A model generated the notes under the pieces. That model did not search any database, was not told where the DNA came from, and was given only the letters and a program-made list of their open reading frames with translations. A stretch of 64,000 bases of DNA from Bacillus sp. DTU_2020_1000418_1_SI_GHA_SEK_038. Lineage in GTDB: Bacteria > Bacillota > Bacilli > Bacillales > Cytobacillaceae. Every line of letters starts with the position of its first letter. Position 1 is the first letter of the stretch. Below, one piece after another: positions 1 to 64,000 of this stretch. The stretch covers positions 3,410,001 through 3,474,000 of the forward strand of contig NZ_CP135435.1 of assembly GCF_032341175.1 (NCBI RefSeq), written 5' to 3'. Made by a program: the position numbers and the translations under genes.

Positions 1-618
1 TGCTTCTAGCTCTATACCCCTTTTCATGGATAAAAACCCGGCTACAGGGCTGTCGATTCCACCTGACAGCATTAGCATGGCTTTTCCGCTAGAACCGATC
101 GGAAGACCGCCAGCACCCGGTATCGTTTCACATGAAAGATAAACACCTTCATCCCTGATTTCAATTTGAAGATTGATATCCGGATTTTTTACATTGACCT
201 TTAAATCCTCTACATTTTTTAAAAGATGGGTGCCAAATGTATGATTAACTTCATTTGTATCTTGAATAAAGGTTTTATCTGCTCTTTTTGTAGTAATTTT
301 GAATGTTTTCCCTGGCTCGTAAATTTTCCGAAATAGCGACAGGGCTGCTACTTTCATTTTTTCTAAGTCTTTTTCCGTTTTTACCGCAGGGCTGAATGAT
401 TGAATTCCAAACACATGCCTTAAACGCTCGATAATTTCTTCACCGTTTTCTCCATTTAATAACACGAACATTCTTTCTCTATTTGCTTCAATTTTTATTT
501 TTTCAAAATTACGAAGAACCCTTTTAATATTTCTCCGTAATTGATCAATAAATAACTTTCTGTTTCTTCCTTTTGTTGATAATTCTCCATATCGAATAAG
601 AATACGATCATAATTCAT
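1..618 (-). CDS. thiI: tRNA 4-thiouridine synthase ThiI, N-terminal part (cut by window edge)
   Basis: The 206 codons visible run off the left edge. The protein begins MNYDRILIRYGELSTKGRNR, the typical ThiI start, followed by a ferredoxin-like and THUMP RNA-binding region. Near the cut end comes MLMLSGGIDSPVAG, the SGGIDS pyrophosphate-binding loop of the PP-loop ATPase domain. ThiI adenylates U8 of tRNA and transfers sulfur to it, and in many bacteria also feeds thiamine thiazole synthesis. Its start lies one base after the stop of the upstream cysteine desulfurase gene (stop TAA, one A, then ATG), so the two are translationally coupled. The desulfurase is the expected persulfide donor. The C-terminal part lies outside the window, so I cannot say whether a rhodanese domain is present. 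Confidence 0.95.
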   Translation of the reverse strand, partial: MNYDRILIRYGELSTKGRNRKLFIDQLRRNIKRVLRNFEKIKIEANRERMFVLLNGENGEEIIERLRHVFGIQSFSPAVKTEKDLEKMKVAALSLFRKIYEPGKTFKITTKRADKTFIQDTNEVNHTFGTHLLKNVEDLKVNVKNPDINLQIEIRDEGVYLSCETIPGAGGLPIGSSGKAMLMLSGGIDSPVAGFLSMKRGIELEA

Positions 619-619
619 T

Positions 620-1762
620 TTAGTTCATTACCTTTCTTAGCCTAGCAACGGCTTCGTTTACTGCCTTCATAAATTGCTCTGCCTCATTAAGTGTATTATC
701 ATAGGATAAGCTAATTCTAATAGCGCTCAACGCCTCTTCCTCAGGAATGCCCATGGCGATTAATGTCGTGCTTGCCTTTTGCCTTTTTGAAGAGCATGCA
801 CTTGTAGATGAAACGTAAATATCCATTTCCTCCAGAGCATGAATGAACACTTCAGCCTTAAATCCTTTTATTGAAAAATTAATAATATGAGGAGCCGACT
901 GGCAAATAGGGGTATGAATAGTAACCCCTTCTATCATTTCCAGTTTGTCTCTTAAAAACTCCTTAATTTTTACCATATTATTTATTTGCTCTGTTTGCTG
1001 TAAAAATGTTAGCCTAAGAGCCTTTGCCATCGCAACCATACCTGGAACATTTTCAGTGCCACTTCTAAGCCGCCATTCCTGTCCTCCGCCTGTAATTAAT
1101 GAAGAAATCTTTACCCCATTTCGTACAAACAGTGCTCCAGTCCCCTTTAGGCCATGAAATTTATGACCTGATATTGTGCATAAATCCACTCGGCTTTCAC
1201 GAATATTCAAAGGCACTTTCCCAATACCTTGAACAAAGTCGACATGAAAAAGGATTTTAGAATATTGCATGAGAAGCTGTCCGATTTCATGAATTGGCTG
1301 AATAGAGCCTATCTCGTTGTTTACGTGCATAACGGAAACTAATATGGTGTCATCGCAAATCGCTCTTTCAATATCCTCTACCTTTACAATCCCGTTTTGG
1401 TCAACAGGAATATAGGTGACCCGAAAGCCCAGGCTCTTTAATTGCTCTATGGATTCTTTTACTGAAGGATGTTCAATTTCGGTTGTTATTAAGTGCCGGC
1501 CCCTGCCTTTATGCATGAGAGCTGTCCCTTTTATCGCAATATTATTACTTTCAGTCCCCCCGGAAGTAAAGTATATTTCATTTTTTTGGACATCTAAAAG
1601 CTTGGCTATTTGTTCTCTTGCTTGGGAAAGCAGCTTCTCCGATTGAGCACCTAGCCCATGCAAAGAAGATGGATTGCCAAAGTACTCTGTGGAAACCTTT
1701 ATAAAGGAATCTAAAACCTCACTGTAAGGCTTAGTCGTTGAACTATTATCAAAGTAAATCAT
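620..1762 (-). CDS. nifZ: Cysteine desulfurase (NifS/IscS family), ThiI partner
   Basis: A 380-residue PLP enzyme that takes sulfur from L-cysteine as an enzyme persulfide, leaving alanine. The start chosen gives MIYFDNSSTTKP, the family N-terminus, preceded by GGGAGGAAAG at good spacing; the reading frame is open further upstream but without a ribosome site. Visible signatures are TSGGTESNN (PLP phosphate contact), SGHKFHGLKGTG with the Schiff-base lysine, and SSTSACSS in the mobile loop carrying the catalytic cysteine. It lies immediately upstream of thiI, the arrangement in which B. subtilis NifZ supplies sulfur to ThiI for tRNA s4U8. No Fe-S assembly genes are adjacent, which supports a dedicated tRNA role rather than general cluster assembly. 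Confidence 0.93.
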   Translation of the reverse strand: MIYFDNSSTTKPYSEVLDSFIKVSTEYFGNPSSLHGLGAQSEKLLSQAREQIAKLLDVQKNEIYFTSGGTESNNIAIKGTALMHKGRGRHLITTEIEHPSVKESIEQLKSLGFRVTYIPVDQNGIVKVEDIERAICDDTILVSVMHVNNEIGSIQPIHEIGQLLMQYSKILFHVDFVQGIGKVPLNIRESRVDLCTISGHKFHGLKGTGALFVRNGVKISSLITGGGQEWRLRSGTENVPGMVAMAKALRLTFLQQTEQINNMVKIKEFLRDKLEMIEGVTIHTPICQSAPHIINFSIKGFKAEVFIHALEEMDIYVSSTSACSSKRQKASTTLIAMGIPEEEALSAIRISLSYDNTLNEAEQFMKAVNEAVARLRKVMN

Positions 1763-1948
1763 TTTCTTTCCTCCCAATAATAAACGGATGGCAACTGTAA
1801 ATCTTAGCATAAATATGTGTGAATGAAAATGAATCTTTTCTATATTATCGCAAAAAATAAATATTACGTGTAAAAGCATTTTATGGTTGTGAATTTTTTT
1901 AAAAGGTTAAGATTGCTTATTACCCCAATATTGTGACTTCTTGTTGTT

Positions 1949-1979
1949 TCGACATTTTTTTTAAACCCTATGTTAATAT
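1949..1979 (+). promoter_or_regulatory. Possible braB promoter
   Basis: TCGACA at 1949-1954 and TAATAT at 1974-1979, preceded by TG in the extended -10 position, give a weak sigma-A promoter with a long 19-base spacer. The rest of the 320-base gap between the desulfurase start and braB holds the CodY-like box and nothing else I can recognise. Confidence 0.35.
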
Positions 1980-2044
1980 GTAAATGTTTCAATAATTAGA
2001 AAGAATCATGTTTTCAAATGAATGAATGTATTACTATCAAGTCT

Positions 2045-2059
2045 AATATTCTGAAAATT
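2045..2059 (+). promoter_or_regulatory. CodY box upstream of braB
   Basis: AATATTCTGAAAATT matches the 15-base CodY consensus AATTTTCWGAAAATT at 14 positions. It lies about 27 bases before the braB start and downstream of the likely promoter, so bound CodY could act as a roadblock. CodY senses branched-chain amino acids, and the gene is a branched-chain amino acid carrier, so the biology fits. Confidence 0.75.
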
Positions 2060-2085
2060 ACGGTATCTATTCGGGGGATGAAATA

Positions 2086-3423
2086 ATGAATTCTAATTTA
2101 TCTGCGAAGCAAATCATGGCAATTGGTCTTATGCTATTTGCTTTATTTTTTGGTGCTGGCAATATGATTTTCCCTCCTTTTCTTGGCCAAGATGCGGGAA
2201 CAAATGTATGGACTGCTATTATTGGATTCTTAATAACAGGAGTAGGCTTACCACTCGTTTCCATTATTGCGATTGCAAAAAATGGTGATGTCCAAACATT
2301 GGCTAGCCGTGTTCATCCAGCATATGGTGTAGCTTTTCCAGTGGTCATGTATTTAGTGATTGGGCCTTTATTCGCGATTCCGCGAACAGGGACAGTTTCA
2401 TATGAAATTGGGGTTATTCCGTTTCTTTCTGAAAACGCTGACAATAGCAGGTTGCCATTGCTTTTCTTCTCGATTATTTTCTTTGTAATTACGGCATGGC
2501 TAGCAATGAATCCAACAAAATTAGTTGACCGCATTGGAAAAATATTAACGCCTGCCTTACTGATTATTTTAGGAATCATTGTAGTCAAAAGCTTGATTAC
2601 TCCTATGGGCGAACCTCAGGCACCAATTGGTCTATATGCAGATGGTCCTATCTTTAAGGGGTTTGTAGAAGGATATTTAACAATGGATACAATTGCTGCC
2701 CTTGTATTTGGAATTATCGTCATTAGCGCAATCAAAGGACAAGGTGTCACAAATAAGAAAACATTAACTAAGATTTGTGTGCAATCTGGATTGATTGCTG
2801 CAGCAGGCCTTGCCGTTGTTTATCTTGCTTTAGCTTATATTGGATCGACTGCCCCAGCTGCCATAGGGGTACAAGAAAACGGAGGCGCTATTCTTTCTGG
2901 TGCAGTCAAATACTTATTTGGATCATTCGGTTCTATTATTCTGGCTTTAGCCATCGTATTTGCATGTCTAACAACTTCCATTGGGCTTGTATCGGCATGC
3001 GGAGAATATTTCTCTAAGCTCCTGCCGCGCTTTTCTTATAAATCCATTGTTATTATCTTTTCCATTTTTAGTACAGTCATTGCGAATGCTGGGTTAACAC
3101 AGCTTATTAAATTCTCTGTCCCAGTTTTAGTTATTATTTATCCATTAGCAATAGTCCTAATCTTATTATCATTTTTGCATAATTACTTTAGAGGCTATTC
3201 TATTGTTTACATTTGTTCAATAATTCCTACAGGTATTATTAGTCTAGTGGATGGTTTGAACACAGCCGGATTAAACGTTTCAGTCCTAACTGAAGCATTA
3301 AGTGTTCTTCCTTTGTATTCTCAAGGGATTAGCTGGGCTTTACCAGCAATCATTGGAGCAATTATTGGGTATATTATTGCGATGATCTTTAATGCACCGA
3401 AGAATACAGTATCCAGTCATTGA
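2086..3423 (+). CDS. braB: Branched-chain amino acid:cation symporter (LIVCS family)
   Basis: A 445-residue polytopic membrane protein with about twelve hydrophobic segments. The N-terminal LFFGAGNMIFPPFLGQ is the hallmark of BrnQ/BraB carriers, which import leucine, isoleucine and valine with Na+ or H+. GGGGGATG just before the start serves as ribosome site. The position next to ezrA is that of B. subtilis braB. A CodY box lies directly upstream, pointing to repression when branched-chain amino acids are plentiful. It is monocistronic: a strong bidirectional terminator follows and the next gene is convergent. Confidence 0.93.
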   Translation: MNSNLSAKQIMAIGLMLFALFFGAGNMIFPPFLGQDAGTNVWTAIIGFLITGVGLPLVSIIAIAKNGDVQTLASRVHPAYGVAFPVVMYLVIGPLFAIPRTGTVSYEIGVIPFLSENADNSRLPLLFFSIIFFVITAWLAMNPTKLVDRIGKILTPALLIILGIIVVKSLITPMGEPQAPIGLYADGPIFKGFVEGYLTMDTIAALVFGIIVISAIKGQGVTNKKTLTKICVQSGLIAAAGLAVVYLALAYIGSTAPAAIGVQENGGAILSGAVKYLFGSFGSIILALAIVFACLTTSIGLVSACGEYFSKLLPRFSYKSIVIIFSIFSTVIANAGLTQLIKFSVPVLVIIYPLAIVLILLSFLHNYFRGYSIVYICSIIPTGIISLVDGLNTAGLNVSVLTEALSVLPLYSQGISWALPAIIGAIIGYIIAMIFNAPKNTVSSH

Positions 3424-3452
3424 TTTTTAGATTTATTAAGATAAATAATGAT

Positions 3453-3488
3453 GAAGAGGTGTCCGTAATCGAACACCTCTTCTTTATT
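3453..3488. terminator. Bidirectional terminator braB/ezrA
   Basis: GAAGAGGTGT and ACACCTCTTC form a perfect 10-bp stem followed by TTTATTT. It lies between convergent braB and ezrA, 2 bases beyond the ezrA stop, so it can serve both. Confidence 0.85.
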
Positions 3489-3489
3489 T

Positions 3490-5175
3490 CTATTCACTTA
3501 TTAATTCTTCAATTTTCTTCATTGCACTTGGATCAATTTCCTCTATCGCTGTTGCTGCCTGCTCTAAAGCAGTCTTGTAATCAAAGCCTCTAAACGAAGC
3601 CTCTGCATCTTGTAACCCTTTTGCAACTGAAGGATATCTTCTCCGGTAACGGTTTCCGTACTGAATGACTTTTTCAACAAGCATGACAGTTTCAATCATA
3701 TCATTCGTTGTATTGACAATTTTCTCTACTGTTAGAACTGCAACCTCTAAATATTGCTGGATCGTTTGAATATTTAGCGGCTTTTCATCTAGCTTCATAA
3801 TGACATTTCCAATGCTTTCTTTCGCATCTTCCATTAAATATAAATAGTCCTGAGGAAGTCCTGGAATATTGCTTTTTGAAACAAGCCTTGCTGCTTCGGC
3901 CAAGTTTTTCCTTAAATCATCAATGCTTTCACGAGCAGCCATTTCATCTTTTCTTAATGCCTGCAGCTTTTCTGCAAACTTAACATGCTCTTCCTCAATT
4001 TCTTCCAATTGTGATTTAATTCCTTCAAGCTCCGTTTTTAGCAATGAATGGGCTGTGTTTTCTGAAATAATCTTGTGTTCCAGAACCTCATAGCTTTTAT
4101 TCAATTGGATTAACTTCTTTTCCAGCTCTGCCTGAATGAACATATCCTTTTCTGAGAGATGATAGCTTTGACGGACAAGCTCCATTTCTTCCTTTAACTG
4201 CCTATTTATTTCTTTATTCGTAAATAGCATATTCCTAGTTGGATCATCCTGCTGCCCAATATAATGCTTCGCATGAACCTCAGCCTCAAGCAGTTCATAA
4301 AGGAAATCAATGCTTCCTTTAATTTCTTCTATTCCTTTATGTACATCTGTCAAATCAGCTGTCTCGATGAGACTTAAATATGCTGATGTTTCATTTTCAA
4401 GTCTGTTTATTTCTTTGTCAAATTCGATATGGTCAAGGATATAGCCCTGTTCAACCATTTCTTTATATCCTTCACTCAATTCTTTCAATTGTGATGGGAT
4501 TTTTGATTGACACTCTACAAGAAATTCAGGGATCCTCTCCATTTTTAATTTAACTTCATCCAACTGAGCCTGAATGGTTAAAACAATTTCCCGTGCTTCC
4601 AGATAGTTGCCATTTTCTGTTTTTTCATCAAATACTTCAAATTTTGCAAAGGTTTCATCTAGTTGCTGCTCAAGAATATCTGCTGTTTTACCATATGTGT
4701 GATGATGTGCCAGCAACAATTTCTTACTCTCTCGATATAAATCCTTCAACTCTTGAATATCTGATCTATTCTTTTCTTCGCTTCCAACTAGCTCATTTAA
4801 TTCGTTTAATAACTTTTTAATGTTTTCTTCAATCTCATTTAAAAATTTTTCGGTAGTCTGCTGTACTTCTTTTGCTTTCCTAAAGCGATATTTATCGATA
4901 TACTCCTCTGCATCGAATAAATATTCTTCAACATTTGGAAGCTGGGCTGTAACAATATCATCCCACTCGGTTCTCCAGCGTTCAAACAATTCTTCCGTTT
5001 GTCCAGTCATATTTAATTGCTTAACTTTCGACATTTCATCAAGAACAGGGCGATTCACAATATCCATCTTCCATGTTTCTAGCCGATCTATTTCTTTATA
5101 ATATTTCTTCTTTAATATGTATCCTGTTAAAAAAAGCACGATTACTATGACGATGCCGCCAATAATGTATTCCAT
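3490..5175 (-). CDS. ezrA: Septation ring formation regulator EzrA
   Basis: A 561-residue protein with one N-terminal membrane segment (residues about 3-20, IIGGIVIVIVLFLTGYI) followed by a cytoplasmic domain that is almost wholly coiled coil (spectrin-like repeats). EzrA binds FtsZ, prevents extra Z-rings at the poles and links division to PBP1. Strongly conserved stretches include MSKVKQLNMTGQTEELFERW near the N-terminus and the C-terminal YGNRYRRRYPSV, part of the QNR-type patch needed for mid-cell location. Length matches the family (about 562). The best purine run before the ATG (GGAG) is unusually close; a better GGGGG lies 11 bases further up. It is divergent from hisJ. Confidence 0.95.
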   Translation of the reverse strand: MEYIIGGIVIVIVLFLTGYILKKKYYKEIDRLETWKMDIVNRPVLDEMSKVKQLNMTGQTEELFERWRTEWDDIVTAQLPNVEEYLFDAEEYIDKYRFRKAKEVQQTTEKFLNEIEENIKKLLNELNELVGSEEKNRSDIQELKDLYRESKKLLLAHHHTYGKTADILEQQLDETFAKFEVFDEKTENGNYLEAREIVLTIQAQLDEVKLKMERIPEFLVECQSKIPSQLKELSEGYKEMVEQGYILDHIEFDKEINRLENETSAYLSLIETADLTDVHKGIEEIKGSIDFLYELLEAEVHAKHYIGQQDDPTRNMLFTNKEINRQLKEEMELVRQSYHLSEKDMFIQAELEKKLIQLNKSYEVLEHKIISENTAHSLLKTELEGIKSQLEEIEEEHVKFAEKLQALRKDEMAARESIDDLRKNLAEAARLVSKSNIPGLPQDYLYLMEDAKESIGNVIMKLDEKPLNIQTIQQYLEVAVLTVEKIVNTTNDMIETVMLVEKVIQYGNRYRRRYPSVAKGLQDAEASFRGFDYKTALEQAATAIEEIDPSAMKKIEELISE

Positions 5176-5416
5176 TCTCCAAAAAGCCCCCTGTTCTATA
5201 CCGAGCCAAATCCTTCTATAATAAACTTTAAAATAATGTTCAGGTCAATGTTTTTATGATACCATGTATACGACAATTTTTGACTATTAATTTCAATATT
5301 TTATCTAAATTAGTGTGAAAAACATCAATTGTATTCTTTATTGAACACTAAACTTGTCATTTTTTCAAATATTTTGCCTTTTCTTGAATTTTACAGAAAG
5401 AAGGTTTAATTATCCA

Positions 5417-6208
5417 ATGGAAAAAGATGGACATATTCACACCCCCTTTTGTCCTCATGGTACAAAAGATCCGCTTGAGGGCTATGTCGAAAAAGCAATT
5501 TCTTTAGGGTTTAAGGAGATATCATTTACCGAGCACGCACCACTGCCTGAGGGATTTGTTGACCCTACACCGGCGAGGGACAGCTCCATGAAATTGGAAG
5601 AGATTGAAACGTACTTACATGAAATATCTAGGGTAAAGTCAATTTTCAGCCACAAAATCAAAATTAACGCAGGTCTTGAAGTAGATTTTATCGAAGGATT
5701 TGAAGAAGAGACACGTAGATTTCTTACCCAATATGGACCGTTTTTAGATGATGCCATATTATCTGTTCATTTTTTAAAGTATGGGGATGAATATGATTGT
5801 CTCGATTACAGCCCAGAAGTTTTTGGACAAATGATTGAAAAATATGGATCTATAGAGGCTATTTACGAAGCTTATTTTCATACAGTTCTTACATCCATTC
5901 ATTCTGACCTAGGTCCTTTCAAACCAAAAAGAATCGGACATATGACATTAGTGAAAAAATTCCAAAAAAAATTTCCCGCGCAGAGGGATTTCTCTGAACT
6001 GATTCAAGATGTACTTTCAGCAATCGGTAAAAAGGGATATGAGCTCGACTATAACGGTGCAGGATTTTCTAAACCTCTATGCAGGGAGCCCTATCCGCCT
6101 AACTGGGTTGTAAAAGAAGCCATGAAAAAAGGGATCCCGCTTGTTTATGGTTCTGATTCACATCAAATAAAGGATCTTGGGCATGGGATGGATCGTATGC
6201 TTTTTTAG
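5417..6208 (+). CDS. hisJ: Histidinol-phosphatase, PHP family (HisJ type)
   Basis: A 263-residue enzyme converting L-histidinol phosphate to histidinol, the penultimate step of histidine synthesis. [15 protein letters not shown] has the first metal-binding motif of the PHP fold (DxHxH-like), FTEHAPLP the second, and YGSDSHQ near the C-terminus the last. The start at 5417 fits the family N-terminus; AAGAAGG lies 12 bases upstream. An in-frame ATG 63 bases earlier would add unrelated residues and has no ribosome site. As in B. subtilis it stands apart from any other his gene, next to ezrA. No terminator is obvious in the 32 bases before the convergent refZ. Confidence 0.92.
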
Positions 6209-6240
6209 GGGAAATCTCATTTAGATTTCCTTCCTGTTTT

Positions 6241-6876
6241 TTATTTTACAGCAAGATAAATCGGTGGTTCATATGACCGCTTGCATATTACACCATCAAT
6301 CCAGCAGAAAACTTCACGCACGTATTTTTCAGCAAAATACTTCTCGTTTGGCATCACATGCAAAACCTCAGTCATATATTGGATATTCAAAAAAGGCATG
6401 CTTAATAGCCCCTTTAATTGGAGAATCATATAATCCGGAGAAAGAGTGCGGAACTCCCTCGTTTTCATTCCTCTTTCAAACACTTTACTTAAATAAAACC
6501 TCTCTTTCATCAAGTAGGTCGACATAATTTCACGAACAACTTGAGAGTCAATCGATATTTCCCTCCATATTAATCTTGTTAAATACATATTTTCAAATTG
6601 ATAGTACATCACATTTTCGGTAATTTTCCTCAAACTGCTCGCTGCACCCTGGTCGAGGTTTGCAAATCCCTCTTCAATCTGCTCCACATATCCTTCAAAG
6701 AAAATTGTAAAGCAATGCTCTAGCAATCCGAGTTTATTATCGAAGTAATAAGCTATATTTGCTGTGTTTACCCTTGCCCTTTTGGCAATATCCCGAACTG
6801 ATGTACCATCAAATCCATTGGCATTAAATAGATTGATTGCTGCATCAACAATTGCCTTTTTCACATCTCTGCTCAT
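6241..6876 (-). CDS. refZ: TetR-family regulator RefZ (division-site/Z-ring modulator)
   Basis: A 211-residue TetR-type DNA-binding protein. The helix-turn-helix covers about residues 25-45 (TSVRDIAKRARVNTANIAYYF); the rest is the helical dimer domain. By position (between hisJ and ytsP) and sequence it corresponds to B. subtilis RefZ (YttP), which binds sites near the origin and inhibits FtsZ during sporulation. GAAGGTG precedes the ATG at good spacing. Two copies of a 9-base direct repeat lie 134 bases upstream (7010-7037) and may be its own control region. Confidence 0.85.
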   Translation of the reverse strand: MSRDVKKAIVDAAINLFNANGFDGTSVRDIAKRARVNTANIAYYFDNKLGLLEHCFTIFFEGYVEQIEEGFANLDQGAASSLRKITENVMYYQFENMYLTRLIWREISIDSQVVREIMSTYLMKERFYLSKVFERGMKTREFRTLSPDYMILQLKGLLSMPFLNIQYMTEVLHVMPNEKYFAEKYVREVFCWIDGVICKRSYEPPIYLAVK

Positions 6877-7009
6877 GTTTTCACCTTCTTTATTATTTTT
6901 TCGGCTTTATTAAAACAACATTTTCATCATGATATTTAGCATAAAAAACATAGATAAAAATCCTTAGCAAATAGACAGCAACAGCGAAAAATTGTCAAAT
7001 AACGTGGAT

Positions 7010-7037
7010 TTCTTGTTATATATAAACATTCTTGTTA
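7010..7037. repeat. Direct repeat TTCTTGTTA x2 upstream of refZ
   Basis: TTCTTGTTA occurs at 7010-7018 and 7029-7037, 19 bases start to start, close to two helical turns. The pair lies in the 262-base gap between the divergent refZ and ytsP. It could be an operator for one of them; nothing else marks this gap. Confidence 0.5.
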
Positions 7038-7138
7038 AAATCACCATATCCTTTATAAATATCTCGACAAAGTAATGGCTATTTCTTCTGATTTTGCAAT
7101 ATTCTTAAAAACATTGATAGAAAGCAGGGTGCATTAAG

Positions 7139-7618
7139 TTGTTTAACGTCGAAACTTACCGCGGGACTCGTGAGGAAAACTATAAACTAGTGAAGAAGCA
7201 GCTCACTGCGTTGCTTGAAGGAGAAAGGAATGCAATTGCAAATTTAAGTAATGCTTCCGCTCTGTTAAACCAATTTTTAGATCGGATTAATTGGGTTGGA
7301 TTTTATCTAATGGAAAACGATGAGCTTGTCCTTGGTCCTTTTCAAGGACTTCCAGCATGTGTTAGAATTCCAATTGGAAAAGGCGTTTGCGGTACATCAG
7401 CAAAACTTATGGAAACTGTCCGTGTTGAGGATGTTCATTTATTCCCTGGCCATATCGCCTGTGATGCTGCATCTCAATCAGAGATTGTTATTCCACTCAT
7501 TAAAGATGGCCAGTTAATCGGTGTGCTGGATATTGATTCACCTGAAAAAAATCGCTTCGATGAGCTTGACCAAAAGGAGCTAGAAGACTTTGCACGAATA
7601 TTAGTGTCCTTTTTATAA
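7139..7618 (+). CDS. ytsP: Free methionine-(R)-sulfoxide reductase, GAF domain
   Basis: A 159-residue single GAF-domain protein starting at TTG, with AGGGTG seven bases upstream. The three cysteines of the free-Met-R-SO reductase family are all present: PACVRI, GKGVCGT and HIACDAASQSE, together with FPGHIACD and the terminal GVLDIDSP block. The enzyme reduces free methionine-R-sulfoxide with thioredoxin. Conservation of all cysteines argues for an active enzyme rather than a GAF sensor. A palindromic repeat begins directly after the stop, and a methionine gamma-lyase gene converges on it, so two methionine-related enzymes face each other here. Confidence 0.9.
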   Translation: MFNVETYRGTREENYKLVKKQLTALLEGERNAIANLSNASALLNQFLDRINWVGFYLMENDELVLGPFQGLPACVRIPIGKGVCGTSAKLMETVRVEDVHLFPGHIACDAASQSEIVIPLIKDGQLIGVLDIDSPEKNRFDELDQKELEDFARILVSFL

Positions 7619-7740
7619 GAAAAGCGGAAGCGCCTTGCCCACCCCCGACAAGCACAAGACGAGCCTCTCGGAAAGGTGTTCTTTACCTTTCTGGGAGGAT
7701 TGGCTTGTGACCTCGAGGGGGTAGGCGCTGCAGCTAGACA
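7619..7740 (+). repeat. Modular palindromic repeat, copy A (122 bp)
   Basis: Starts GAAAAGCGGA and ends CAGCTAGACA. Arms AGCGCCT and ACCCCC pair with GGGGGT and AGGCGCT; inside them CACAA pairs with TTGTG and the centre is the hairpin GAAAGGT/ACCTTTC. It fills the gap between the convergent ytsP and mgl genes and may act as a transcription stop for both. Related copies are at 17556, 23508, 45063, 50046 and 51043. Confidence 0.9.
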
Positions 7741-7783
7741 ATTCTCAAATTCGAGTAAAGTTAATCTCATCGCGTTTTTGCTC

Positions 7784-8977
7784 TTATACTACTTTTTCCA
7801 ACGCCAGTTCAAGGTCATCACGAATGTCTTGCCAAGATTCAAGGCCGACAGACAGTCTCAACAGCGTATCATCAATCCCCATTTTTTCGCGGGATTCTTT
7901 AGGTACAACTGCATGAGTCATTGTCGCCGGATGCTGAATTAATGTTTCTGAATCTCCTAGACTTACGGCGATTTTAATGAGCTTTAATGCATTCATAAAA
8001 TCTTGAGCTGTTTCCTTTTCTCCTTTCAAAGTAAAGGAAATCATTCCGCCTGGTCTTCTCATTTGCTTCTTTGCGATTTCAAATTCTGAATTATGTTTAT
8101 GTCCGGGAAAATATACTTTGTTTATCTTCGGATGTGAAAATAAGAAATCTGCTAGCTTCTCTGTATTATCACAATGGCGATCCATTCTGACTGCTAATGA
8201 CTTTAACCCCCTTAGTAACAGCCACGCATCAAAAGGAGAGATAATTCCGCCAATATCCTTTTGCGTTGTCAAGGCCACTTCCCCGATGAACTCCTTTGTC
8301 CCAATTACAAGGCCTGCAATCACATCTCCATGTCCACAAATATATTTAGTTGCACTGTGGATGACGACATCACATCCAAGATCAATTGGATTTTGTAAAT
8401 AGGGGGAACAGAACGTATTGTCTACAACAACCGGAATTCCTTTTTCTTTTCCAATCTCAGCAACCATTTGTAAATCTACAAGCTTCATTGTTGGATTAAT
8501 GGGTGTTTCCACATAAATACATACCGTTTCTGGAAGAATAGCTTCAAGCAGCTTCTCCCTTGTATCCATTGCAGAAAAGTCGTGACTGATTTTGTATTTA
8601 TTTTTCATCATCTGAAGCAGTCCAAATGTGCAGCCATACACACCTTGGGAGCATAAAATATGATCACCTGTTTTGGTCAATGCAAACAGAACAGCTGAAA
8701 CAGCAGCCATTCCAGAACCAAATGCAAGGGCAGCTTCGCCATTTTCTAATGCAGCTATTCTTTCTTCAAGCATTTTTACTGTCGGGTTCCCAAGTCTTGA
8801 ATAGACAAAGCCTTCTTCTTTTCCAGCAAAGCGCCTTTCCCCTTGCTGGGCTGTTTCAAATGCAAATGTTGATGTTTGGAAAATAGGCGGTGCCAGACTG
8901 CCGCAATATTTTTCTGCTTCATATCCTTCATGGATGACCTTTGTTTCAAAACTCACATCTTTTTTCTCTTTCATCAA
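7784..8977 (-). CDS. mgl: Methionine gamma-lyase (PLP-dependent)
   Basis: A 397-residue Cys/Met-metabolism PLP enzyme. HSATKY places the Schiff-base lysine at residue 211, and VYGCTFG gives Tyr114 and Cys116, the residue set and numbering of Pseudomonas putida methionine gamma-lyase; the cysteine sets this enzyme apart from cystathionine gamma-synthase and beta-lyase. It would split methionine to methanethiol, ammonia and 2-oxobutyrate. GAGGGGAG precedes the ATG. It appears monocistronic; a strong terminator of ytrP lies just upstream. A cystathionine gamma-lyase-type activity remains possible, since substrate range in this family is broad. Confidence 0.85.
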   Translation of the reverse strand: MMKEKKDVSFETKVIHEGYEAEKYCGSLAPPIFQTSTFAFETAQQGERRFAGKEEGFVYSRLGNPTVKMLEERIAALENGEAALAFGSGMAAVSAVLFALTKTGDHILCSQGVYGCTFGLLQMMKNKYKISHDFSAMDTREKLLEAILPETVCIYVETPINPTMKLVDLQMVAEIGKEKGIPVVVDNTFCSPYLQNPIDLGCDVVIHSATKYICGHGDVIAGLVIGTKEFIGEVALTTQKDIGGIISPFDAWLLLRGLKSLAVRMDRHCDNTEKLADFLFSHPKINKVYFPGHKHNSEFEIAKKQMRRPGGMISFTLKGEKETAQDFMNALKLIKIAVSLGDSETLIQHPATMTHAVVPKESREKMGIDDTLLRLSVGLESWQDIRDDLELALEKVV

Positions 8978-9076
8978 AATCTCCCCTCTTCAGTGAATGC
9001 TCTCATCATAAAATAAAAAAAGTTCTCTTTACAGGATATGCATAATATGAAGGTTTTGAATGCTTATTTAATTAGG

Positions 9077-9113
9077 AAAAAAAGACCTCGCCATTAGTAT
9101 GGCGAAGTCTTTT
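9077..9113 (-). terminator. Terminator of the GGDEF gene
   Basis: AAGACTTCGCCA and TGGCGAGGTCTT (minus strand) form a long stem followed by seven T. The stem overlaps the stop codon of the GAF-GGDEF gene. Confidence 0.85.
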
Positions 9114-10986
9114 CAATAACAATATCACTTTCTTGAACAATGACTTTATTTTTTCCTGTTTGCTTAGCAACATATAACGCTTTATCAGCACGTTTAAATA
9201 ATGAAGGATACGTATCCTCTTGTCCCCTGCTCCAATGTGATACTCCACATGAAATGGTCACCTTAGGGTTGGAACATTCATACACTCTTGCAACAAGCCT
9301 TTCAGCTATTACCACACCTGCAATTAAAGATACTCCTGGCAAATAAATAGCAAGTTCTTCCCCGCCCCATCTTGCACCTATATCAGTTCCCCTAATATTG
9401 GCATTTATCAGTCCTGCTACTTGAATGATAACCTCATCTCCAACCTGATGGCCATATGTATCATTGATGGTCTTAAAATTATCAATATCAATCATAATAA
9501 ACGTTCCTTCATGATCCTCGTTCATTGATTGATATATTTTTTCATCAAGGTAATTTCGGGAATAAAGCTTCGTTAAATGGTCTGTTACAACCATCTTTTC
9601 AAGTTCCTCTCTAAGCATTGAGTTTGTAATAGCAAGAGTAGAGTGGTGGATCAATGACTGCAGAAGCTTAAACGTTTCAAAAGAGAAATGATAAGACGGC
9701 TCACTCATAGCAAGTACAAACCCCTTAAGGACTCCGGATTGGGTCATAGGAACTGCCATTATTGATTTAAATTGCCTTATATCTGATTCTAATGGCAATT
9801 GAAAATCACCGATAAAAAGGGACTCAACCTCTTTATCAATTCTACCCTTTATATATTGAATATAGCTTTCTGCGCCAGTTGTCTGGAAGAAATCCGTACT
9901 GCCATTTAATACTTCTATTTGTTTTCCACCTTTAGTATATAAGATGAAACCAACTTCTTCTGCACCAAAAGAGTCCGAAATCTGCTCAGTCATATACGCC
10001 ATTGCTTCTGTTAATCTTAAATTAGAGTTCAAGCGATGAGAAGTTTCATTGATTAATTTAAGATCTGTTATTAGACGCTTTGATTGCTGGTAAAGCTGAG
10101 CATTTTCTAATGCGCTGCCAGCTGTATTTGCTAAAAGGGTAATAAACTCAATTTCACCATCTGGAAAAACAATGGTATTAGGTGCAATTACTTGCAATAC
10201 CCCATAAACGCCCTGTTTCCCTTTCAATGGTGCATATAAAACAGATTTTTTCATTTGAATGGAATCTTCAAATTGAATATTGCCTGTTACGTATGCCTGC
10301 ATAGCCGCAATATTTTCACTGTTGTAGTCTAAATCCTTTATAGGAAGGTCTTCAAGCATATGATTATCATGTGAAAGAAGGAGATAGTAAGTGAATGTTG
10401 GATAGACCTCCTGGAGCGTATGAATAATCTCACCGAGGACATCGTCCATATTCATTGTAGAATGAAATTTTTCTGTAACACGGAATAGCTGTTTATACCG
10501 TCTATCCTCAGATACTTTATTAATCAGTGATTGTACATTTTCAAGGAATTTTAAACTGTGATGACTTATTCCTTCGAGAACTTCATCAGAAAGAGAGATC
10601 ATCCCAGCTTCTTGCTCCTTCAAAGCCATAATTCCAATAAAGGAATTCTTTTTCTCCAAGACTAGCATTAAATCATATTCTTCAAATCCCGGCAAATTAC
10701 GATAAAACGATTTAAATTGACCAACCTTATTTATTATTTCATCCTTAGAAATATTTGGACACTTTACTTGTTCTATATTGCAAAGTGTTGAGGTCTCTAT
10801 GAGTAATTTCTTTTTACAATTATTAAAACTAAAAAAAGTAGCTTCCTTGGCATTTAATAAGGTTTTGATGGCGAAGAGCATATTTTTCAATACATCATCA
10901 TATACCAAAAAGCCATTTTCTGTATCTACGATATCAAAAAAATTACTTTTCAACTTCAATATTAATTCATGCTCATTATTAGCCAT
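9094..10986 (-). CDS. ytrP: GAF-GGDEF diguanylate cyclase
   Basis: A 630-residue cytoplasmic protein with an N-terminal region and two GAF-like sensor domains (roughly residues 170-310 and 320-465) followed by a GGDEF domain (about 475-620). The active-site loop is GARWGGEELAIYLPG, and RGTD sits five residues before it, which is an intact inhibitory c-di-GMP-binding I-site. Both features suggest a working diguanylate cyclase making c-di-GMP from GTP. The start at 10986 is preceded by AGGTGATG at ideal spacing; two earlier in-frame starts have weaker sites. It lies some 1.8 kb from a c-di-GMP riboswitch controlling an EAL protein. No signal peptide or membrane segment is seen. Confidence 0.88.
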   Translation of the reverse strand: MANNEHELILKLKSNFFDIVDTENGFLVYDDVLKNMLFAIKTLLNAKEATFFSFNNCKKKLLIETSTLCNIEQVKCPNISKDEIINKVGQFKSFYRNLPGFEEYDLMLVLEKKNSFIGIMALKEQEAGMISLSDEVLEGISHHSLKFLENVQSLINKVSEDRRYKQLFRVTEKFHSTMNMDDVLGEIIHTLQEVYPTFTYYLLLSHDNHMLEDLPIKDLDYNSENIAAMQAYVTGNIQFEDSIQMKKSVLYAPLKGKQGVYGVLQVIAPNTIVFPDGEIEFITLLANTAGSALENAQLYQQSKRLITDLKLINETSHRLNSNLRLTEAMAYMTEQISDSFGAEEVGFILYTKGGKQIEVLNGSTDFFQTTGAESYIQYIKGRIDKEVESLFIGDFQLPLESDIRQFKSIMAVPMTQSGVLKGFVLAMSEPSYHFSFETFKLLQSLIHHSTLAITNSMLREELEKMVVTDHLTKLYSRNYLDEKIYQSMNEDHEGTFIMIDIDNFKTINDTYGHQVGDEVIIQVAGLINANIRGTDIGARWGGEELAIYLPGVSLIAGVVIAERLVARVYECSNPKVTISCGVSHWSRGQEDTYPSLFKRADKALYVAKQTGKNKVIVQESDIVIEKTSPY

Positions 10987-11070
10987 ATACTCATCACCTA
11001 TTTTCATTCCCGTTTCCCATATACATCCATTATATATGTAAGCAGACAAAAGTTCTTAATTATTTTTTGA

Positions 11071-11676
11071 CTATTGCGTTTCAACTGCTCCAATACTTAT
11101 ACCCGTTTTTGTTAAAACTAACCATAATAAACCATCATTTGTTAAAGCATGAATTTCAATTGGGTTTCCTAAACGATTATCCCAATTAATAGACTGATTA
11201 TTATTAATTAGTATTTTTGAAGTATCACTATTATATACAAATGAAACCTTGTATTGGCTATGATTCCTCTTAAACTTATGGTCTCTATTCTCAGTTTTTA
11301 AACCTTTGGAAAAATAAGTCCACTTCCTGTCTATATGGGCCCAAATCCCATTTTCAAATCGATCGGAAAATAGTTGGTCAGGCGCATCGTTTAGCTTAAT
11401 CCTATGTAATGTTTTAAACTTATAGCGGTTGGTTCTTTCTATCTTATAAATAGCTAATATATGCTCATTATTTTTATTTTCATAGAGCGCAACAATCGGG
11501 GCATCGGTTTGGACTGAGCTTGTCTTTAGAACTAGTGCTATTGGATCCTGCACCATTGTTTCTAATGGCTGTTTATCATATCGCAGAAAAAACGCGTAAA
11601 CTATAACAAACATAAAAAAACCGATTAACATAAATCGGATAAACTTTTCTTTTTTCGTTTCATTCACTTGTATCAC
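11071..11676 (-). CDS. Unknown membrane-anchored protein
   Basis: A 201-residue protein I do not recognise. It has a short basic cytoplasmic head, one membrane segment (about residues 14-31, FMLIGFFMFVIVYAFFL), then a mostly beta-like domain predicted outside the cell, rich in charged and aromatic residues. It contains no cysteine pair or catalytic motif I can name. The start is GTG (ATA CAA follows); a second GTG nine bases later has similar support from AAGAGTG. It lies 84 bases upstream of the GGDEF gene on the same strand and could be co-transcribed with it. Confidence 0.7.
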   Translation of the reverse strand: MIQVNETKKEKFIRFMLIGFFMFVIVYAFFLRYDKQPLETMVQDPIALVLKTSSVQTDAPIVALYENKNNEHILAIYKIERTNRYKFKTLHRIKLNDAPDQLFSDRFENGIWAHIDRKWTYFSKGLKTENRDHKFKRNHSQYKVSFVYNSDTSKILINNNQSINWDNRLGNPIEIHALTNDGLLWLVLTKTGISIGAVETQ

Positions 11677-11775
11677 TCTTAAAACGTTTTCATTTTTACT
11701 TACTATATTATATCATATCTAAATGATGGAGTAAGTAAAAAATAAATGCTTTCATACCCGTTTCCGAAATACTCC

Positions 11776-11805
11776 TTGACTTTTCTTAATGAAAAATCAT
11801 ATAAT
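11776..11805 (+). promoter_or_regulatory. rpsD promoter
   Basis: TTGACT at 11776-11781 and a perfect TATAAT at 11800-11805 with an 18-base spacer, about 45 bases before the S4 leader hairpin. Confidence 0.8.
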
Positions 11806-11852
11806 ATTATTTGTGTAAAATATTGCAGCCTATGTGTACTGTTTTATGAAAT

Positions 11853-11947
11853 CATTTTGTTCCTCAATTAGCTTTTCGAAGCTTTTCTGAAGAAGGGGTA
11901 CTGCGTAACCCTTAGCTGCTAGGGCGAAGGTACATGAAAACAAAATG
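11853..11947 (+). ncRNA. Ribosomal protein S4 leader (autoregulatory RNA)
   Basis: The transcribed region before rpsD folds with a closing stem CATTTTGTT/AACAAAATG (11853-11861 with 11939-11947) enclosing an AGCTTTTCGAAGCT hairpin and a GGGGTA...TAACCC/CTAGGG core. The size, place and enclosed pseudoknot-like G/C blocks fit the Firmicutes S4 leader, where excess S4 binds its own mRNA and blocks translation. I identify it by context and overall shape, not by a covariance search. Confidence 0.7.
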
Positions 11948-12012
11948 ACCATAACTTATAGCACATCTGTTTTTATTTTACCAAAATAAAAACATTAAAG
12001 GAGGAGTCTTAA

Positions 12013-12615
12013 ATGGCTCGTTATACTGGTCCAAGCTGGAAATTATCTCGTCGTCTTGGAATCTCTCTAAGCGGTACAGGTAAAGAATTAGAAAAGCGTC
12101 CTTACGCTCCTGGACAACATGGTCCAAACCAACGCAAGAAATTATCTGAGTACGGTTTACAATTACAGGAGAAGCAAAAGCTTCGTCATATGTATGGCGT
12201 AACTGAGCGTCAATTCCGTAACTTATACGATAAAGCTGGTAAAATGGTTGGTAAACACGGTGAAAACTTCATGATTCTTTTAGAATCACGTCTTGATAAC
12301 GTTGTTTATCGTTTAGGCTTAGCGCGTACTCGCCGCCAAGCTCGCCAACTTGTTAACCATGGTCACTTCTTAGTTGATGGCAAGCGTGTTGATATTCCAT
12401 CTTACCGCGTTGCACCTGGTCAAACAATTAGCATTCGCGAAAAATCTCGCAATCTTGACATCATCAAAGAAGCTATCGAAGTGAACAATTTCGTTCCTGA
12501 TTTCGTAACTTTCGATGCTGACAAATTAGAAGGAACTTTCACTCGCTTACCAGAGCGTTCTGAACTTCCAGCTGAAATTAACGAATCTCTAATCGTTGAG
12601 TTCTACTCTCGTTAA
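12013..12615 (+). CDS. rpsD: 30S ribosomal protein S4
   Basis: A 200-residue primary rRNA-binding protein of the small subunit that nucleates 16S assembly. It begins [20 protein letters not shown] and carries the S4 RNA-binding domain around residues 92-155 ([20 protein letters not shown]). Length equals that of B. subtilis RpsD, and no zinc-cysteine knuckle is present, so this is the C- (zinc-free) form. AAAGGAGGAG precedes the ATG. Codon use is strongly biased, as expected of a highly expressed gene. It is monocistronic, with its own promoter, an autoregulatory leader and a terminator. Confidence 0.98.
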
Positions 12616-12623
12616 TTAACTTT

Positions 12624-12665
12624 AACCCTAGAGCGTTTTATAACGCCGCTAGGGTTTTTCTTTTT
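12624..12665 (+). terminator. rpsD terminator
   Basis: AACCCTAG...CTAGGGTT with inner AGCG/CGC pairing, then a long T-rich run. Confidence 0.85.
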
Positions 12666-12726
12666 TTGTTAAAAATTTGAATAAATGCATCAATTTGCAG
12701 TTATTGTATTATTTTGTTGAATTATG

Positions 12727-12755
12727 TTGAATTTTGTATTATTTTGTTCTATTAT
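12727..12755 (+). promoter_or_regulatory. Promoter of the c-di-GMP riboswitch operon, with direct repeat
   Basis: TTGAAT at 12727-12732, 17-base spacer, TATTAT at 12750-12755. A 15-base word, TTGTATTATTTTGTT, fills most of the spacer (12734-12748) and also occurs exactly 30 bases upstream (12704-12718), which suggests a DNA-binding site. Confidence 0.6.
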
Positions 12756-12785
12756 TATTTAAGTAAGTAAGAAGTCCTAATATGT

Positions 12786-12880
12786 AAAAGGCAAACTATT
12801 TGAAAGAATAGGACGCAAAGCCCTTGGGTCTAAGGTTTTAGGTAATAAAAAATACCTACTGCTATGATTGCCAGGTTACC
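12786..12880 (+). ncRNA. c-di-GMP-I riboswitch (GEMM-I)
   Basis: The order of conserved blocks is that of GEMM-I: GGCAAAC, a P2 stem CTATT/AATAG closed by TGAAAG with the GAAA tetraloop, GGACGCAAAGCC, GGGTCTAAGG, a variable P3 hairpin (TAGGTA/TACCTA), then ATGATTGCCAGGTTACC. It sits 25 bases after the promoter and is followed by an intrinsic terminator, so it should control transcription read-through into the EAL and chemoreceptor genes. Confidence 0.93.
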
Positions 12881-12910
12881 AAATTCTCGTTTATTTTCCA
12901 TGAAATTTTT

Positions 12911-12940
12911 GGCTATTCTATTTGGAATAGCCTTTTTTTA
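12911..12940 (+). terminator. Riboswitch-controlled terminator
   Basis: GGCTATTC/GAATAGCC with a 6-base loop and seven T. The bases AGAATAG in the riboswitch P2 stem (12805-12811) are complementary to CTATTCT of the terminator (12913-12919), which offers an antiterminator. Confidence 0.88.
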
Positions 12941-13015
12941 TTTTCTATCGGAAAAAGCTTATTACTTAGCGCTTTATTGTTTTGGCAAAAAAAATTAAAA
13001 GTGAGGTGAACTTTT

Positions 13016-13396
13016 ATGAATGTTGAAGATTTAATTGCTGATATCAATAAATATATGGAGCAATTAGACTTTGTCACTGCACGAAAACTTATTGAAGAAA
13101 ATCTAAATGTATTAGAAAAACATAGGATCTCACTGAAGAGCAATGCAAGAGAATTACTTAAATTCCTTATAGAAAGAAATCATTCAGGGTATCAGCCTAT
13201 ATCCAGACAAGACATGGCAACATTAATCGCCATTAATACATATGCAACTAATTTTGATATTAGAGGCTTAAAGCTAATTATTAAGGATAGAGCAAAATTG
13301 CTTTTGCGAACAGATATACTCGAATATTTAAACAAAGATGCAAAGGCTATATTAGATGGAATGGGTGTAATAAATACAGAATTACCTAATAAATAA
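13016..13396 (+). CDS. Unknown 126-residue protein under c-di-GMP riboswitch control
   Basis: A small, charged and predominantly helical protein without signal peptide or membrane segment. GTGAGGTGA lies just before the ATG. The N-terminal third (about residues 1-45) looks like paired amphipathic helices, and the middle has a basic NHSGYQPISRQDM stretch. I do not recognise the family. It is the first gene after the c-di-GMP-I riboswitch and its terminator, followed 72 bases later by an EAL gene, so it is likely part of a c-di-GMP response. Possibilities are a c-di-GMP effector or a partner of the EAL protein; the sequence shows no PilZ motif (RxxxR plus DxSxxG). Confidence 0.8.
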   Translation: MNVEDLIADINKYMEQLDFVTARKLIEENLNVLEKHRISLKSNARELLKFLIERNHSGYQPISRQDMATLIAINTYATNFDIRGLKLIIKDRAKLLLRTDILEYLNKDAKAILDGMGVINTELPNK

Positions 13397-13468
13397 GCTA
13401 ATATTGTGTAGGAAGAAGGGTGTAAAATAGATTTTCGGTCCATTACAACAATAACGCAAGAAAAATTA

Positions 13469-14140
13469 TTGTACAGTGAATATCAGCCGCTTTTGAATAG
13501 CAGCAATGATACTATTTTTGCACATGAAGCTTTAATGAGAACTACACCACGAATGAATCCTCTAATTGTGCTTGAAAAGGCTAGAGATAATGGGATTTTA
13601 TTTGAGCTAGACACGTATTGCATTAAGAATGCAGTCATTCAATACCCTAGCTTTTATTTAAAATCTCATTTATTGTTTATAAATATTTTGCCCACAACAA
13701 TCGTCCATCACGATTTTGAAAGTTTCATAAATAAACTGCTCCATCTATTTCCTACTATTAGAGGGCAGATCGTTTTTGAAATAAACGAGGAAGCTATCCA
13801 AAAAAATATATGGGCACAACAAATTTTTATGAGCCGTCTGTTGTTTTTAAAATCGAATGGCTTCCAAATTGCATTTGACGATTTACCGGTTACAAAAGAC
13901 TCTTTTAAAATGATAGAAATTATTTCACCTGATTTTGTAAAGCTGGATCACACGAAATCAAAAGGCCTATCAGTATCAATCGAAAAACAGGCACTAGTCT
14001 CTCTCTTTTTAGAATTCACAAACAAAGAAATAAAATTAGTGCTAGAAGGCATTGAAACAAAAAATGACCTATTAGCGGCAAAACAATTGGGTGTACCTAT
14101 ACTTCAGGGCTACTATATATCAAAACCGAAACGGCTATAG
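13469..14140 (+). CDS. Single-domain EAL protein (c-di-GMP phosphodiesterase or receptor)
   Basis: A compact EAL domain. HEALMR supplies the name motif; ILPTT, FEINEEA, IAFDDL, FVKLD, LVLEGIET and LQGYYISKP supply the asparagine, glutamates, aspartates, lysine and glutamine of the catalytic set. The loop-6 motif DDFGTG is changed to DDLPVT, which may weaken dimer-linked activity. The TTG start given (13469) has no ribosome site. The frame is open back to 13412, and GAAGGG lies six bases before an in-frame ATA at 13427 that would add 14 residues (IDFRSITTITQEKL) and complete the first beta strand. The true start is therefore uncertain and may be ATA. It is second in the riboswitch operon, followed 26 bases later by a chemoreceptor. 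Confidence 0.85.
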   Translation: MYSEYQPLLNSSNDTIFAHEALMRTTPRMNPLIVLEKARDNGILFELDTYCIKNAVIQYPSFYLKSHLLFINILPTTIVHHDFESFINKLLHLFPTIRGQIVFEINEEAIQKNIWAQQIFMSRLLFLKSNGFQIAFDDLPVTKDSFKMIEIISPDFVKLDHTKSKGLSVSIEKQALVSLFLEFTNKEIKLVLEGIETKNDLLAAKQLGVPILQGYYISKPKRL

Positions 14141-14166
14141 TAATGACAATTTAGCCTTATATAGTT

Positions 14167-15900
14167 ATGTCTAAAAAAGATGAATATATTGAAAGTTGGG
14201 GAAAAGAATTGAAGAATTTATTAAGCTTCAAAAGTATTAGAACGAAAATATTGTTTGGATTTTCATTAGTGATTTTTCTCGTGTTAGTATTAGGAGGATT
14301 TAGTTTTTATGAAATCAAAACAACGAATAGAGACACAGAAATCATCGTTGACCACGAGGTCCAATTATTAATTGCAAACGAGCAAATGTCTAGTACTTTG
14401 GCAAATAGAATATCAACTGCACGAGGCTATGTACTATATGGCGGTGACTACAAAGAACGCTTTAACGAGTATACTGAGAAAGGAAAGCATTATGAACAGG
14501 TAGTTAGAAAGATCGGTGCATCTCAGGAATTTGATGAACTTATTAACCGTACTGTCGAATGGAGACAGTATGTATCAAAGGAAGTATTTGAAGAATACGA
14601 AAAAGGAAATATCGACATCGCAAGGCAAAATCTAGCGAAATCAGATTCAACCGTTCGTGAGCTTATGGCTGGATATGAAAAATTAGCGAGTGATAGTCAA
14701 GATTCTATTAATAGAAAAGGGAAAGAAATTATAGCTAGCGGAGAAAAAACAGTCCTTTACATAACGGTTGTCATTCTTTTGGCTGTAGTTGTAAGTATTA
14801 CAGTAGCACTAATAACCTCCAATGTGATTACAGCCCCAATAAAAAAGGTTATGGAAAGAATGAATCTCATTGCTAGCGGTGATTTAAGCCTTGAACCGTT
14901 AATAAATCATTCAAAAGACGAAGTTGGCCAGCTAGTAGCTTCTACAAATGAAATGAATAATAATGTTCGCCAATTATTAAGTGAAATTAACCTAGTCTCT
15001 GAATCTATTGCGGGTCAGAGTGAAGAGTTAACGCAATCAGCAAATGAAGTAAACGCTGGATCCCAACAAATTGCGACTACCATGCAGGAATTGGCAACTG
15101 GCACAGAGTCACAAGCTGCCAACGCAAGTAATTTATCCTCCATCATGGGCTCGTTTTCAGCCACAGTTCAAGAAGCGGATGCAAATGGGGATCTTATTCT
15201 ACAAGCGTCCAATGAGGTATTATTAATGACTGGCGAAGGGAGCCAGCTAATGGAGTCTTCCTTCAATCAAATGACAAAGATTGATCAAATTATGCAGGAT
15301 GCAATGCAAAAAGTGTACGGCCTTAATACCAGTTCACAAGAAATTTCTAAATTGATTTCTGTCATAAAGGATATAGCCGACCAAACAAATTTATTAGCTT
15401 TAAATGCTGCTATTGAATCAGCAAGAGCTGGAGAACATGGCAAAGGTTTTGCAGTCGTAGCTAATGAAGTAAAAAAGCTCGCAGAACAGGTTTCTGCATC
15501 TGTTTCTGATATTACAAACATCGTAACAGGCATTCAGGATGAATCAAATACAGTAACTACATCTTTACAAACAGGATATGAAGAAGTTGTCCAAGGAACT
15601 AGCCAAATTAAAACCACTAGTGAGACCTTCGAAGGCATTAGTGCAGCTATAAATAACATGTCGAAAAATATTCAAACTGTTAATGAAAATCTAGCTGCCA
15701 TCACTTCGAATAGTGAAATCATGAGCGGATCAATTTCCGAAATTGCAGCCATTTCTGAAGAGTCAGCTGCTGGGGTCGAACAAACCTCTGCTTCATCCCA
15801 GCAAATCAGCAGCTCAATGGATGAAGTTGCCAGCAGTTCAGAAGAACTTGCAAAACAAGCTGAAAAGCTAAACGGTTTAGTTATGAAATTTAAGTTATAA
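14167..15900 (+). CDS. Methyl-accepting chemotaxis protein
   Basis: A 577-residue transmembrane chemoreceptor: membrane segment at about residues 28-48, an extracytoplasmic helical sensor of about 145 residues, a second membrane segment at about 196-218, HAMP to about 272, then the long signalling coiled coil with the invariant tip [20 protein letters not shown] that contacts CheA and CheW. The tip reads IESARAGE rather than the usual IEAARAGE. It is third in the c-di-GMP riboswitch operon, which ties chemotaxis output to c-di-GMP. No clear Shine-Dalgarno precedes the ATG, so translation may be weak or coupled to the EAL gene. A strong terminator follows. Confidence 0.93.
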
Positions 15901-15917
15901 AATATACAGAATTTAAT

Positions 15918-15961
15918 AAGCCCTAGAAATTATGCTTTTGTAATTTCTAGGGCTTTTATTA
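15918..15961. terminator. Bidirectional terminator chemoreceptor/tyrS
   Basis: AAGCCCTAGAAATTA pairs with TAATTTCTAGGGCTT, a 15-bp perfect stem, then TTTATT. It lies between convergent genes. Confidence 0.88.
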
Positions 15962-15988
15962 AATCTTTATTGCTGATGACTTAATGAA

Positions 15989-17266
<1,278 letters not shown>

Positions 17267-17290
17267 TTAACCCGTCTTTTATCCACTTTC

Positions 17291-17530
17291 AAAAAAAAAC
17301 AAAAAACGCCCCTGCATAAACTGCAGGGACGCTTTAATTGCGCGGTACCACCCAAATTGAGGACAATTATCCTCCACTCATTTCTGATAACGGACCTCCC
17401 GTTCACTGCTATAACTGATAGCTCAGGTTGACAGTGAATGCTCAGGGAGGTAATTCATCCTTCTATGTGTACCGGCTCACAGCAGCCGCCGGCTTTCTGA
17501 AACAGAGATAGAAGCACTACTTATTCCCAT
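17291..17530 (-). ncRNA. Tyrosine T-box riboswitch
   Basis: On the minus strand the T-box sequence GGGTGGTACCGCG (17353-17341) is followed by terminator GCGTCCCTGCAG/CTGCAGGGGCG and a T run. Upstream is the stem I region with AGCCGGCGGCTGCTGTGAGCCGG and, further on, TGAATTACC, whose TAC (17452-17450) is placed as the specifier for tyrosine, matching the downstream tyrS. Confidence 0.93.
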
Positions 17531-17555
17531 CAAAGCAATAGCTAATTTATTTTAA

Positions 17556-17677
17556 TGTCTAGCTCCAGCGCCTACCCCCTCGAGGTCATAAGCCAGTCCG
17601 CCAAGAAGGTTAAACTACAACCTTCCCGTCGGCCCGTCTTATGCTTGTCGGGGGTGGGCAAGGCGCTTCCGCTTTTC
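17556..17677 (-). repeat. Modular palindromic repeat, copy B (122 bp)
   Basis: Read on the minus strand it starts GAAAAGCGGA and ends GGAGCTAGACA, near-identical in its outer arms to copy A (AGCGCCT, ACCCCC with GGGGGT, AGGCGCT). The inner stem has CATAA/TTATG where copy A has CACAA/TTGTG, and the central hairpin is GAAGGTT/AACCTTC. It lies between the tyrS promoter candidate and the T-box. Confidence 0.9.
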
Positions 17678-17693
17678 TATTAATATAATAGCA

Positions 17694-17722
17694 TTTTTAT
17701 CATATGAGTTTAGAAATGTCAA
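17694..17722 (-). promoter_or_regulatory. Likely tyrS promoter, upstream of the repeat
   Basis: Minus strand TTGACA (17722-17717), 17-base spacer, TAAAAA (17699-17694). The perfect -35 hexamer makes this the best promoter before tyrS; the transcript would then carry repeat copy B ahead of the T-box. Confidence 0.55.
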
Positions 17723-17792
17723 ATGTTCGGACAAAAGAAAAAAGGGAAATTTAGAAAAATAGCGAACCAATGACTAATGGATAGCCTGTTTA

Positions 17793-17801
17793 TGCTATAA
17801 T
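17793..17801 (+). promoter_or_regulatory. Extended -10 promoter of the class A PBP gene
   Basis: TGCTATAAT is a perfect extended -10 element 28 bases before the start codon; no good -35 is seen. AGGGGGA follows as ribosome site. Confidence 0.55.
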
Positions 17802-17829
17802 GTATGTGATTTTAGGGGGATTGATACGA

Positions 17830-20718
17830 ATGAAAGAAAATCAAAATATAAAAGATAAATGGAAGTCGTGGTTAGGCTTGCTAACTAATAAAAAAGCGGC
17901 AAAAGGTGCCAGTATCTCCTTTCAAGTTGCTTGGAATCTTATTTTATTATTTATTATTATCATTGTCATTGTAGGCTCCTTTGCTGGTGGTGTCGGAGCA
18001 GGATATTTTGCTTCACTCGTTAAGAATGAGAAAATTCGTCCTTATGAAAAGATGAAGAAGGATATTTATAACTATGAAGAAACATCCGATTTGTATTTTA
18101 CAGACAATGTTTACCTTGGAAAGCTTCGAACAGATTTGGACAGGGAAGAGGTCAAGCTTGAGAATGTATCCCAGTATTTAATAGATGCAGTGATTGCGAC
18201 AGAGGATGAATATTTTTATGAGCATGATGGAGTTGTTCCTAAGGCAATTATGCGTGCTCTCTTTCAAGAAGTAACGAATTCCGCAGTTCAAACAGGGGGA
18301 AGTACACTTACACAGCAATTAATAAAAAATCAGCTGTTAACAAATGAAGTATCTTTTGAAAGGAAAGCGAAAGAAATTTTACTTGCCCTTCGCTTAGAAA
18401 AGTTTTTTGATAAAAAAGAGATTTTGGAAGCCTATTTAAATGTCTCCACCTTTGGCAGAAATTCATCTGGCAGAAACATCGCTGGTGTTCAAGCAGCAGC
18501 TAAAGGGGTTTTTGGAGTGAATGCAAAGGATTTAAATATACCCCAGGCCGCTTTTATTGCAGGACTTCCTCAAAGCCCATTTGGCTATACCCCCTATACA
18601 CAGGGCGGGGAATTGAAGAAGCCTGAGGGCATTGAGCCAGGTCTTACAAGGATGAAAACGGTTTTAAACAGAATGTATGATGACGGAAGGCTGACACAGA
18701 AGCAATATGAAGATGCATTAGCCTATGATATTACTAAGGATTTTATACCTCGTGTTGAAAGTACTGTAGAGAAGTATCCGTATTTAACATTTGAGATAGA
18801 GAAGCGGGCTAAAGAGATTTTGGCCGGCATCCTCGCCAAAGAAGATGGCTATACTGAGGAAGACTTGAAGAATGATAAAGAGCTGGAAAATGAATATAAA
18901 ATATTAGCCGATCGAAATCTTCGTCAAAACGGTTATCAGATTCATACAACTATTCATAAGGGTATTTACGATGCGATGCAAGTAGCAAAAGATAATTTTG
19001 CCCTTTATGGAAGCGATAAAATTGAAATAATCGAAGACCCTGAAACGAAGGAAAAGAAAGAAATAGTAGAGCCTGTTCAGGTAGGTGCCATTCTCATTGA
19101 AAACAGCACTGGCAAAATCCTATCCTTTGTTGGCGGAAGAGACCATAACCTTAAACAGGTAAACCATGCAACAGATACTTTAAGATCGAACGGATCAACA
19201 ATGAAGCCTCTCGTAGTATACGCACCCGCATTGGAGCTGGGAGAGGTCGCGCCGGGATCTGTTATTCCCGATGTAGAGGTGTTTCTGGACCCTCATCGCC
19301 CAAATGTACCGTACCCAAATAACTATGATAAAAGATACAGTGGACTGGTCTCTGCGCGCTATGCTCTAGCGATGTCTTATAATGTTCCTGCCATGTTGAC
19401 GTATCGGACTATTATTGATAAGCGGCCAGCTCAATACCTAGAGAAAATGGGCTTTACTTCTGTTATCGAAAATGACTATACAACCAACTCGCTAGCTCTT
19501 GGCGGAATTACAAATGGGGTAACCGTTGAAGAGAATGTAAATGCCTTTGGCACCTTTGCAAATAGCGGAAACTTTGTGGATGCTTACATGATTGAAAAAA
19601 TCATAGATAAGTCTGGAAAAATTATTTATCAGCATGAAGTAAAGCCGGTTGAAGTTTTCAGCCCGCAAACTGCTTATTTGACCATTGATATGATGAGAGA
19701 TGTGATCAATCAAGGGACAGCAGGTTCTTTAAAAGGCCGGTTAAAGTTTAGTTCAGACTGGGCTGGTAAAACTGGTACAGGTCAGGATTTAAAAGATTCC
19801 TGGTTTGTAGCTATTAATCCAAAAATTAGCTTCGGTGTCTGGAATGGATATGACACTCCAAAATCATTAGAGCTTAGATATAAAGGAGTCCATCACGGTC
19901 CCCGTAACGTATATTTATGGGCTGATCTTATTAATGCTGCCTATGATGCAGCTCCTGAGCTAGTGGCAACGAATCAGCAATTCCAAATGCCTGGCGGAAT
20001 TGTTCGAAGATCCTATTGCGCTGCATCAGGTCTTCTCCCTTCAGATGCCTGTTCTAAAGCAGGGCTCGTTACAACAGACTGGTATAATGCGAAGTTTCTT
20101 CCTACACAGGCTGACGATAGTTTTGCAGATGGAAAGTATGTCCTTATCGGAAATAAAAGATATCAGGCTTTGGATAACACACCAGAAGAATTTATCCATT
20201 CAGGTGTAGCAATTAGCCCTAAAATTTTTGAAGATAAGTATGGTATTTCTATCAAAGATGTATCACAATTAATACCGAATAAAGATAAATGGCAAGGCCT
20301 TTTAGTAGCTGATTCTAAATTAGAGGAAAACGGAAAGGCTCCTGGTGCACCGTCAATTAGTCAATCAAACTCGACCATCGTTTGGGGTACACATGCTGAA
20401 AATGATGTAATTGGCTATAGGATTTATCAAAAATCAGGAGAAAGTGTGAAAAAGGTTGGCAGCATCTCCGCTGGTGATTCGCTTTCTTTTCAAGCACAGA
20501 ATGGAGAGTTCTATGTAACTGCTGTTGATATTGCAGGAAAAGAATCTGCTCCATCCAATATCATTCAAATTGGGCAGCCTGCTGAAACACCGACTAATAC
20601 CGAAAATCCAGCCCAGCCTCCTAAAGAGGAAAATCCTAAGGATCCTCCTGGTGACGGTAACAGTAATGGCGATGGAAATGGAGGTAATCCTGAAGCACCG
20701 CCAACAGAGGAAATATAG
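17830..20718 (+). CDS. Class A penicillin-binding protein (PBP1A family) with C-terminal FN3-like domain
   Basis: A 962-residue bifunctional peptidoglycan synthase: short cytoplasmic head, membrane segment at about residues 37-60, GT51 glycosyltransferase (ATEDEYFYEHDG with the catalytic Glu, GGSTLTQQLIKN, RKAKEILLALRLE), and transpeptidase with GSTMKP (SxxK), SYNVP (SxN) and KTGTG. A fibronectin-III-like module follows (about 840-920), then a Pro/Asn/Gly-rich tail. It polymerises lipid II and cross-links glycan outside the membrane. The ATG at 17830 is chosen because GGGGG lies 10 bases before it; earlier in-frame codons overlap the promoter. Its place between tyrS and acsA is absent in B. 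subtilis but, as I recall, occurs in other Bacillaceae. Confidence 0.93.
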   Translation: MKENQNIKDKWKSWLGLLTNKKAAKGASISFQVAWNLILLFIIIIVIVGSFAGGVGAGYFASLVKNEKIRPYEKMKKDIYNYEETSDLYFTDNVYLGKLRTDLDREEVKLENVSQYLIDAVIATEDEYFYEHDGVVPKAIMRALFQEVTNSAVQTGGSTLTQQLIKNQLLTNEVSFERKAKEILLALRLEKFFDKKEILEAYLNVSTFGRNSSGRNIAGVQAAAKGVFGVNAKDLNIPQAAFIAGLPQSPFGYTPYTQGGELKKPEGIEPGLTRMKTVLNRMYDDGRLTQKQYEDALAYDITKDFIPRVESTVEKYPYLTFEIEKRAKEILAGILAKEDGYTEEDLKNDKELENEYKILADRNLRQNGYQIHTTIHKGIYDAMQVAKDNFALYGSDKIEIIEDPETKEKKEIVEPVQVGAILIENSTGKILSFVGGRDHNLKQVNHATDTLRSNGSTMKPLVVYAPALELGEVAPGSVIPDVEVFLDPHRPNVPYPNNYDKRYSGLVSARYALAMSYNVPAMLTYRTIIDKRPAQYLEKMGFTSVIENDYTTNSLALGGITNGVTVEENVNAFGTFANSGNFVDAYMIEKIIDKSGKIIYQHEVKPVEVFSPQTAYLTIDMMRDVINQGTAGSLKGRLKFSSDWAGKTGTGQDLKDSWFVAINPKISFGVWNGYDTPKSLELRYKGVHHGPRNVYLWADLINAAYDAAPELVATNQQFQMPGGIVRRSYCAASGLLPSDACSKAGLVTTDWYNAKFLPTQADDSFADGKYVLIGNKRYQALDNTPEEFIHSGVAISPKIFEDKYGISIKDVSQLIPNKDKWQGLLVADSKLEENGKAPGAPSISQSNSTIVWGTHAENDVIGYRIYQKSGESVKKVGSISAGDSLSFQAQNGEFYVTAVDIAGKESAPSNIIQIGQPAETPTNTENPAQPPKEENPKDPPGDGNSNGDGNGGNPEAPPTEEI

Positions 20719-20731
20719 ATTTTTATAGAAA

Positions 20732-20766
20732 AAGAACCGTGCGCAAAAATGGCACGGTTCTTCTAT
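20732..20766. terminator. Bidirectional terminator PBP/acsA
   Basis: AAGAACCGTGC/GCACGGTTCTT with a 9-base loop, flanked by A and T runs, between convergent genes. Confidence 0.85.
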
Positions 20767-20784
20767 TTTGATTTCGCACTATGA

Positions 20785-22503
20785 TTAGTCTTCCAGAGTG
20801 GAAAGGTCACCAGTAGGTAAGTTTAGCTCCCAAGCCTTTAAGACACGGCGCATAATTTTTCCGCTTCTTGTTTTCGGAAGTTTATCTCGAAATTCTATTT
20901 CGCGTGGAGCAGCATGAGCAGCAAGTCCTTTTTTCACAAATTGACGAATATCTTCAACTAGCTCATCAGATGCTTCATATCCATCCAGCAACGCAATGAA
21001 GGCCTTAATAATTTCACCGCGAACAGGATCCGGCTTCCCTATGACACCAGCTTCTGCTACAGCTGGATGCTCTAATAGCTTGCTCTCCACTTCAAATGGC
21101 CCTACCCTTTCACCAGATGTCATAATAACATCATCCACACGGCCTTGGAACCATAAGTAGCCATCTTCATCCATATATGCTGAATCACCCGAGACATACC
21201 AGTCACCAGGCATGAAATAAGATTCATATTTCTCTTTATTATTCCAAATCGCATGCATCATGGCTGGCCAGCCCTTTTTAATTGCAAGGTTGCCCATGCG
21301 GTATGGAGGCAGTTCATTTCCTTGATCATCAACAATGGCAGCTACAACCCCTGGTACAGGCTTACCCATTGATCCAGGTTTAATTTCCATGCAAGGATAG
21401 TTGCAGATTAATAAAGCTCCTGTTTCAGTCATCCACCACGTATCATGGATTCTTAAATGGAATACCTTCATTCCCCACTTTACTACTTCAGGGTTTAAAG
21501 GCTCTCCAACACTAACAATATGGCGCAGACTGCTTAAATCAAACTTCTTAACAACCTCGTCTCCAGCTCCCATCAGCATCCTAAATGCTGTAGGTGCACT
21601 GTACCAGATGGACACCCCATACTCTTCAATCATCTTATACCAGGATTCCGGGTTAAATCTTCCACCAACAATTAAATTAGATGTTCCTGTTAGCCAAGGT
21701 CCAAACATTCCGTAGGAAGTTCCAGTGACCCAGCCTGGATCTGCCGTACACCAGAAGACATCTTCTTCCTTCATATCAAGAACCCATCTTGCCGTATGGT
21801 ATTGCTGAATCATGGCATTATGGACATGTAAAACACCTTTCGGCTTACCAGTAGAACCGGAAGTATAGTGCAGGATCATTCCATCTGTCCGTTCTACCCA
21901 TTCAATAGAAAGTTTATTGCTAGCTTCTGCTAATTTTTTATTAAAATCAATATAAGGCCCTTCTTCTTCAATTCCTTCTCCTACTAGAAAAATAGTTTTT
22001 AGAGCTGGAAGCTCATCGACAGGAACACGTTTTAGTAATTCAGGTGTTGTAATAAGAACTTTCGCTTCACTATCCTCTAAACGGTCTCGAACGGCTCCTT
22101 CCATAAACGCTTCGAAAAGCGGACCGACAATCGCACCAAGTTTAATCGTACCCAATGCTGCAAAATAAAGCTCAGGTGAACGCGGCATAAAGATGAACAC
22201 TCGATCTCCTTTTTCAACATCACCGTATGTTTTTAATACATTACCTGCTTTATTAGAAAGCTCCTTCATTTCCTTAAATGTATATTTTTCATTTCTTAAG
22301 CCTTCACGGAAATACAGAGCAATTTTATTTTTTCGGAAGGATTCTGCATGGCGGTCGATAGCCTCATAAGCCATATTGATCCGGCCAGTTTCATGCCAGG
22401 AGAATACTTTCTCACCTTCTGCCCAATCAAACTGATTGTACGTTTCTTCGTAATTTTGTAAATTATAATTCCCTTGTGTTGCTGGTATGGCTTCCACTTT
22501 CAT
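20785..22503 (-). CDS. acsA: Acetyl-CoA synthetase
   Basis: A 572-residue AMP-forming acyl-CoA ligase activating acetate for re-use after overflow. The AMP-binding P-loop is LHYTSGSTGKPKGVLH; further motifs are WWMTETG and YVSGDSAYMDEDGY. Near the C-terminus LPKTRSGKIMRR contains the lysine that protein acetyltransferases modify to switch the enzyme off. That modifier (acuA) and the matching deacetylase (acuC) are encoded divergently next door. GGGGGA precedes the ATG. A good sigma-A promoter lies about 105 bases upstream. Confidence 0.96.
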   Translation of the reverse strand: MKVEAIPATQGNYNLQNYEETYNQFDWAEGEKVFSWHETGRINMAYEAIDRHAESFRKNKIALYFREGLRNEKYTFKEMKELSNKAGNVLKTYGDVEKGDRVFIFMPRSPELYFAALGTIKLGAIVGPLFEAFMEGAVRDRLEDSEAKVLITTPELLKRVPVDELPALKTIFLVGEGIEEEGPYIDFNKKLAEASNKLSIEWVERTDGMILHYTSGSTGKPKGVLHVHNAMIQQYHTARWVLDMKEEDVFWCTADPGWVTGTSYGMFGPWLTGTSNLIVGGRFNPESWYKMIEEYGVSIWYSAPTAFRMLMGAGDEVVKKFDLSSLRHIVSVGEPLNPEVVKWGMKVFHLRIHDTWWMTETGALLICNYPCMEIKPGSMGKPVPGVVAAIVDDQGNELPPYRMGNLAIKKGWPAMMHAIWNNKEKYESYFMPGDWYVSGDSAYMDEDGYLWFQGRVDDVIMTSGERVGPFEVESKLLEHPAVAEAGVIGKPDPVRGEIIKAFIALLDGYEASDELVEDIRQFVKKGLAAHAAPREIEFRDKLPKTRSGKIMRRVLKAWELNLPTGDLSTLED

Positions 22504-22605
22504 ATACCAATATCCCCCTTTAATAATTCCAGCCCGGCTCTTTAATCAATCCAAAAACAACTGCATTGTACATAAGAGAGCGAATGCTTTGATAAGTTTG
22601 TTATT

Positions 22606-22634
22606 ATTATAGTATAAGCATTATCTTTTCTCAA
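22606..22634 (-). promoter_or_regulatory. acsA promoter
   Basis: Minus strand TTGAGA (22634-22629), 17-base spacer, perfect TATAAT (22611-22606). Confidence 0.75.
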
Positions 22635-22745
22635 TTTTTAAAATATTCAACTAGATAATTTTCATACCGTTATAAACATAAGGAAGCGAGAATGAGTAGA
22701 AGTTACTAGTAATGCAAATTGATATTTTATTCATATAGTAGTTTC

Positions 22746-22760
22746 TGTTCATCGTGAACA
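22746..22760. promoter_or_regulatory. Palindrome between divergent acsA and acuA
   Basis: TGTTCATCGTGAACA is a perfect inverted repeat of TGTTCA around a 3-base centre, upstream of both promoters. It resembles a repressor or activator site; it fits the CcpA cre consensus poorly (three mismatches), so the binder is unknown. The rest of the 370-base gap holds only the promoters (TATAAT at 22832 for acuA). Confidence 0.45.
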
Positions 22761-22872
22761 AATCTTTCACAAATTGTTTTCGAATAATACAGAAAATAAA
22801 ATCAAGTCGCTTAAAAATAACTAATTTTATGTATAATAGAATTAATAATGAATGTCAATAGGCGGTGAACAA

Positions 22873-23505
22873 ATGGAACATCGAAAAACATATAATGCTA
22901 AAGAATTAAAAACTCCGAAAGGCAGTTTAATTATTGAAGGACCTATTTCCCCTGAGAAATTAGCAGACTTAGAGTTTCATAAGGACTTAGTAGCTTTTCG
23001 GCCACCCGAGCAGCAAAAAAAGGCGCTTATTGAAATAGCGGGGCTTCCAGAAGGAAGAATTATTATTGCCAGGTACAGAGATACAATTGTCGGATATGTT
23101 ACATACGTATACCCTGATCCGCTCGAACGATGGTCAGAAGGGAAAATGGAAAATTTAATCGAACTTGGCGCTATCGAAGTAATCCCTGAGTTTAGAGGGA
23201 CTGGTACCGGTAAAAGCCTTTTAAAGGTGTCCATGATGGACGATGCAATGGAAGATTATATTATTATTACAACTGAATATTATTGGCATTGGGATTTAAA
23301 AGGCACAGGGTTAAATGTATGGGAGTATCGAAAGGTCATGGAGAAAATGATGAATGCAGGCGGACTGGAATGGTATGCAACAGATGACCCAGAAATCAGT
23401 TCTCATCCAGCTAACTGTTTAATGGCAAAAATCGGCAAAAGGGTCGACCTTGACTCTGTTCAGAAATTTGACCGCCTCCGGTTTATGAATCGTTTTATGT
23501 ATTAA
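22873..23505 (+). CDS. acuA: Protein lysine acetyltransferase AcuA
   Basis: A 210-residue GNAT-family enzyme, the same length as B. subtilis AcuA. It acetylates the active-site lysine of acetyl-CoA synthetase and turns it off. The GNAT core is EVIPEFRGTGTGKSLLKVS, the acetyl-CoA pyrophosphate loop. The start MEHRKTYNAKELKTPKG is chosen because GGCGGTG lies five bases before it; an ATG 21 bases earlier overlaps that site. First gene of acuABC, divergent from its target acsA. A palindromic repeat separates it from acuB. Confidence 0.95.
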   Translation: MEHRKTYNAKELKTPKGSLIIEGPISPEKLADLEFHKDLVAFRPPEQQKKALIEIAGLPEGRIIIARYRDTIVGYVTYVYPDPLERWSEGKMENLIELGAIEVIPEFRGTGTGKSLLKVSMMDDAMEDYIIITTEYYWHWDLKGTGLNVWEYRKVMEKMMNAGGLEWYATDDPEISSHPANCLMAKIGKRVDLDSVQKFDRLRFMNRFMY

Positions 23506-23507
23506 TA

Positions 23508-23690
23508 GAAAAGCGGAGAGTGCCTGCTTAAAAAGGGAACGCAGACTAAGAACGCCACGTCCTGTGGCAACGTCTGCATGACCCGCATCCTTCCGGCCTC
23601 AAGCATAAGACGAGCAGACAAGAAGGTTGCACTTTACCTTCTTGACTGTTTGGCTTATGACCTCGAGCCGATGGCACTCGGAGCTAGACA
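23508..23690 (+). repeat. Modular palindromic repeat, copy C (183 bp) inside the acu operon
   Basis: Starts GAAAAGCGGA two bases after the acuA stop and ends GGAGCTAGACA 21 bases before the acuB start. Outer arms are AGTGCC/GGCACT, differing from copies A and B but still complementary. It carries an extra hairpin module (23538-23597): GCAGAC...GTCTGC enclosing GCCACGTCCTGTGGC. The inner stem CATAAG/CTTATG and centre AAGAAGGT/ACCTTCTT are as in the other copies. Confidence 0.9.
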
Positions 23691-23711
23691 TAGAAAATGG
23701 GGGATATAGAA

Positions 23712-24362
23712 ATGATTGTCGAGGAAATTATGCGGACGGAAGTTGTGGCATTGTCGAAGGATGATAGCATAGCAAAAGCTATCAAACTAATGGACGAGAA
23801 GAAAATTCGCCACCTGCCTATAATTGATGAAAATCAGTACTTAATTGGATTAGTAACGGATCGAGATATACGTGATGCCACTCCTTCCATTCTTTTTGAA
23901 ACCGAAAAATTTAAAGAACTTTTACAAAATCCTTTAAAAATGATCATGAAAACGGATATTATCACTGGACATCCCCTCGATTTTGTTGAGGAAGTATCTG
24001 GGATTCTTTACGAGCACCGAATTGGCTGTCTTCCAATTTTAAAGGAAGATAAGCTTGTTGGAATTGTCACAGAAACAGATTTACTAAGGACATTGGTTGA
24101 ATTAACAGGTGCCCATCAGCCAGGCTCGCAAATAGAGGTAAAAGTACCAAATAAAGCTGGAATGCTTTATGAAATAACGACTGTCATTCGAAATCGTAAA
24201 GCAAATATTCAGAGTGTGTTAGTATATCCCGATAAGAAGGATGAAAAATATAAAATTATCGTTCTACGAGTCCAAATGATGAATCCTCTATCCATCATTA
24301 AAGATTTACAAGATGCTGGTCATCAAGTATTGTGGCCTAATGATCCGGGGCAGTCATCATGA
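23712..24362 (+). CDS. acuB: AcuB, CBS-CBS-ACT protein of acetoin/acetyl-CoA control
   Basis: A 216-residue protein with two CBS domains (about residues 1-60 and 75-135; typical ends IRHLPIIDENQYLIGLVTDR and IGCLPILKEDKLVGIVTETD) and a C-terminal ACT-like domain (about 140-210). CBS pairs bind adenine nucleotides, so the protein is a likely energy sensor for the AcuA/AcuC switch; its exact role is unsettled. The ATG at 23712 follows GGGGGATA. The stop overlaps the acuC start by four bases (ATGA), so the two are coupled. Confidence 0.93.
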   Translation: MIVEEIMRTEVVALSKDDSIAKAIKLMDEKKIRHLPIIDENQYLIGLVTDRDIRDATPSILFETEKFKELLQNPLKMIMKTDIITGHPLDFVEEVSGILYEHRIGCLPILKEDKLVGIVTETDLLRTLVELTGAHQPGSQIEVKVPNKAGMLYEITTVIRNRKANIQSVLVYPDKKDEKYKIIVLRVQMMNPLSIIKDLQDAGHQVLWPNDPGQSS

Positions 24363-25528
24363 CTCAAGATTCTGTTTTCGTTTTTTCAGAGGACCTGCTG
24401 GACTATAAATTCAGTGAGAACCATCCTTTTAATCAATTAAGGATCAAACTTACACTCGATTTACTTATGCAATTAAATGCTATTGAAAAACATCAGATCA
24501 TTTCTCCGAGAAGAGCAACGGATGATGAGCTGGAGCTTATACATGATCCCAATTATGTGAACGCAGTCAAATTGGCAGGCAGCGGCCAGCTTTCACAAGA
24601 AATAGGTGAGAATTACGGACTTGGAACAGAGGACACTCCCGTATTCCCCAAAATGCATGAGGCAAGCTCCCTGCTAGTTGGAGGCACTTTAACAGCTGTT
24701 GATCATGTGATGGCCGGCCATGCTAAGCATGCCCTTCACCTTGGGGGAGGTCTCCACCATGGCTTTAGGGGAAAAGCTTCAGGCTTTTGTATTTATAATG
24801 ATAGCTCGGTTGCCATCAAATACATTCAGGAAAAATACAAAGCCCGGGTTCTATATGTAGATACGGATGCCCATCATGGTGACGGTGTGCAATGGTCATT
24901 TTATGATGATCCTAACGTATGCACACTTTCTATCCATGAAACTGGCCGATACTTATTTCCCGGAACAGGAAATGTCAATGAACGGGGTCAGGGTAAGGGA
25001 TATGGCTATTCCTTTAACATACCTGTAGATGCATTTACTGAGGATGATTCCTGGCTAGACATTTATCGTACTTCCATTAGAGAAATTGCTGAGTTTTTTA
25101 AACCGGATGTAATCTTAACACAAAACGGTGCTGATTCTCATTATTTAGACCCGCTCACACATCTATCATCAACCATCAAGATTTATCGTGAAATTCCGAA
25201 GCTGGCTCATGAAATAGCCCATGAATATTGTGATGGCAGATGGATTGCTGTAGGTGGAGGCGGTTACGATATATGGCGGGTTGTTCCGCGTGCATGGGCA
25301 TTAATTTGGTTGGAAATGACGAATAATCACATTGCCACTGGAGAACTGCCAATGGAATGGATGAATAAATGGAAGGATGCTTCACCCGTTCCGCTTCCAA
25401 TACATTGGGATGACCCCGCTGACATGTACAAGCCTATTCCAAGGAAAACAGAAATTACAGAAAAAAATAAACAAACACTTGAAAAGGCCTTATACCCTAT
25501 AAGAAATCAAAGTAAAAAGACAAGCTAA
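24359..25528 (+). CDS. acuC: AcuC, class I HDAC-like protein deacetylase
   Basis: A 389-residue arginase-fold zinc deacetylase that removes acetyl groups from AcsA and reactivates it. Active-site features are LGGGLHHGFRGKASGFCIYN, VDTDAHHGDGVQ (the His pair and zinc-binding Asp/His), and QNGADSHYLDPLT (second zinc Asp). GGGGYD near the C-terminus supplies the glycine-rich loop and the catalytic tyrosine region. Overlaps acuB by four bases. Ends with a strong terminator shared with the convergent FtsA-like gene. Confidence 0.95.
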   Translation: MTQDSVFVFSEDLLDYKFSENHPFNQLRIKLTLDLLMQLNAIEKHQIISPRRATDDELELIHDPNYVNAVKLAGSGQLSQEIGENYGLGTEDTPVFPKMHEASSLLVGGTLTAVDHVMAGHAKHALHLGGGLHHGFRGKASGFCIYNDSSVAIKYIQEKYKARVLYVDTDAHHGDGVQWSFYDDPNVCTLSIHETGRYLFPGTGNVNERGQGKGYGYSFNIPVDAFTEDDSWLDIYRTSIREIAEFFKPDVILTQNGADSHYLDPLTHLSSTIKIYREIPKLAHEIAHEYCDGRWIAVGGGGYDIWRVVPRAWALIWLEMTNNHIATGELPMEWMNKWKDASPVPLPIHWDDPADMYKPIPRKTEITEKNKQTLEKALYPIRNQSKKTS

Positions 25529-25579
25529 AGAGGCTTAATCATGAAAGGACACAAAAGCTATAAAAACTTATAAAGCAAT

Positions 25580-25622
25580 AAAAAGAAACAGTCCAATTTG
25601 CATATGAACTGTTTCTTTTTAT
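25580..25622. terminator. Bidirectional terminator acuC/ftsA-like gene
   Basis: AAAAAGAAACAGT/ACTGTTTCTTTTT with a 15-base loop, T-rich both ways. Confidence 0.85.
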
Positions 25623-25626
25623 GTTT

Positions 25627-27792
25627 TTAATTATTTTGGGCTGTTGTTTTAACTGGCCAAATAATTTTTAAATCATCTCCTGGTTCTATCGTGCTGTGAA
25701 AGGTGGCTTGATTCCCATTTACAAGTAAGACAAAGCTTCCATTTGAATCAGAGGGTATTTCAATATCCACATGCCCGAATAGATCTTGAAAAATGAATGG
25801 CTCCAATCTTCCTTGTTCAATCATTAAATGGTCCCCATCCTGGATTAAATCATCCTCCAGTAAGGATACTCCTCGCCTTTTTACAATGGAGACAGGTTTT
25901 CTAAGGTTAATTTTCTTGTCATTAAAGGAGACGGGAATGTTTTGTGACAGCATGATTTGTTTATGCTGGGCAAATTCATGTACAGAAATAGCCGCCTTTT
26001 TTTCAATAACAATATGATCCCCATTTTCAAAACTATGATAGGATTTAATTTCAATTCCGTTGCGGTATATTTTTCCTGAAAGAGGAAAAATAAAGGTTTC
26101 TTTTTCATTTAAATTAACTCGGAAAGGCCTAATTTCATCAAGAAGTTCATGTAAATTAAGAGAAACGAGCAAATCTTCAATTGTTTCAGGAATTTTGCAT
26201 ATGATCGTATCACGGTCTTCTACAAGCTTTTCTGGTGAAACAGCAGTACCGTTGCAAATTAGTGAAGCTGTAACAATATAATGCTTTTCATTTATTTTGA
26301 TTTGTTTCGTTGGAATTTCATCGATAAGATCTTTTATAAGCAGCTCTGCCTTATGGCCATTCTTGCCTTTCTCAACAATCAGCTGATCTCCGTTCTGTAT
26401 GTCACTTTCTAGTGAACATGGACTGTCATTGCATAGAATTAAAGGAGCTTCTCCATGGCCGCCAGGAATTGTGATATTTTGTCCGTTTACATTTACAATC
26501 ATGGCTAAGCCAGGCTTTCCATATAATTTGTTTATCTTTATCCCCGCAGCAAGAAGACAGTCGCCAACAGTCAATTTTTTTACTTCGAATAATCGAACGG
26601 GCTGATCATTCACATAAACTGTTTTGTATTGAACAGGCGATTTATGCGCAGCTATTGCAATTCCTATTGGCGTAACGAGCTCAGGTCCCTTTGTTATATG
26701 CTCTGATAAAGTCAAAGATTGAATCGCATCAATCCCTCTAATTGCTACCCTGTTTTCTGGAAGATTCAATTTCTCCGCCACCCGTTTTGGCAGCTCTGGT
26801 GTTTGGCTCCCACCACCTACAAGCATCACTGCTTTTGGTGGCTGCTGGTTGTTTAAGCTTAGTATTTCCTCGCATATTGATGCAGACAGCTTCTCAAGTG
26901 CAGGTGAGATTCTTCCAATGATTTCATCCTTTTGGATCTCTGTTTCGAATCCAAGTATGTCTGTTACCATGATTGAGTCATGGCTAAGCAACTCTCTTTT
27001 TGCCTTTTCTGCCAAAGGAAAATCCAACAGGAGCTGGTCACTGATTGCTTCTGTAATCTCATCCCCTGCTAACGGAACCATTCCATATGCAATGATTGTT
27101 CCAAGATCTGTAATCGCAATATCAGAGGTCCCTGCCCCGATATCAACTAATGCTACATTTAACCGGCGCATAGATGGGGGAATTAAAACATTAATGGCCG
27201 CAATGGGCTCAAGTGTTAAAGCTTCCATTTCAAGTCCAGCACGATGAAGCGCCGATAGCAGTGATTCAACAACAACCTTAGGCAAAAAGGTAGCAATAAT
27301 TTCGACAGAGGCTTCTTCCCCCTGCTGGTCAATCAAACTTCCGATTTCTTCCCCGTCTAACCGATAATAAAGAACAGAATAACCGACACAATAATAGTAG
27401 GTTTTGTTTGATTGATGTTTCTCAGCTACAAATGCTTGTGCCTGCTGAACAGCACTTAATTCTAAATGGAGGATATCCTCTTTTTGAATTAATGGCTTGC
27501 CGTTAATATCGATGGTTACTTTGGCACGTTCTGTCTTTAAAGCACGGCCAGCGGCAGCGACACAGACTTTTTTTAAGGGGCCATGCTTTATTTCAAGTTC
27601 TTCTTTAATTTCGGTAATAATTTTGGACACTGCTAATACATCATGAATTTGACCATCAAGCATGGCACGTTCTGTATGTTCTTTGACTAAAATATCAACA
27701 ACATGGTATTTGCCTTCCGATTCATCTAAAATGATTCCATTTACTGAACGGGTGCCTATATCTAAAGCAAACAGCTTCTTTTGTTCAAGCAA
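25627..27792 (-). CDS. FtsA/PilM-like actin-fold ATPase with repeated beta-grasp-like C-terminal modules
   Basis: A 721-residue protein starting at TTG (AAGGTG seven bases before). Residues 1-385 are an FtsA-type actin fold: ALDIGTRSVNG (phosphate 1, about 9-19), an inserted SHS2-like subdomain (about 80-170), LVDIGAGTSDIAI (phosphate 2, about 215-227) and MLVGGGSQTPELP (adenosine, about 323-335). Residues about 390-721 are not FtsA. They carry about five modules of 52-64 residues, each ending in a motif like NGDQLIVEKG, DRDTIICKIP, NGDHIVIEKK, DGDHLMIEQG or PGDDLKIIWP, with VNG-type beginnings as in ThiS/MoaD-like beta-grasp domains. No FtsZ partner is adjacent and the C-terminal amphipathic helix of true FtsA is missing. 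It is monocistronic. Database entries often call such proteins cell division protein FtsA, but the function is unknown. Confidence 0.85.
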   Translation of the reverse strand: MLEQKKLFALDIGTRSVNGIILDESEGKYHVVDILVKEHTERAMLDGQIHDVLAVSKIITEIKEELEIKHGPLKKVCVAAAGRALKTERAKVTIDINGKPLIQKEDILHLELSAVQQAQAFVAEKHQSNKTYYYCVGYSVLYYRLDGEEIGSLIDQQGEEASVEIIATFLPKVVVESLLSALHRAGLEMEALTLEPIAAINVLIPPSMRRLNVALVDIGAGTSDIAITDLGTIIAYGMVPLAGDEITEAISDQLLLDFPLAEKAKRELLSHDSIMVTDILGFETEIQKDEIIGRISPALEKLSASICEEILSLNNQQPPKAVMLVGGGSQTPELPKRVAEKLNLPENRVAIRGIDAIQSLTLSEHITKGPELVTPIGIAIAAHKSPVQYKTVYVNDQPVRLFEVKKLTVGDCLLAAGIKINKLYGKPGLAMIVNVNGQNITIPGGHGEAPLILCNDSPCSLESDIQNGDQLIVEKGKNGHKAELLIKDLIDEIPTKQIKINEKHYIVTASLICNGTAVSPEKLVEDRDTIICKIPETIEDLLVSLNLHELLDEIRPFRVNLNEKETFIFPLSGKIYRNGIEIKSYHSFENGDHIVIEKKAAISVHEFAQHKQIMLSQNIPVSFNDKKINLRKPVSIVKRRGVSLLEDDLIQDGDHLMIEQGRLEPFIFQDLFGHVDIEIPSDSNGSFVLLVNGNQATFHSTIEPGDDLKIIWPVKTTAQNN

Positions 27793-27885
27793 GTTTACAC
27801 ACCTTCTTTGGTATTAAAAAAGTTAACCAATTGAATTTTTAGTACTTTATTACATAAAAGCGTTTAATTATTAAAGAAATAATTA

Positions 27886-27914
27886 GTGACATGTCAGAAA
27901 AATTCATATATAAT
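27886..27914 (+). promoter_or_regulatory. aroA promoter and 190-base leader
   Basis: GTGACA (27886-27891), 17-base spacer, TATAAT (27909-27914). The leader to 28112 contains a small hairpin GGATGA/TCATCC near 28037-28055 without a T run. I see no T-box sequence or known riboswitch in this 320-base gap. Confidence 0.65.
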
Positions 27915-28112
27915 AACTCTAATTATTAAAAATGTACCACATATTAACGAGGCGATAAAGAAGAATGAGTAGAAACATGCAAAGGATTAGAAAATAGTAT
28001 TTTGAAAATATTATTTATTCCGTTATTATTAATCGCATGAGGATGAATAAAAATCATCCATCCCCATTCGTATCGAACTCTAAATCAGATTTAGGAAGGG
28101 AAGGGACAGGAA

Positions 28113-29186
28113 ATGAGTAATGAACTTAATCAGTTGAGAGACCGTGTAGACGAACTAAATTTACAACTTCTTTCATTAATTAATGAAAGAGCCAAATTGG
28201 TTCAGGAAATTGGAAAGGCGAAAGAAACACAAGGTGTTTACCGCTATGATCCTGTCCGTGAGCGACATATGCTCAACTTAATAAAAGAGCATAATGACGG
28301 CCCTTTTGAAAACTCAACAATTGAACATGTGTTCAAGGAGATTTTTAAGGCGGGATTAGAGCTCCAAGAGGATGATCATCGTAAAGCACTTCTTGTTTCA
28401 AGAAAGAAAAAGCCTGAGAATACGATTGTTGACTTAAAAGGAGCAAAAATTGGTGATGGAAATCAGCATTTAGTATTTGGTCCTTGTGCAGTTGAATCGT
28501 ATGAACAGGTTGCAACAGTTGCTGATGCTGTCAAGTCTAAAGGACTTAAGCTTCTTCGCGGGGGAGCGTATAAACCAAGAACATCCCCATATGATTTCCA
28601 AGGACTTGGACTTGAAGGTCTTAAAATCTTAAAAAGAGTTGCAGATGAATTCGATTTAGCTGTCATTAGTGAAATTGTTAGCCCTAATGATATTGAAACT
28701 GCTGTTAATTATATTGATGTTATTCAAATCGGTGCACGAAACATGCAGAATTTCGAGCTCTTAAAAGCTGCAGGTGCTGTCAATAAGCCTGTATTGCTGA
28801 AACGTGGAATTTCTGCAACCATTGAGGAATTTATTAACGCCGCAGAATACATTATGGCACAGGGCAATGGACAAATCATTCTTTGCGAACGCGGAATTCG
28901 TACGTATGAGCGTGCTACGCGCAATACTCTTGATATTTCTGCCGTACCGATTCTAAAACAGGAAACACATTTACCTGTATTAGTTGATGTTACGCATTCA
29001 ACAGGAAGACGTGATTTACTCCTTCCAACAGCAAAAGCAGCATTAGCTATCGGTGCGGATGGAATTATGGCTGAAGTTCATCCAGATCCTGCTGTGGCTT
29101 TATCTGACAACGCCCAGCAAATGGATTTAAAACAGTTTGATGAGTTTATGAAAGAACTGCAATCTTCTGCTTTTGTTCGAGTATAA
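28113..29186 (+). CDS. aroA: Bifunctional chorismate mutase / DAHP synthase
   Basis: A 357-residue enzyme. Residues about 1-90 form an AroQ-type chorismate mutase ([22 protein letters not shown]), which in this family acts mainly as a feedback sensor for prephenate and chorismate. Residues about 105-355 form a DAHP synthase of the KdsA-like class ([46 protein letters not shown]), joining PEP and erythrose 4-phosphate in the first step of the shikimate pathway. Same architecture and place, before ccpA, as B. subtilis AroA. GGGAAGGGACAGG precedes the ATG. Confidence 0.96.
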
Positions 29187-29192
29187 TACCCG

Positions 29193-29226
29193 AAAAGCCT
29201 TCTGCTAATTGTCAGAAGGCTTTTTT
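29193..29226 (+). terminator. aroA terminator
   Basis: AAAAGCCTTCTG/CAGAAGGCTTTT with an 8-base loop and T run. Confidence 0.85.
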
Positions 29227-29333
29227 ACGTCTAGCTTCTGCAGTTGTTTGTTAAACATCTGTAAAAAAATAGCTACTTGACATTGCGGCATTCCTCAGTC
29301 TGTCGTATGATAAGATACATAATTATCGCAGAT

Positions 29334-29527
29334 TAACGGGCTGTAAGATTCCAGCCCAAGAAATTATTGAAATAAAAAATTTTAAAGTGTGAGATCTAAC
29401 AGCCCGTAAAGGCCCGATAATAGGAACATAGACTAAGAAAGCCACGTCCTGTGGCAACGTCTATGTGACCCACATCCTGTGGGCCGCAACTAACATTCAG
29501 TGGGGAAGAAGAACCCCCACTGAATGT
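29334..29527. repeat. Hairpin-rich region upstream of ccpA with a copy of the palindromic module
   Basis: Four inverted repeats in a row: ACGGGCTGT/ACAGCCCGT (29336-29344 with 29399-29407); CATAGAC/GTCTATG enclosing GCCACGTCCTGTGGC (about 29428-29465), the same module as in repeat copies C, F and G; CCCACATCCTGTGGG; and ACATTCAGTGGGG/CCCCACTGAATGT (about 29493-29527). This fills most of the 457-base gap. Sequence at 29228-29241 (GTCTAGCTTCTGCA) looks like a decayed repeat end. Confidence 0.75.
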
Positions 29528-29643
29528 AGTTTCACTAATGATTGTGTAGCAACTCACAAACATAGTGGTGAGTAGGTTATGATTGCTTGTTGTAAACTAG
29601 TAATTAATAAGTAACTTTGCCAATTTTTTAAGGAGTGATATAG

Positions 29644-30642
29644 ATGAATGTAACCATTTATGATGTTGCAAGAGAGGCCAACGTTTCCATGGCAACGGTT
29701 TCCCGGGTAGTAAACGGAAATCCTAACGTAAAGCCCGCAACAAGAAAAAAAGTATCAGAAGTTATTGAAAGGCTAGGCTATCGGCCGAACGCTGTTGCGC
29801 GCGGACTAGCAAGTAAAAAAACAACAACGGTTGGGGTTATAATTCCTGATATTTCAAATATCTTTTTTGCCGAGCTGGCGAGGGGGATTGAAGATATTGC
29901 CACAATGTATAAATATAATATTATTTTAAGTAATTCAGATCAAAATTTAGATAAGGAACTTCATTTAATTAATACAATGCTTGGAAAGCAAGTAGATGGA
30001 ATTGTATTTATGGGTGGAAATATAACCGAGGAGCTTGTACAGGAATTTGAAAAGTCACCTGTGCCAATAGTGTTAGCGGGTTCAATCGAAGAAACAGAAA
30101 GAATTCCTTCCGTTAATATTGACTATGAGCAGGCAACTTATGATGTAATTATGACCTTTATTAATAAAGGTCATAAAGATGTAGCCATTGTTTTAGGGCC
30201 TTCTCATGATCCTATTAATAGTGTGAAAAAGCTTGAAGGCTACAAACGCGCTTTGGCAGAGAAAGGTTTGCCATTTAAGGAGGACTTAGTAGCAGAAGGT
30301 GACTACACATATGATTCAGGAATTGAAGCATTTGAAAAGCTGCTTGAAGCTGGGACAAAACCAACTGCGATTTTTTCTTCTTCAGATGAAATGGCGCTCG
30401 GCCTTGTCCATGGCGCTGAAGATCGAGGCTTCAACATTCCAGATGATTTTGAAGTAATCAGCTCTGATAACACAAAATTGTCATTAATGGTTCGTCCTCA
30501 GCTAACGACAATCGTACAGCCGCTCTATGATATTGGCGCCGTAGCGATGAGACTATTAACAAAATATATGAATAAAGAAGAAGTAACAGATCATATCATT
30601 GTACTCCCACACCGCATCGAAGAACGAAGCTCAACAAAATAA
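29644..30642 (+). CDS. ccpA: Catabolite control protein A
   Basis: A 332-residue LacI/GalR regulator that binds cre sites with HPr-Ser-P as corepressor and controls carbon overflow genes. The N-terminal helix-turn-helix reads [20 protein letters not shown], followed by the hinge [12 protein letters not shown], then the periplasmic-binding-like core. Length and position after aroA match B. subtilis. AAGGAGTG precedes the ATG. Known CcpA targets acsA and acuABC lie within 8 kb. motPS follow 68 bases downstream and may be partly co-transcribed. Confidence 0.97.
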
Positions 30643-30657
30643 TGAAATTGCCGATAA
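30631..30657 (+). promoter_or_regulatory. Sigma-D-like promoter before motPS
   Basis: TCAA (30631-30634), 15-base spacer, GCCGATAA (30650-30657), against the sigma-D consensus TAAA-N15-GCCGATAT. It overlaps the last codons of ccpA and lies 53 bases before motP. Confidence 0.6.
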
Positions 30658-30660
30658 AAT

Positions 30661-30675
30661 AGAAAAGCGGAAGCT
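30661..30675 (+). repeat. Fragment of the palindromic repeat (left end only)
   Basis: AGAAAAGCGGAAGCT matches the conserved left end of copies A and B; no right end follows. It sits between the sigma-D-like promoter and motP. Confidence 0.55.
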
Positions 30676-30710
30676 ATTCATTATTTTGAGAGGATCGGGA
30701 GAGGGACTTT

Positions 30711-31529
30711 ATGAAAAAGTTTGACGTATTAACGCCAATTGGGTTAGTTGTCGGTGTAGTTATGCTCATTTTTGGAATTGTGACAAATGGAGGGATAACG
30801 GGCTTTTTTTCTTTCATTGATCCAGCCTCCTTGTTAATTGTATTAGGTGGAGTCATCGCGGGGCTGCTAATTAACTTTCCAGTTAAGGATATGAAGCATA
30901 TTTTCACAGTTATCAAACAAGGCTTCAGTCAAAACGAGCAGAATTTAGATCAACTGATCAAGACATTTGTCACCCTATCAGAGCGTGCACGGCGTGAAGG
31001 GCTGCTTGCATTGGAAGTTGAAATAGAAAAAGTTAAAGATCCTTTTATTCGCAAAGGTGTATTGCTGGCCGTTGATGGAATTGAGCCTGATATGATTAAT
31101 GATATTATGAGCGCAGAAATAACAGCAATGGAAGAAAGGCATCGGAAAGGAAGAAATATTCTGGAGAAGGCCGGCGAGTACGCTCCCGCCTGGGGGATGA
31201 TCGGGACACTGATTGGTCTGGTTTTGATGTTAAAAAACCTAAATGATCCTTCAAGTTTAGGTCCAAATATGGCTGTTGCGCTCCTAACAACTCTTTATGG
31301 AACATTGTTCGCAAATCTAGTATGTTTACCACTTGCGTCTAAACTTGCATTAAAGACTGATCAGGAGGTTTTCCTAAAGCAAATAATTATTGAAGGCGTT
31401 ATAGGTGTACAAGCCGGTCAGAACCCTAAGCTGCTTGAGGAAAAGCTCAGTGCTTTCTTGTCTTCTAAAGAGCGCCAAAAAGCTGCAGAGTTAATAACCT
31501 CTGGGGAGGCACTAAACGATGAGGCTTAA
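30711..31529 (+). CDS. motP: Flagellar stator subunit MotP (Na+ type)
   Basis: A 272-residue MotA/PomA-family membrane protein with four membrane segments (about 7-27, 34-54, 155-175 and 187-208). The large cytoplasmic loop between segments 2 and 3 carries the rotor-contact charges (LSERARREGLLALE). The start of segment 3 reads EYAPAWGMIGTLIGLVLML with the family proline. Paired with MotS it forms the sodium-driven stator; position after ccpA matches B. subtilis motPS. GGGAGAGGG precedes the ATG. It overlaps motS by 11 bases. Confidence 0.95.
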   Translation: MKKFDVLTPIGLVVGVVMLIFGIVTNGGITGFFSFIDPASLLIVLGGVIAGLLINFPVKDMKHIFTVIKQGFSQNEQNLDQLIKTFVTLSERARREGLLALEVEIEKVKDPFIRKGVLLAVDGIEPDMINDIMSAEITAMEERHRKGRNILEKAGEYAPAWGMIGTLIGLVLMLKNLNDPSSLGPNMAVALLTTLYGTLFANLVCLPLASKLALKTDQEVFLKQIIIEGVIGVQAGQNPKLLEEKLSAFLSSKERQKAAELITSGEALNDEA

Positions 31530-32277
31530 AAGAAGGCCGCCTAATGCTCGAAAAGGCGCGCCCGCCTGGATGGTCACATTTTCTGATTTGGTTACATTAA
31601 TACTAGTATTTTTTATTTTACTATTCTCCATGTCGCAAATTGATATGATTAAATTTAAGGCTATAACTGAATCCTTTAGGGAGCAATTTTTTGATTTCTA
31701 CCCTTCTGTTGTTCCACTCGATAATCCTTCAGCCTTGGATACTTCGATGCCAGTAGTGAATGACAAGGAAAAAGACAAAGATGCTGATGTGGCTGATCAA
31801 TCTTTAGAAAATTTATTAATTGAAGTACAGAGTTTCTTAGACAAAAATGGGCTGGATGATGTCGTTCTTGCTAACCGTACAGAGCGTGGTGTTGTTCTTG
31901 TTCTCCAAGAAAAGGTTCTTTTCGCACCTGGACAAGCAGACGTTATTGGCAATGCTTACCCGTTCCTTGATAAGGTTGGAGAATTATTAATTAAACTGCC
32001 CAATTTGGTCAAGGTTGAAGGTCATACAGATGACCGTCCAATGAACAGTTTTCGGTATCCCTCCAATTGGGAGCTATCTGCTGCGCGGGCGAGCAGTGTA
32101 ATTAACTACCTCATAGAAAATCATCAGTTAGATAGCAGCAGATTTATTGCGGTAGGTTATTCAGATACAAGACCAATCGTGTCTAATGATACACCAGAAA
32201 ACAGACAAAAGAATCGCCGTGTGGAAATTGTTATTTCCGACCCGAAATATAGTAAAGATGAGCTTGTTACGAAATAA
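31519..32277 (+). CDS. motS: Flagellar stator subunit MotS (Na+ type)
   Basis: A 252-residue MotB/PomB-family protein: one membrane segment (about 18-38), a plug/linker and a C-terminal OmpA-like peptidoglycan-binding domain (VEGHTDDRPMN, NWELSAARASSVINYL, RRVEIVI). The ion-carrying aspartate is Asp23 in TFSDLVTL. A valine two residues later is the residue that studies of Bacillus stators link with sodium coupling. GGGGAGG inside the end of motP is its ribosome site. A terminator follows. Confidence 0.95.
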   Translation: MRLKRRPPNARKGAPAWMVTFSDLVTLILVFFILLFSMSQIDMIKFKAITESFREQFFDFYPSVVPLDNPSALDTSMPVVNDKEKDKDADVADQSLENLLIEVQSFLDKNGLDDVVLANRTERGVVLVLQEKVLFAPGQADVIGNAYPFLDKVGELLIKLPNLVKVEGHTDDRPMNSFRYPSNWELSAARASSVINYLIENHQLDSSRFIAVGYSDTRPIVSNDTPENRQKNRRVEIVISDPKYSKDELVTK

Positions 32278-32356
32278 AAAACTCTTTCGGTAACGAGTTC
32301 ATTTCCGAAAAACATATTCAAATAGTAATAATGGCTATGAGAAAGAATTTAAACAT

Positions 32357-32398
32357 AAAAAATGCTCAGAGATCCGTTATACTCTGTGCATTTTTTTA
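32357..32398 (+). terminator. motS terminator
   Basis: AAAATGC.CAGAG/CTCTG.GCATTTT with a T run; a smaller AACTC/GAGTT hairpin lies nearer the stop codon. Confidence 0.75.
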
Positions 32399-32442
32399 TT
32401 GGGCTTAGGACCCATACTTTTAGGGCTGTGGACTTTATTAAA

Positions 32443-32616
32443 GGACACAGGATCCTTTATTTGCATAAATACTAGCGTATGAGAGTTTAGAGGACACAGG
32501 ATCCTTTATTTGATAAAAAACAAGGAGATAATGACGACTTTTCATCAAATAAAGGAACGAGTGTCCGATACTGCCAAAAAATAAGTTTATTTTCACAAAT
32601 AATGGAACTAGAGTCC
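32443..32616. repeat. Cluster of 21-bp repeats, two direct and two inverted
   Basis: GGACACAGGATCCTTTATTT (plus G) occurs at 32443-32463 and 32492-32512. Inverted relatives, CAAATAAAGGAACGAGTGTC (plus C) and CAAATAATGGAACTAGAGTC (plus C), lie at 32546-32566 and 32596-32616. Shared ends are GGAC(A/T)C and CC(T/A)TTATTTG; the middle five bases vary. They fill the convergent motS-ytxJ gap of about 360 bases. Confidence 0.85.
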
Positions 32617-32640
32617 CCCCACCCACGAAAACGGATCTTT

Positions 32641-32970
32641 TTATTTATGTTCTTTAATTGCATTCGTTAACGAATCATAGGTAATTTTCCAGTGTGAAGC
32701 ATGCCAAATCACTTCGCCGTTTTTAAATAGAAGTACTTGAGGTGACTCATGTTTAATATTAAACTTCTCCGCAATTTGATTTGACAGAGAGCGGTCTTCT
32801 TGAACGATCAGATAATAAATTGGCAGGTTCTCATGTTCACTAGCAAAGCTTTCATACTCTTCATAGGCAGCCTGGCTAATAGGACATGTGGAGCTATGCT
32901 TTAAAACTATAAATTGCTCTGCAGCTTGTAAATTCTGTTCAAAATCTTCACTTCCATTAAACTTTTTCAC
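32641..32970 (-). CDS. ytxJ: Bacilliredoxin-type thioredoxin-fold protein YtxJ (BrxC)
   Basis: A 109-residue thioredoxin-fold protein with the monothiol motif STCPISQAA. BrxC-type bacilliredoxins remove bacillithiol from protein cysteines after oxidative stress. GTG at 32970 is chosen because GGAGG lies exactly eight bases before it and the length fits B. subtilis YtxJ as I recall it. An in-frame ATG at 33009 behind GGGGTGG would add 13 residues (MTSLLFLKMEDSK) and cannot be excluded. Last gene of ytxG-ytxH-ytxJ. Confidence 0.88.
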   Translation of the reverse strand: MKKFNGSEDFEQNLQAAEQFIVLKHSSTCPISQAAYEEYESFASEHENLPIYYLIVQEDRSLSNQIAEKFNIKHESPQVLLFKNGEVIWHASHWKITYDSLTNAIKEHK

Positions 32971-33038
32971 TTTACTGTCCTCCATTTTTAAAAATAACAG
33001 CGAAGTCATGATACCACCCCGCTGTTTTTTAAACAATT

Positions 33039-33509
33039 TTAATGATTATATTTATATTCAGTCTCATCAAAAGCTTTTTTCGTTTCTTCTAGCTTTTTCT
33101 GGACCTCGTCATTATTGACACCTTGATGATTGCTAACAGCTGTCTTGTTTTCTTCTGTGCTGGCAGTCAAATTTTCTATTGGCTTTATGTTTTTCACCTT
33201 ATTTACCAATTCAATGGACTGCTTGGATACGGATTGGGCAAGAACATTTGACTTTTCCTTGGCAGCTCCTGCTAACTGAGTGCCCCTAGACATGGCTGTT
33301 TCACGTATTTGTCCTGTTTTTTCTTTTATAACACCAGCTTGTTCATTAATATTAGTTCTTAATTCCTTACCAGATTTAGGTGCAAGGAAAAGTGCCGCAG
33401 CCGCACCAACCATTCCACCAATAAGAGCGCCTATCAAGAAATCCTTCGTATTAATATTTTCCTCTGATTTTGCTTGACCCTGTTCATGACTTCTCTCTTG
33501 ACTACTCAT
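33039..33509 (-). CDS. ytxH: General stress protein YtxH
   Basis: A 156-residue member of the YtxH-like family: a charged head, one hydrophobic glycine/alanine segment (about 24-42, FLIGALIGGMVGAAAALFL), the family LAPKSGKELR motif right after it, then a long helical, probably coiled, cytoplasmic or wall-side tail. Function is unknown; the family belongs to the general stress regulon. AGGAGG precedes the ATG. It lies 16 bases after ytxG and is followed by ytxJ. Confidence 0.92.
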   Translation of the reverse strand: MSSQERSHEQGQAKSEENINTKDFLIGALIGGMVGAAAALFLAPKSGKELRTNINEQAGVIKEKTGQIRETAMSRGTQLAGAAKEKSNVLAQSVSKQSIELVNKVKNIKPIENLTASTEENKTAVSNHQGVNNDEVQKKLEETKKAFDETEYKYNH

Positions 33510-33525
33510 ACCCTTCTACCTCCTA

Positions 33526-34005
33526 TTAATTTCTTTCTCTAATCCATCTTTTCTGAGGTACATGCTTATCGGCTGTAACTTCTTCTAATTGGGATTGTTT
33601 TCTCATTTTCCACTTATCTTTAAGCTCCATAAGAATTTGACTCCATTGTACTACTTGAGAAATTCTATCTTTATTCTCCTCTAGCCCATTATCGATAGAA
33701 CGTGAAATCTTTTGAATGGACCCGTTGAAGCCGCGGACTGAATCCCCTACTTCCTTAACAGCATCTACAACACTGCCCAGGCTTTCTGATTTTTGCTGTA
33801 TATCTTCTGCTAGCGCATTCGTTTTTTCGAGTAATGCCGTGGTTTCTCTTGTAACTCCTTCTAACTGGCCCTCTAAGCCTATTAACGTTTTCGAAACACT
33901 ATCAAGTGTAACCTGAAGAGACTTTAATGTCTTTGATAGGTAAATGACGAGAACGAGAAAAGCAATGGCGATGACTGCTATACTTAAATACATAATGATC
34001 TGCAC
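33526..34005 (-). CDS. ytxG: DUF948 membrane protein YtxG
   Basis: A 159-residue protein with an N-terminal membrane segment (about 3-22) and a long coiled coil (about 25-125), the DUF948 pattern; function unknown. The start is taken as GTG ([11 protein letters not shown]) because GGAGG lies eight bases before it; the ATG 15 bases upstream overlaps that site and has only AGGACAA. First gene of the ytxGHJ operon, with a sigma-B-like promoter directly upstream. Confidence 0.88.
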
Positions 34006-34040
34006 TTTGATGACCTCCATTTGTCCTAGCTATTTATCTT

Positions 34041-34066
34041 TTTCCCCAGTTGCTATTAACATAAAC
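34041..34066 (-). promoter_or_regulatory. Sigma-B promoter of ytxGHJ
   Basis: Minus strand GTTTAT (34066-34061), 14-base spacer, GGGAAA (34046-34041), against the consensus GTTTAW-N12-15-GGGWAW. It lies about 36 bases before the ytxG GTG start. B. subtilis ytxGHJ is a known general-stress operon. Confidence 0.75.
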
Positions 34067-34194
34067 CCCCTAATCTATATTGAATTCCATTTAATAGATC
34101 AATTTCCTGCTAGTAAATCTATGTATATTGGACATTTTAACATAATTGCCCAATGTTAAAGTATATTAATAAACAAAAAATTCGAATCGGGATA

Positions 34195-34229
34195 CAATAA
34201 AAGACCAAATCACATCTACGATTTGGTCT
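34195..34229 (-). terminator. murC terminator
   Basis: AGACCAAATC/GATTTGGTCT with an 8-base loop, followed on the minus strand by TTTTATT. Confidence 0.75.
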
Positions 34230-34285
34230 GCTAATTCATATGCTAACCACAAAAACTGAACTCCTTAGTTTAAGTGGCTGCATTT

Positions 34286-35587
34286 TTACATTAATAATTG
34301 ATTTTCATAAGCTTCCTGAAACTTTTGAATATCTCCGGCACCCATAAAAATAAGAACGCTATTTTCATGTGTCTTTAAGATAACTGTATTATCTTCAGTT
34401 AAAATGTTAGCACCAGGGATTTTTTCCTTCAAATCCTCTATTGATAATTTGCCGTGGTTCTCTCTTGCGGAACCAAAGATTTCACATAAATAAACCTTGT
34501 CAGCCAAATTCAAGCTTTCGGCAAAATCCTCGAGAAATGCCTGTGTTCTCGTAAAAGTATGTGGCTGAAAAACACAAATGATTTCACGATTAGGATACTT
34601 TTGACGCGCTGCATCAATAGTTGCTTTAATTTCTGTTGGATGATGGGCATAATCATCAATGATTATTTGTGTATCGATCTTTTTTTCTGTAAATCTTCTT
34701 TTAACCCCACTAAAGGTTTTAAGATAGCTTTGAACGATTTCAGAATCTAATTCTTCATAGTGGCATAAGGCAATAACTGACAGTGAATTTAAAATGTTAT
34801 GGTCCCCGAAGGCAGGAATAGAAAAGGTTTCAAAAAACGTATTTCTTACAAATACATCAAAGGTTGTTCCTTCTGTTGATTTGATAATATTCCGTGCTTG
34901 AAAATCATTTTCTTCGCCAAATCCATAAAACAGGACAGGTACTTTTGCTTGAATTCGCTGCAGTTGTTCGTCATCACCACATGCGAAAATCCCCTTATTC
35001 ACTTGCCATGCCATTTCCTGGAACGCAGAAAAAACATCCTCAATGTTGGCAAAGTAATCAGGGTGATCAAAATCAATATTCGTCATGATAGCATAATCAG
35101 GGAAATACGATAAGAAATGCCTTCTGTATTCACAAGCTTCGAAAACAAAATACTCAGCATTCTCGTCCCCACTTCCCGTTCCATCACCAATAAGGAATGA
35201 AGTTGGTTTTGCGCCTTTCATAACATGTGCGAGCAAGCCTGTAGTAGAAGTTTTTCCATGAGCGCCTGTAACGGCAACACTTGTAAAATCCTTCATAAAA
35301 TCGCCAAGAAACCGATGGTAACGTATAACAGGCAGTCCAAGATTCATTGCTTCTTCAATTTCTTCATGAGTATCCGGAAAGGCATTTCCAGCAATAATGG
35401 TCATTCCAGGCTTTATATTTTCCTTTTGAAAGGGAAGGATCTTTATTCCAGATTGCTCAAGGGCCAGTTGTGTAAAAAAGCGTTTTTCATAGTCTGAGCC
35501 TTGTACTTTATAATTCATATCATGCAGTACTTGCGCCAAGGCACTCATTCCGGACCCCTTAATACCTACGAAATGGTAAATAGTCAT
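34286..35587 (-). CDS. murC: UDP-N-acetylmuramate--L-alanine ligase
   Basis: A 433-residue cytoplasmic ligase adding L-Ala to UDP-MurNAc, the first amino acid of the peptidoglycan stem. [18 protein letters not shown] is the UDP-binding Rossmann start; [19 protein letters not shown] is the ATP P-loop; [18 protein letters not shown] is the C-domain signature. The ATG at 35587 follows GGAGG by eight bases; the frame remains open upstream without a site. Length equals the Bacillus enzyme. The gene stands apart from the mur cluster, as usual in Bacillus. Confidence 0.97.
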
Positions 35588-35869
35588 ATAAAGAACCTCC
35601 AACCATCGTATATCTGTAAAACAGTATATGACATTCATCTAGTTTTGCGCATATCCCAATTTAGGACATGATTTGGTCAAAGAAATATATTTTTTATTTC
35701 TAAACCTAAGTTTGTAAGTCATCTTTTACGTTATATTGAATCATATTCAAACATTATATCACTATTTATTTTTAAAAACTATGTAATGAAATCCCAGTTT
35801 GAAACGGTAAGTTTGATTCATTTTGAAGCTCCATGTGCCGCCTATGGTCATGGAGCTTATAACTCTTTT

Positions 35870-36967
35870 CTATTCAACCTTTTCTAGTCGTGGATTTGGA
35901 CGATAGCGTCTTCCGGCTTTAGCAGCATGCTTTCCATTAATTAGAACATTATCACCTGTAAATCCAATATTAATCTTTAATAAGCTGCTTCCAACTCCAT
36001 ACATGTCTACTGGAACACCCTGCTCTTCAAACTCCAGAATCCTAGATTCATTAAATCCGCCGCTAACGACAATTTTTACATGATTGAAGCCTTCATCATC
36101 CAATGCTTTTCTTAGGGCAAAAATTAATTCTGCATTCACCCCTCGAGGATCAAAGGTTCCTAATACATGCTGATTTCTCAAGAAATACTGATCAATCATC
36201 GTGCGGGAAGTATCAATCCGGACACCCTTCAAGTCCTTTCCAAAGACTCTTGCTACCTTTAGGGAGTCTGTAATGGCATCATTGTTATAATCAACTAAAG
36301 AGACTAGCTCATCTTCCGGGAATGTTTCCTGATATGCCTTTGTTGCAGCAACGATATCCCCGTTAAACATCTGAATAAGAGCATGGGGCATAGTGCCCAT
36401 TCCTTGTTTGCCCCACCATTCATTCATGGCATGGGTTGCTTGAGCAGTTGATCCTCCAATATAAGCTGCATAGCCGTCCCCTGCTTGTGTTGTATAATGA
36501 TCATCACGATCACCCATGAAGATTACTGGCTTTTGCGTTCCTGATACACTTGCAGCCTTGACAACATTATATACGTGTGTAGCGACTGACGTCCGTCTGG
36601 AAAGAATTCCATCAATCACTCCTTCTAAATAACCAAAACTTTCATATTTCCCTGTAATCGTTAGTACAGTTTCAAATGGCGCAATTTTGTCGCCATCCTT
36701 TAATGAATATATTTCAAGTTCGTCTGGATTATCAGCAAATGTTTTAAGAAGTGCAATAACTTCATCTGTTCCACACAAAACAGCATGTTCTTTTTGAAAA
36801 AATTGCATCGTTACAATAATATCTTTATGATATTTATTCACAATCTCTCTAGTCTTTAAAAAGTAAACCGCAGAAAACCAGCCATCTCTAATCCGCTCAT
36901 CAAATTTAAAAGTCTGGTTAGTTAAGCGTTTTATTTCCCCTTTTACTTTAAGTTCAATTTCCTTCAT
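35870..36967 (-). CDS. Nicotinate phosphoribosyltransferase
   Basis: A 365-residue enzyme of the shorter nicotinate phosphoribosyltransferase branch, salvaging nicotinate with PRPP to nicotinate mononucleotide for NAD. Recognisable blocks are RDGWFSAVYFLKTREI near the N-terminus, IMGDRDDHYTTQAGDGYA-like FMGDRDDHYTTQ, GVRIDTS (phosphate binding) and VVSGGFNES (PRPP loop). The ATG at 36967 follows GAGGAG by seven bases. It is shorter than the classic PncB (about 490), so substrate preference is inferred. An imperfect inverted repeat AAGCTCCATG/CATGGAGCTT follows the stop but lacks a T run. Confidence 0.88.
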   Translation of the reverse strand: MKEIELKVKGEIKRLTNQTFKFDERIRDGWFSAVYFLKTREIVNKYHKDIIVTMQFFQKEHAVLCGTDEVIALLKTFADNPDELEIYSLKDGDKIAPFETVLTITGKYESFGYLEGVIDGILSRRTSVATHVYNVVKAASVSGTQKPVIFMGDRDDHYTTQAGDGYAAYIGGSTAQATHAMNEWWGKQGMGTMPHALIQMFNGDIVAATKAYQETFPEDELVSLVDYNNDAITDSLKVARVFGKDLKGVRIDTSRTMIDQYFLRNQHVLGTFDPRGVNAELIFALRKALDDEGFNHVKIVVSGGFNESRILEFEEQGVPVDMYGVGSSLLKINIGFTGDNVLINGKHAAKAGRRYRPNPRLEKVE

Positions 36968-37058
36968 CCGTAAGCTCCTCACATACCGTTCATATTCCCT
37001 AGGTTGTATATTTATTTATTTATATTATTTTAAACATGCAAGTAAAGAATACCATGGA

Positions 37059-39794
37059 TTAATTTATTGTACTAGAGTCTAAAAGTGATTCAAGCTCCTC
37101 GGCTGTTATAAGCACCTCTCTTGGCTTACTTCCTCGTGTCTCCGAAATAAATCCCTGTTTCTCCATCATATCGATGAGGCGTGCAGCACGATTATAGCCC
37201 ACTTTGAATCTCCTTTGAAGACTAGAGGTGGACGCAGCCCCTTGATCGATTACAAATTCACATGCTTCATAAAACAACTCGTCTTCTTCCTCTATAACCT
37301 GTGCCTTTTTTAGCAGTTCTTCTTGTTCAAATAAATATTCCGGGTCACGTTCCCTTCTAACATGGGCCACTACATCATCGATTTCCTGATCAGAGACATA
37401 TGTGCCTTGAAGACGAACAGGCTTAGATGATCCATTTTCTAAGAAAAGCATATCTCCACGTCCAAGCAGCTTTTCAGCTCCGCTAATATCAATAATTGTT
37501 CGAGAGTCAATCTGTGAGGAAACAGAGAAAGCAATTCTCGTTGGAACATTTGCTTTTATTAAACCGGTAATGACATCTACAGATGGTCTTTGTGTAGCAA
37601 TAATTAAGTGAATTCCGCAAGCTCTCGCCTTCTGAGCAATCCGGCAAATCGCTTCCTCAACATCTGCAGGAGACATCATCATTAAATCAGCAAGCTCATC
37701 GATAATAATGACCATGTATGGGAGCTTATCTGAATATCGCTTATGCTCTTCAGCGAGCTCATTAAAGCGGCTAATATCCCTTACCCCTGTATGAGCAAAT
37801 AGCTCATAGCGGCGTTCCATTTCATCCACTGCCCATTTTAATGCTGCAGTAGCCGCCTTGACATCCGTAATAACTGGACTCACGAGATGCGGAATTCGAT
37901 TATAAGGGGCCAGCTCCACCATTTTCGGGTCAATTAATATGAGCTTCAGTTCATCAGGTGTTGCTTTATATAAAAGACTGACAAGAATCGTATTAATACA
38001 AACACTTTTTCCAGACCCGGTTGCACCGGCAATTAGGCCATGCGGCATTTTTCGCAAATCAGTTACTATCGGATTGCCTGCTATGTCTAGTCCTAGAACG
38101 GCAGTTAATGGCGAACTGCTGTTATGGAACTCGGGACTATTAATAATTTCACTAATAAATACAGGTCTGCTCGTCTTGTTAGGGACTTCGATTCCAATGG
38201 TATGCTTGCCCGGGATAGGTGCTTCAATTCGGATATCCCTTGCTGCAAGGCTTAATTTAATATCATCAGATAAATTAGTAATCTTGTTTACCTTTACACC
38301 TGGCTCTGGCTGCACTTCAAATCTAGTAACAGACGGACCTTGGGTAACATTTACAACATGAGCATGAACATTGAAGTTTTTTAAAGTTGAGTTTAGCAAC
38401 TCCTTCTGTTCGATAAACCAATCTGAAGATTCCTCCTGATGGACTGGTGACAAAAGCAAGCTTTTGGCCGGGAATTGATAATAGGCAAGCTCCTCTTCTT
38501 TTTCTGCAGCTGGTGCGGCTTCTTGAGTGGCAGAGACTATTTCTTTCTCTGCATGGTCAACAACTTCCTCTCTCTTTGGAGGAGCAAATGGCCTTACTTG
38601 ATTAGCGAGCTTTTGTTTATCATTTTTGAGCATGATAACGTTAAATGGGATATGCTTTCTTGTTGATGAAGACTTATCCTTTTCTTCTGCCTCTATTTCT
38701 CGTGAGGTAATGGAAATTTCTTCACGGACTGCCTCAGTTGTTATTTCCTGCACAACTGGCTGCATCTCTTCCATTTCATCTTCATCAATTTCATCCAAAG
38801 TCTTCTCTTGTTCATCGGAAATTGGATTAGTCTCTTTTTTCTCGTCTATCTTTATTTCGTGAGCATTTTCTAACATACTCCCTACTTCTAGTTCCTTATT
38901 ATCTTCATGAATTTCATCCAAAGTCTTCTCTTGTTTATCGGAAATTGGATTAGTCTCTTTTTTCTCGTCTATCATTATTTCGTGAGCATTTTCTAACATA
39001 CTCCCAACTTCTAGTTCCTTATTATCTTCATGAATTTCTTCCAAGTTAATGCCTTGTTCAATAGAATTTAGAATAAGCTCAAGTTCTTCAATCTTTATTT
39101 CTTGATCATATTCTAACTTACTCTCTATTTCTAGTTCCTTATTTGCTTCCACTTCATATGAATTATCTGTATGAGGTACCTCTGCTGCATGCCGATTTTC
39201 CCTGAACAGATTAGTTTCTTCTAGAATTTCTTTATCTTCGGATAAGGGTTCATTAACCGGATTGAAGTGATCTTTAACTGGCTTCCGAACAGATGACAGC
39301 TTATTTTTTATATCGTCATAAGTTATGCTGCTTAACTCATGTTTAACCTTTACCTGCTTTGTTCGTTTAATAGGTTCTATAGTCTTTGGACGTTCAAATC
39401 CATAGATGGGCGATGGAGTTTCTGTTGGCCGAAAAGGACCTTTTCTTTGCGGTACTTCCCTTTTTTCTTTTACCGTATGAACTTTCTTCTCCTGGATCAT
39501 AGACTCATCTCTCTTGACTCTATGATCGGGAGTACGTGAAGCTTGGCCCCCTTCTTCCTTTCTCAATCTAGGCTCTCTTTGTTTAGAACCATGTTTTTCA
39601 TCGGGAATCAGAGGAAAACGAAATTGTCCTTTCGGATATTGGTATACTACCTTAGCATTAACATCTTTAGAAGTTTCTTTTTGATTGTTTATATCAGATC
39701 TGTCTCTATGATCTTGAGTCATATATTCTTGTTCATAATCAGTCTTATTTTCTTCATTCTTAAACATTTGAAATAGTTTTTTTATCCAACTCAA
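37059..39794 (-). CDS. sftA: DNA translocase SftA (soluble FtsK/SpoIIIE family)
   Basis: A 911-residue DNA pump without membrane segments. It begins with TTG ([11 protein letters not shown]). Residues about 20-410 are a charged, low-complexity linker including a 41-residue tandem duplication. The motor follows: FtsK alpha domain, Walker [12 protein letters not shown], Walker [10 protein letters not shown], the RecA-like core with [12 protein letters not shown], and a C-terminal gamma winged-helix domain (about 835-905) that reads KOPS-like sequence orientation. SftA helps clear chromosome ends from the closing septum. The ribosome site is weak (GAGTTGG). Confidence 0.94.
38788..39033 (-). repeat. 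123-bp in-frame tandem duplication within sftA
   Basis: Units 38788-38910 and 38911-39033 differ at only a few bases. They encode [17 protein letters not shown](M/K)[16 protein letters not shown] 41-residue repeats. A third, much diverged unit precedes them in the protein ([20 protein letters not shown]). Confidence 0.9.
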
Positions 39795-39897
39795 TTTATA
39801 CCAACTCTTTCTCTAATTGTATCCTTTCCATTTTAACAGTATTTCGCGAAAATTGGAGAAAAAATAAGAGATTGAGTCTATTGGGGCAATTAATTCA

Positions 39898-39928
39898 AGT
39901 AAAAAGGACCACATTTTAGTGGTCCTCC
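39898..39928 (-). terminator. ytpQ terminator
   Basis: GGACCAC/GTGGTCC stem with 6-base loop, followed on the minus strand by TTTTTAC. Confidence 0.75.
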
Positions 39929-39944
39929 GTGAAAAATATATCTG

Positions 39945-40751
39945 CTATTTCTTTTTCGTTTGGCCCAGGATAAATATTGGCTCTAGCTCACCGTTTTCAT
40001 AGAGAAAGGATAGAGCTGTAATAGGCACCCTGCCGCTTGCAAAGAAGCTCATTGTCATCTCAGAGAGAATGTCATAGCCGGTGTCATTCATAATATCCGC
40101 AATAATTAGCACATCCTGATGCGGAACTGCCACAGCCATTGTGCCTTTAATTTGCTTTGCCTTTTCTTTCAGAAAGGCATCATTTAAAATTCTGCTGGCA
40201 TCATAGCCATCATTTTTATTTAAGAAATAAAACGTATTGCCAGCAACTGTGTCACTTTTTAAATCGGTTGACAGCGAGCGCACGTTAAATAAAGCAATTT
40301 CCTTTATTCGTTCGGGAACCCAGCCTTCTTTTTGAATGAGTCTAAAATCGATTAAGCGGTAGGTAGTGCCTAGATCCAGGGCATAATAAATTCTTGTCTC
40401 TGCAGTATGGTCATCTGTTAGAAATGGAATTTCTTCCTCAGATTCAATTGGAAATGAAGTTGAACGAATAACTGGGAAGATGTTTTTTTCATACCCTGAT
40501 AGCTGAACCGGGTTCCCCCCGTCCATTGCTTGTAAGCCTTCCTCCACATAATATACAACCTCATCAATTGCGTTTTCCTTCTGAAGCTCCCATTTTGCAA
40601 TAATTCCTGGTAAAGAGATTGTGATCCCCTTCCCAGTTTGCTTATTTTCGATGCGAAGTTCATCTTTTTTCCTATCGAATGAAAAAGTACGATTTGCATG
40701 GGCTAATCGCTTTTCCAATTCCTTCTTCATTTTTAAACTATCCATTTTCAT
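39945..40751 (-). CDS. ytpQ: DUF1444 protein YtpQ
   Basis: A 268-residue soluble protein of unknown function, DUF1444 family, length as in B. subtilis YtpQ. Visible family traits are LARAYY-like [30 protein letters not shown] and the C-terminal [21 protein letters not shown] precedes the ATG at 40751; the frame is open further up without a site. It probably forms an operon with ytpP and the EIIC-like gene, which lie upstream on the same strand. Confidence 0.9.
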
Positions 40752-40785
40752 TACAGGTTCCTCCTTGTAGGAACTTATTACGAAC

Positions 40786-40823
40786 AAAGGGGCCGGACCC
40801 CATTTTATTGGAGGCGACCCCTT
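40786..40823. repeat. Short palindromic GGGGCCGGACCCC element
   Basis: AAAGGGGCCGGACCCC followed by GGAGGCGACCCCTT, two short G-run/C-run blocks in the ytpP-ytpQ gap. The AAGGGG/CCCCTT ends pair. It resembles short GC palindromes scattered in Bacillaceae genomes. Confidence 0.4.
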
Positions 40824-40843
40824 ACGAATCAGTCCATCAAATT

Positions 40844-41161
40844 TTACTGCTCTAGTTTTTCAATAAAATTCTCGATTTCTTCCTGGGTTTTTCGGTCTTT
40901 GCTTACAAATCGGCCTAATTCCTTTCCATCCTTATAGCCAATAAAGCTCGGTATTCCAAATATATCTAGTTGTCCACAAAGATCAATAAAATCATCACGG
41001 TCTACATATATAAATGTATAGTCCTGATATTTCGCTTCAACTTCAGGCAAGATTGGTTCAATCACACGACAATCTGGGCACCAATCGGCAGAAAACATGA
41101 AGATATGCTTTCCATTATCTCTTAGCTGTTCAAATTGTTCCATAGATTCAAGCTTTTTCAT
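40844..41161 (-). CDS. ytpP: Thioredoxin-like protein YtpP
   Basis: A 105-residue thioredoxin fold with the active site [12 protein letters not shown] (CxxC = CPDC) and the cis-proline FGIPSFIGY. It is a small cytoplasmic disulfide reductase; partner unknown. GGAGGAGAAGG precedes the ATG and lies inside the end of the upstream EIIC-like gene, which it overlaps by 14 bases. In B. subtilis ytpP adjoins ytpQ, as here. Confidence 0.92.
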
Positions 41162-42179
41162 TTCCTTCTCCTCCAGTGTGGATTTTCATATCGCCAAATC
41201 GAATCCAGCCTTTTTTTCTCATATATTCAGATAATATCAAACTTAACACAGCAGGACCAATAATATGCAATAGTAAAACTTTCAAGATTATATCTAGCCC
41301 AAATCCCATCGTTGTAAACGTCATAATTTGACCAACTAAACCACTTGTTCCCATCCCGGCACCAGCAGCGTTGCTTTCCATCATCCAAATGGTTGTTCCA
41401 ATTGGGGCCAGCACCGCTCCTGCTAGTGTTGGCGGAATAAGAATGAGCGGATTCCGAATAATATTCGGCACTTGAAGCATAGAGGTTCCAATGCCTATAG
41501 CAAGTAAACCGCCCGTTTTATTTTCCCGAAAGCTGCTGACAGCGAAACCTACCATTTGAGCCGCACACCCAATTGTCGCGGCTCCTGCGGCCAAGCCGTG
41601 AAGATCAAGCATCATTGCAATGGCCGCCGAGGAGATGGGAGCAGTTAGAGCCAAGCCCATTAAAACTGCCACAACAATGCCCATAATAATTGGTCGTTGC
41701 TCTGTTCCCCAAACAATCATACTTCCTAAGCCCTTCATTAAATAATTGATTCCTGGTCCGATTAGGGTTGCAACTGCATAGCCAGTAACAATTGTAACAA
41801 GTGGAGTAACGATGATATCAATCTTTGTTTCCTTGCTGACAAGCTTCCCAATTTCCGTTGAAATTAAGGCTGCCGCAAAACTGCCGGCAGGGCCACCTAA
41901 TGTTGCACCTGCAGCTCCGCTCACAATAGCTGAAAATAGGACCAGCGGCGGGGCCTTCAGACCAAATGCGACAGCTACCCCAATAGCGGGGCCGTGTAAA
42001 CTCATCGCTAGTTTGCCCATTTCAGTTAAATACTCTATTCCTAATTGGTCACCAACAGTTTTTACGATTAATCCTATTATTAATGATGCGAATAGTCCAA
42101 GTGCCATGCTGCTTAGGGCATCTATTAAATATACCTTTGCGGAAAGGCTAACTCCTTTTCTTTTTAAAAAGGCCTTCAT
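41148..42179 (-). CDS. PTS EIIC-like membrane protein (PTS_EIIC_2 family), orphan
   Basis: A 343-residue polytopic membrane protein with about nine to ten hydrophobic segments and glycine/proline-rich re-entrant loops (GGPAGSFAAALISTEIGK, LTAPISSAAIAMMLDLHGL, GAVLAPIGTTIWMMESNAAGAG). It fits the family of EIIC-like proteins that lack EIIA and EIIB. No HPr-linked partner is nearby, so sugar transport by the PTS is unproven. GGGGG precedes the ATG. It overlaps ytpP by 14 bases. A duplicated ACACATGTAA lies 44-65 bases upstream as a possible operator. Confidence 0.85.
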   Translation of the reverse strand: MKAFLKRKGVSLSAKVYLIDALSSMALGLFASLIIGLIVKTVGDQLGIEYLTEMGKLAMSLHGPAIGVAVAFGLKAPPLVLFSAIVSGAAGATLGGPAGSFAAALISTEIGKLVSKETKIDIIVTPLVTIVTGYAVATLIGPGINYLMKGLGSMIVWGTEQRPIIMGIVVAVLMGLALTAPISSAAIAMMLDLHGLAAGAATIGCAAQMVGFAVSSFRENKTGGLLAIGIGTSMLQVPNIIRNPLILIPPTLAGAVLAPIGTTIWMMESNAAGAGMGTSGLVGQIMTFTTMGFGLDIILKVLLLHIIGPAVLSLILSEYMRKKGWIRFGDMKIHTGGEGNEKA

Positions 42180-42222
42180 CTCATTTTTCCCCCTAGATGT
42201 TTTTTCTTCATCTTTTAAAATA

Positions 42223-42244
42223 ACACATGTAAAGACACATGTAA
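42223..42244. repeat. Direct repeat ACACATGTAA x2
   Basis: ACACATGTAA at 42223-42232 and 42235-42244, 12 bases start to start, each containing the palindrome ACATGT. It lies in the divergent EIIC-like/chemoreceptor gap, nearer the EIIC-like gene. Confidence 0.55.
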
Positions 42245-42281
42245 CTCCTTTTTTCTATTCCTCTAGCTTTCCTATCACATA

Positions 42282-42310
42282 TTGTCATAATAGGGAAATA
42301 GTTCTATAAT
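42282..42310 (+). promoter_or_regulatory. Promoter of the second chemoreceptor gene
   Basis: TTGTCA (42282-42287), 17-base spacer, perfect TATAAT (42305-42310): a strong sigma-A promoter rather than the sigma-D type common for chemoreceptors. Confidence 0.8.
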
Positions 42311-42361
42311 TAGGTAATATTTTAATTTTTCGTACATTTACCAACGAGTGAGGTGGACATT

Positions 42362-44440
42362 TTGAAAACCATTCGCGGCAAACTGGGACTAGTTCTGCTT
42401 ATGACTATTGGAGGTCTTATTTTATTACTTTCTTTTAATTTTATTCTTCAAACGATTCAAGAAAAAGGTAGGGAAAAAGAAGCTGCCTTACTTTCAATAG
42501 TTGATGGAAGCAAGTATATTATGTATAACCTTGCGATGACTAGAAAATATGAGCAGCAATTCTTAAGAGCACCAGATCAGCTTGGTGCAGAACTTGTTAT
42601 GCAAAGTATTTTAAGAGTGAAATCCGAATCAAGTAGAATGAGTGAAAAACAAGAAAATGAGAAGATTAAGGATCAATTTAAAACGGTCATTCAAAATACT
42701 GATTCTTACTTGGAGAAATTCACTATTTTATCGGAAATGTACAAGCAAATTGGCTATAGTGATGACAAAGGCCTTAAAAGGGAAATTGCCATTACGGCAA
42801 ATCAAATAAGCAGTCTGACTAAATTGCTAAAAAACCCTAGTATTGATGAACAGTTTTTACTGATGAGGATGTATGAGAAACAGTATCTAGCTACGAGAAA
42901 TGAAGAATCGTATCAACAATTTATTCATTCTGGCGAAGTGTTTAAGAGCGAATATGAAGCAAGCGAAAATCTTAGTAGCAGCTCTAAAGCTTACCTAGAA
43001 AGATGGCTGACGGAATACAAGAATGCTTTAAATGCTATCCATACCTCTTTTCAGCAAACAGAGGAATTTATCATCCTGTTTGATGAAGAAGCTAGGTCAA
43101 TCGAACAATCAGCTGGTGAGGTCCAAAGAGGCGTTATTGCTAATCAGCAAAGCCTGCATAGCGAATTGAAACAACAAAATGCATATTATACATATTTAAT
43201 CTATGCAATAAGTTTATCTCTAGTTATCGCATTGGTTATTGGAGGATTTTTGCTATCAAAGGGAATTACTAAGTCTATCACTCTTTTAAAAGCAGGTGCT
43301 GAAAGAATTGGTGATGGAAATTTGGGTTATCGAGTTTCAACAATTGCAAAGGATGAAATGGGTGAGCTTGCTCATACATTTAATAGAATGGCTGAAAGGG
43401 TCCAGCACTCCTTTATCCGAATTCTAGAATCGTCAACCCAGCTTCAAGCATCTTCCGAAAATCTGGCCGCGATTTCAGAGGAAACAACAGCACAGGCAAA
43501 TGAGGTTGATGCGGCAATTAAACAGATTGCCATTGGAGTAGAGAGTCAATCCTCTCACCTTGAAGAGAGCAGAAAAGAGATAAAAAAAGTTTCTGAAGCG
43601 ATTTATCATACTGAAAATTTAAGCCATGAAATCTTAGAAGAGGCCGCTCTAACTGAAGAGGAAGGGCATAATGGAATTCATACCGTCCAACATCTACAGA
43701 ACATTTCCGATCAATTCCTAAACCTCGCCAATCACGTAAATGAAAAGGTTAGTGAGGCTGCCCAGCAGTCCAGTCATATTAGCTCGATTGTTGATACGAT
43801 ACAGGCCATAGCAGATAATACGAATCTATTAGCCTTAAATGCGGCAATTGAAGCCGCTAGAGCAGGTGAAGCTGGAAAGGGATTTGCGGTTGTTGCTTCT
43901 GAGGTAAGAAAACTAGCAGAACGTTCAAAACAAGAGGCACAGGAAATTCACTCACTTGTTTCCTCAATGAATCAAATTATGGAGAAGCTACTGAATGAAA
44001 CTGAGCATTTTAATGAATATAAGCTTCTTCAAGGTGAATCTGTCCAAAAAACAAAACTGGCTTTTGAAACAATCGTTGGGCATGTGAATGGGATCCATAA
44101 TAAAATCAATACAATCGGTTCCTCTGTAAAAGATGTACAAGCTACAAACCATGTATTGAACGAAAGGATCCAAGAGGTCTTTACCGTTTCCCGAGCCTCT
44201 ACAGCAGCTTCTGAGGAAGTGGCAGCATCAAGTGAAACTCAGCTCGAGGCCATTTTGAAGGTGAACTTGGCGGCAACTGAACTTAGTATCATTGCTGGTG
44301 ATCTTAAACTAGAGGTGAACAAGTTCAAGCTTGATCCAGCTGATGAGAAGTTATTCGAGACTGTGGCGAAAAGCCGTCCAAATTATTTTAAAAAAATCAT
44401 AAACAACCTAAAATTAAAAGCAAATAGAAAACGCAAATAA
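42362..44440 (+). CDS. Methyl-accepting chemotaxis protein with large helical sensor
   Basis: A 692-residue chemoreceptor starting at TTG, five bases after AGGTGG. Membrane segment 1 is at about residues 7-27. An unusually long extracytoplasmic helical region of about 245 residues resembles the helical bimodular (HBM) class of sensors. Membrane segment 2 is at about 278-300, followed by HAMP (to about 352) and the signalling domain with tip [23 protein letters not shown] receptors bind small organic acids in other bacteria; the ligand here is unknown. A terminator follows directly. Confidence 0.93.
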
Positions 44441-44493
44441 AAAAGCTAAGCATTCTGCAAGGTTTCCCCTTGAAAGAGTGCCTAGCTTTTTTA
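44438..44493 (+). terminator. Chemoreceptor terminator
   Basis: AAAAAGCTAAGCA pairs imperfectly with GTGCCTAGCTTTTTT around an A/T-rich loop. Confidence 0.75.
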
Positions 44494-44532
44494 CCTTAGA
44501 AGGATAATAACACTGAGGGTATTAACCTTTTT

Positions 44533-45042
44533 TTATTTCATCTCGACTGACTGAATAATTTCAGCCATATTACCTGCTTCAGCTGATAGATTTTTGGTTT
44601 TCGATTGAGTTGTAATCTTAACCCCGCCTGTACCTATAATCAATTCATTTAATTTTTTGTCCGTACTTTTAATCAATAAATAACCATGATGCCCGTTTTT
44701 TGTAGATAATGTTTCTTTAAAGTCATATTCCTTTTGCTTTAAAGCTGCTTCATAAATAACTTTACTATCAGGACCTTCATGAGGATTATAAAATAGAATA
44801 TACTTCTTCGAACCATTCTTCAAAATTATATTATTTGGTGTCTCTTTGTCCACTTCAAATCCGAAAGGCAGATAGAACTTTATATCTTCATTTTCATTAT
44901 TTGTTGCTTTTGGATCCTTTTTAAACGCTTCACCAACAGCATCCTTTGCAGCAGTTTGCTCTTCTTTTAACGAGGCAGAACAAGCACTTAGCAGTAAAAC
45001 AACAATAAACAAGAGCAAGGCAGCTTTTAAATGGTTTATCAT
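44533..45042 (-). CDS. Small lipoprotein, unknown function
   Basis: A 169-residue predicted lipoprotein: MINHLKAALLLFIVVLLLSAC has a short basic head, hydrophobic core and lipobox LLSAC (Cys at residue 21). The mature part is a soluble alpha/beta domain (FYLPFGFEVDKETPNNIILK, YILFYNPHEGPDSK) and ends in a helix. I do not recognise the family. AAGGAGGAAG precedes the ATG at 45042; the open frame further upstream runs into a palindromic repeat (45063-45132). The transcript leader therefore probably contains that repeat. Confidence 0.85.
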   Translation of the reverse strand: MINHLKAALLLFIVVLLLSACSASLKEEQTAAKDAVGEAFKKDPKATNNENEDIKFYLPFGFEVDKETPNNIILKNGSKKYILFYNPHEGPDSKVIYEAALKQKEYDFKETLSTKNGHHGYLLIKSTDKKLNELIIGTGGVKITTQSKTKNLSAEAGNMAEIIQSVEMK

Positions 45043-45062
45043 ACTTTCTTCCTCCTTGCTAG

Positions 45063-45132
45063 GAAAGTGCAAGCGCCTCGGTCACCCCCGACAAGCACGT
45101 CCTGTACGTCTGGGGTAGGCGCTGAAGCTAGA
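45063..45132 (+). repeat. Modular palindromic repeat, short copy E (70 bp)
   Basis: Outer arms AGCGCCT, ACCCC with GGGGT, AGGCGCT are conserved. The large centre is missing and replaced by a CACGTCCTGTACGTC loop of the second module type. Right end GAAGCTAGA. It lies 21 bases before the lipoprotein start. Confidence 0.85.
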
Positions 45133-45315
45133 TTTAGGAAAAACTATCATTCTTTTCTATCATACATTTCCTTGCAATCATCTGGCAACCCTAATACTTT
45201 GAATTAAAGGAAACTAATTGGATTTAATGGTAAAATATATCATAGAGGTTCATGGTGGGGGTTTTTAACTAAATGATCATCGAACACTCAATAACATTTT
45301 TAAGGAGGAATTTAC

Positions 45316-45762
45316 ATGGAATTAACAGTATACTTAGCAGGGGAAATTCACTCAAACTGGCGGGAAGAGCTAAAAGATGCTGCGAGGTCTCATAAACTTC
45401 CCCTTCATTTCGTTGGTCCGATGGAGAATCACGACAGATCTGATTATATAGGGGAAGAAATACTCGGCAAACAGCCTAATGCTATATTCCGCGATGAAGC
45501 AGCTTCAAGAATTAATAATTTAAGAACACAATTACTAATGCAAAAATCTGATCTTGTTATTGCCCTTTTTGGAGAGAAATATAAACAGTGGAATACAGCC
45601 ATGGATGCAAGTGCTGCCGTTGCTTTAAACAAGCCCCTTATCATCATCCGCCCCGATGAGCTACATCATCCCTTAAAGGAGCTTTCCAACAAAGCCAATG
45701 TTACTGTTGCAACAGTTAGTCAAGCTCTTAAAGTTCTAGCATATATTTTTGATGAAAAGTAG
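45316..45762 (+). CDS. ytoQ: YtoQ family protein (deoxyribosyltransferase-like)
   Basis: A 148-residue soluble protein: MELTVYLAGEIHSNWREEL, VGPMENHDRSD and SDLVIALFGEKYKQWNTAMD follow the pattern of the nucleoside 2-deoxyribosyltransferase-like fold. The family role is unknown. AAGGAGGAA precedes the ATG. It is convergent with the inosine/xanthosine triphosphatase gene, 38 bases away. No hairpin with a clear T run was seen between them apart from AAGGGGCTG/CAGCCCCTT (about 45774-45802). Confidence 0.9.
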   Translation: MELTVYLAGEIHSNWREELKDAARSHKLPLHFVGPMENHDRSDYIGEEILGKQPNAIFRDEAASRINNLRTQLLMQKSDLVIALFGEKYKQWNTAMDASAAVALNKPLIIIRPDELHHPLKELSNKANVTVATVSQALKVLAYIFDEK

Positions 45763-45800
45763 GATGTTTAGAAGGGGCTGCTAAAGCAAAGGTCAGCCCC

Positions 45801-46304
45801 TTATTTTTTCCTATATTCATACTGGCCAGCTAGAAGCTTTACAACATGTCTAAACATTTCAGTTCGGCTGATTTTTCCGTTTGTAAATATTCCCACAGCT
45901 CCTTCTTTTTTGCGTACATCTTCCTTTTCAGTAAAGCTCTCCATAACCGGACCCAATTCTTCCCCTTCAAGCAATCTATCCGCAATCGCTTTAGGCAGTG
46001 GTATGCGCGCACCTCCAGCAATAATCGGGGACTTGTCCTTTTCCGCAAGTGCTCCCCAATTGCATAAAAATAACCCATATTCCGTTTCTTGAACTCCACC
46101 CTCAAGCCCAATACCAATATCCCCGTTTCCTGCTTCTAATGCACTATACGCTCTATTGATTGCCCCTCTAATTGTTTCTTCATCTGAGAAAGGCTGATCA
46201 CTCACACCAGACGGAACATTTACCGAAATAACTTGATCATGTTGAAAAACGGATTGGACTGCTGATACCTTTACTGGATTATTCGAACCAATAACTATTT
46301 TCAT
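45801..46304 (-). CDS. Inosine/xanthosine triphosphatase (DUF84, YjjX-like)
   Basis: A 167-residue NTPase that likely removes ITP and XTP from the nucleotide pool. MKIVIGSNNPVKVSAV is the substrate-binding start; DQPFSDEETIRGAINRA and GIGLEGGVQE are family signatures. AAAGGAG precedes the ATG. It lies downstream of ytoP on the same strand but behind a terminator, so it may have its own promoter. Confidence 0.88.
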   Translation of the reverse strand: MKIVIGSNNPVKVSAVQSVFQHDQVISVNVPSGVSDQPFSDEETIRGAINRAYSALEAGNGDIGIGLEGGVQETEYGLFLCNWGALAEKDKSPIIAGGARIPLPKAIADRLLEGEELGPVMESFTEKEDVRKKEGAVGIFTNGKISRTEMFRHVVKLLAGQYEYRKK

Positions 46305-46329
46305 GACTTTAACTCCTTTAAGTTGAATG

Positions 46330-46362
46330 AAAAAGAGACACCAACTAGGCTGTCTCTTTTTT
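46330..46362 (-). terminator. ytoP terminator
   Basis: AAAAAGAGACA/TGTCTCTTTTT with a 10-base loop. Confidence 0.85.
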
Positions 46363-46364
46363 AT

Positions 46365-47438
46365 TTACGAATTTTGACGAATAGATTCAACCGTTGTGCG
46401 GTCACAGGATTTAACAAGCTTAATCAGCAATTCTTTTGCAGCTGCATAATCATCCACATGAACTATGGAACCATGAGTATGAATATAGCGTGAGCAAATA
46501 CCAATAACTGCACTTGGCACCCCTTCATTGGAAAGGTGAACACTGCCGGCATCTGTCCCGCCTTGGGAAATAAAATATTGGTAAGGAATATTGTTTGACT
46601 CTGCTGTGTCTAGGATAAACTCTCGCATTCCACGATGAGTAACCATCGAACGGTCGTAGATGCGCAGAAGCGTTCCTTTTCCTAACTGGCCGAACTCATT
46701 TTTATTTCCTGACATATCATTTGCCGGACTTGCATCCAATGCGAAGAAAATATCTGGTTTAATCATATTTGCTGCTGTTCTCGCACCGCGAAGGCCAACT
46801 TCTTCTTGAACCGTAGCACCTGAATATAATGTATTAGGCAGCTTTTCATCCTTAACTGCTTCAAGAAGTTCTACTGCCAAGCCACAGCCATAGCGATTAT
46901 CCCATGCTTTTGCAAGGATTTTCTTTTCATTCGCCATTGGAGTAAATGGACAGATTGGAACGATTTGCTGACCAGGCTTAATTCCGATTTTCTTGGCATC
47001 TTCTCGGTCATCCGCACCAATATCAATTAACATGTTTGTGATTTCCATCGGCTTACTGCGCTTAGCCTCATCTAATAGATGTGGTGGAATGGATCCAATG
47101 ACTCCAATCACAGGACCATTATCAGTTATAACCTGAACTCTTTGAGCCAATAGAACTTGACTCCACCAGCCTCCTAATGTCTGAAAACGCAGCATGCCAT
47201 TATCCGTAATGGAGGTAACCATAAAGCCTACCTCATCCATATGACCCGCAACCATTACTGTTGGGCCATTTTCGTCTCCTTTTTTCACCCCAAAAATACT
47301 TCCAAGCTTATCCTGTACAACTTCATCTGCATATTGGCCAAGCTGTTCCCGCATAAATTGGCGAACTAAATGTTCATTTCCAGGTGCTCCTGGAAGCTCA
47401 GTTAATGTTTTAAAAAGTTGCAGCGTTTTTTCGTTCAT
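46365..47438 (-). CDS. ytoP: M42 family aminopeptidase YtoP
   Basis: A 357-residue metal-dependent aminopeptidase of the glutamyl/deblocking type. Metal ligands appear in [39 protein letters not shown] and the C-terminal YIHTHGSI. It should trim short peptides in the cytoplasm. GGAGCAATC precedes the ATG. It is the only gene between the two terminators and is likely monocistronic. Confidence 0.93.
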
Positions 47439-47603
47439 GAGATTGCTCCTTTATTTATTTCCTTATATTTTATGTATGCTTCTATTATTTTACAGAACTT
47501 TTCGATTGCTTACCACTAATTCAGTTTTTGTCCAAGCTATTTCTTTGATAAGATAGTACAGAGATACAATTTGTTACGTTATTTTACAATTGGGGGGATG
47601 CTT

Positions 47604-47918
47604 ATGAACTGGAAATCATTTTTATTAGGTGTTGGGGTTGGCTTAGCAGGCGGGTATGCCGCAAGAGAACTGCTTAGTCAAAAAACAGTCGTTTCACCTG
47701 AAAGAGCATTGTCAAATGCAAAGACTGCATTTAAGAATGAGGGGCCCGTTAGCGGATCTTGGATTCATATGCAAACGGAGCCGTATCAAAAAGATCATCT
47801 TAAGTATGATGTATATCGGGGCGGGATATCCAGATATACGGGCGAAGAGACAGAACAATATGAGTTTATTGCTGACGCCAAAACAGGAACGATTCTTGAC
47901 GCGTATAGGCTCGCATAG
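47604..47918 (+). CDS. ytzB: Small secreted or membrane-anchored protein YtzB
   Basis: A 104-residue protein with an uncleaved-looking N-terminal hydrophobic segment (MNWKSFLLGVGVGLAGGYAA) and a PepSY-like remainder (FKNEGPVSGSWIHM, YEFIADAKTGTILD). Function unknown. GGGGGG lies six bases before the ATG at 47604; an earlier ATG inside this site is less likely. Confidence 0.88.
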   Translation: MNWKSFLLGVGVGLAGGYAARELLSQKTVVSPERALSNAKTAFKNEGPVSGSWIHMQTEPYQKDHLKYDVYRGGISRYTGEETEQYEFIADAKTGTILDAYRLA

Positions 47919-47944
47919 ATTTAGTATGGTATTAATAAAAATTT

Positions 47945-47985
47945 GCACCTCTCTTAATAAAAATTAGAGGTGCAGCTTTCTTATT
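47945..47985. terminator. Terminator ytzB/ytnP
   Basis: GCACCTCT/AGAGGTGC with a 13-base loop; T-rich on both sides, between convergent genes. Confidence 0.7.
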
Positions 47986-48826
47986 TTTTACGAATTCTAT
48001 CCAGTTTATTTATTAATTTGCCGTCTTTATCCCATTTGACTGCTCGATAATAAGCATCATGGTAAAAAGTAAACCAGGCGTTGTTTTCCAAGCCAAAATG
48101 GATCCATTTATCTTTTGCCCAAATCGAATTCATTGGATAGTCATCATAGGCTAACACCCATAAGACGTTTTGGTGTGCATGGGTTGGCATAATGTCTCCC
48201 ATATGGATGAGAAAATCATCTCCATCTTCAATAATAATAATTGAGTGCCCATCACTATGTCCTCCTGTATGAACCATTTGGATAGAGCCCAATGACCATT
48301 CCTTATCAAAAGTAGTGACCTGATCTTGAATAGGCTCCCAATTTTCCTTCCAATATGTATTACGAGAACGAATATTTGGGTTTCTCATTTCATCCCATTC
48401 TGTTTTCGAAACAATGATTTTGGCATTTGGAAAAACCGAGTTGTACGTTTCGTTGTTCGGACTAGTAAGGCCACATGCATGATCAAAATGCAGATGGGTC
48501 ATTAGGACATAATCTATTTCTAAAGGTTTAATATTTAGTTCTGCTAATTCCTTCACTACTTGTGATTCCTCAAGTGCGCCAAAATTACGTCTTTGTTTTT
48601 CCGTTAATTTCCCATTTCCTAATCCAGAATCCACTAAAATATTTTTTCCTTCTGCCTGGATCAAAATAGGATCTGTACGGAGTTCAATTTGATTTTTTTC
48701 ATTACAAGGATATTTTTTAGACCACAGCGGCTTTGGAACGACTCCAAACATCGCTCCTCCGTCTAGGAAATTTACTCCGCCACGCAGCCATGTCAGCTTT
48801 GTATTTTGCAATTGCAATGTTTCCAT
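47981..48826 (-). CDS. ytnP: YtnP, metallo-beta-lactamase-fold lactonase
   Basis: A 281-residue metallo-beta-lactamase-fold hydrolase. [12 protein letters not shown] is the HxHxDH metal motif; [18 protein letters not shown] and the late FYHDAYYRA give the remaining ligands. B. subtilis YtnP is described as a quorum-quenching lactonase acting on N-acyl homoserine lactones, so lactone hydrolysis is the best guess here. No signal peptide. AGGAGGGG precedes the ATG. Confidence 0.9.
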
Positions 48827-48903
48827 GAATTCCCCTCCTGTATTGCATTTATTTTACCATTTGTGTTTTATTAGTAGAAATATTTCGAATCTTGATCTCA
48901 AAG

Positions 48904-48934
48904 AAAAAAGCTTACCAAGTGATAAGCTTTTTTA
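48904..48934 (-). terminator. trmB terminator
   Basis: AAAAAAGCTTA/TAAGCTTTTTT with an 8-base loop, overlapping the trmB stop codon. Confidence 0.85.
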
Positions 48935-49570
48935 ACGATACTGGACTTCACATCGATAGATGCGATTTCCTTTTTTTGAAAATTTCTCTTCATATTCTGT
49001 CATAATATTGCCTTCAACCCCACTATTATGAAGATCTAAGCTTATATTCTTAAGAAGCAGTCCATATTCAGAAAAACTCATTAACGAGAATTCAAACAAT
49101 CCTTGATTATCAGTTTTAAAATGAATTTCGCCATTTTTCACAAGAATTTCCTCGTAATTTTTTAAGAACGTTTTATAGGTTAATCTTCTTTTCGCATGGC
49201 GAGTTTTCGGCCAAGGATCTGAGAAATTCAAATACACTCTATCCACTTCTCCCGCCTCAAAAAACTCCCGAAGGTCGGCTGCATTAACATTCATCAGCTT
49301 TACATTAGGCAACTCTTCTTCAATAATTTTATCAAGCGCCGTCACAATGACACTATCCTGCAATTCAATCCCAATATAATTAATATTCGGGTTCGCCTTA
49401 GCCATTCCTGTAATAAAGCGACCTTTTCCTGTACCGATTTCTATATGAAGAGGCTGAATATTATCGAATACATCCTGCCATTTACCTTTATTTTGTTCAG
49501 GGGCAGCCATGACATATTGAGGGTATTGTTCAAGTTTTTCCTTTGCCCACGGTTTATTTCTTTGTCTCAT
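48932..49570 (-). CDS. trmB: tRNA (guanine-N7-)-methyltransferase
   Basis: A 212-residue SAM-dependent enzyme methylating G46 of t[23 protein letters not shown] is the SAM motif; [20 protein letters not shown] is the family catalytic signature. The ATG at 49570 (MRQRNKPWA) follows GGAGTG; the frame is open upstream without a site. Length as in B. subtilis TrmB. Confidence 0.95.
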
Positions 49571-49683
49571 AATAGACACTCCTATTAAATAATATCGTTC
49601 AAACCATAACATGCATTTATTGAGCTTTGCAACAATTACATGCGGATGCTCGGCAACTAGAATATTAGACCATGCATAAATAA

Positions 49684-49725
49684 AAAAGGGAATTCACAAC
49701 CTAACAGTGAATTCCTTTGATTTTT
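49684..49725. terminator. Hairpin between trmB and ytzH
   Basis: GGAATTCAC/GTGAATTCC with a 10-base loop. The minus-strand T run (CCCTTTTTTATTT) is the stronger side, yet trmB itself starts further along on that strand, so this may stop antisense transcription or act as an attenuator for ytzH. Confidence 0.5.
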
Positions 49726-49758
49726 ATCCGCTGCTAATCTTTACAGGGAGGGTTCACG

Positions 49759-50037
49759 ATGCCGATCAGCCATCAAGATAAATTAACTTTATTGAAAGAT
49801 ATATTAAACAATCATCAAATGGATTGCTGTGGAACCGTTTCTGAATGTGAACAATTAAAAAGGCTTGTTAAATCAATCATGGTGCAGCCAGGTCTTGATC
49901 AACATACACAATCGATATTGGAAGAAATTTATTATTACAGTCAGCACGGAAGTCAGTCGGCTCAATTAGACAATCATATTGAAGCCCATCAATCTGAGCT
50001 CTCACAATGGGTGAATGAGATTAATCAATTCTCGTAG
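49759..50037 (+). CDS. ytzH: YtzH-like small protein
   Basis: A 92-residue soluble helical protein: YtzH family, function unknown. It contains the conserved CCGTVSECEQLKRL, with three cysteines in its first third, and a Q/H-rich C-terminus. AGGGAGGG precedes the ATG. A palindromic repeat begins nine bases after its stop. Confidence 0.88.
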   Translation: MPISHQDKLTLLKDILNNHQMDCCGTVSECEQLKRLVKSIMVQPGLDQHTQSILEEIYYYSQHGSQSAQLDNHIEAHQSELSQWVNEINQFS

Positions 50038-50045
50038 TCTTTACC

Positions 50046-50224
50046 GAAATGCGGAAGTGCCTTGATCAGAGGCGACAAGCATAAGGCGGGCTGGCGAGAA
50101 GGTTGTACTTTAACCTTCTTGTCAGACTGACTTATGACCTCCGACGTACAGGATGTACTAGTGCCGACTTTGCCACAGGACGTGGCGTCTTAGTCGGCGA
50201 GCCTCTAGGCGCTGGAGCTAGACA
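50046..50224 (+). repeat. Modular palindromic repeat, copy F (179 bp), overlapping the ytmP 3' end
   Basis: Left end GAAATGCGGA, right end GGAGCTAGACA. Outer arms AGTGCCT/AGGCGCT (one G-T pair) and GAGGC/GCCTC where copies A and B have ACCCCC/GGGGGT. The centre AGAAGGTT/AACCTTCT is standard. The second module is inverted and on the right side (about 50162-50199): TGCCGAC/GTCGGCA around GCCACGTCCTGTGGC on the minus strand, next to GTACATCCTGTAC. The right end covers the last codons of ytmP. Confidence 0.9.
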
Positions 50225-50996
50225 GAATTCCGTTTAGAAATTGGAGCCATTTCTCCATCTCCTGTAACCGGAGTTTGTTTTTATGCCATTGAATGAATGT
50301 GAGAGTTTGCGCAATGGCATACCATTTCATTCTTAAAAGTAATTCATCCGTCAGAGTTCGACCATATCGGCTGACCCAGTCTGACCATTCTTTCTTAGGG
50401 ATATACCAGTAAAGCAGCATGCCTAGATCGATCGCTGGATCCGCAATCATTGCCCCATCCCAATCAATTAAATACAGCTGGTTGCTTTCTGCAAGCAGCC
50501 AGTTGTTATGATTGACATCGCAATGGCAAACCGTTTTCTCATCACATTGTATATTCAATAATTCTTTCCTGAGAAACTCCAAGGAGTCTTTAACTGTTTG
50601 ATTCTGTCTAAGCTCCCCATCTATTTGCTCTTCAATCATGCGCAATAGCATATTTGGATAAAGCGGTGATTTGCCCAATCTTTTTAACATCCCAAGCAAA
50701 GGTTTTGAACTATGGATTTTTTTGAGCAGCTTTGCTACTCGTTCATTATTCATCTCTGCCTGTTTGAGCTCTCTTCCATTTAACCATTGCTGAGCGGTAA
50801 TAACATCGCCGGTTTCAAGCCTTTTCGTCCAAACAAGCTTAGGAACGATTCCCTCGGCTGATAATACTGCGAGAAAGGGAGATGAATTCCTTTTCAGGAA
50901 CAATCTTTGCTCCTCATGCTTGGCAAAAAAAGCCTTCCCCGTTGCACCCCCAGCAGGGACGATCTCCCATTCTTGTCCAAATAATTCTTCCAACAT
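50205..50996 (-). CDS. ytmP: Aminoglycoside/choline-kinase-like phosphotransferase YtmP
   Basis: A 263-residue APH/ChoK-fold kinase. VCHCDVNHNNWLL is the catalytic loop (HxDxxxxN) and LIDWDGA the metal-binding aspartate. The substrate is unknown; the fold phosphorylates small hydroxyl compounds. AGGTGA precedes the ATG. The last residues (LSSSSA and the TAG stop) are encoded within the end of palindromic repeat copy F, so the native C-terminus has probably been replaced or trimmed. Confidence 0.9.
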   Translation of the reverse strand: MLEELFGQEWEIVPAGGATGKAFFAKHEEQRLFLKRNSSPFLAVLSAEGIVPKLVWTKRLETGDVITAQQWLNGRELKQAEMNNERVAKLLKKIHSSKPLLGMLKRLGKSPLYPNMLLRMIEEQIDGELRQNQTVKDSLEFLRKELLNIQCDEKTVCHCDVNHNNWLLAESNQLYLIDWDGAMIADPAIDLGMLLYWYIPKKEWSDWVSRYGRTLTDELLLRMKWYAIAQTLTFIQWHKNKLRLQEMEKWLQFLNGILSSSSA

Positions 50997-51042
50997 TGTT
51001 CACCTGCAATTTAGTAAGCCATTTATGCAAATAGCTGTTATA

Positions 51043-51227
51043 GAAAAGCGTAGGCGGCTTGCCAAAGGAACATCGATTAAAAACCGCCACGTCCTGTGGC
51101 GAACATCGATGTCAGCACATCCTGTGCAAGTCCGACAAGCATAAGACAGGCTAGTGAGAAGGTTGTTCTTTAACCTTCTTGCTAGACTGGCTTATGACCT
51201 CGAGGGGCTAGCCGCCGAAGCTAGACA
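51043..51227 (+). repeat. Modular palindromic repeat, copy G (185 bp)
   Basis: Left end GAAAAGCGTA, right end GAAGCTAGACA. Outer arms GGCGGCT/AGCCGCC, again different from the other copies yet complementary. Second module present (about 51069-51128): ACATCGAT/ATCGATGT around GCCACGTCCTGTGGC, then GCACATCCTGTGC. Inner CATAAG/CTTATG and AGAAGGTT/AACCTTCT as elsewhere. It lies 46 bases upstream of ytmP, in its probable leader. Confidence 0.9.
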
Positions 51228-51230
51228 ATA

Positions 51231-51269
51231 GAAAAGCGTAAGCGGCTCTTAAACCACTGAAGCTAGACA
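51231..51269 (+). repeat. Minimal copy of the palindromic repeat (both ends, no centre)
   Basis: GAAAAGCGTAAGCGG joined directly to CCACTGAAGCTAGACA, three bases after copy G. It shows that the two ends define the element. The bases to 51330 hold a further weak AGCCT/AGGCT remnant; the rest of the gap up to the amyX terminator shows nothing else. Confidence 0.75.
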
Positions 51270-51429
51270 AAAAGCGTACAAGCCTCATCATGATGTACAT
51301 AAAGGCTACCAACTGCTTTCAAAGAAAAAATGTTAAATATGCTAAAAAGAAATAGAAGGCGGACTAACAGCAAGCCCGCCATTACCTATATTACTAATCA
51401 TTATTGTACAAAAAAGCTGCTAAAATAAA

Positions 51430-51470
51430 GAAAAAAGCTATTGATCTATAATTCGCCCAATAGCTATCTT
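51430..51470 (-). terminator. amyX terminator
   Basis: Minus strand AGCTATTG/CAATAGCT with a 14-base loop and TTTTTTC. Confidence 0.75.
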
Positions 51471-51514
51471 TTTAAATTTTATCTCTTCCCGCCTTTTTTC
51501 GTCAAGTCTATTTA

Positions 51515-53680
51515 TTAGTTCGACAAAGGCCAATTGACGAGAACATAGGAACTAACTGGGAAAAAGGTAACAAAAGAATTTTTTATTCTCCTAATTGTTT
51601 CCGTTCCTGCCTGATTTTCATCTGCCAGCACATGCCAAACACCTTTTGGAAGCTGGACTGTTTGCTCGCACTCAAAAGGATTGAATATCATGATAATACG
51701 ATCCCACTGTCCAAACTCCCCGACATCTTCTAAAATAATTCCGATTACCTTATTGTCAAAGGGCAAAAAACGTAAATGCTTTCGAATTAATTCCGCATTT
51801 GAAAACCTAAAAGCTTTATGTGATCTGCGTATCTTAATTATACCCCTAAGATAATCGACATTATCTGAAAATAATGCCTTTCGATCCCAATCCAAATAAT
51901 TAATCTCATCCGGAGAACGATAGCTATTTCCAATCCCTTTTTTTGTCCTAAAAAATTCTTGGCCGCTATGCAAAAAAGGAATGCCTTGGGCAAGAAGCAC
52001 CATGACCGTTGCCAGTCGATGCTGACGCTGGATCATAGCATTCTTTTTTTCAGAAGAACATACTATTAGTTTATCCCACAATGTATGGTTATCATGGGAC
52101 TCCACATAGTTAACAGATTGACAAGGTGATTGGAATAATCCCTCTTCCCTCTTTTCTAACCCTACACTGCCTGCCAAAACCTTTTTAGCTGCCTCATAGT
52201 AATGACTATTACCTAGAGCATAGCCCTTATCATATAAATTAAAGGTGCTGCCTTTTATTGTATCCCTAAACCAATCATTAAATTGTCCGATCCCCGGAAG
52301 ATATGCCTGATTGCCAATGTTCGCTTTCGTATGTGCAGGTAAAGGTGTGTTTAAATCCCATCCTTCTCCAATAATTATTGCTGAAGGTTCTACTGAATCT
52401 ACTGCCTTTCTTACCTTATTCATTGTCTCAATATCCAAAATGCCCATTAAATCAAAGCGAAAACCATCTATCTGATACTCATTTAGCCAGTACATCACTG
52501 AATCGAGAATAAATTTTCGCGCCATCAAACGCTCAGAAGCAAAATCATTCCCGACACCAGTTCCATTGGATGGCATCCCAAATTGGTCATGACGAAAATA
52601 GTAGCCTGGGACTATTTTTTCAAAAGCGGATGTTTCTCGTATATAAACGTGATTATACACAACATCCATGATGACTCTGAGACCTTGGGAGTGAACAGAG
52701 TGAATCATCGATTTCAATTCTTTAATCCTTGCATAGGGGTCCCAAGGGTCGGTAGAATAACTTCCTTCTGGTGCATTAAAATGCAGTGGATTGTAACCCC
52801 AATTGTATTCTATTTTTAGTCCACTTTCATTCACACCTTCAAAATCATGTACCGGAAGGAATTCAATATGGGTTATGCCGAGTTCCTTCACATAGGATAA
52901 ACAAGTGGAAAATCCGTCTTTACCTTTTGTATTTAATTCCCCCGCTCCTAAGTATGTTCCTTTGTTAAACACTCCGCTGTTTGGATGAATGGTGAAATCT
53001 CTAATGTGGGTTTCGTAAATGATCGCATCTGTAGGCTGTTCAAGAGGCGGAAGTGGGGGTTTAGCGGTTTTGGTTTTATTTATATCTATGATGGTGCTAT
53101 ACTCACCATTGATGCTGACAGCCGTGGCATATGGATCAGCGGCTTCTCTCCATTCTAAATTCACACAAAGGAGGTAGCAGTAATGGTAATATTCTAGGTC
53201 ACGGCAGACTGACAGCTGCCAGACTCCTCTATAGCCTCTATTCATTTCTAGTATTTCTGGCTCCTTGCCTCCCATAGGCATCAGCTTTACCTTAACCATA
53301 GTCGCAGTCGGTGCCCAAACTTTAAAGCTAGTTTTCTCTTTCATATAGGAAAAGCCTAGTGCACCTTCATAGAAAAAGTCTTCATCAAAGGCATCCGTTC
53401 GAATAACTGCTCCTATCTGTAAATCTGTTTTTCCTCCGAATGCATCCATTATCCAATATTGCTTGCCGATAATGGGCTTAGCTTCTAACTGACAAATATA
53501 TTTCATTTCATTTTTCAAAGGTATGCGACTGAGGATGACAACTTTGGAAAATGGCTCGTAATTGTCATCCATAATCAAAAAGGAAGCGGAAACCCCTCCA
53601 TGATAATCAAAAGGAAGCAAGACTGTTACTATTTGCATTTCGTCTAAATAGGCGGAAAAATCACGCTTATTAGTAGTCAA
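51515..53680 (-). CDS. amyX: Type I pullulanase
   Basis: A 721-residue GH13 debranching enzyme that cuts alpha-1,6 links of pullulan and branched glucans. It starts at TTG behind GGAGG (8 bases). An N-terminal CBM48-like region (about 105-200) precedes the catalytic barrel: YNWGYNPLHF (pullulanase signature), VVYNHVY, GFRFDLMG (nucleophile Asp), IIGEGWD (acid/base Glu) and YVESHDNHTLWD. No signal peptide, so it acts inside the cell, probably on imported maltodextrin or glycogen. It overlaps the upstream lipid kinase gene by 11 bases. Confidence 0.96.
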   Translation of the reverse strand: MTTNKRDFSAYLDEMQIVTVLLPFDYHGGVSASFLIMDDNYEPFSKVVILSRIPLKNEMKYICQLEAKPIIGKQYWIMDAFGGKTDLQIGAVIRTDAFDEDFFYEGALGFSYMKEKTSFKVWAPTATMVKVKLMPMGGKEPEILEMNRGYRGVWQLSVCRDLEYYHYCYLLCVNLEWREAADPYATAVSINGEYSTIIDINKTKTAKPPLPPLEQPTDAIIYETHIRDFTIHPNSGVFNKGTYLGAGELNTKGKDGFSTCLSYVKELGITHIEFLPVHDFEGVNESGLKIEYNWGYNPLHFNAPEGSYSTDPWDPYARIKELKSMIHSVHSQGLRVIMDVVYNHVYIRETSAFEKIVPGYYFRHDQFGMPSNGTGVGNDFASERLMARKFILDSVMYWLNEYQIDGFRFDLMGILDIETMNKVRKAVDSVEPSAIIIGEGWDLNTPLPAHTKANIGNQAYLPGIGQFNDWFRDTIKGSTFNLYDKGYALGNSHYYEAAKKVLAGSVGLEKREEGLFQSPCQSVNYVESHDNHTLWDKLIVCSSEKKNAMIQRQHRLATVMVLLAQGIPFLHSGQEFFRTKKGIGNSYRSPDEINYLDWDRKALFSDNVDYLRGIIKIRRSHKAFRFSNAELIRKHLRFLPFDNKVIGIILEDVGEFGQWDRIIMIFNPFECEQTVQLPKGVWHVLADENQAGTETIRRIKNSFVTFFPVSSYVLVNWPLSN

Positions 53681-54644
53681 TAGTGCTTACCTCCTTTTCG
53701 CTCATTCTGCTATTCAAGACAACGGGCAGTTTCTTTTGACAAGCTGTGGTTATGACAGGGGTAGAGCCGATATCCTCTCCGTCTGCATGGACATGCAGAG
53801 GGGTGTCAGAATTAATTTTAATATTTTTGCCGGTTAATAAAGAAACCTCTTTAAATCCCGTATGCCCTCCCCAAAACACTGTAATGAAAATGAGTAATAG
53901 TTTTATTCTTGATAGGTTATTAACAACGGTTATATTGAATGTCCCATCATACGGTGAGGCATCAGGGGAAATTTTCATTCCGCCTCCATAATAAGGCTGG
54001 TTGGATACCGTCACAAACCAGGCTGAAGGAAAGGAGTAGTCGTTGCCATCAATATTAATATCAATTTGTGTTCTTTTATAAGTAAACAAGTTTTTAAACA
54101 AAAAATATACATAGACAAATTTTCCGAGAGAGAGACGGTTTAATATTCCCTTTATCCTGGAATGGTTAACCTCTTTGGAAATAAGAGCATCAAAGCCAGC
54201 ACCCATATTATTAATAAAAAATAGTTCTTTTTTGTCTTCTATTGTTATTTTTCCGATATCAACAAAGTCTGTACTTTCTTGTTCTAATTGTTGCAGTAAG
54301 GTAATAAGCGCCTTAGACGGGTTTTTGGAAATGTTAAATCCTCTCGAGAAGTCGTTGCCTGACCCGCCTGGAATAAAAGACACATGCACATGGTGGAATG
54401 GAGCAGCACCGTTAATTACCTCATGCATTGTGCCATCGCCGCCGACAGCAATAATCATAACTTGACTTCTTTCAGATTTAACGGCAATGGATCGGACAAT
54501 ATCCTTTGCATGACCACGGTATTCTGTAAAAAAAGCCATGTATGGGGTTTTTTGTTCAAGAAGAATCAGTTCCAGCTTTCTCCATACTTTTTGACAGTCC
54601 CCATTTTTCGCTTGTGGATTAATAATAAAATAGATATTTTTCAT
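53670..54644 (-). CDS. ytlR: Diacylglycerol kinase-like lipid kinase YtlR
   Basis: A 324-residue member of the DAGK catalytic family. VGGDGTMHEVINGA is the nucleotide-binding motif; PGGSGNDFSRGF and the C-terminal HADGEDIGSTPV are also typical. Enzymes of this type phosphorylate diacylglycerol or related lipids (compare DgkB and BmrU); the substrate of YtlR is not settled. It overlaps amyX by 11 bases and lies 11 bases after the ytlQ gene. Confidence 0.9.
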   Translation of the reverse strand: MKNIYFIINPQAKNGDCQKVWRKLELILLEQKTPYMAFFTEYRGHAKDIVRSIAVKSERSQVMIIAVGGDGTMHEVINGAAPFHHVHVSFIPGGSGNDFSRGFNISKNPSKALITLLQQLEQESTDFVDIGKITIEDKKELFFINNMGAGFDALISKEVNHSRIKGILNRLSLGKFVYVYFLFKNLFTYKRTQIDINIDGNDYSFPSAWFVTVSNQPYYGGGMKISPDASPYDGTFNITVVNNLSRIKLLLIFITVFWGGHTGFKEVSLLTGKNIKINSDTPLHVHADGEDIGSTPVITTACQKKLPVVLNSRMSEKEVSTIDY

Positions 54645-54655
54645 AACATCAGCCT

Positions 54656-55657
54656 TTAATCGACATTTTTACTTTCGTCATTTAGCTCCCATTCTAACCT
54701 TCTTATGGAAGTCGTTTGGCAATACTGTAGCAATGCCTGTGCTCCTTTAAGCTGGTTATGCTTTAACGGTGAGCGAAGGTTTCTCATGCTATTAAACCAT
54801 TCATCATAATTTCTTTTCTCAATTAACTGCACATCAAACGGAGATGCTGGATAATCAATATAGCCGTTTCTGCATATTACTGCTTTATAAATAGGAAAGT
54901 CAATTTCATTCATGGTAAAAATTTGCTGAACAATTTTTCCTGTACGATTTAATGCTAAAATTGGGTTTAAGATCTTCTTTTCCTTGCCTTTCACACGCTT
55001 AAGCCAAAATCTTTCTTTTGATCCTATGAAAACAGATAAATCCTCTTCCTCTACAAAGCTGATACACCATACGCCAGTGGGATTGATGATGATTGTTTCT
55101 AATTCAACAGGAGCCTTTTTTATTAAAAAAAGCGGGTGATACAGAACTAGAAATGTATCCGGAAAGCGCTGGAGAAAATATTTAAGTCTTTCATCGTAAT
55201 AATACCTTTTATCGAAAAAGGATTTTTCCGTTAAGGTAGAACTTGCCCATTTCATCTGAAAACGAAAGATTTGATCGAGAAATTGATATTTTAAATCCTC
55301 TAATGTATCGGGTCTGTAGGTAAAGCTTGTATTGAAGTCGAGAGACTCTTCCTCCGATTCCTCCTCTGTTTCCTCTAGTTCTGAATCGAATAATGTTTCG
55401 TCAATTGTTTCGCTTTTTCCAAATTTTAATAAACCCTTTAACTTATCCATCAACGGCTGCTTTTCGTCCTCAAGCCAATCGGTACTCACTTGATGGGTTT
55501 GAAACCCTTCTTGAAAAATGGAAGAATCTCCATTTTCCCAGCCAATCTTCAATTTATCCCATTGCTGTTTTTTAAGTCTAACAAAACGTGAAGGATATAA
55601 ATAAATATTCTGTTCATACCGCGAAACGTAATCCTGCAATTTTATTAACTGTCCCAT
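54656..55657 (-). CDS. ytlQ: YtlQ, NERD-like domain protein
   Basis: A 333-residue soluble protein of unknown function. An acidic linker (about 92-108, SELEETEEESEEESL) separates an N-terminal basic region from a C-terminal alpha/beta domain (about 175-300) containing LETIIINPTGVWCISFVEEED and YKAVICRNGYIDYP, which recalls the nuclease-related (NERD) fold but without a clear catalytic set. First gene of a ytlQ-ytlR-amyX run on the minus strand. Confidence 0.78.
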   Translation of the reverse strand: MGQLIKLQDYVSRYEQNIYLYPSRFVRLKKQQWDKLKIGWENGDSSIFQEGFQTHQVSTDWLEDEKQPLMDKLKGLLKFGKSETIDETLFDSELEETEEESEEESLDFNTSFTYRPDTLEDLKYQFLDQIFRFQMKWASSTLTEKSFFDKRYYYDERLKYFLQRFPDTFLVLYHPLFLIKKAPVELETIIINPTGVWCISFVEEEDLSVFIGSKERFWLKRVKGKEKKILNPILALNRTGKIVQQIFTMNEIDFPIYKAVICRNGYIDYPASPFDVQLIEKRNYDEWFNSMRNLRSPLKHNQLKGAQALLQYCQTTSIRRLEWELNDESKNVD

Positions 55658-55744
55658 TTTACCTGCCTGCCTTGTTAGTACTTTATTTCCCCATTTTCAA
55701 TTTAATAATCTTAAAAGTTCCTTTTTTCTAATTGTATGCCTAAT

Positions 55745-56317
55745 TCATTCATCCGCCAATGGAAAGATAGAGATTCTTTCATATTTTGGTGATTTGTCTA
55801 AATGAGTTTGATAAAGAACAACTTCATTAGCTGTGAAGGATAGAGGTGAATCTTTAAATGGATTATTTTCATTTAACATGCTTATGTGAAATGGTGAATC
55901 GCCTCTCCATTTTCTAGCTAGAGTGATATGGGGCTTAAATGACCTTGTCTCTAATTTAAACCCTGCTTCAGTACATGCTGAAAAAACGATATCCCGAATG
56001 GTATAAAGCTTCTCTTCCTTTTTTGTATCTGCCCAAAAAATTCTTGGTGAATCCCCTCTCCCAAACATACCAAGTTCATGAATTTGAAGATTAAAAGCCC
56101 TTTGGTCTTTTAATCCTTTTTTAACGAGAGCCTGTGAAGCTAGAAGCATTTCTTTTTCAGCTGACCCGAGAAATGCTAATGTAATATGTAGATCCTCATG
56201 GTGTACCCAGCGCTGAAATGGAAGATTCTTCTTTATTATCGAACATTCTTCCTTTATCTTTAGCTTTGTTTCGCTCGGCAAGCTTAGAGCGTAGAAAAAG
56301 TGTGTTTTCTTTTCCAT
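55745..56317 (-). CDS. ytlP: RNA 2',3'-cyclic phosphodiesterase (ThpR / 2'-5' RNA ligase family)
   Basis: A 190-residue 2H phosphoesterase. The two HxTx motifs are HITLAFLG and HITLARK. The enzyme opens 2',3'-cyclic phosphates on RNA ends. ATG at 56317 (MEKKTHFFYALSLPSET) follows GGAGGG; a longer open frame reaching back into dat has no support. Confidence 0.92.
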   Translation of the reverse strand: MEKKTHFFYALSLPSETKLKIKEECSIIKKNLPFQRWVHHEDLHITLAFLGSAEKEMLLASQALVKKGLKDQRAFNLQIHELGMFGRGDSPRIFWADTKKEEKLYTIRDIVFSACTEAGFKLETRSFKPHITLARKWRGDSPFHISMLNENNPFKDSPLSFTANEVVLYQTHLDKSPKYERISIFPLADE

Positions 56318-56333
56318 CAAATCCCTCCATAAT

Positions 56334-56370
56334 CGAAAAAAAGAACCAGCATAGCTATACCGGTTCTTTC
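56334..56370 (-). terminator. dat terminator
   Basis: Minus strand AAAGAACC/GGTTCTTT with a 14-base loop and a T run, between dat and ytlP. Confidence 0.8.
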
Positions 56371-56375
56371 CTATT

Positions 56376-57230
56376 TTATAGACTGCCGCATTCCTTTTCA
56401 ATGGCATGATTAAATAACTCCTGAATATGCTTTGTTACAGCACCAGGTGCACCATTGCCTACTTTCTCTCCAGCAATTTCAATAATGGGAGTGACCTCAA
56501 CAGTCGTACCTGAAATAAAAGCTTCATCAGCCTGTTTTAGTTCTTCTAATGAGAAGGCTCTCTCTTCAACAGGAATATCATTATTGCGGCAAACTTCTAA
56601 AACCTTTTGTCTCGTAATCCCATTAAGAATGAGGTTGTTGGCTGGATGTGTAATCACTTTTCCGTCCTTAATTATGGAAACATTCGATGAGCTTCCTTCT
56701 GTCACAGTATCCCCGCGGTGCTGGATAGCCTCAAAACAGCCTGCTTCTGCAGCCTTTTGCTTTGCCATTAAATTTCCGAGAAGATTAAGACTTTTAATAT
56801 CGCAAAGAAGCCAGCGTATATCCTCCAGCAGAATTGTTTTCACACCTGTTTCCATATTGTCAACAGGTCTCCCGACTGCTCTAGTATTCGCTACAAAGGT
56901 TTGTTGAACATCATTACTTGGAAAAGCATGATTACGTGGAGCGATTCCTCTAGATACTTGCAAATAGATTGTACCCGTTGTCAGTTGATTTCTTTGCATC
57001 AATTCGGTAAGCATACTCTTTAATTCCTCTACGGAATAAGATATCTTCATATTAATCTTTTTTCCGCTTTCAATCAGACGTTCTAAATGCTCTTTTGCTG
57101 TAAACATCTTCCCGTTGTAAACCCGAATGACTTCGTAAACTCCATCGCCAAATTGATAACCGCGATCCTCGATATCAATCTTAGCCTCAGTACGGTTAAC
57201 AAATTCCCCATTTATGATGACATACTCCAT
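56376..57230 (-). CDS. dat: D-amino acid (D-alanine) aminotransferase
   Basis: A 284-residue fold type IV PLP enzyme that makes D-glutamate from D-alanine and 2-oxoglutarate. DIKSLNLLGNLMAKQKA carries the PLP lysine region, EGSSSNVSIIKDGK the phosphate-binding loop, and FISGTTVEVTPI the C-terminal signature. GAGGCGAC precedes the ATG. In Bacillus this enzyme supplies D-Glu for the wall besides glutamate racemase. It follows pepV by 64 bases on the same strand. Confidence 0.95.
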   Translation of the reverse strand: MEYVIINGEFVNRTEAKIDIEDRGYQFGDGVYEVIRVYNGKMFTAKEHLERLIESGKKINMKISYSVEELKSMLTELMQRNQLTTGTIYLQVSRGIAPRNHAFPSNDVQQTFVANTRAVGRPVDNMETGVKTILLEDIRWLLCDIKSLNLLGNLMAKQKAAEAGCFEAIQHRGDTVTEGSSSNVSIIKDGKVITHPANNLILNGITRQKVLEVCRNNDIPVEERAFSLEELKQADEAFISGTTVEVTPIIEIAGEKVGNGAPGAVTKHIQELFNHAIEKECGSL

Positions 57231-57294
57231 ACATGTCGCCTCTTCCTCATCCTAATATCTAGTAACTTCGGAGCAATTTTAACAAAGATTTCCC

Positions 57295-58710
57295 TTACTT
57301 GGCAAGCTCATATATAGCCTCTGCATATATCGCAGTTGCTCTTAACATATCTTCAATATAAACATATTCATCCTTTTGATGAGCTACATCTTCTCTTCCG
57401 GGGAATAACGGTCCAAATGCAACACCAGATTTTAAGGAACGGGCATATGTGCCGCCCCCGATTGAAAGAAGCTCAGCTCTCGAGCCTGTCTGCTCTTCGT
57501 ATACCTTTTTTAATGTCTGTATTAAGAAGTCATTCTCATCCACATGGTGGGGCTTAGAATTTGTAAAATTCTGTATTAAAAAGTTTTTTTCCATAAGAAC
57601 GCTTTCAAGCTTGTCCTTTGTTTCCTCTATTTTGTTTGTTACCGGATAGCGCAGATTTAGACCTAGTCTTCCGCCCTCCTGCTTAGAATAGATAAGCTTC
57701 CCTACGTTAATTGTTAAATCTCCTGTAATATCATCCCTGTATTCGATCCCAAGCTTACGGCCCCGAGAATCATCCCAAAAATATGCAGATACAAATTTGA
57801 AGAATTCCCCTGACTTTGAGTCTATATTCAATTGTGTAAGAAACTCAGCCAAATAAAGACCCGCATTTTTCCCGTAGTCAGGTTCCATACCATGGGCAGA
57901 AACTCCTTCTGTTTCCAATATTAATTCACCATTATCGATGTAATACTTCCCTTTTAGCTCATACTGATTTAGAAAGCGGGTATATTTTTGAATGACTTCT
58001 GTTGATTCGTATTGAACGTCTAGAGCAGCCTTTGCAAAATCGGGGACCATATTATATCTTCTTCCTGATAGGAAGCTTAACACTTCCACTTGAAAATCCT
58101 TTTCTTGAATCTTCGCAGATCCTTGAACTAAGTCAAAGTCAGAAATCCCTTTCTCTGCATAAATAATCGGGAAATCAGCATCTGGGGCAAAGCCCATCGT
58201 TGGCATTTCTTCATGCTCGAAATAATGCTCAACACAGCGCCAATCACTTTCTTCATCTGTGCCGATAATCATACGTACTCGTTTATTCAACGGGAGCCCG
58301 AGATCCTTCACAATTCTCATCGCATAATAAGCTGCCATCGTTGGCCCTTTATCATCAATTGCTCCCCTTGCATACATTTTTCCTTCACGAATTTCTGCGC
58401 CATATGGATCACTCGACCAGCCGTCTCCTTCAGGCACAACATCGACATGGCAGAGAATCCCGACTATTTCTTCCCCTTGGCCAAATTCTAAATGGCCGGC
58501 AAGATTGCCGACATTTTTTGAAGTAAATCCATCCTCCGCACCAAGCTTCAGCATAAAGTTAAGTGCTTCCTTTACTCCTTCACCTAAAGGAGCTTCCTCT
58601 GTTGAGTTTTCTTCATCTAACACACTTTTTATTTGTAACAGCTTTTTTGTGTCCTCGAGCAGAGCTTCTTTTCTGTTTTCGACTTCCTGCTGCCAATTAA
58701 TTGAACTCAT
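57295..58710 (-). CDS. pepV: Dipeptidase PepV (M20 family)
   Basis: A 471-residue M20 dinuclear zinc peptidase. GILCHVDVVPEGDGW, YARGAIDDKGPTMA, IGTDEESDWRCVEHY (catalytic Glu and zinc ligands) and the late GGTYARSLKSGVAFGP fit PepV-type dipeptidases. It hydrolyses dipeptides with an unblocked N-terminus in the cytoplasm. B. subtilis name ytjP. GGAGGAAA precedes the ATG. Confidence 0.94.
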   Translation of the reverse strand: MSSINWQQEVENRKEALLEDTKKLLQIKSVLDEENSTEEAPLGEGVKEALNFMLKLGAEDGFTSKNVGNLAGHLEFGQGEEIVGILCHVDVVPEGDGWSSDPYGAEIREGKMYARGAIDDKGPTMAAYYAMRIVKDLGLPLNKRVRMIIGTDEESDWRCVEHYFEHEEMPTMGFAPDADFPIIYAEKGISDFDLVQGSAKIQEKDFQVEVLSFLSGRRYNMVPDFAKAALDVQYESTEVIQKYTRFLNQYELKGKYYIDNGELILETEGVSAHGMEPDYGKNAGLYLAEFLTQLNIDSKSGEFFKFVSAYFWDDSRGRKLGIEYRDDITGDLTINVGKLIYSKQEGGRLGLNLRYPVTNKIEETKDKLESVLMEKNFLIQNFTNSKPHHVDENDFLIQTLKKVYEEQTGSRAELLSIGGGTYARSLKSGVAFGPLFPGREDVAHQKDEYVYIEDMLRATAIYAEAIYELAK

Positions 58711-58804
58711 AGCATTTCCTCCTCTGTTTTTTGCTAAGAATATGTATCATTGTATAATTTCTGTTTTATTATATCTCTCTTTTTAATAGAACACACTTGT
58801 GGAA

Positions 58805-59998
58805 TTAACGACTAAGCATCCCTGGTCGAAATCCAAATTGTGATAATATCACAAGCCAACAAGTTATAAATATTCCTAAAATTAAAATTGCCAAAATGAG
58901 GAGAACTGTAACTGCCCTTTTTCTCGCAGCAAAATAAAAGGTACTTTCACTGTATTTCTTGCTGATCGGATTGGAACCCGTAATTCTGTCCCAAACTAAT
59001 GAAAGCCATGAATACATCATTATAAGAAAGCCTATGAAAATAAGGAATTTTATCCAAAAAGGCGGGATTATGACGATTGCTGCTGTTGTCACGGATAGGA
59101 TTTGTAAATATCCCCCTACATATGAATAGTTTCTAATAAAGATTTTTATGAACAGCTCAAGAAACCCGTTAATCCCTTCCCGTTTATTAAAAATGCGTTT
59201 TGAACGGCGGAATAGAAGGGGTTTTGTTCTTTTAGATACGATTACCGGCTTTTCTATATCATGTGAAAGTTTAAAGATTAAGTCTATATTCTTCATTTTC
59301 GCTTCATTTCCCAGGGAAATATCGTGATCGATAGACGATATTTTTTTGATCGACCGCAAGCTTTGATAAATAGAAATAATCATTAAAAAGGCACTGCACA
59401 TATAGATTGGATAAAGCAAACCTTTTACCCAAAGTGAAAATATGAATTGACTAAACCAGCTTAAAAGAATGAATAATAGAAATATGGCCGCAATCCTTTT
59501 TAGCCTTGTCTCTATTTTTCTCATTAAGTGCTTTAGAAGCAAAATGGTTGTATTCAACGCTACAAGGAAAATGAATAGCGTTATAATATGCTGCCAATCT
59601 AGAAGATAATGTTTTCTTAAAAAGGGAAGAAAAACAAAGATGGAAATGGCTATTTGCATTATCCCTGTAATTATTGAATAGGCATAACCCCATTTTTTCA
59701 TTCCAAGGAAGATTGGCTGAAATTTTATTAAAAATACTTTGTCTGCTTCCTGTACGAACGTACGAATGTTGCCGCTCCATGAAAATAAATAAAGGACGAA
59801 AAACAGTAAAAATAATGGAATATTTTCAATCCAATCAGGGGTTTCTAGCCACCATGTGCGGTACATTATAAAAAAGATTGCATTTGCCGGGATAATTAAG
59901 TAAAGGATGATCGTCCAATCGGCAATCGACCGGATGACACCATATTGATATTTCCATCCTCTTACTAACCGATCTGCAAATATGTTCCAGCTATTCAT
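58805..59998 (-). CDS. ABC exporter permease, EcsB-like
   Basis: A 397-residue membrane protein with about ten hydrophobic segments in two clusters (about 25-70, 95-230 and 290-385) and an intervening cytoplasmic stretch. Its N-terminus (SWNIFADRLVRGWKYQYGVIRSI) resembles EcsB. With the upstream ATPase, which it overlaps by eight bases, it forms a two-gene exporter. The ATG at 59998 is chosen because GGAAGG lies eight bases before it; the ATG two codons earlier is too close to that site. Substrate unknown. Confidence 0.83.
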   Translation of the reverse strand: MNSWNIFADRLVRGWKYQYGVIRSIADWTIILYLIIPANAIFFIMYRTWWLETPDWIENIPLFLLFFVLYLFSWSGNIRTFVQEADKVFLIKFQPIFLGMKKWGYAYSIITGIMQIAISIFVFLPFLRKHYLLDWQHIITLFIFLVALNTTILLLKHLMRKIETRLKRIAAIFLLFILLSWFSQFIFSLWVKGLLYPIYMCSAFLMIISIYQSLRSIKKISSIDHDISLGNEAKMKNIDLIFKLSHDIEKPVIVSKRTKPLLFRRSKRIFNKREGINGFLELFIKIFIRNYSYVGGYLQILSVTTAAIVIIPPFWIKFLIFIGFLIMMYSWLSLVWDRITGSNPISKKYSESTFYFAARKRAVTVLLILAILILGIFITCWLVILSQFGFRPGMLSR

Positions 59999-60704
59999 CT
60001 TCATGACCTTCCGCAATTAAATGAAAGCAATCATAGAGTGACCCATTAGGAAGATGACATTGAGTTCTAATTTCATCTAAAGTCCCGGCCGCTCGGAACT
60101 CCCCCTTATGGATGATTAAAAAACGGTCACATATCTTCTCAGCAGTATCCAAAACATGGGTAGACATAAGAATCCCTGCTCCTCTTTCACGTTCACGCTG
60201 AATCGATTCAAGAAAAAGCTTCATTGCATTTGGATCCAATCCAATAAAGGGCTCATCTATGATATATACATCTGGATTTGAAATCATAGATAAGATTAAC
60301 ATAGCCTTTTGCTGCATTCCCTTGGAGTATTTACCAGGAAACTCATGGGCATGTTCAGCCAATTTATATTGCGCTAGTAATTCCCTTGCCTGATCTTGAT
60401 ACTTTTTATCATGTAAACCTTCCACAGATGCAATAAAGTCTAAATGCTCCCATAAGGTTAACTCGTCATAAAAGAGTGGCCTTTCTGGAATATATGAATA
60501 TTTAGCTCCTTGCTGGAAGGCTACCTCTCCCTTTATATTCTCCAGTAACCCAAGAATCGCCTTGATAGTAGTACTCTTCCCTGCTCCATTCGGACCAATA
60601 AGCCCGATAAGTTCCCCCGCTCCAACGTCAAATTGAATATTATATATGATCGCTTGATCCTTTTCATAGCCTGCCTGTTTTATATCTACGTTTAATAGGT
60701 TCAT
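59991..60704 (-). CDS. ABC transporter ATPase, EcsA-like
   Basis: A 237-residue ATPase subunit: Walker A GLIGPNGAGKSTTIKA, Q-loop region YSYIPERPLFYDELT (the usual glutamine is replaced), signature YSKGMQQKAML, Walker B VYIIDEPFIGLD and switch MSTHVLDTA. The signature SKGMQQK is the form seen in EcsA-type exporters. The ATG at 60704 follows GGGAGGAG. First gene of the pair with the permease. Confidence 0.92.
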   Translation of the reverse strand: MNLLNVDIKQAGYEKDQAIIYNIQFDVGAGELIGLIGPNGAGKSTTIKAILGLLENIKGEVAFQQGAKYSYIPERPLFYDELTLWEHLDFIASVEGLHDKKYQDQARELLAQYKLAEHAHEFPGKYSKGMQQKAMLILSMISNPDVYIIDEPFIGLDPNAMKLFLESIQRERERGAGILMSTHVLDTAEKICDRFLIIHKGEFRAAGTLDEIRTQCHLPNGSLYDCFHLIAEGHEDE

Positions 60705-60762
60705 TCTTTCTCCTCCCATTAATTTAGTACGAATTATTAATGGAAAAAGTTTCTTATTAACA

Positions 60763-60796
60763 TAACAAAAACTGCTCTCCGAATGAAGAGCAGTTT
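60763..60796 (-). terminator. Terminator of the M48-ankyrin gene
   Basis: AAACTGCTCT/AGAGCAGTTT, 8-base loop, followed on the minus strand by TTGTTATG. Confidence 0.75.
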
Positions 60797-60802
60797 CGAA
60801 AT

Positions 60803-62077
60803 TTATTGTTTTAAAAGTTTGATTAAGTCTTCGCTGTCAAAATCAACCGCATAATCATAGGCTGTATAGCCCTCTGAATCCTGATAACTAGGATCTGCTC
60901 CATTTCGTAACAGCAGCTCAGCCATTGCGACATCATCATTATATACTGCATTAATAAGCGCGCTAGATTCATAGGTATCAATTATATTCGGGTCGGCTCC
61001 ATGTTCTAGAAGCATTTCAGCGGCTTCAAGGCTTCCATTATATACAGCCCAATGAAGTGCCGTTGAACCTTCTGAATCCTGAGCATCGATTTCCACTCCA
61101 TCCGCTACTAGTGATTGAATGGTATCTGTATCATTTTCACTTGCAGCATTCATGAGAGGGGTAGCCCCTTCAATTCCTGATGCCATTTCAGACCAAAAAT
61201 CCATTTTCTCGATTGCTTTCATTCCGACAAAAATACATGCGGACAAAATGATAACAGCCACACCTGCACCGACTATACCTACCCATACCTTACCCTTAGG
61301 TTCCTTTAACTCATCAGTTGAATCCTGAGAGAAAAAACGGGATAAAGCATAAATTCTCTTAGGCAAATGAGGGTGCGTGGATAATTTCTCATTTAGCCAG
61401 ACAAAAAAGCCATGTTCCGTTTGAAGCTGTTCCATATAGGCCTGCTTATTGACCTTTGAATATAATTCTTTGCCGATCGCAAGCATCGTTAAAGCATCCT
61501 TTGCCGCATCTAATGACTGAATGTAAAAAGCCGCATAACGGTCACAAGTATATTCACAGGCTCTTAAATACGCATTTCCTAGAAAAGGAACCCACATCGC
61601 CGGCAAAAGCAGAAAGCTAATGATTACATGCTTCCTTTTTAAATGGGCAAACTCATGTGCAAGGACAAATAAAACTTCCTTTTCAGCACTTCTTTCTATT
61701 AATTCGAATATTCCAGAGTAAAGAACGACCATATTTTTTCTAAAGAAACGGGTTGCGAAGGCATTTAAGACTCCTTCCGATTCAATAACATAAATATCAG
61801 GCATCACTGTAAGTCCCATATCCTTTGCTGTCATTACAGCCTTTTCATAAAGCTCAGGAAATTGATTCTCACTAATTTTTACACCGTTCCGTCTAATGCC
61901 GCCTATCATAATTCCATGGAGCACAACAGATAGGAGAATAAGAATGAGAATAAATAGAATTCCAACAATCGAAAATGCTAAAAAGATATACGCGAGAATA
62001 CTAAATAATGCAACAAAGGCAAAATATATATTTTCTTTCGGATACACCAATTGATCCCGCAAAGCTTGTTCTTGCAA
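60803..62077 (-). CDS. M48-family membrane metalloprotease fused to ankyrin repeats
   Basis: A protein of about 424 residues. Two membrane segments come first (about 18-60), then an M48 peptidase domain with FVLAHEFAHLKRKH (HExxH) and ACEYTCDRYAA (third zinc ligand). A further membrane segment lies at about 266-288. After it come three to four ankyrin repeats (about 295-424: GATPLMNAASENDTD, GSTALHWAVYNGSLEAAEML, SSALINAVYNDDVAMAELLL, GYTAYDYAVDFDSEDLIKLL). HtpX-like proteases degrade damaged membrane proteins; the ankyrin end may select partners. TTG at 62077 is chosen because AGGATGG lies seven bases before it; the frame is open 29 codons further up with an unsupported ATG at 62116. Confidence 0.85.
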   Translation of the reverse strand: MQEQALRDQLVYPKENIYFAFVALFSILAYIFLAFSIVGILFILILILLSVVLHGIMIGGIRRNGVKISENQFPELYEKAVMTAKDMGLTVMPDIYVIESEGVLNAFATRFFRKNMVVLYSGIFELIERSAEKEVLFVLAHEFAHLKRKHVIISFLLLPAMWVPFLGNAYLRACEYTCDRYAAFYIQSLDAAKDALTMLAIGKELYSKVNKQAYMEQLQTEHGFFVWLNEKLSTHPHLPKRIYALSRFFSQDSTDELKEPKGKVWVGIVGAGVAVIILSACIFVGMKAIEKMDFWSEMASGIEGATPLMNAASENDTDTIQSLVADGVEIDAQDSEGSTALHWAVYNGSLEAAEMLLEHGADPNIIDTYESSALINAVYNDDVAMAELLLRNGADPSYQDSEGYTAYDYAVDFDSEDLIKLLKQ

Positions 62078-62503
62078 ATGCCTTCCATCCTTTCTTGGAC
62101 ATGGAGTCAGGTTCATTGTCCCATTAAATTTTTGAGGAATTAAATACAAATTCCTTTCCCACAAGCTTTGATTATATAGGAATTTAAACTGACAGGAAAC
62201 GGGAAGTTAATACCATTTCGAATTTTCTAAACATAGGACAAACCCATAATGCCATAAGGTATAGTAATAATGATAGGAGAGGGGCGGATTTATTAATCTT
62301 TCGTAAATTTTGTAATAAAGTAGAAATTATCAAAAAATACGGGTACAATGAATGTAAAGGATGATATTTTGGAAAAATGTTAATGAAAAGGAGATGGCTG
62401 CGGAAAAGAAAACTACATTTGCTTGAAGGACATGTTTCTTCAAACGAAGCTGTCGGTTGCAGGTAATTGCCATTGGTTTGAAAAAAGGATAGGGAGTGGT
62501 TCT
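62078..62503 (+). other. Gap between the M48-ankyrin gene and ytzE
   Basis: About 420 bases. GGGTACAAT at 62341-62349 could be a -10 for ytzE but has no good -35. The stretch GAAAAGGAGATG near 62386 looks like a ribosome site, but the frame after it is short and not conserved-looking. No repeat or RNA motif was recognised. Confidence 0.4.
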
Positions 62504-62725
62504 TTGAAACCTTCAACTAACCGGATGTTAAACCGTATCAAATCCGTCTACATGTTTATTAATAAGCGCGGAACTGTAACAACTCAAGAGCTTGTAGAGG
62601 AATTTGGTATTACTCCTCGCACCATTCAAAGAGATCTAAATGTTCTTGTTTATAACGACCTTGTCAAAAGTCCAACTCGTGGAAAATGGACAACGACTAA
62701 ACGAAAAGTGAAATTGTCATCCTAA
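62504..62725 (+). CDS. ytzE: DeoR-type helix-turn-helix regulator YtzE
   Basis: A 73-residue protein that is little more than a DeoR-type winged helix: LNRIKSVYMFINKRGTVTTQ, then ELVEEFGITPRTIQRDLNVL as the helix-turn-helix. It lacks the sugar-binding domain of full DeoR regulators, as does B. subtilis YtzE. TTG at 62504 follows GGGAGTGG. Targets unknown. Confidence 0.93.
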   Translation: MKPSTNRMLNRIKSVYMFINKRGTVTTQELVEEFGITPRTIQRDLNVLVYNDLVKSPTRGKWTTTKRKVKLSS

Positions 62726-62737
62726 TATAATGCACAT

Positions 62738-62770
62738 AAAAAAATCGCCTATCAATGGCGATTTTTATTT
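62738..62770. terminator. Bidirectional terminator ytzE/rsuA
   Basis: AAAAATCGCC/GGCGATTTTT with a 7-base loop between convergent genes; overlaps the stop of the pseudouridine synthase. Confidence 0.85.
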
Positions 62771-63484
62771 GACTTCGTATTCCATTAGCTGCGTAATTTC
62801 CTCATCTGTTAATTCCCGATATTCTCCAAGTTCCAATGATTCATCCAGCTTGAGCGGCCCCATGGAGAGCCTTTGTAAATACATAACCCGCTTCCCCACA
62901 GCTTCAAACATCCTTTTGACTTGATGAAATTTTCCTTCAGTGATCGTAAGCTCAATATCGGAAGTCATTCCAGACTTAAGTATTTTTAGGTCCCCAGGTT
63001 TCGTTTCGTATCCGTCATCTAGGATTACCCCCTTTTTAAAAGCAACAACATCATCTTCCGTAACTTCACTATTAATAACAGCAAAATAAGTTTTCGGAAC
63101 ATGTTTTTTTGGCGAAAGAAGGCGATGGGCCAGCTGCCCATCATTTGTTAGCAGCAGAAGGCCCTCTGTATCTTTATCGAGACGCCCGACCGGAAAAGGC
63201 GAGAATACGAGATCCTCCATTTCTAATAAATCTAAAACCGTTTCATGCTCAGAATCTTCGGTTGCCGAGATGACGCCTTGAGGCTTATTCAGCATTAAAT
63301 AAATGAATTCCTTGTATTCTACAACTTCTCCGTTTATCGTTACCATATCTTTATATGGGTCAACATGTTGTTTAGGGTCCTTCACTTTTTGATCATTCAC
63401 CTCAACAACCCCATCTTTAAGCAGCTTCTTAACATCCTTTCTGCTTCCGTAGCCTAAATTGGCTAGCATTTTATCGATACGCAT
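62765..63484 (-). CDS. ytzG: 16S rRNA pseudouridine synthase, RsuA family
   Basis: A 239-residue enzyme: N-terminal S4 RNA-binding domain (residues 1-60, MRIDKMLANLGYGSRKDVKK) and RsuA/RluB-type catalytic domain with FPVGRLDKDTEGLLLLTNDG, where Asp is the nucleophile. GAGGTGAGCAT precedes the start. It isomerises a uridine in 16S rRNA (position 516 in E. coli RsuA). It lies 15 bases after the flippase gene in one operon, as in B. subtilis (ytgP-ytzG). Confidence 0.92.
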   Translation of the reverse strand: MRIDKMLANLGYGSRKDVKKLLKDGVVEVNDQKVKDPKQHVDPYKDMVTINGEVVEYKEFIYLMLNKPQGVISATEDSEHETVLDLLEMEDLVFSPFPVGRLDKDTEGLLLLTNDGQLAHRLLSPKKHVPKTYFAVINSEVTEDDVVAFKKGVILDDGYETKPGDLKILKSGMTSDIELTITEGKFHQVKRMFEAVGKRVMYLQRLSMGPLKLDESLELGEYRELTDEEITQLMEYEVK

Positions 63485-63499
63485 ATGCTCACCTCCATT

Positions 63500-64000
63500 T
63501 TAAGCTTTTAGTCTTAGCTTTCTTAAAATACGATCAACCTTTTCCCCTAATAAGAAATAAATTAATCTTGTTTTTACACTTAAATAGAAGTAGATGCCTG
63601 CACCAGCTGCTGCACTAATAATGACAATAATTAAAGCAGACAAGTTTGATGCTGGCGATAAAAATAAAGTAAGAAGTTTATAGACAATTCCTGTGCCGAT
63701 AAACATAACAAGTGTAAACAGGACGATTAACAAGCTTCTTCTGAACACGAGCTTGAATGGATACCCAGCAAAAGTTTTGATCACGAATAAATTAATTAAT
63801 ATCGCCGCTGCATAGCCAATGGCTGTTGCAATAATCGCGCCTTCCGTTTCCATTAGCTTAATAAGCGGAATATTTAAGCTTAATTTTATTAATAATCCTA
63901 CAAGCAAGCTTAATACAGTGAAACGCTGTTCATTAATCCCTTGTAAAATCGCTGCAGTTACTAAGAAAAAAGCAAACAGTACAGCAACTGGGGCATAGGT
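63500..64000 (-). CDS. ytgP: MATE/MOP-family flippase (YtgP), C-terminal part (cut by window edge)
   Basis: The last 167 codons are visible; the gene continues beyond the right edge. At least four hydrophobic segments are present (FAFFLVTAAILQG, AIIATAIGYAAAILINLFVI, LLIVLFTLVMFIGTGIVYKL, ALIIVIISAAAGAGIYFYL). QGINEQRF fits the polysaccharide-flippase (MOP) fold. B. subtilis YtgP (MurJ) is one of two lipid II flippases, and the rsuA-type neighbour matches its context. The cytoplasmic tail is basic (RILRKLRLKA). Confidence 0.88.
   Translation of the reverse strand, partial: TYAPVAVLFAFFLVTAAILQGINEQRFTVLSLLVGLLIKLSLNIPLIKLMETEGAIIATAIGYAAAILINLFVIKTFAGYPFKLVFRRSLLIVLFTLVMFIGTGIVYKLLTLFLSPASNLSALIIVIISAAAGAGIYFYLSVKTRLIYFLLGEKVDRILRKLRLKA

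What the first reader, a model, noticed from the sequence alone, without database searches (positions are those of the whole stretch)
7619..51269. Family of modular palindromic repeats with covarying arms
At least six copies (7619-7740, 17556-17677, 23508-23690, 45063-45132, 50046-50224, 51043-51227) plus a minimal copy (51231-51269) and a left-end fragment (30661). The ends are conserved (GAAAAGCGGA and GAGCTAGACA). The outer arms differ between copies but stay complementary: AGCGCC/GGCGCT, AGTGCC/GGCACT, GGCGGC/GCCGCC. The next block is ACCCCC/GGGGGT in some and GAGGC/GCCTC in another. The inner stem is CACAA/TTGTG or CATAA/TTATG. Paired changes on both arms mean the fold, not the sequence, is kept, as in a structured RNA or a hairpin-mobilised element. 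I cannot name this family.
Basis: seen in the sequence. Interest (0 to 1): 0.8.

Follow-up and report, generated by a model that had tools for sequence, protein, structure and literature searches.

The report
Mobile nested-hairpin repeats at terminators
The window holds copies of a small, gene-less, hairpin-shaped DNA repeat that appears to move around the genomes of Bacillus relatives, keeps its fold while its letters change, and tends to sit beside the stop signals of genes in one orientation relative to DNA replication.

Summary
In detail: six copies and a minimal copy are present and their arms covary; the "fragment" at 30661 is not established. A covariance model gives 106 matches (E<=0.1, second-strand matches included) in the 4.47-Mb genome, and matches in 38 of 41 genomes (own plus relatives, Cytobacillus-like). 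In an in-house R-scape-like test on 120 copies, 8 of 7021 column pairs are significant, all 8 in the predicted fold. Changes to G·T outnumber changes to A·C 73 to 13, so one strand (5'-GAAAAGCGG…AGCTAGACA-3') is kept foldable. A relative about 89% identical shows filled and empty sites and internal deletions. Copies often lie at the A-rich foot of terminator hairpins; orientation follows replication in three genomes (61/78, 55/69, 53/70). The inserts in three window copies are Rfam Bacillaceae-1 RNA; 17 of its 25 matches here touch these elements. Y1 transposase and reverse transcriptase are each missing from element-rich genomes. Best reading: a non-autonomous mobile folded-strand element, working like Yersinia YPAL repeats, moved by an unidentified factor. 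The core is not in Rfam.

The parts
7619..7762 (+). Copy 1: core 7619-7740 plus conserved 3' tail to about 7762
   Evidence: core and tail both absent from the syntenic site of G041
17556..17677 (-). Copy 2: plain core, no insert; also present at the same site in G041
23508..23690 (+). Copy 3, between a GNAT-domain gene and a CBS-domain gene (acuA/acuB-like, names recalled); G041 keeps only an internally deleted form of about 36 nt
23530..23596 (+). Bacillaceae-1 RNA module (RF01690, 69.1 bits) inside copy 3
45066..45133 (+). Copy 4, reduced; empty site in G041, flanked by TAGGAAA direct repeats
50046..50224 (+). Copy 5; absent from G041
50145..50209 (-). Bacillaceae-1 RNA module (56.7 bits) in the 3' arm of copy 5, antisense to the element
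51043..51227 (+). Copy 6, first unit of a two-unit array; whole array absent from G041
51061..51128 (+). Bacillaceae-1 RNA module (69.3 bits) inside copy 6
51231..51269 (+). Copy 7, minimal unit, second in the array, 3 nt after copy 6
51044..51052 (+). Left direct repeat AAAAGCGTA of the array
   Evidence: the empty site in G041 has one copy
51270..51278 (+). Right direct repeat AAAAGCGTA of the array

Best explanation
A non-autonomous mobile element of Bacillaceae and related families, about 122 bp in its plain form, made of one long nested hairpin with fixed ends and room for extra hairpin modules (including Bacillaceae-1 RNA). Shown: it is repeated, its presence differs between close relatives at otherwise syntenic sites, its fold is kept on one strand, it often lies next to terminator-like hairpins, it forms head-to-tail arrays with a few nt between units, and its orientation follows replication. 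Inferred: a factor supplied in trans recognises the folded strand (RNA or single-stranded DNA) and places a copy at a GAAAAG-type A-rich foot of a hairpin, probably at a replication fork. Because the element itself begins with GAAAAGC plus a hairpin, it is its own good target, which gives arrays. Internal deletions then make the minimal forms.
For: Filled/empty sites against G041. 8 of 8 significant covarying pairs lie in the fold. WC->G·T 73 versus WC->A·C 13 branch changes, p 2.7e-11; in unpaired columns the matching transitions are 69 versus 76, not corrected for composition. GAAA within 12 nt of the 3' end in 44 of 92 tail-less copies, versus 5, 9, 8 and 6 of 92 in four control windows. 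Hairpins below -6 kcal just downstream in 51% of 59 and 54% of 57 copies, versus 15% and 32% upstream. Anti-leading orientation 61 of 78, 55 of 69, 53 of 70, and 17 of 17 in convergent gene pairs. The minus strand of copies 1 and 2 ends in a terminator-like stem plus CTTTTC.
Against: No mobilising enzyme found. Target duplications are clear only at array junctions (16 of 30 full 3-nt matches versus 3.3 by shuffling). At solitary sites they are weak (3 of 13 full, p 0.09; letters p 0.036); 48 other tail-less copies show no excess (95 of 240 letters versus 91.7) and 64 tail copies none that is clear. Some filled sites have no clean repeat, and some differences may be losses. The folded strand lies on the leading-strand template, the opposite of what I recall for IS200/IS605 top strands. 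In 17 copies from other families the G·T excess is smaller (29 versus 18 without two G·T-rich rungs).
Confidence: 0.6

Rival explanations
1. Host-beneficial structured RNAs or 3'-end (terminator or mRNA-stability) elements, kept in place by selection and only copied by ordinary duplication.
For: Strand-specific fold conservation; position next to terminator-like hairpins; minus strand terminator-like; Bacillaceae-1 is listed as a likely RNA in PMC2864571 (table row seen).
Against: Many sites are not shared between species about 89% alike; the gene to the right is antisense to the element in 48 of 74 cases ('--' 31, '+-' 17), so the folded plus strand would often not be in the mRNA; tandem arrays and variable modules suggest selfish spread.
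Confidence: 0.17
2. A Y1/RAYT (REP-type or IS200/IS605-type) element moved as single-stranded DNA by a hairpin-binding Y1 transposase.
For: Palindrome, fixed unpaired ends, replication-linked orientation, insertion next to hairpins.
Against: No Y1 match in own genome; none in 10 of 25 genus genomes, among them G001, G005, G006, G010, G011, G014 and G020 with 69-85 element matches each; no GTAG/CGTC tag at the ends; tandem direct repeats.
Confidence: 0.08
3. A retroposed RNA (bacterial SINE-like): the plus-strand RNA is copied into terminator sites using a nascent 3' end in the T-tract as primer.
For: Strand-specific RNA-like wobble pattern; short direct repeats of varying length; orientation expected for priming by the nascent leading strand (inference); own genome has 5 RVT_1 matches.
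Against: 8 of 25 genus genomes have no RVT_1 match, including G017, which has four equal-scoring (142.1 bits) copies, and G001, G010, G011, G014, G020 with 69-85 matches.
Confidence: 0.06
4. DDE-type MITE with a lost or distant autonomous partner, using target duplications of about 8-9 bp.
For: NNNGAAAA(G) direct repeats at array junctions and at some empty-site pairs.
Against: No terminal inverted repeat at the very ends; the tips (GAAAAGCGGA and AGCTAGACA) pair over only 3 bp outside the arms; no clear duplications in tail copies. DDE transposase families were not searched.
Confidence: 0.09

Closest known systems
YPAL / RU-2 of Yersinia
   Same: 168-bp palindromic repeat with internal inverted repeats, target duplications of 3-26 bp, targets spanning or next to dyad symmetry, filled and empty sites (passages of PMC2229807).
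   Different: Different hosts and length; no sequence comparison was made. Nested modules, self-targeted arrays and replication-linked orientation were tested here only; I did not look for them in YPAL.
Bacillaceae-1 RNA (RF01690)
   Same: Module inside the 23508, 50046 and 51043 copies above Rfam's gathering score.
   Different: It is a 67-nt module only. The core has no Rfam match above threshold, and 8 of 25 Bacillaceae-1 matches in the genome lie away from core matches.
REP / BIME elements with RAYT
   Same: Palindromic, high copy, arrayed.
   Different: Larger, no tag at the ends, no Y1 gene in this and nine other genus genomes.
bcr1 and other MITEs of Bacillus
   Same: Chromosomal non-coding repeats with mobile character (listing and passages only).
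   Different: Not compared by sequence here; bcr1 is called specific to the B. cereus group in the title of its paper (reference lists).
Bhal-1 of B. halodurans (PMC2267715)
   Same: Stem-loop repeat family of 74 bp with 36 copies in a Bacillaceae member (table row); it may be this element or Bacillaceae-1.
   Different: Sequence not seen, so identity untested. Bhal-2 of the same table is noted there as containing CRISPR repeats.

Membership tests
Bacillaceae-1 RNA (RF01690) | Match above gathering score over the whole model | tested here: met
   56.7, 69.1 and 69.3 bits (gathering 35), model 1-67, for the three modules only
Bacillaceae-1 RNA (RF01690) | Core element itself matches the model | tested here: not met
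   no RF01690 match at 7619, 17556 or 45066 up to E=1
REP/RAYT or IS200/IS605 derivative | Y1 transposase in the genome | tested here: not met
   0 matches in own genome; absent from 10 of 25 genus genomes
REP/RAYT | GTAG or CGTC tag at one end of the palindrome | tested here: not met
   ends read as versions of GAAAAGCGGA and AGCTAGACA; CGTC occurs in module loops, not at the ends
MITE | Terminal inverted repeats | tested here: not met
   arms pair from the AGCGCC block inwards plus 3 pairs (AGC/GCT) near the tips
MITE | Target-site duplication | tested here: inconclusive
YPAL-like repeats | Insertion at or next to dyad symmetry | tested here: met
   about half of the copies, versus 15-32% upstream
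YPAL-like repeats | Variable-length target duplications | tested here: inconclusive
   none to about 16 nt, the longest at a tandem site
Mobile element in general | Filled and empty sites between close relatives | tested here: met
   gain and loss cannot always be told apart
Mobile element in general | Dedicated mobilising enzyme | tested here: inconclusive
   Y1 and RVT_1 searched: neither is present throughout; other families not searched

The most novel reading that the evidence does not exclude
A Bacillales-wide mobile element that moves as a folded single strand (RNA or ssDNA) into terminator hairpins at replication forks, with neither a Y1 transposase nor a reverse transcriptase, using a conserved but unknown host factor; Bacillaceae-1 RNA would then largely be a passenger or sub-module of it.
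Probability: 0.25. Interest if true: 0.85.

Novelty: new variant of a known kind. Interest (0 to 1): 0.6.

Why it matters
It would give a probable nature to repeats that occupy dozens of sites in most of the 25 genus genomes searched, recast a catalogued 'RNA' as often part of a mobile element, and provide a system in which strand-specific fold conservation and replication-linked insertion can be measured directly. The missing mobilising factor is a clear, testable gap.

Tried and rejected
Considered and set aside: chance (E-values to 2e-40; the sequences the model was built from match by construction); purely DNA-level arm correction by template switching (would not give a G·T over A·C excess); Y1 and RT as required movers; plasmid or phage carriage (no match of the 7619 copy in 72,556 plasmid and 50,697 phage records; no exact match of one 19-mer in viral contigs; the 51043 copy gave one weak partial hit, 51% covered, at the start of a 690-kb Cytobacillus spongiae record; no positive control was run).

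Led nowhere: wrong strand coordinates; inserts misaligned, replaced; direct-repeat test on tail copies (419 versus 411.8 +- 4.9 and 350 versus 346.6 +- 4.7; an earlier 5-nt test gave 86 versus 79.4 +- 3.1, p 0.023); literature by sequence words (0 papers). Searches listed nothing that by title or abstract opening describes this repeat; one further paper search was unused.

Rows dropped: of 106 model matches (150 of 1339 candidates were scored) I used 80 places, dropping 24 second-strand matches of used sites and the two places 28697 and 1559546. Six of the 80 had no usable gene call on both sides (74 used). In one search, 12 of 189 candidates were dropped by a head filter. Copies were picked by patterns on both ends, so conservation of the ends is partly by selection. 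One search used 120 distinct of 125 plain-length copies out of 177. One search left out copies with another copy close by (116 of 177 used). One search collapsed tandem units; for G001 and G019 it used the rows printed, whose list was cut (101 and 86 matches existed).

Full report
What is there. The window is G000:C1:3410001-3474000 of a 4.47-Mb chromosome. Of 517 relatives of the protein at 22852-23505 in named genomes, the best 80 were kept; the best is from Bacillus sp. FJAT-29937 (98%), followed mostly by Cytobacillus and unclassified Bacillus. That genome is here called G041. Each starts with a version of GAAAAGCGGA and ends with a version of AGCTAGACA. Inside lie an outer arm, a CCCCC/GGGGG-type block, the words CGACAAGC and TGACCTCGAG in most copies, and a long inner stem. 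Energies are far below those of shuffles.

How common. A covariance model built from 12 copies gives 106 matches at E<=0.1 in the genome, 24 of them the second strand of a palindrome already counted (150 of 1339 candidates scored). It matches in 38 of 41 genomes, own included, with at most 87 candidates scored per genome, and in 37 of 299 genomes of the class, with 12 scored per genome. In 17 plain-length copies from other families the inner arms differ while the ends and often the fixed words recur; since copies were picked by their ends, the ends are conserved partly by selection.

Is the fold kept? In an in-house test modelled on R-scape (G statistic with APC; 60 null alignments made by moving the inferred changes along a FastTree tree), 8 of 7021 column pairs reach E<0.05 and all 8 lie in the 35-pair consensus fold. 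The fold was predicted from the same alignment; the statistic does not use it. On 40 helix rungs, changes from a Watson-Crick pair to G·T number 73 and to A·C 13 (p 2.7e-11). In unpaired columns the transitions that would produce these are 69 and 76, not corrected for composition. The excess is present in own copies (24 versus 4) and genus copies (71 versus 4), and weaker in other families (29 versus 18) and in 6 copies from the named loci and G041-45 (3 versus 1), each without the two rungs where G·T is commonest. So the strand written GAAAAGCGG…AGCTAGACA is the one kept foldable. Whether as RNA or ssDNA is not decided.

Modules. The inserts at 23530-23596, 51061-51128 and (antisense, 3' arm) 50145-50209 are Bacillaceae-1 RNA. 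Of 25 matches of that family in the genome (19 over the cut-off), 17 (13 of the 19) lie within 60 nt of a core match, 15 in the same and 2 in the opposite orientation. PMC2864571 lists Bacillaceae-1 as a likely RNA without cis-regulation (one table row seen). A second module (GGAACAATCA…TTGTTCCTGCGATG) recurs too. A different 210-bp insert at 29326-29535 also holds Bacillaceae-1 and is missing from G041 and G044.

Movement. Over 196 kb aligned with G041 in 50 blocks, several sites are filled in one genome and empty in the other. Examples: window 45066-45133 (TAGGAAA on both sides, once in the empty site); the 51043 array (AAAAGCGTA on both sides, once in the empty site); own 3340501 (inserted before a terminator-like hairpin); and, filled only in G041, 196655-196779, 180297-180553 and 243913-244026. 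Other sites show internal deletion: G041 keeps about 36 nt of the 23508 copy, and own keeps a cut-down form of a copy intact in G041 (233701-233776). Gain and loss cannot always be told apart. At G041 236162-236331 the 'empty' site in own is itself a relic head, so tandem loss is possible. Copies 50046 and 7619 have no clean repeat, and at 7619 one arm of the relative's terminator is missing. G043 has a copy of another subtype with tail at the 7619 site, and G044 one at the 23508 site.

Target. In 92 tail-less copies not preceded by another copy, GAAA lies within 12 nt of the 3' end in 44, versus 5, 9, 8 and 6 of 92 in four control windows. In the 43 with room for it, the 3 nt before match the 5' flank in 86 of 129 letters (shuffled 58.5 +- 4.6). 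Split up, this comes from array junctions (64 of 90 versus 41.7) and is weak at solitary sites (22 of 39 versus 17.1, p 0.036). The other 48 tail-less copies show no excess at fixed offset (95 of 240 versus 91.7), though an earlier, smaller set gave longer shared words than shuffles (118 versus 102.5 +- 5.4, n 34). Copies with the tail (64 of 177) show none that is clear. Downstream 45-nt windows fold better than shuffles in both classes (p 7e-6 and 4e-5; hairpins below -6 kcal in 51% of 59 and 54% of 57). Upstream windows do so less (15% and 32%; p 0.89 and 0.015). The element's own minus strand reads stem plus CTTTTC, a terminator-like end, in copies 1 and 2. An element that starts with GAAAAGC plus stem is thus like its own target, which fits the arrays.

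Orientation. With the origin near coordinate 0 and the terminus taken at 2.23 Mb (G000) or half-way (G001, G019), the folded strand has the polarity opposite to the leading strand in 61 of 78 places here, 55 of 69 in G001 and 53 of 70 in G019 (p 6e-7, 7e-7, 2e-5). GC skew supports this broadly but is noisy at single points; in G001 the change of sign comes before the half-way point. Gene orientation explains part: between co-directional genes the count is 33 to 15, between divergent genes 6 to 3. In convergent pairs, where it should not matter, 17 of 17 follow the rule (crude ORF-based gene calls). No used place in G000 lies between 1,941,111 and 2,604,481, around the terminus.

What moves it. 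Y1 transposase: none in own genome, absent from 10 of 25 genus genomes. RVT_1: absent from 8 of 25. G001, G010, G011, G014 and G020 lack both and have 69-85 matches. Neither is therefore required for presence; past activity cannot be excluded. DDE transposases were not searched.

Comparison. The nearest in behaviour is YPAL/RU-2 of Yersinia: palindromic, internal inverted repeats, duplications of 3-26 bp, targets at or next to dyad symmetry (passages of PMC2229807). Four 15-17-letter words of the element occur in no paper of the open-access library. Bhal-1 of B. halodurans (PMC2267715, table row) might be the same thing; its sequence was not seen. I therefore call it a new variant of a known kind, with the mover unknown.

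Noticed in passing
29326-29535: A separate 210-bp insert with hairpins at both ends and a Bacillaceae-1 module (29417-29483), missing from the same site in G041 and G044: perhaps another mobile repeat family sharing the module.
   Followed up: partly
L231 12187-12269 (own 3342187-3342269); G041:C15:67938-68066 (L222/L223): Other species-specific short repeat inserts, such as tandem GCCGATATATCCGGAA-like units in own and TATCGTGCA-containing units in G041.
   Followed up: no
G000:C1:1941111-2604481: No used element place in about 660 kb around the terminus, though 80 are spread over the rest of the chromosome.
   Followed up: partly
12780-12883 and 17322-17542: A c-di-GMP-I riboswitch (70 bits) and a T-box leader (145 bits, minus strand); copy 2 lies 13 nt upstream of the T-box.
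   Followed up: no
L060, L061, L104, L113, L119: Some copies end in AGCGTTCCTTGTGGAGCTAGAC or a close version, as if the GGAACAATC…TTCCTGCGATG module also sat inverted on the 3' side.
   Followed up: no
50205-50996: Gene of the APH phosphotransferase family (Pfam PF01636) whose 3' end overlaps the end of copy 5 by 20 nt, so the insertion may supply the last codons.
   Followed up: no
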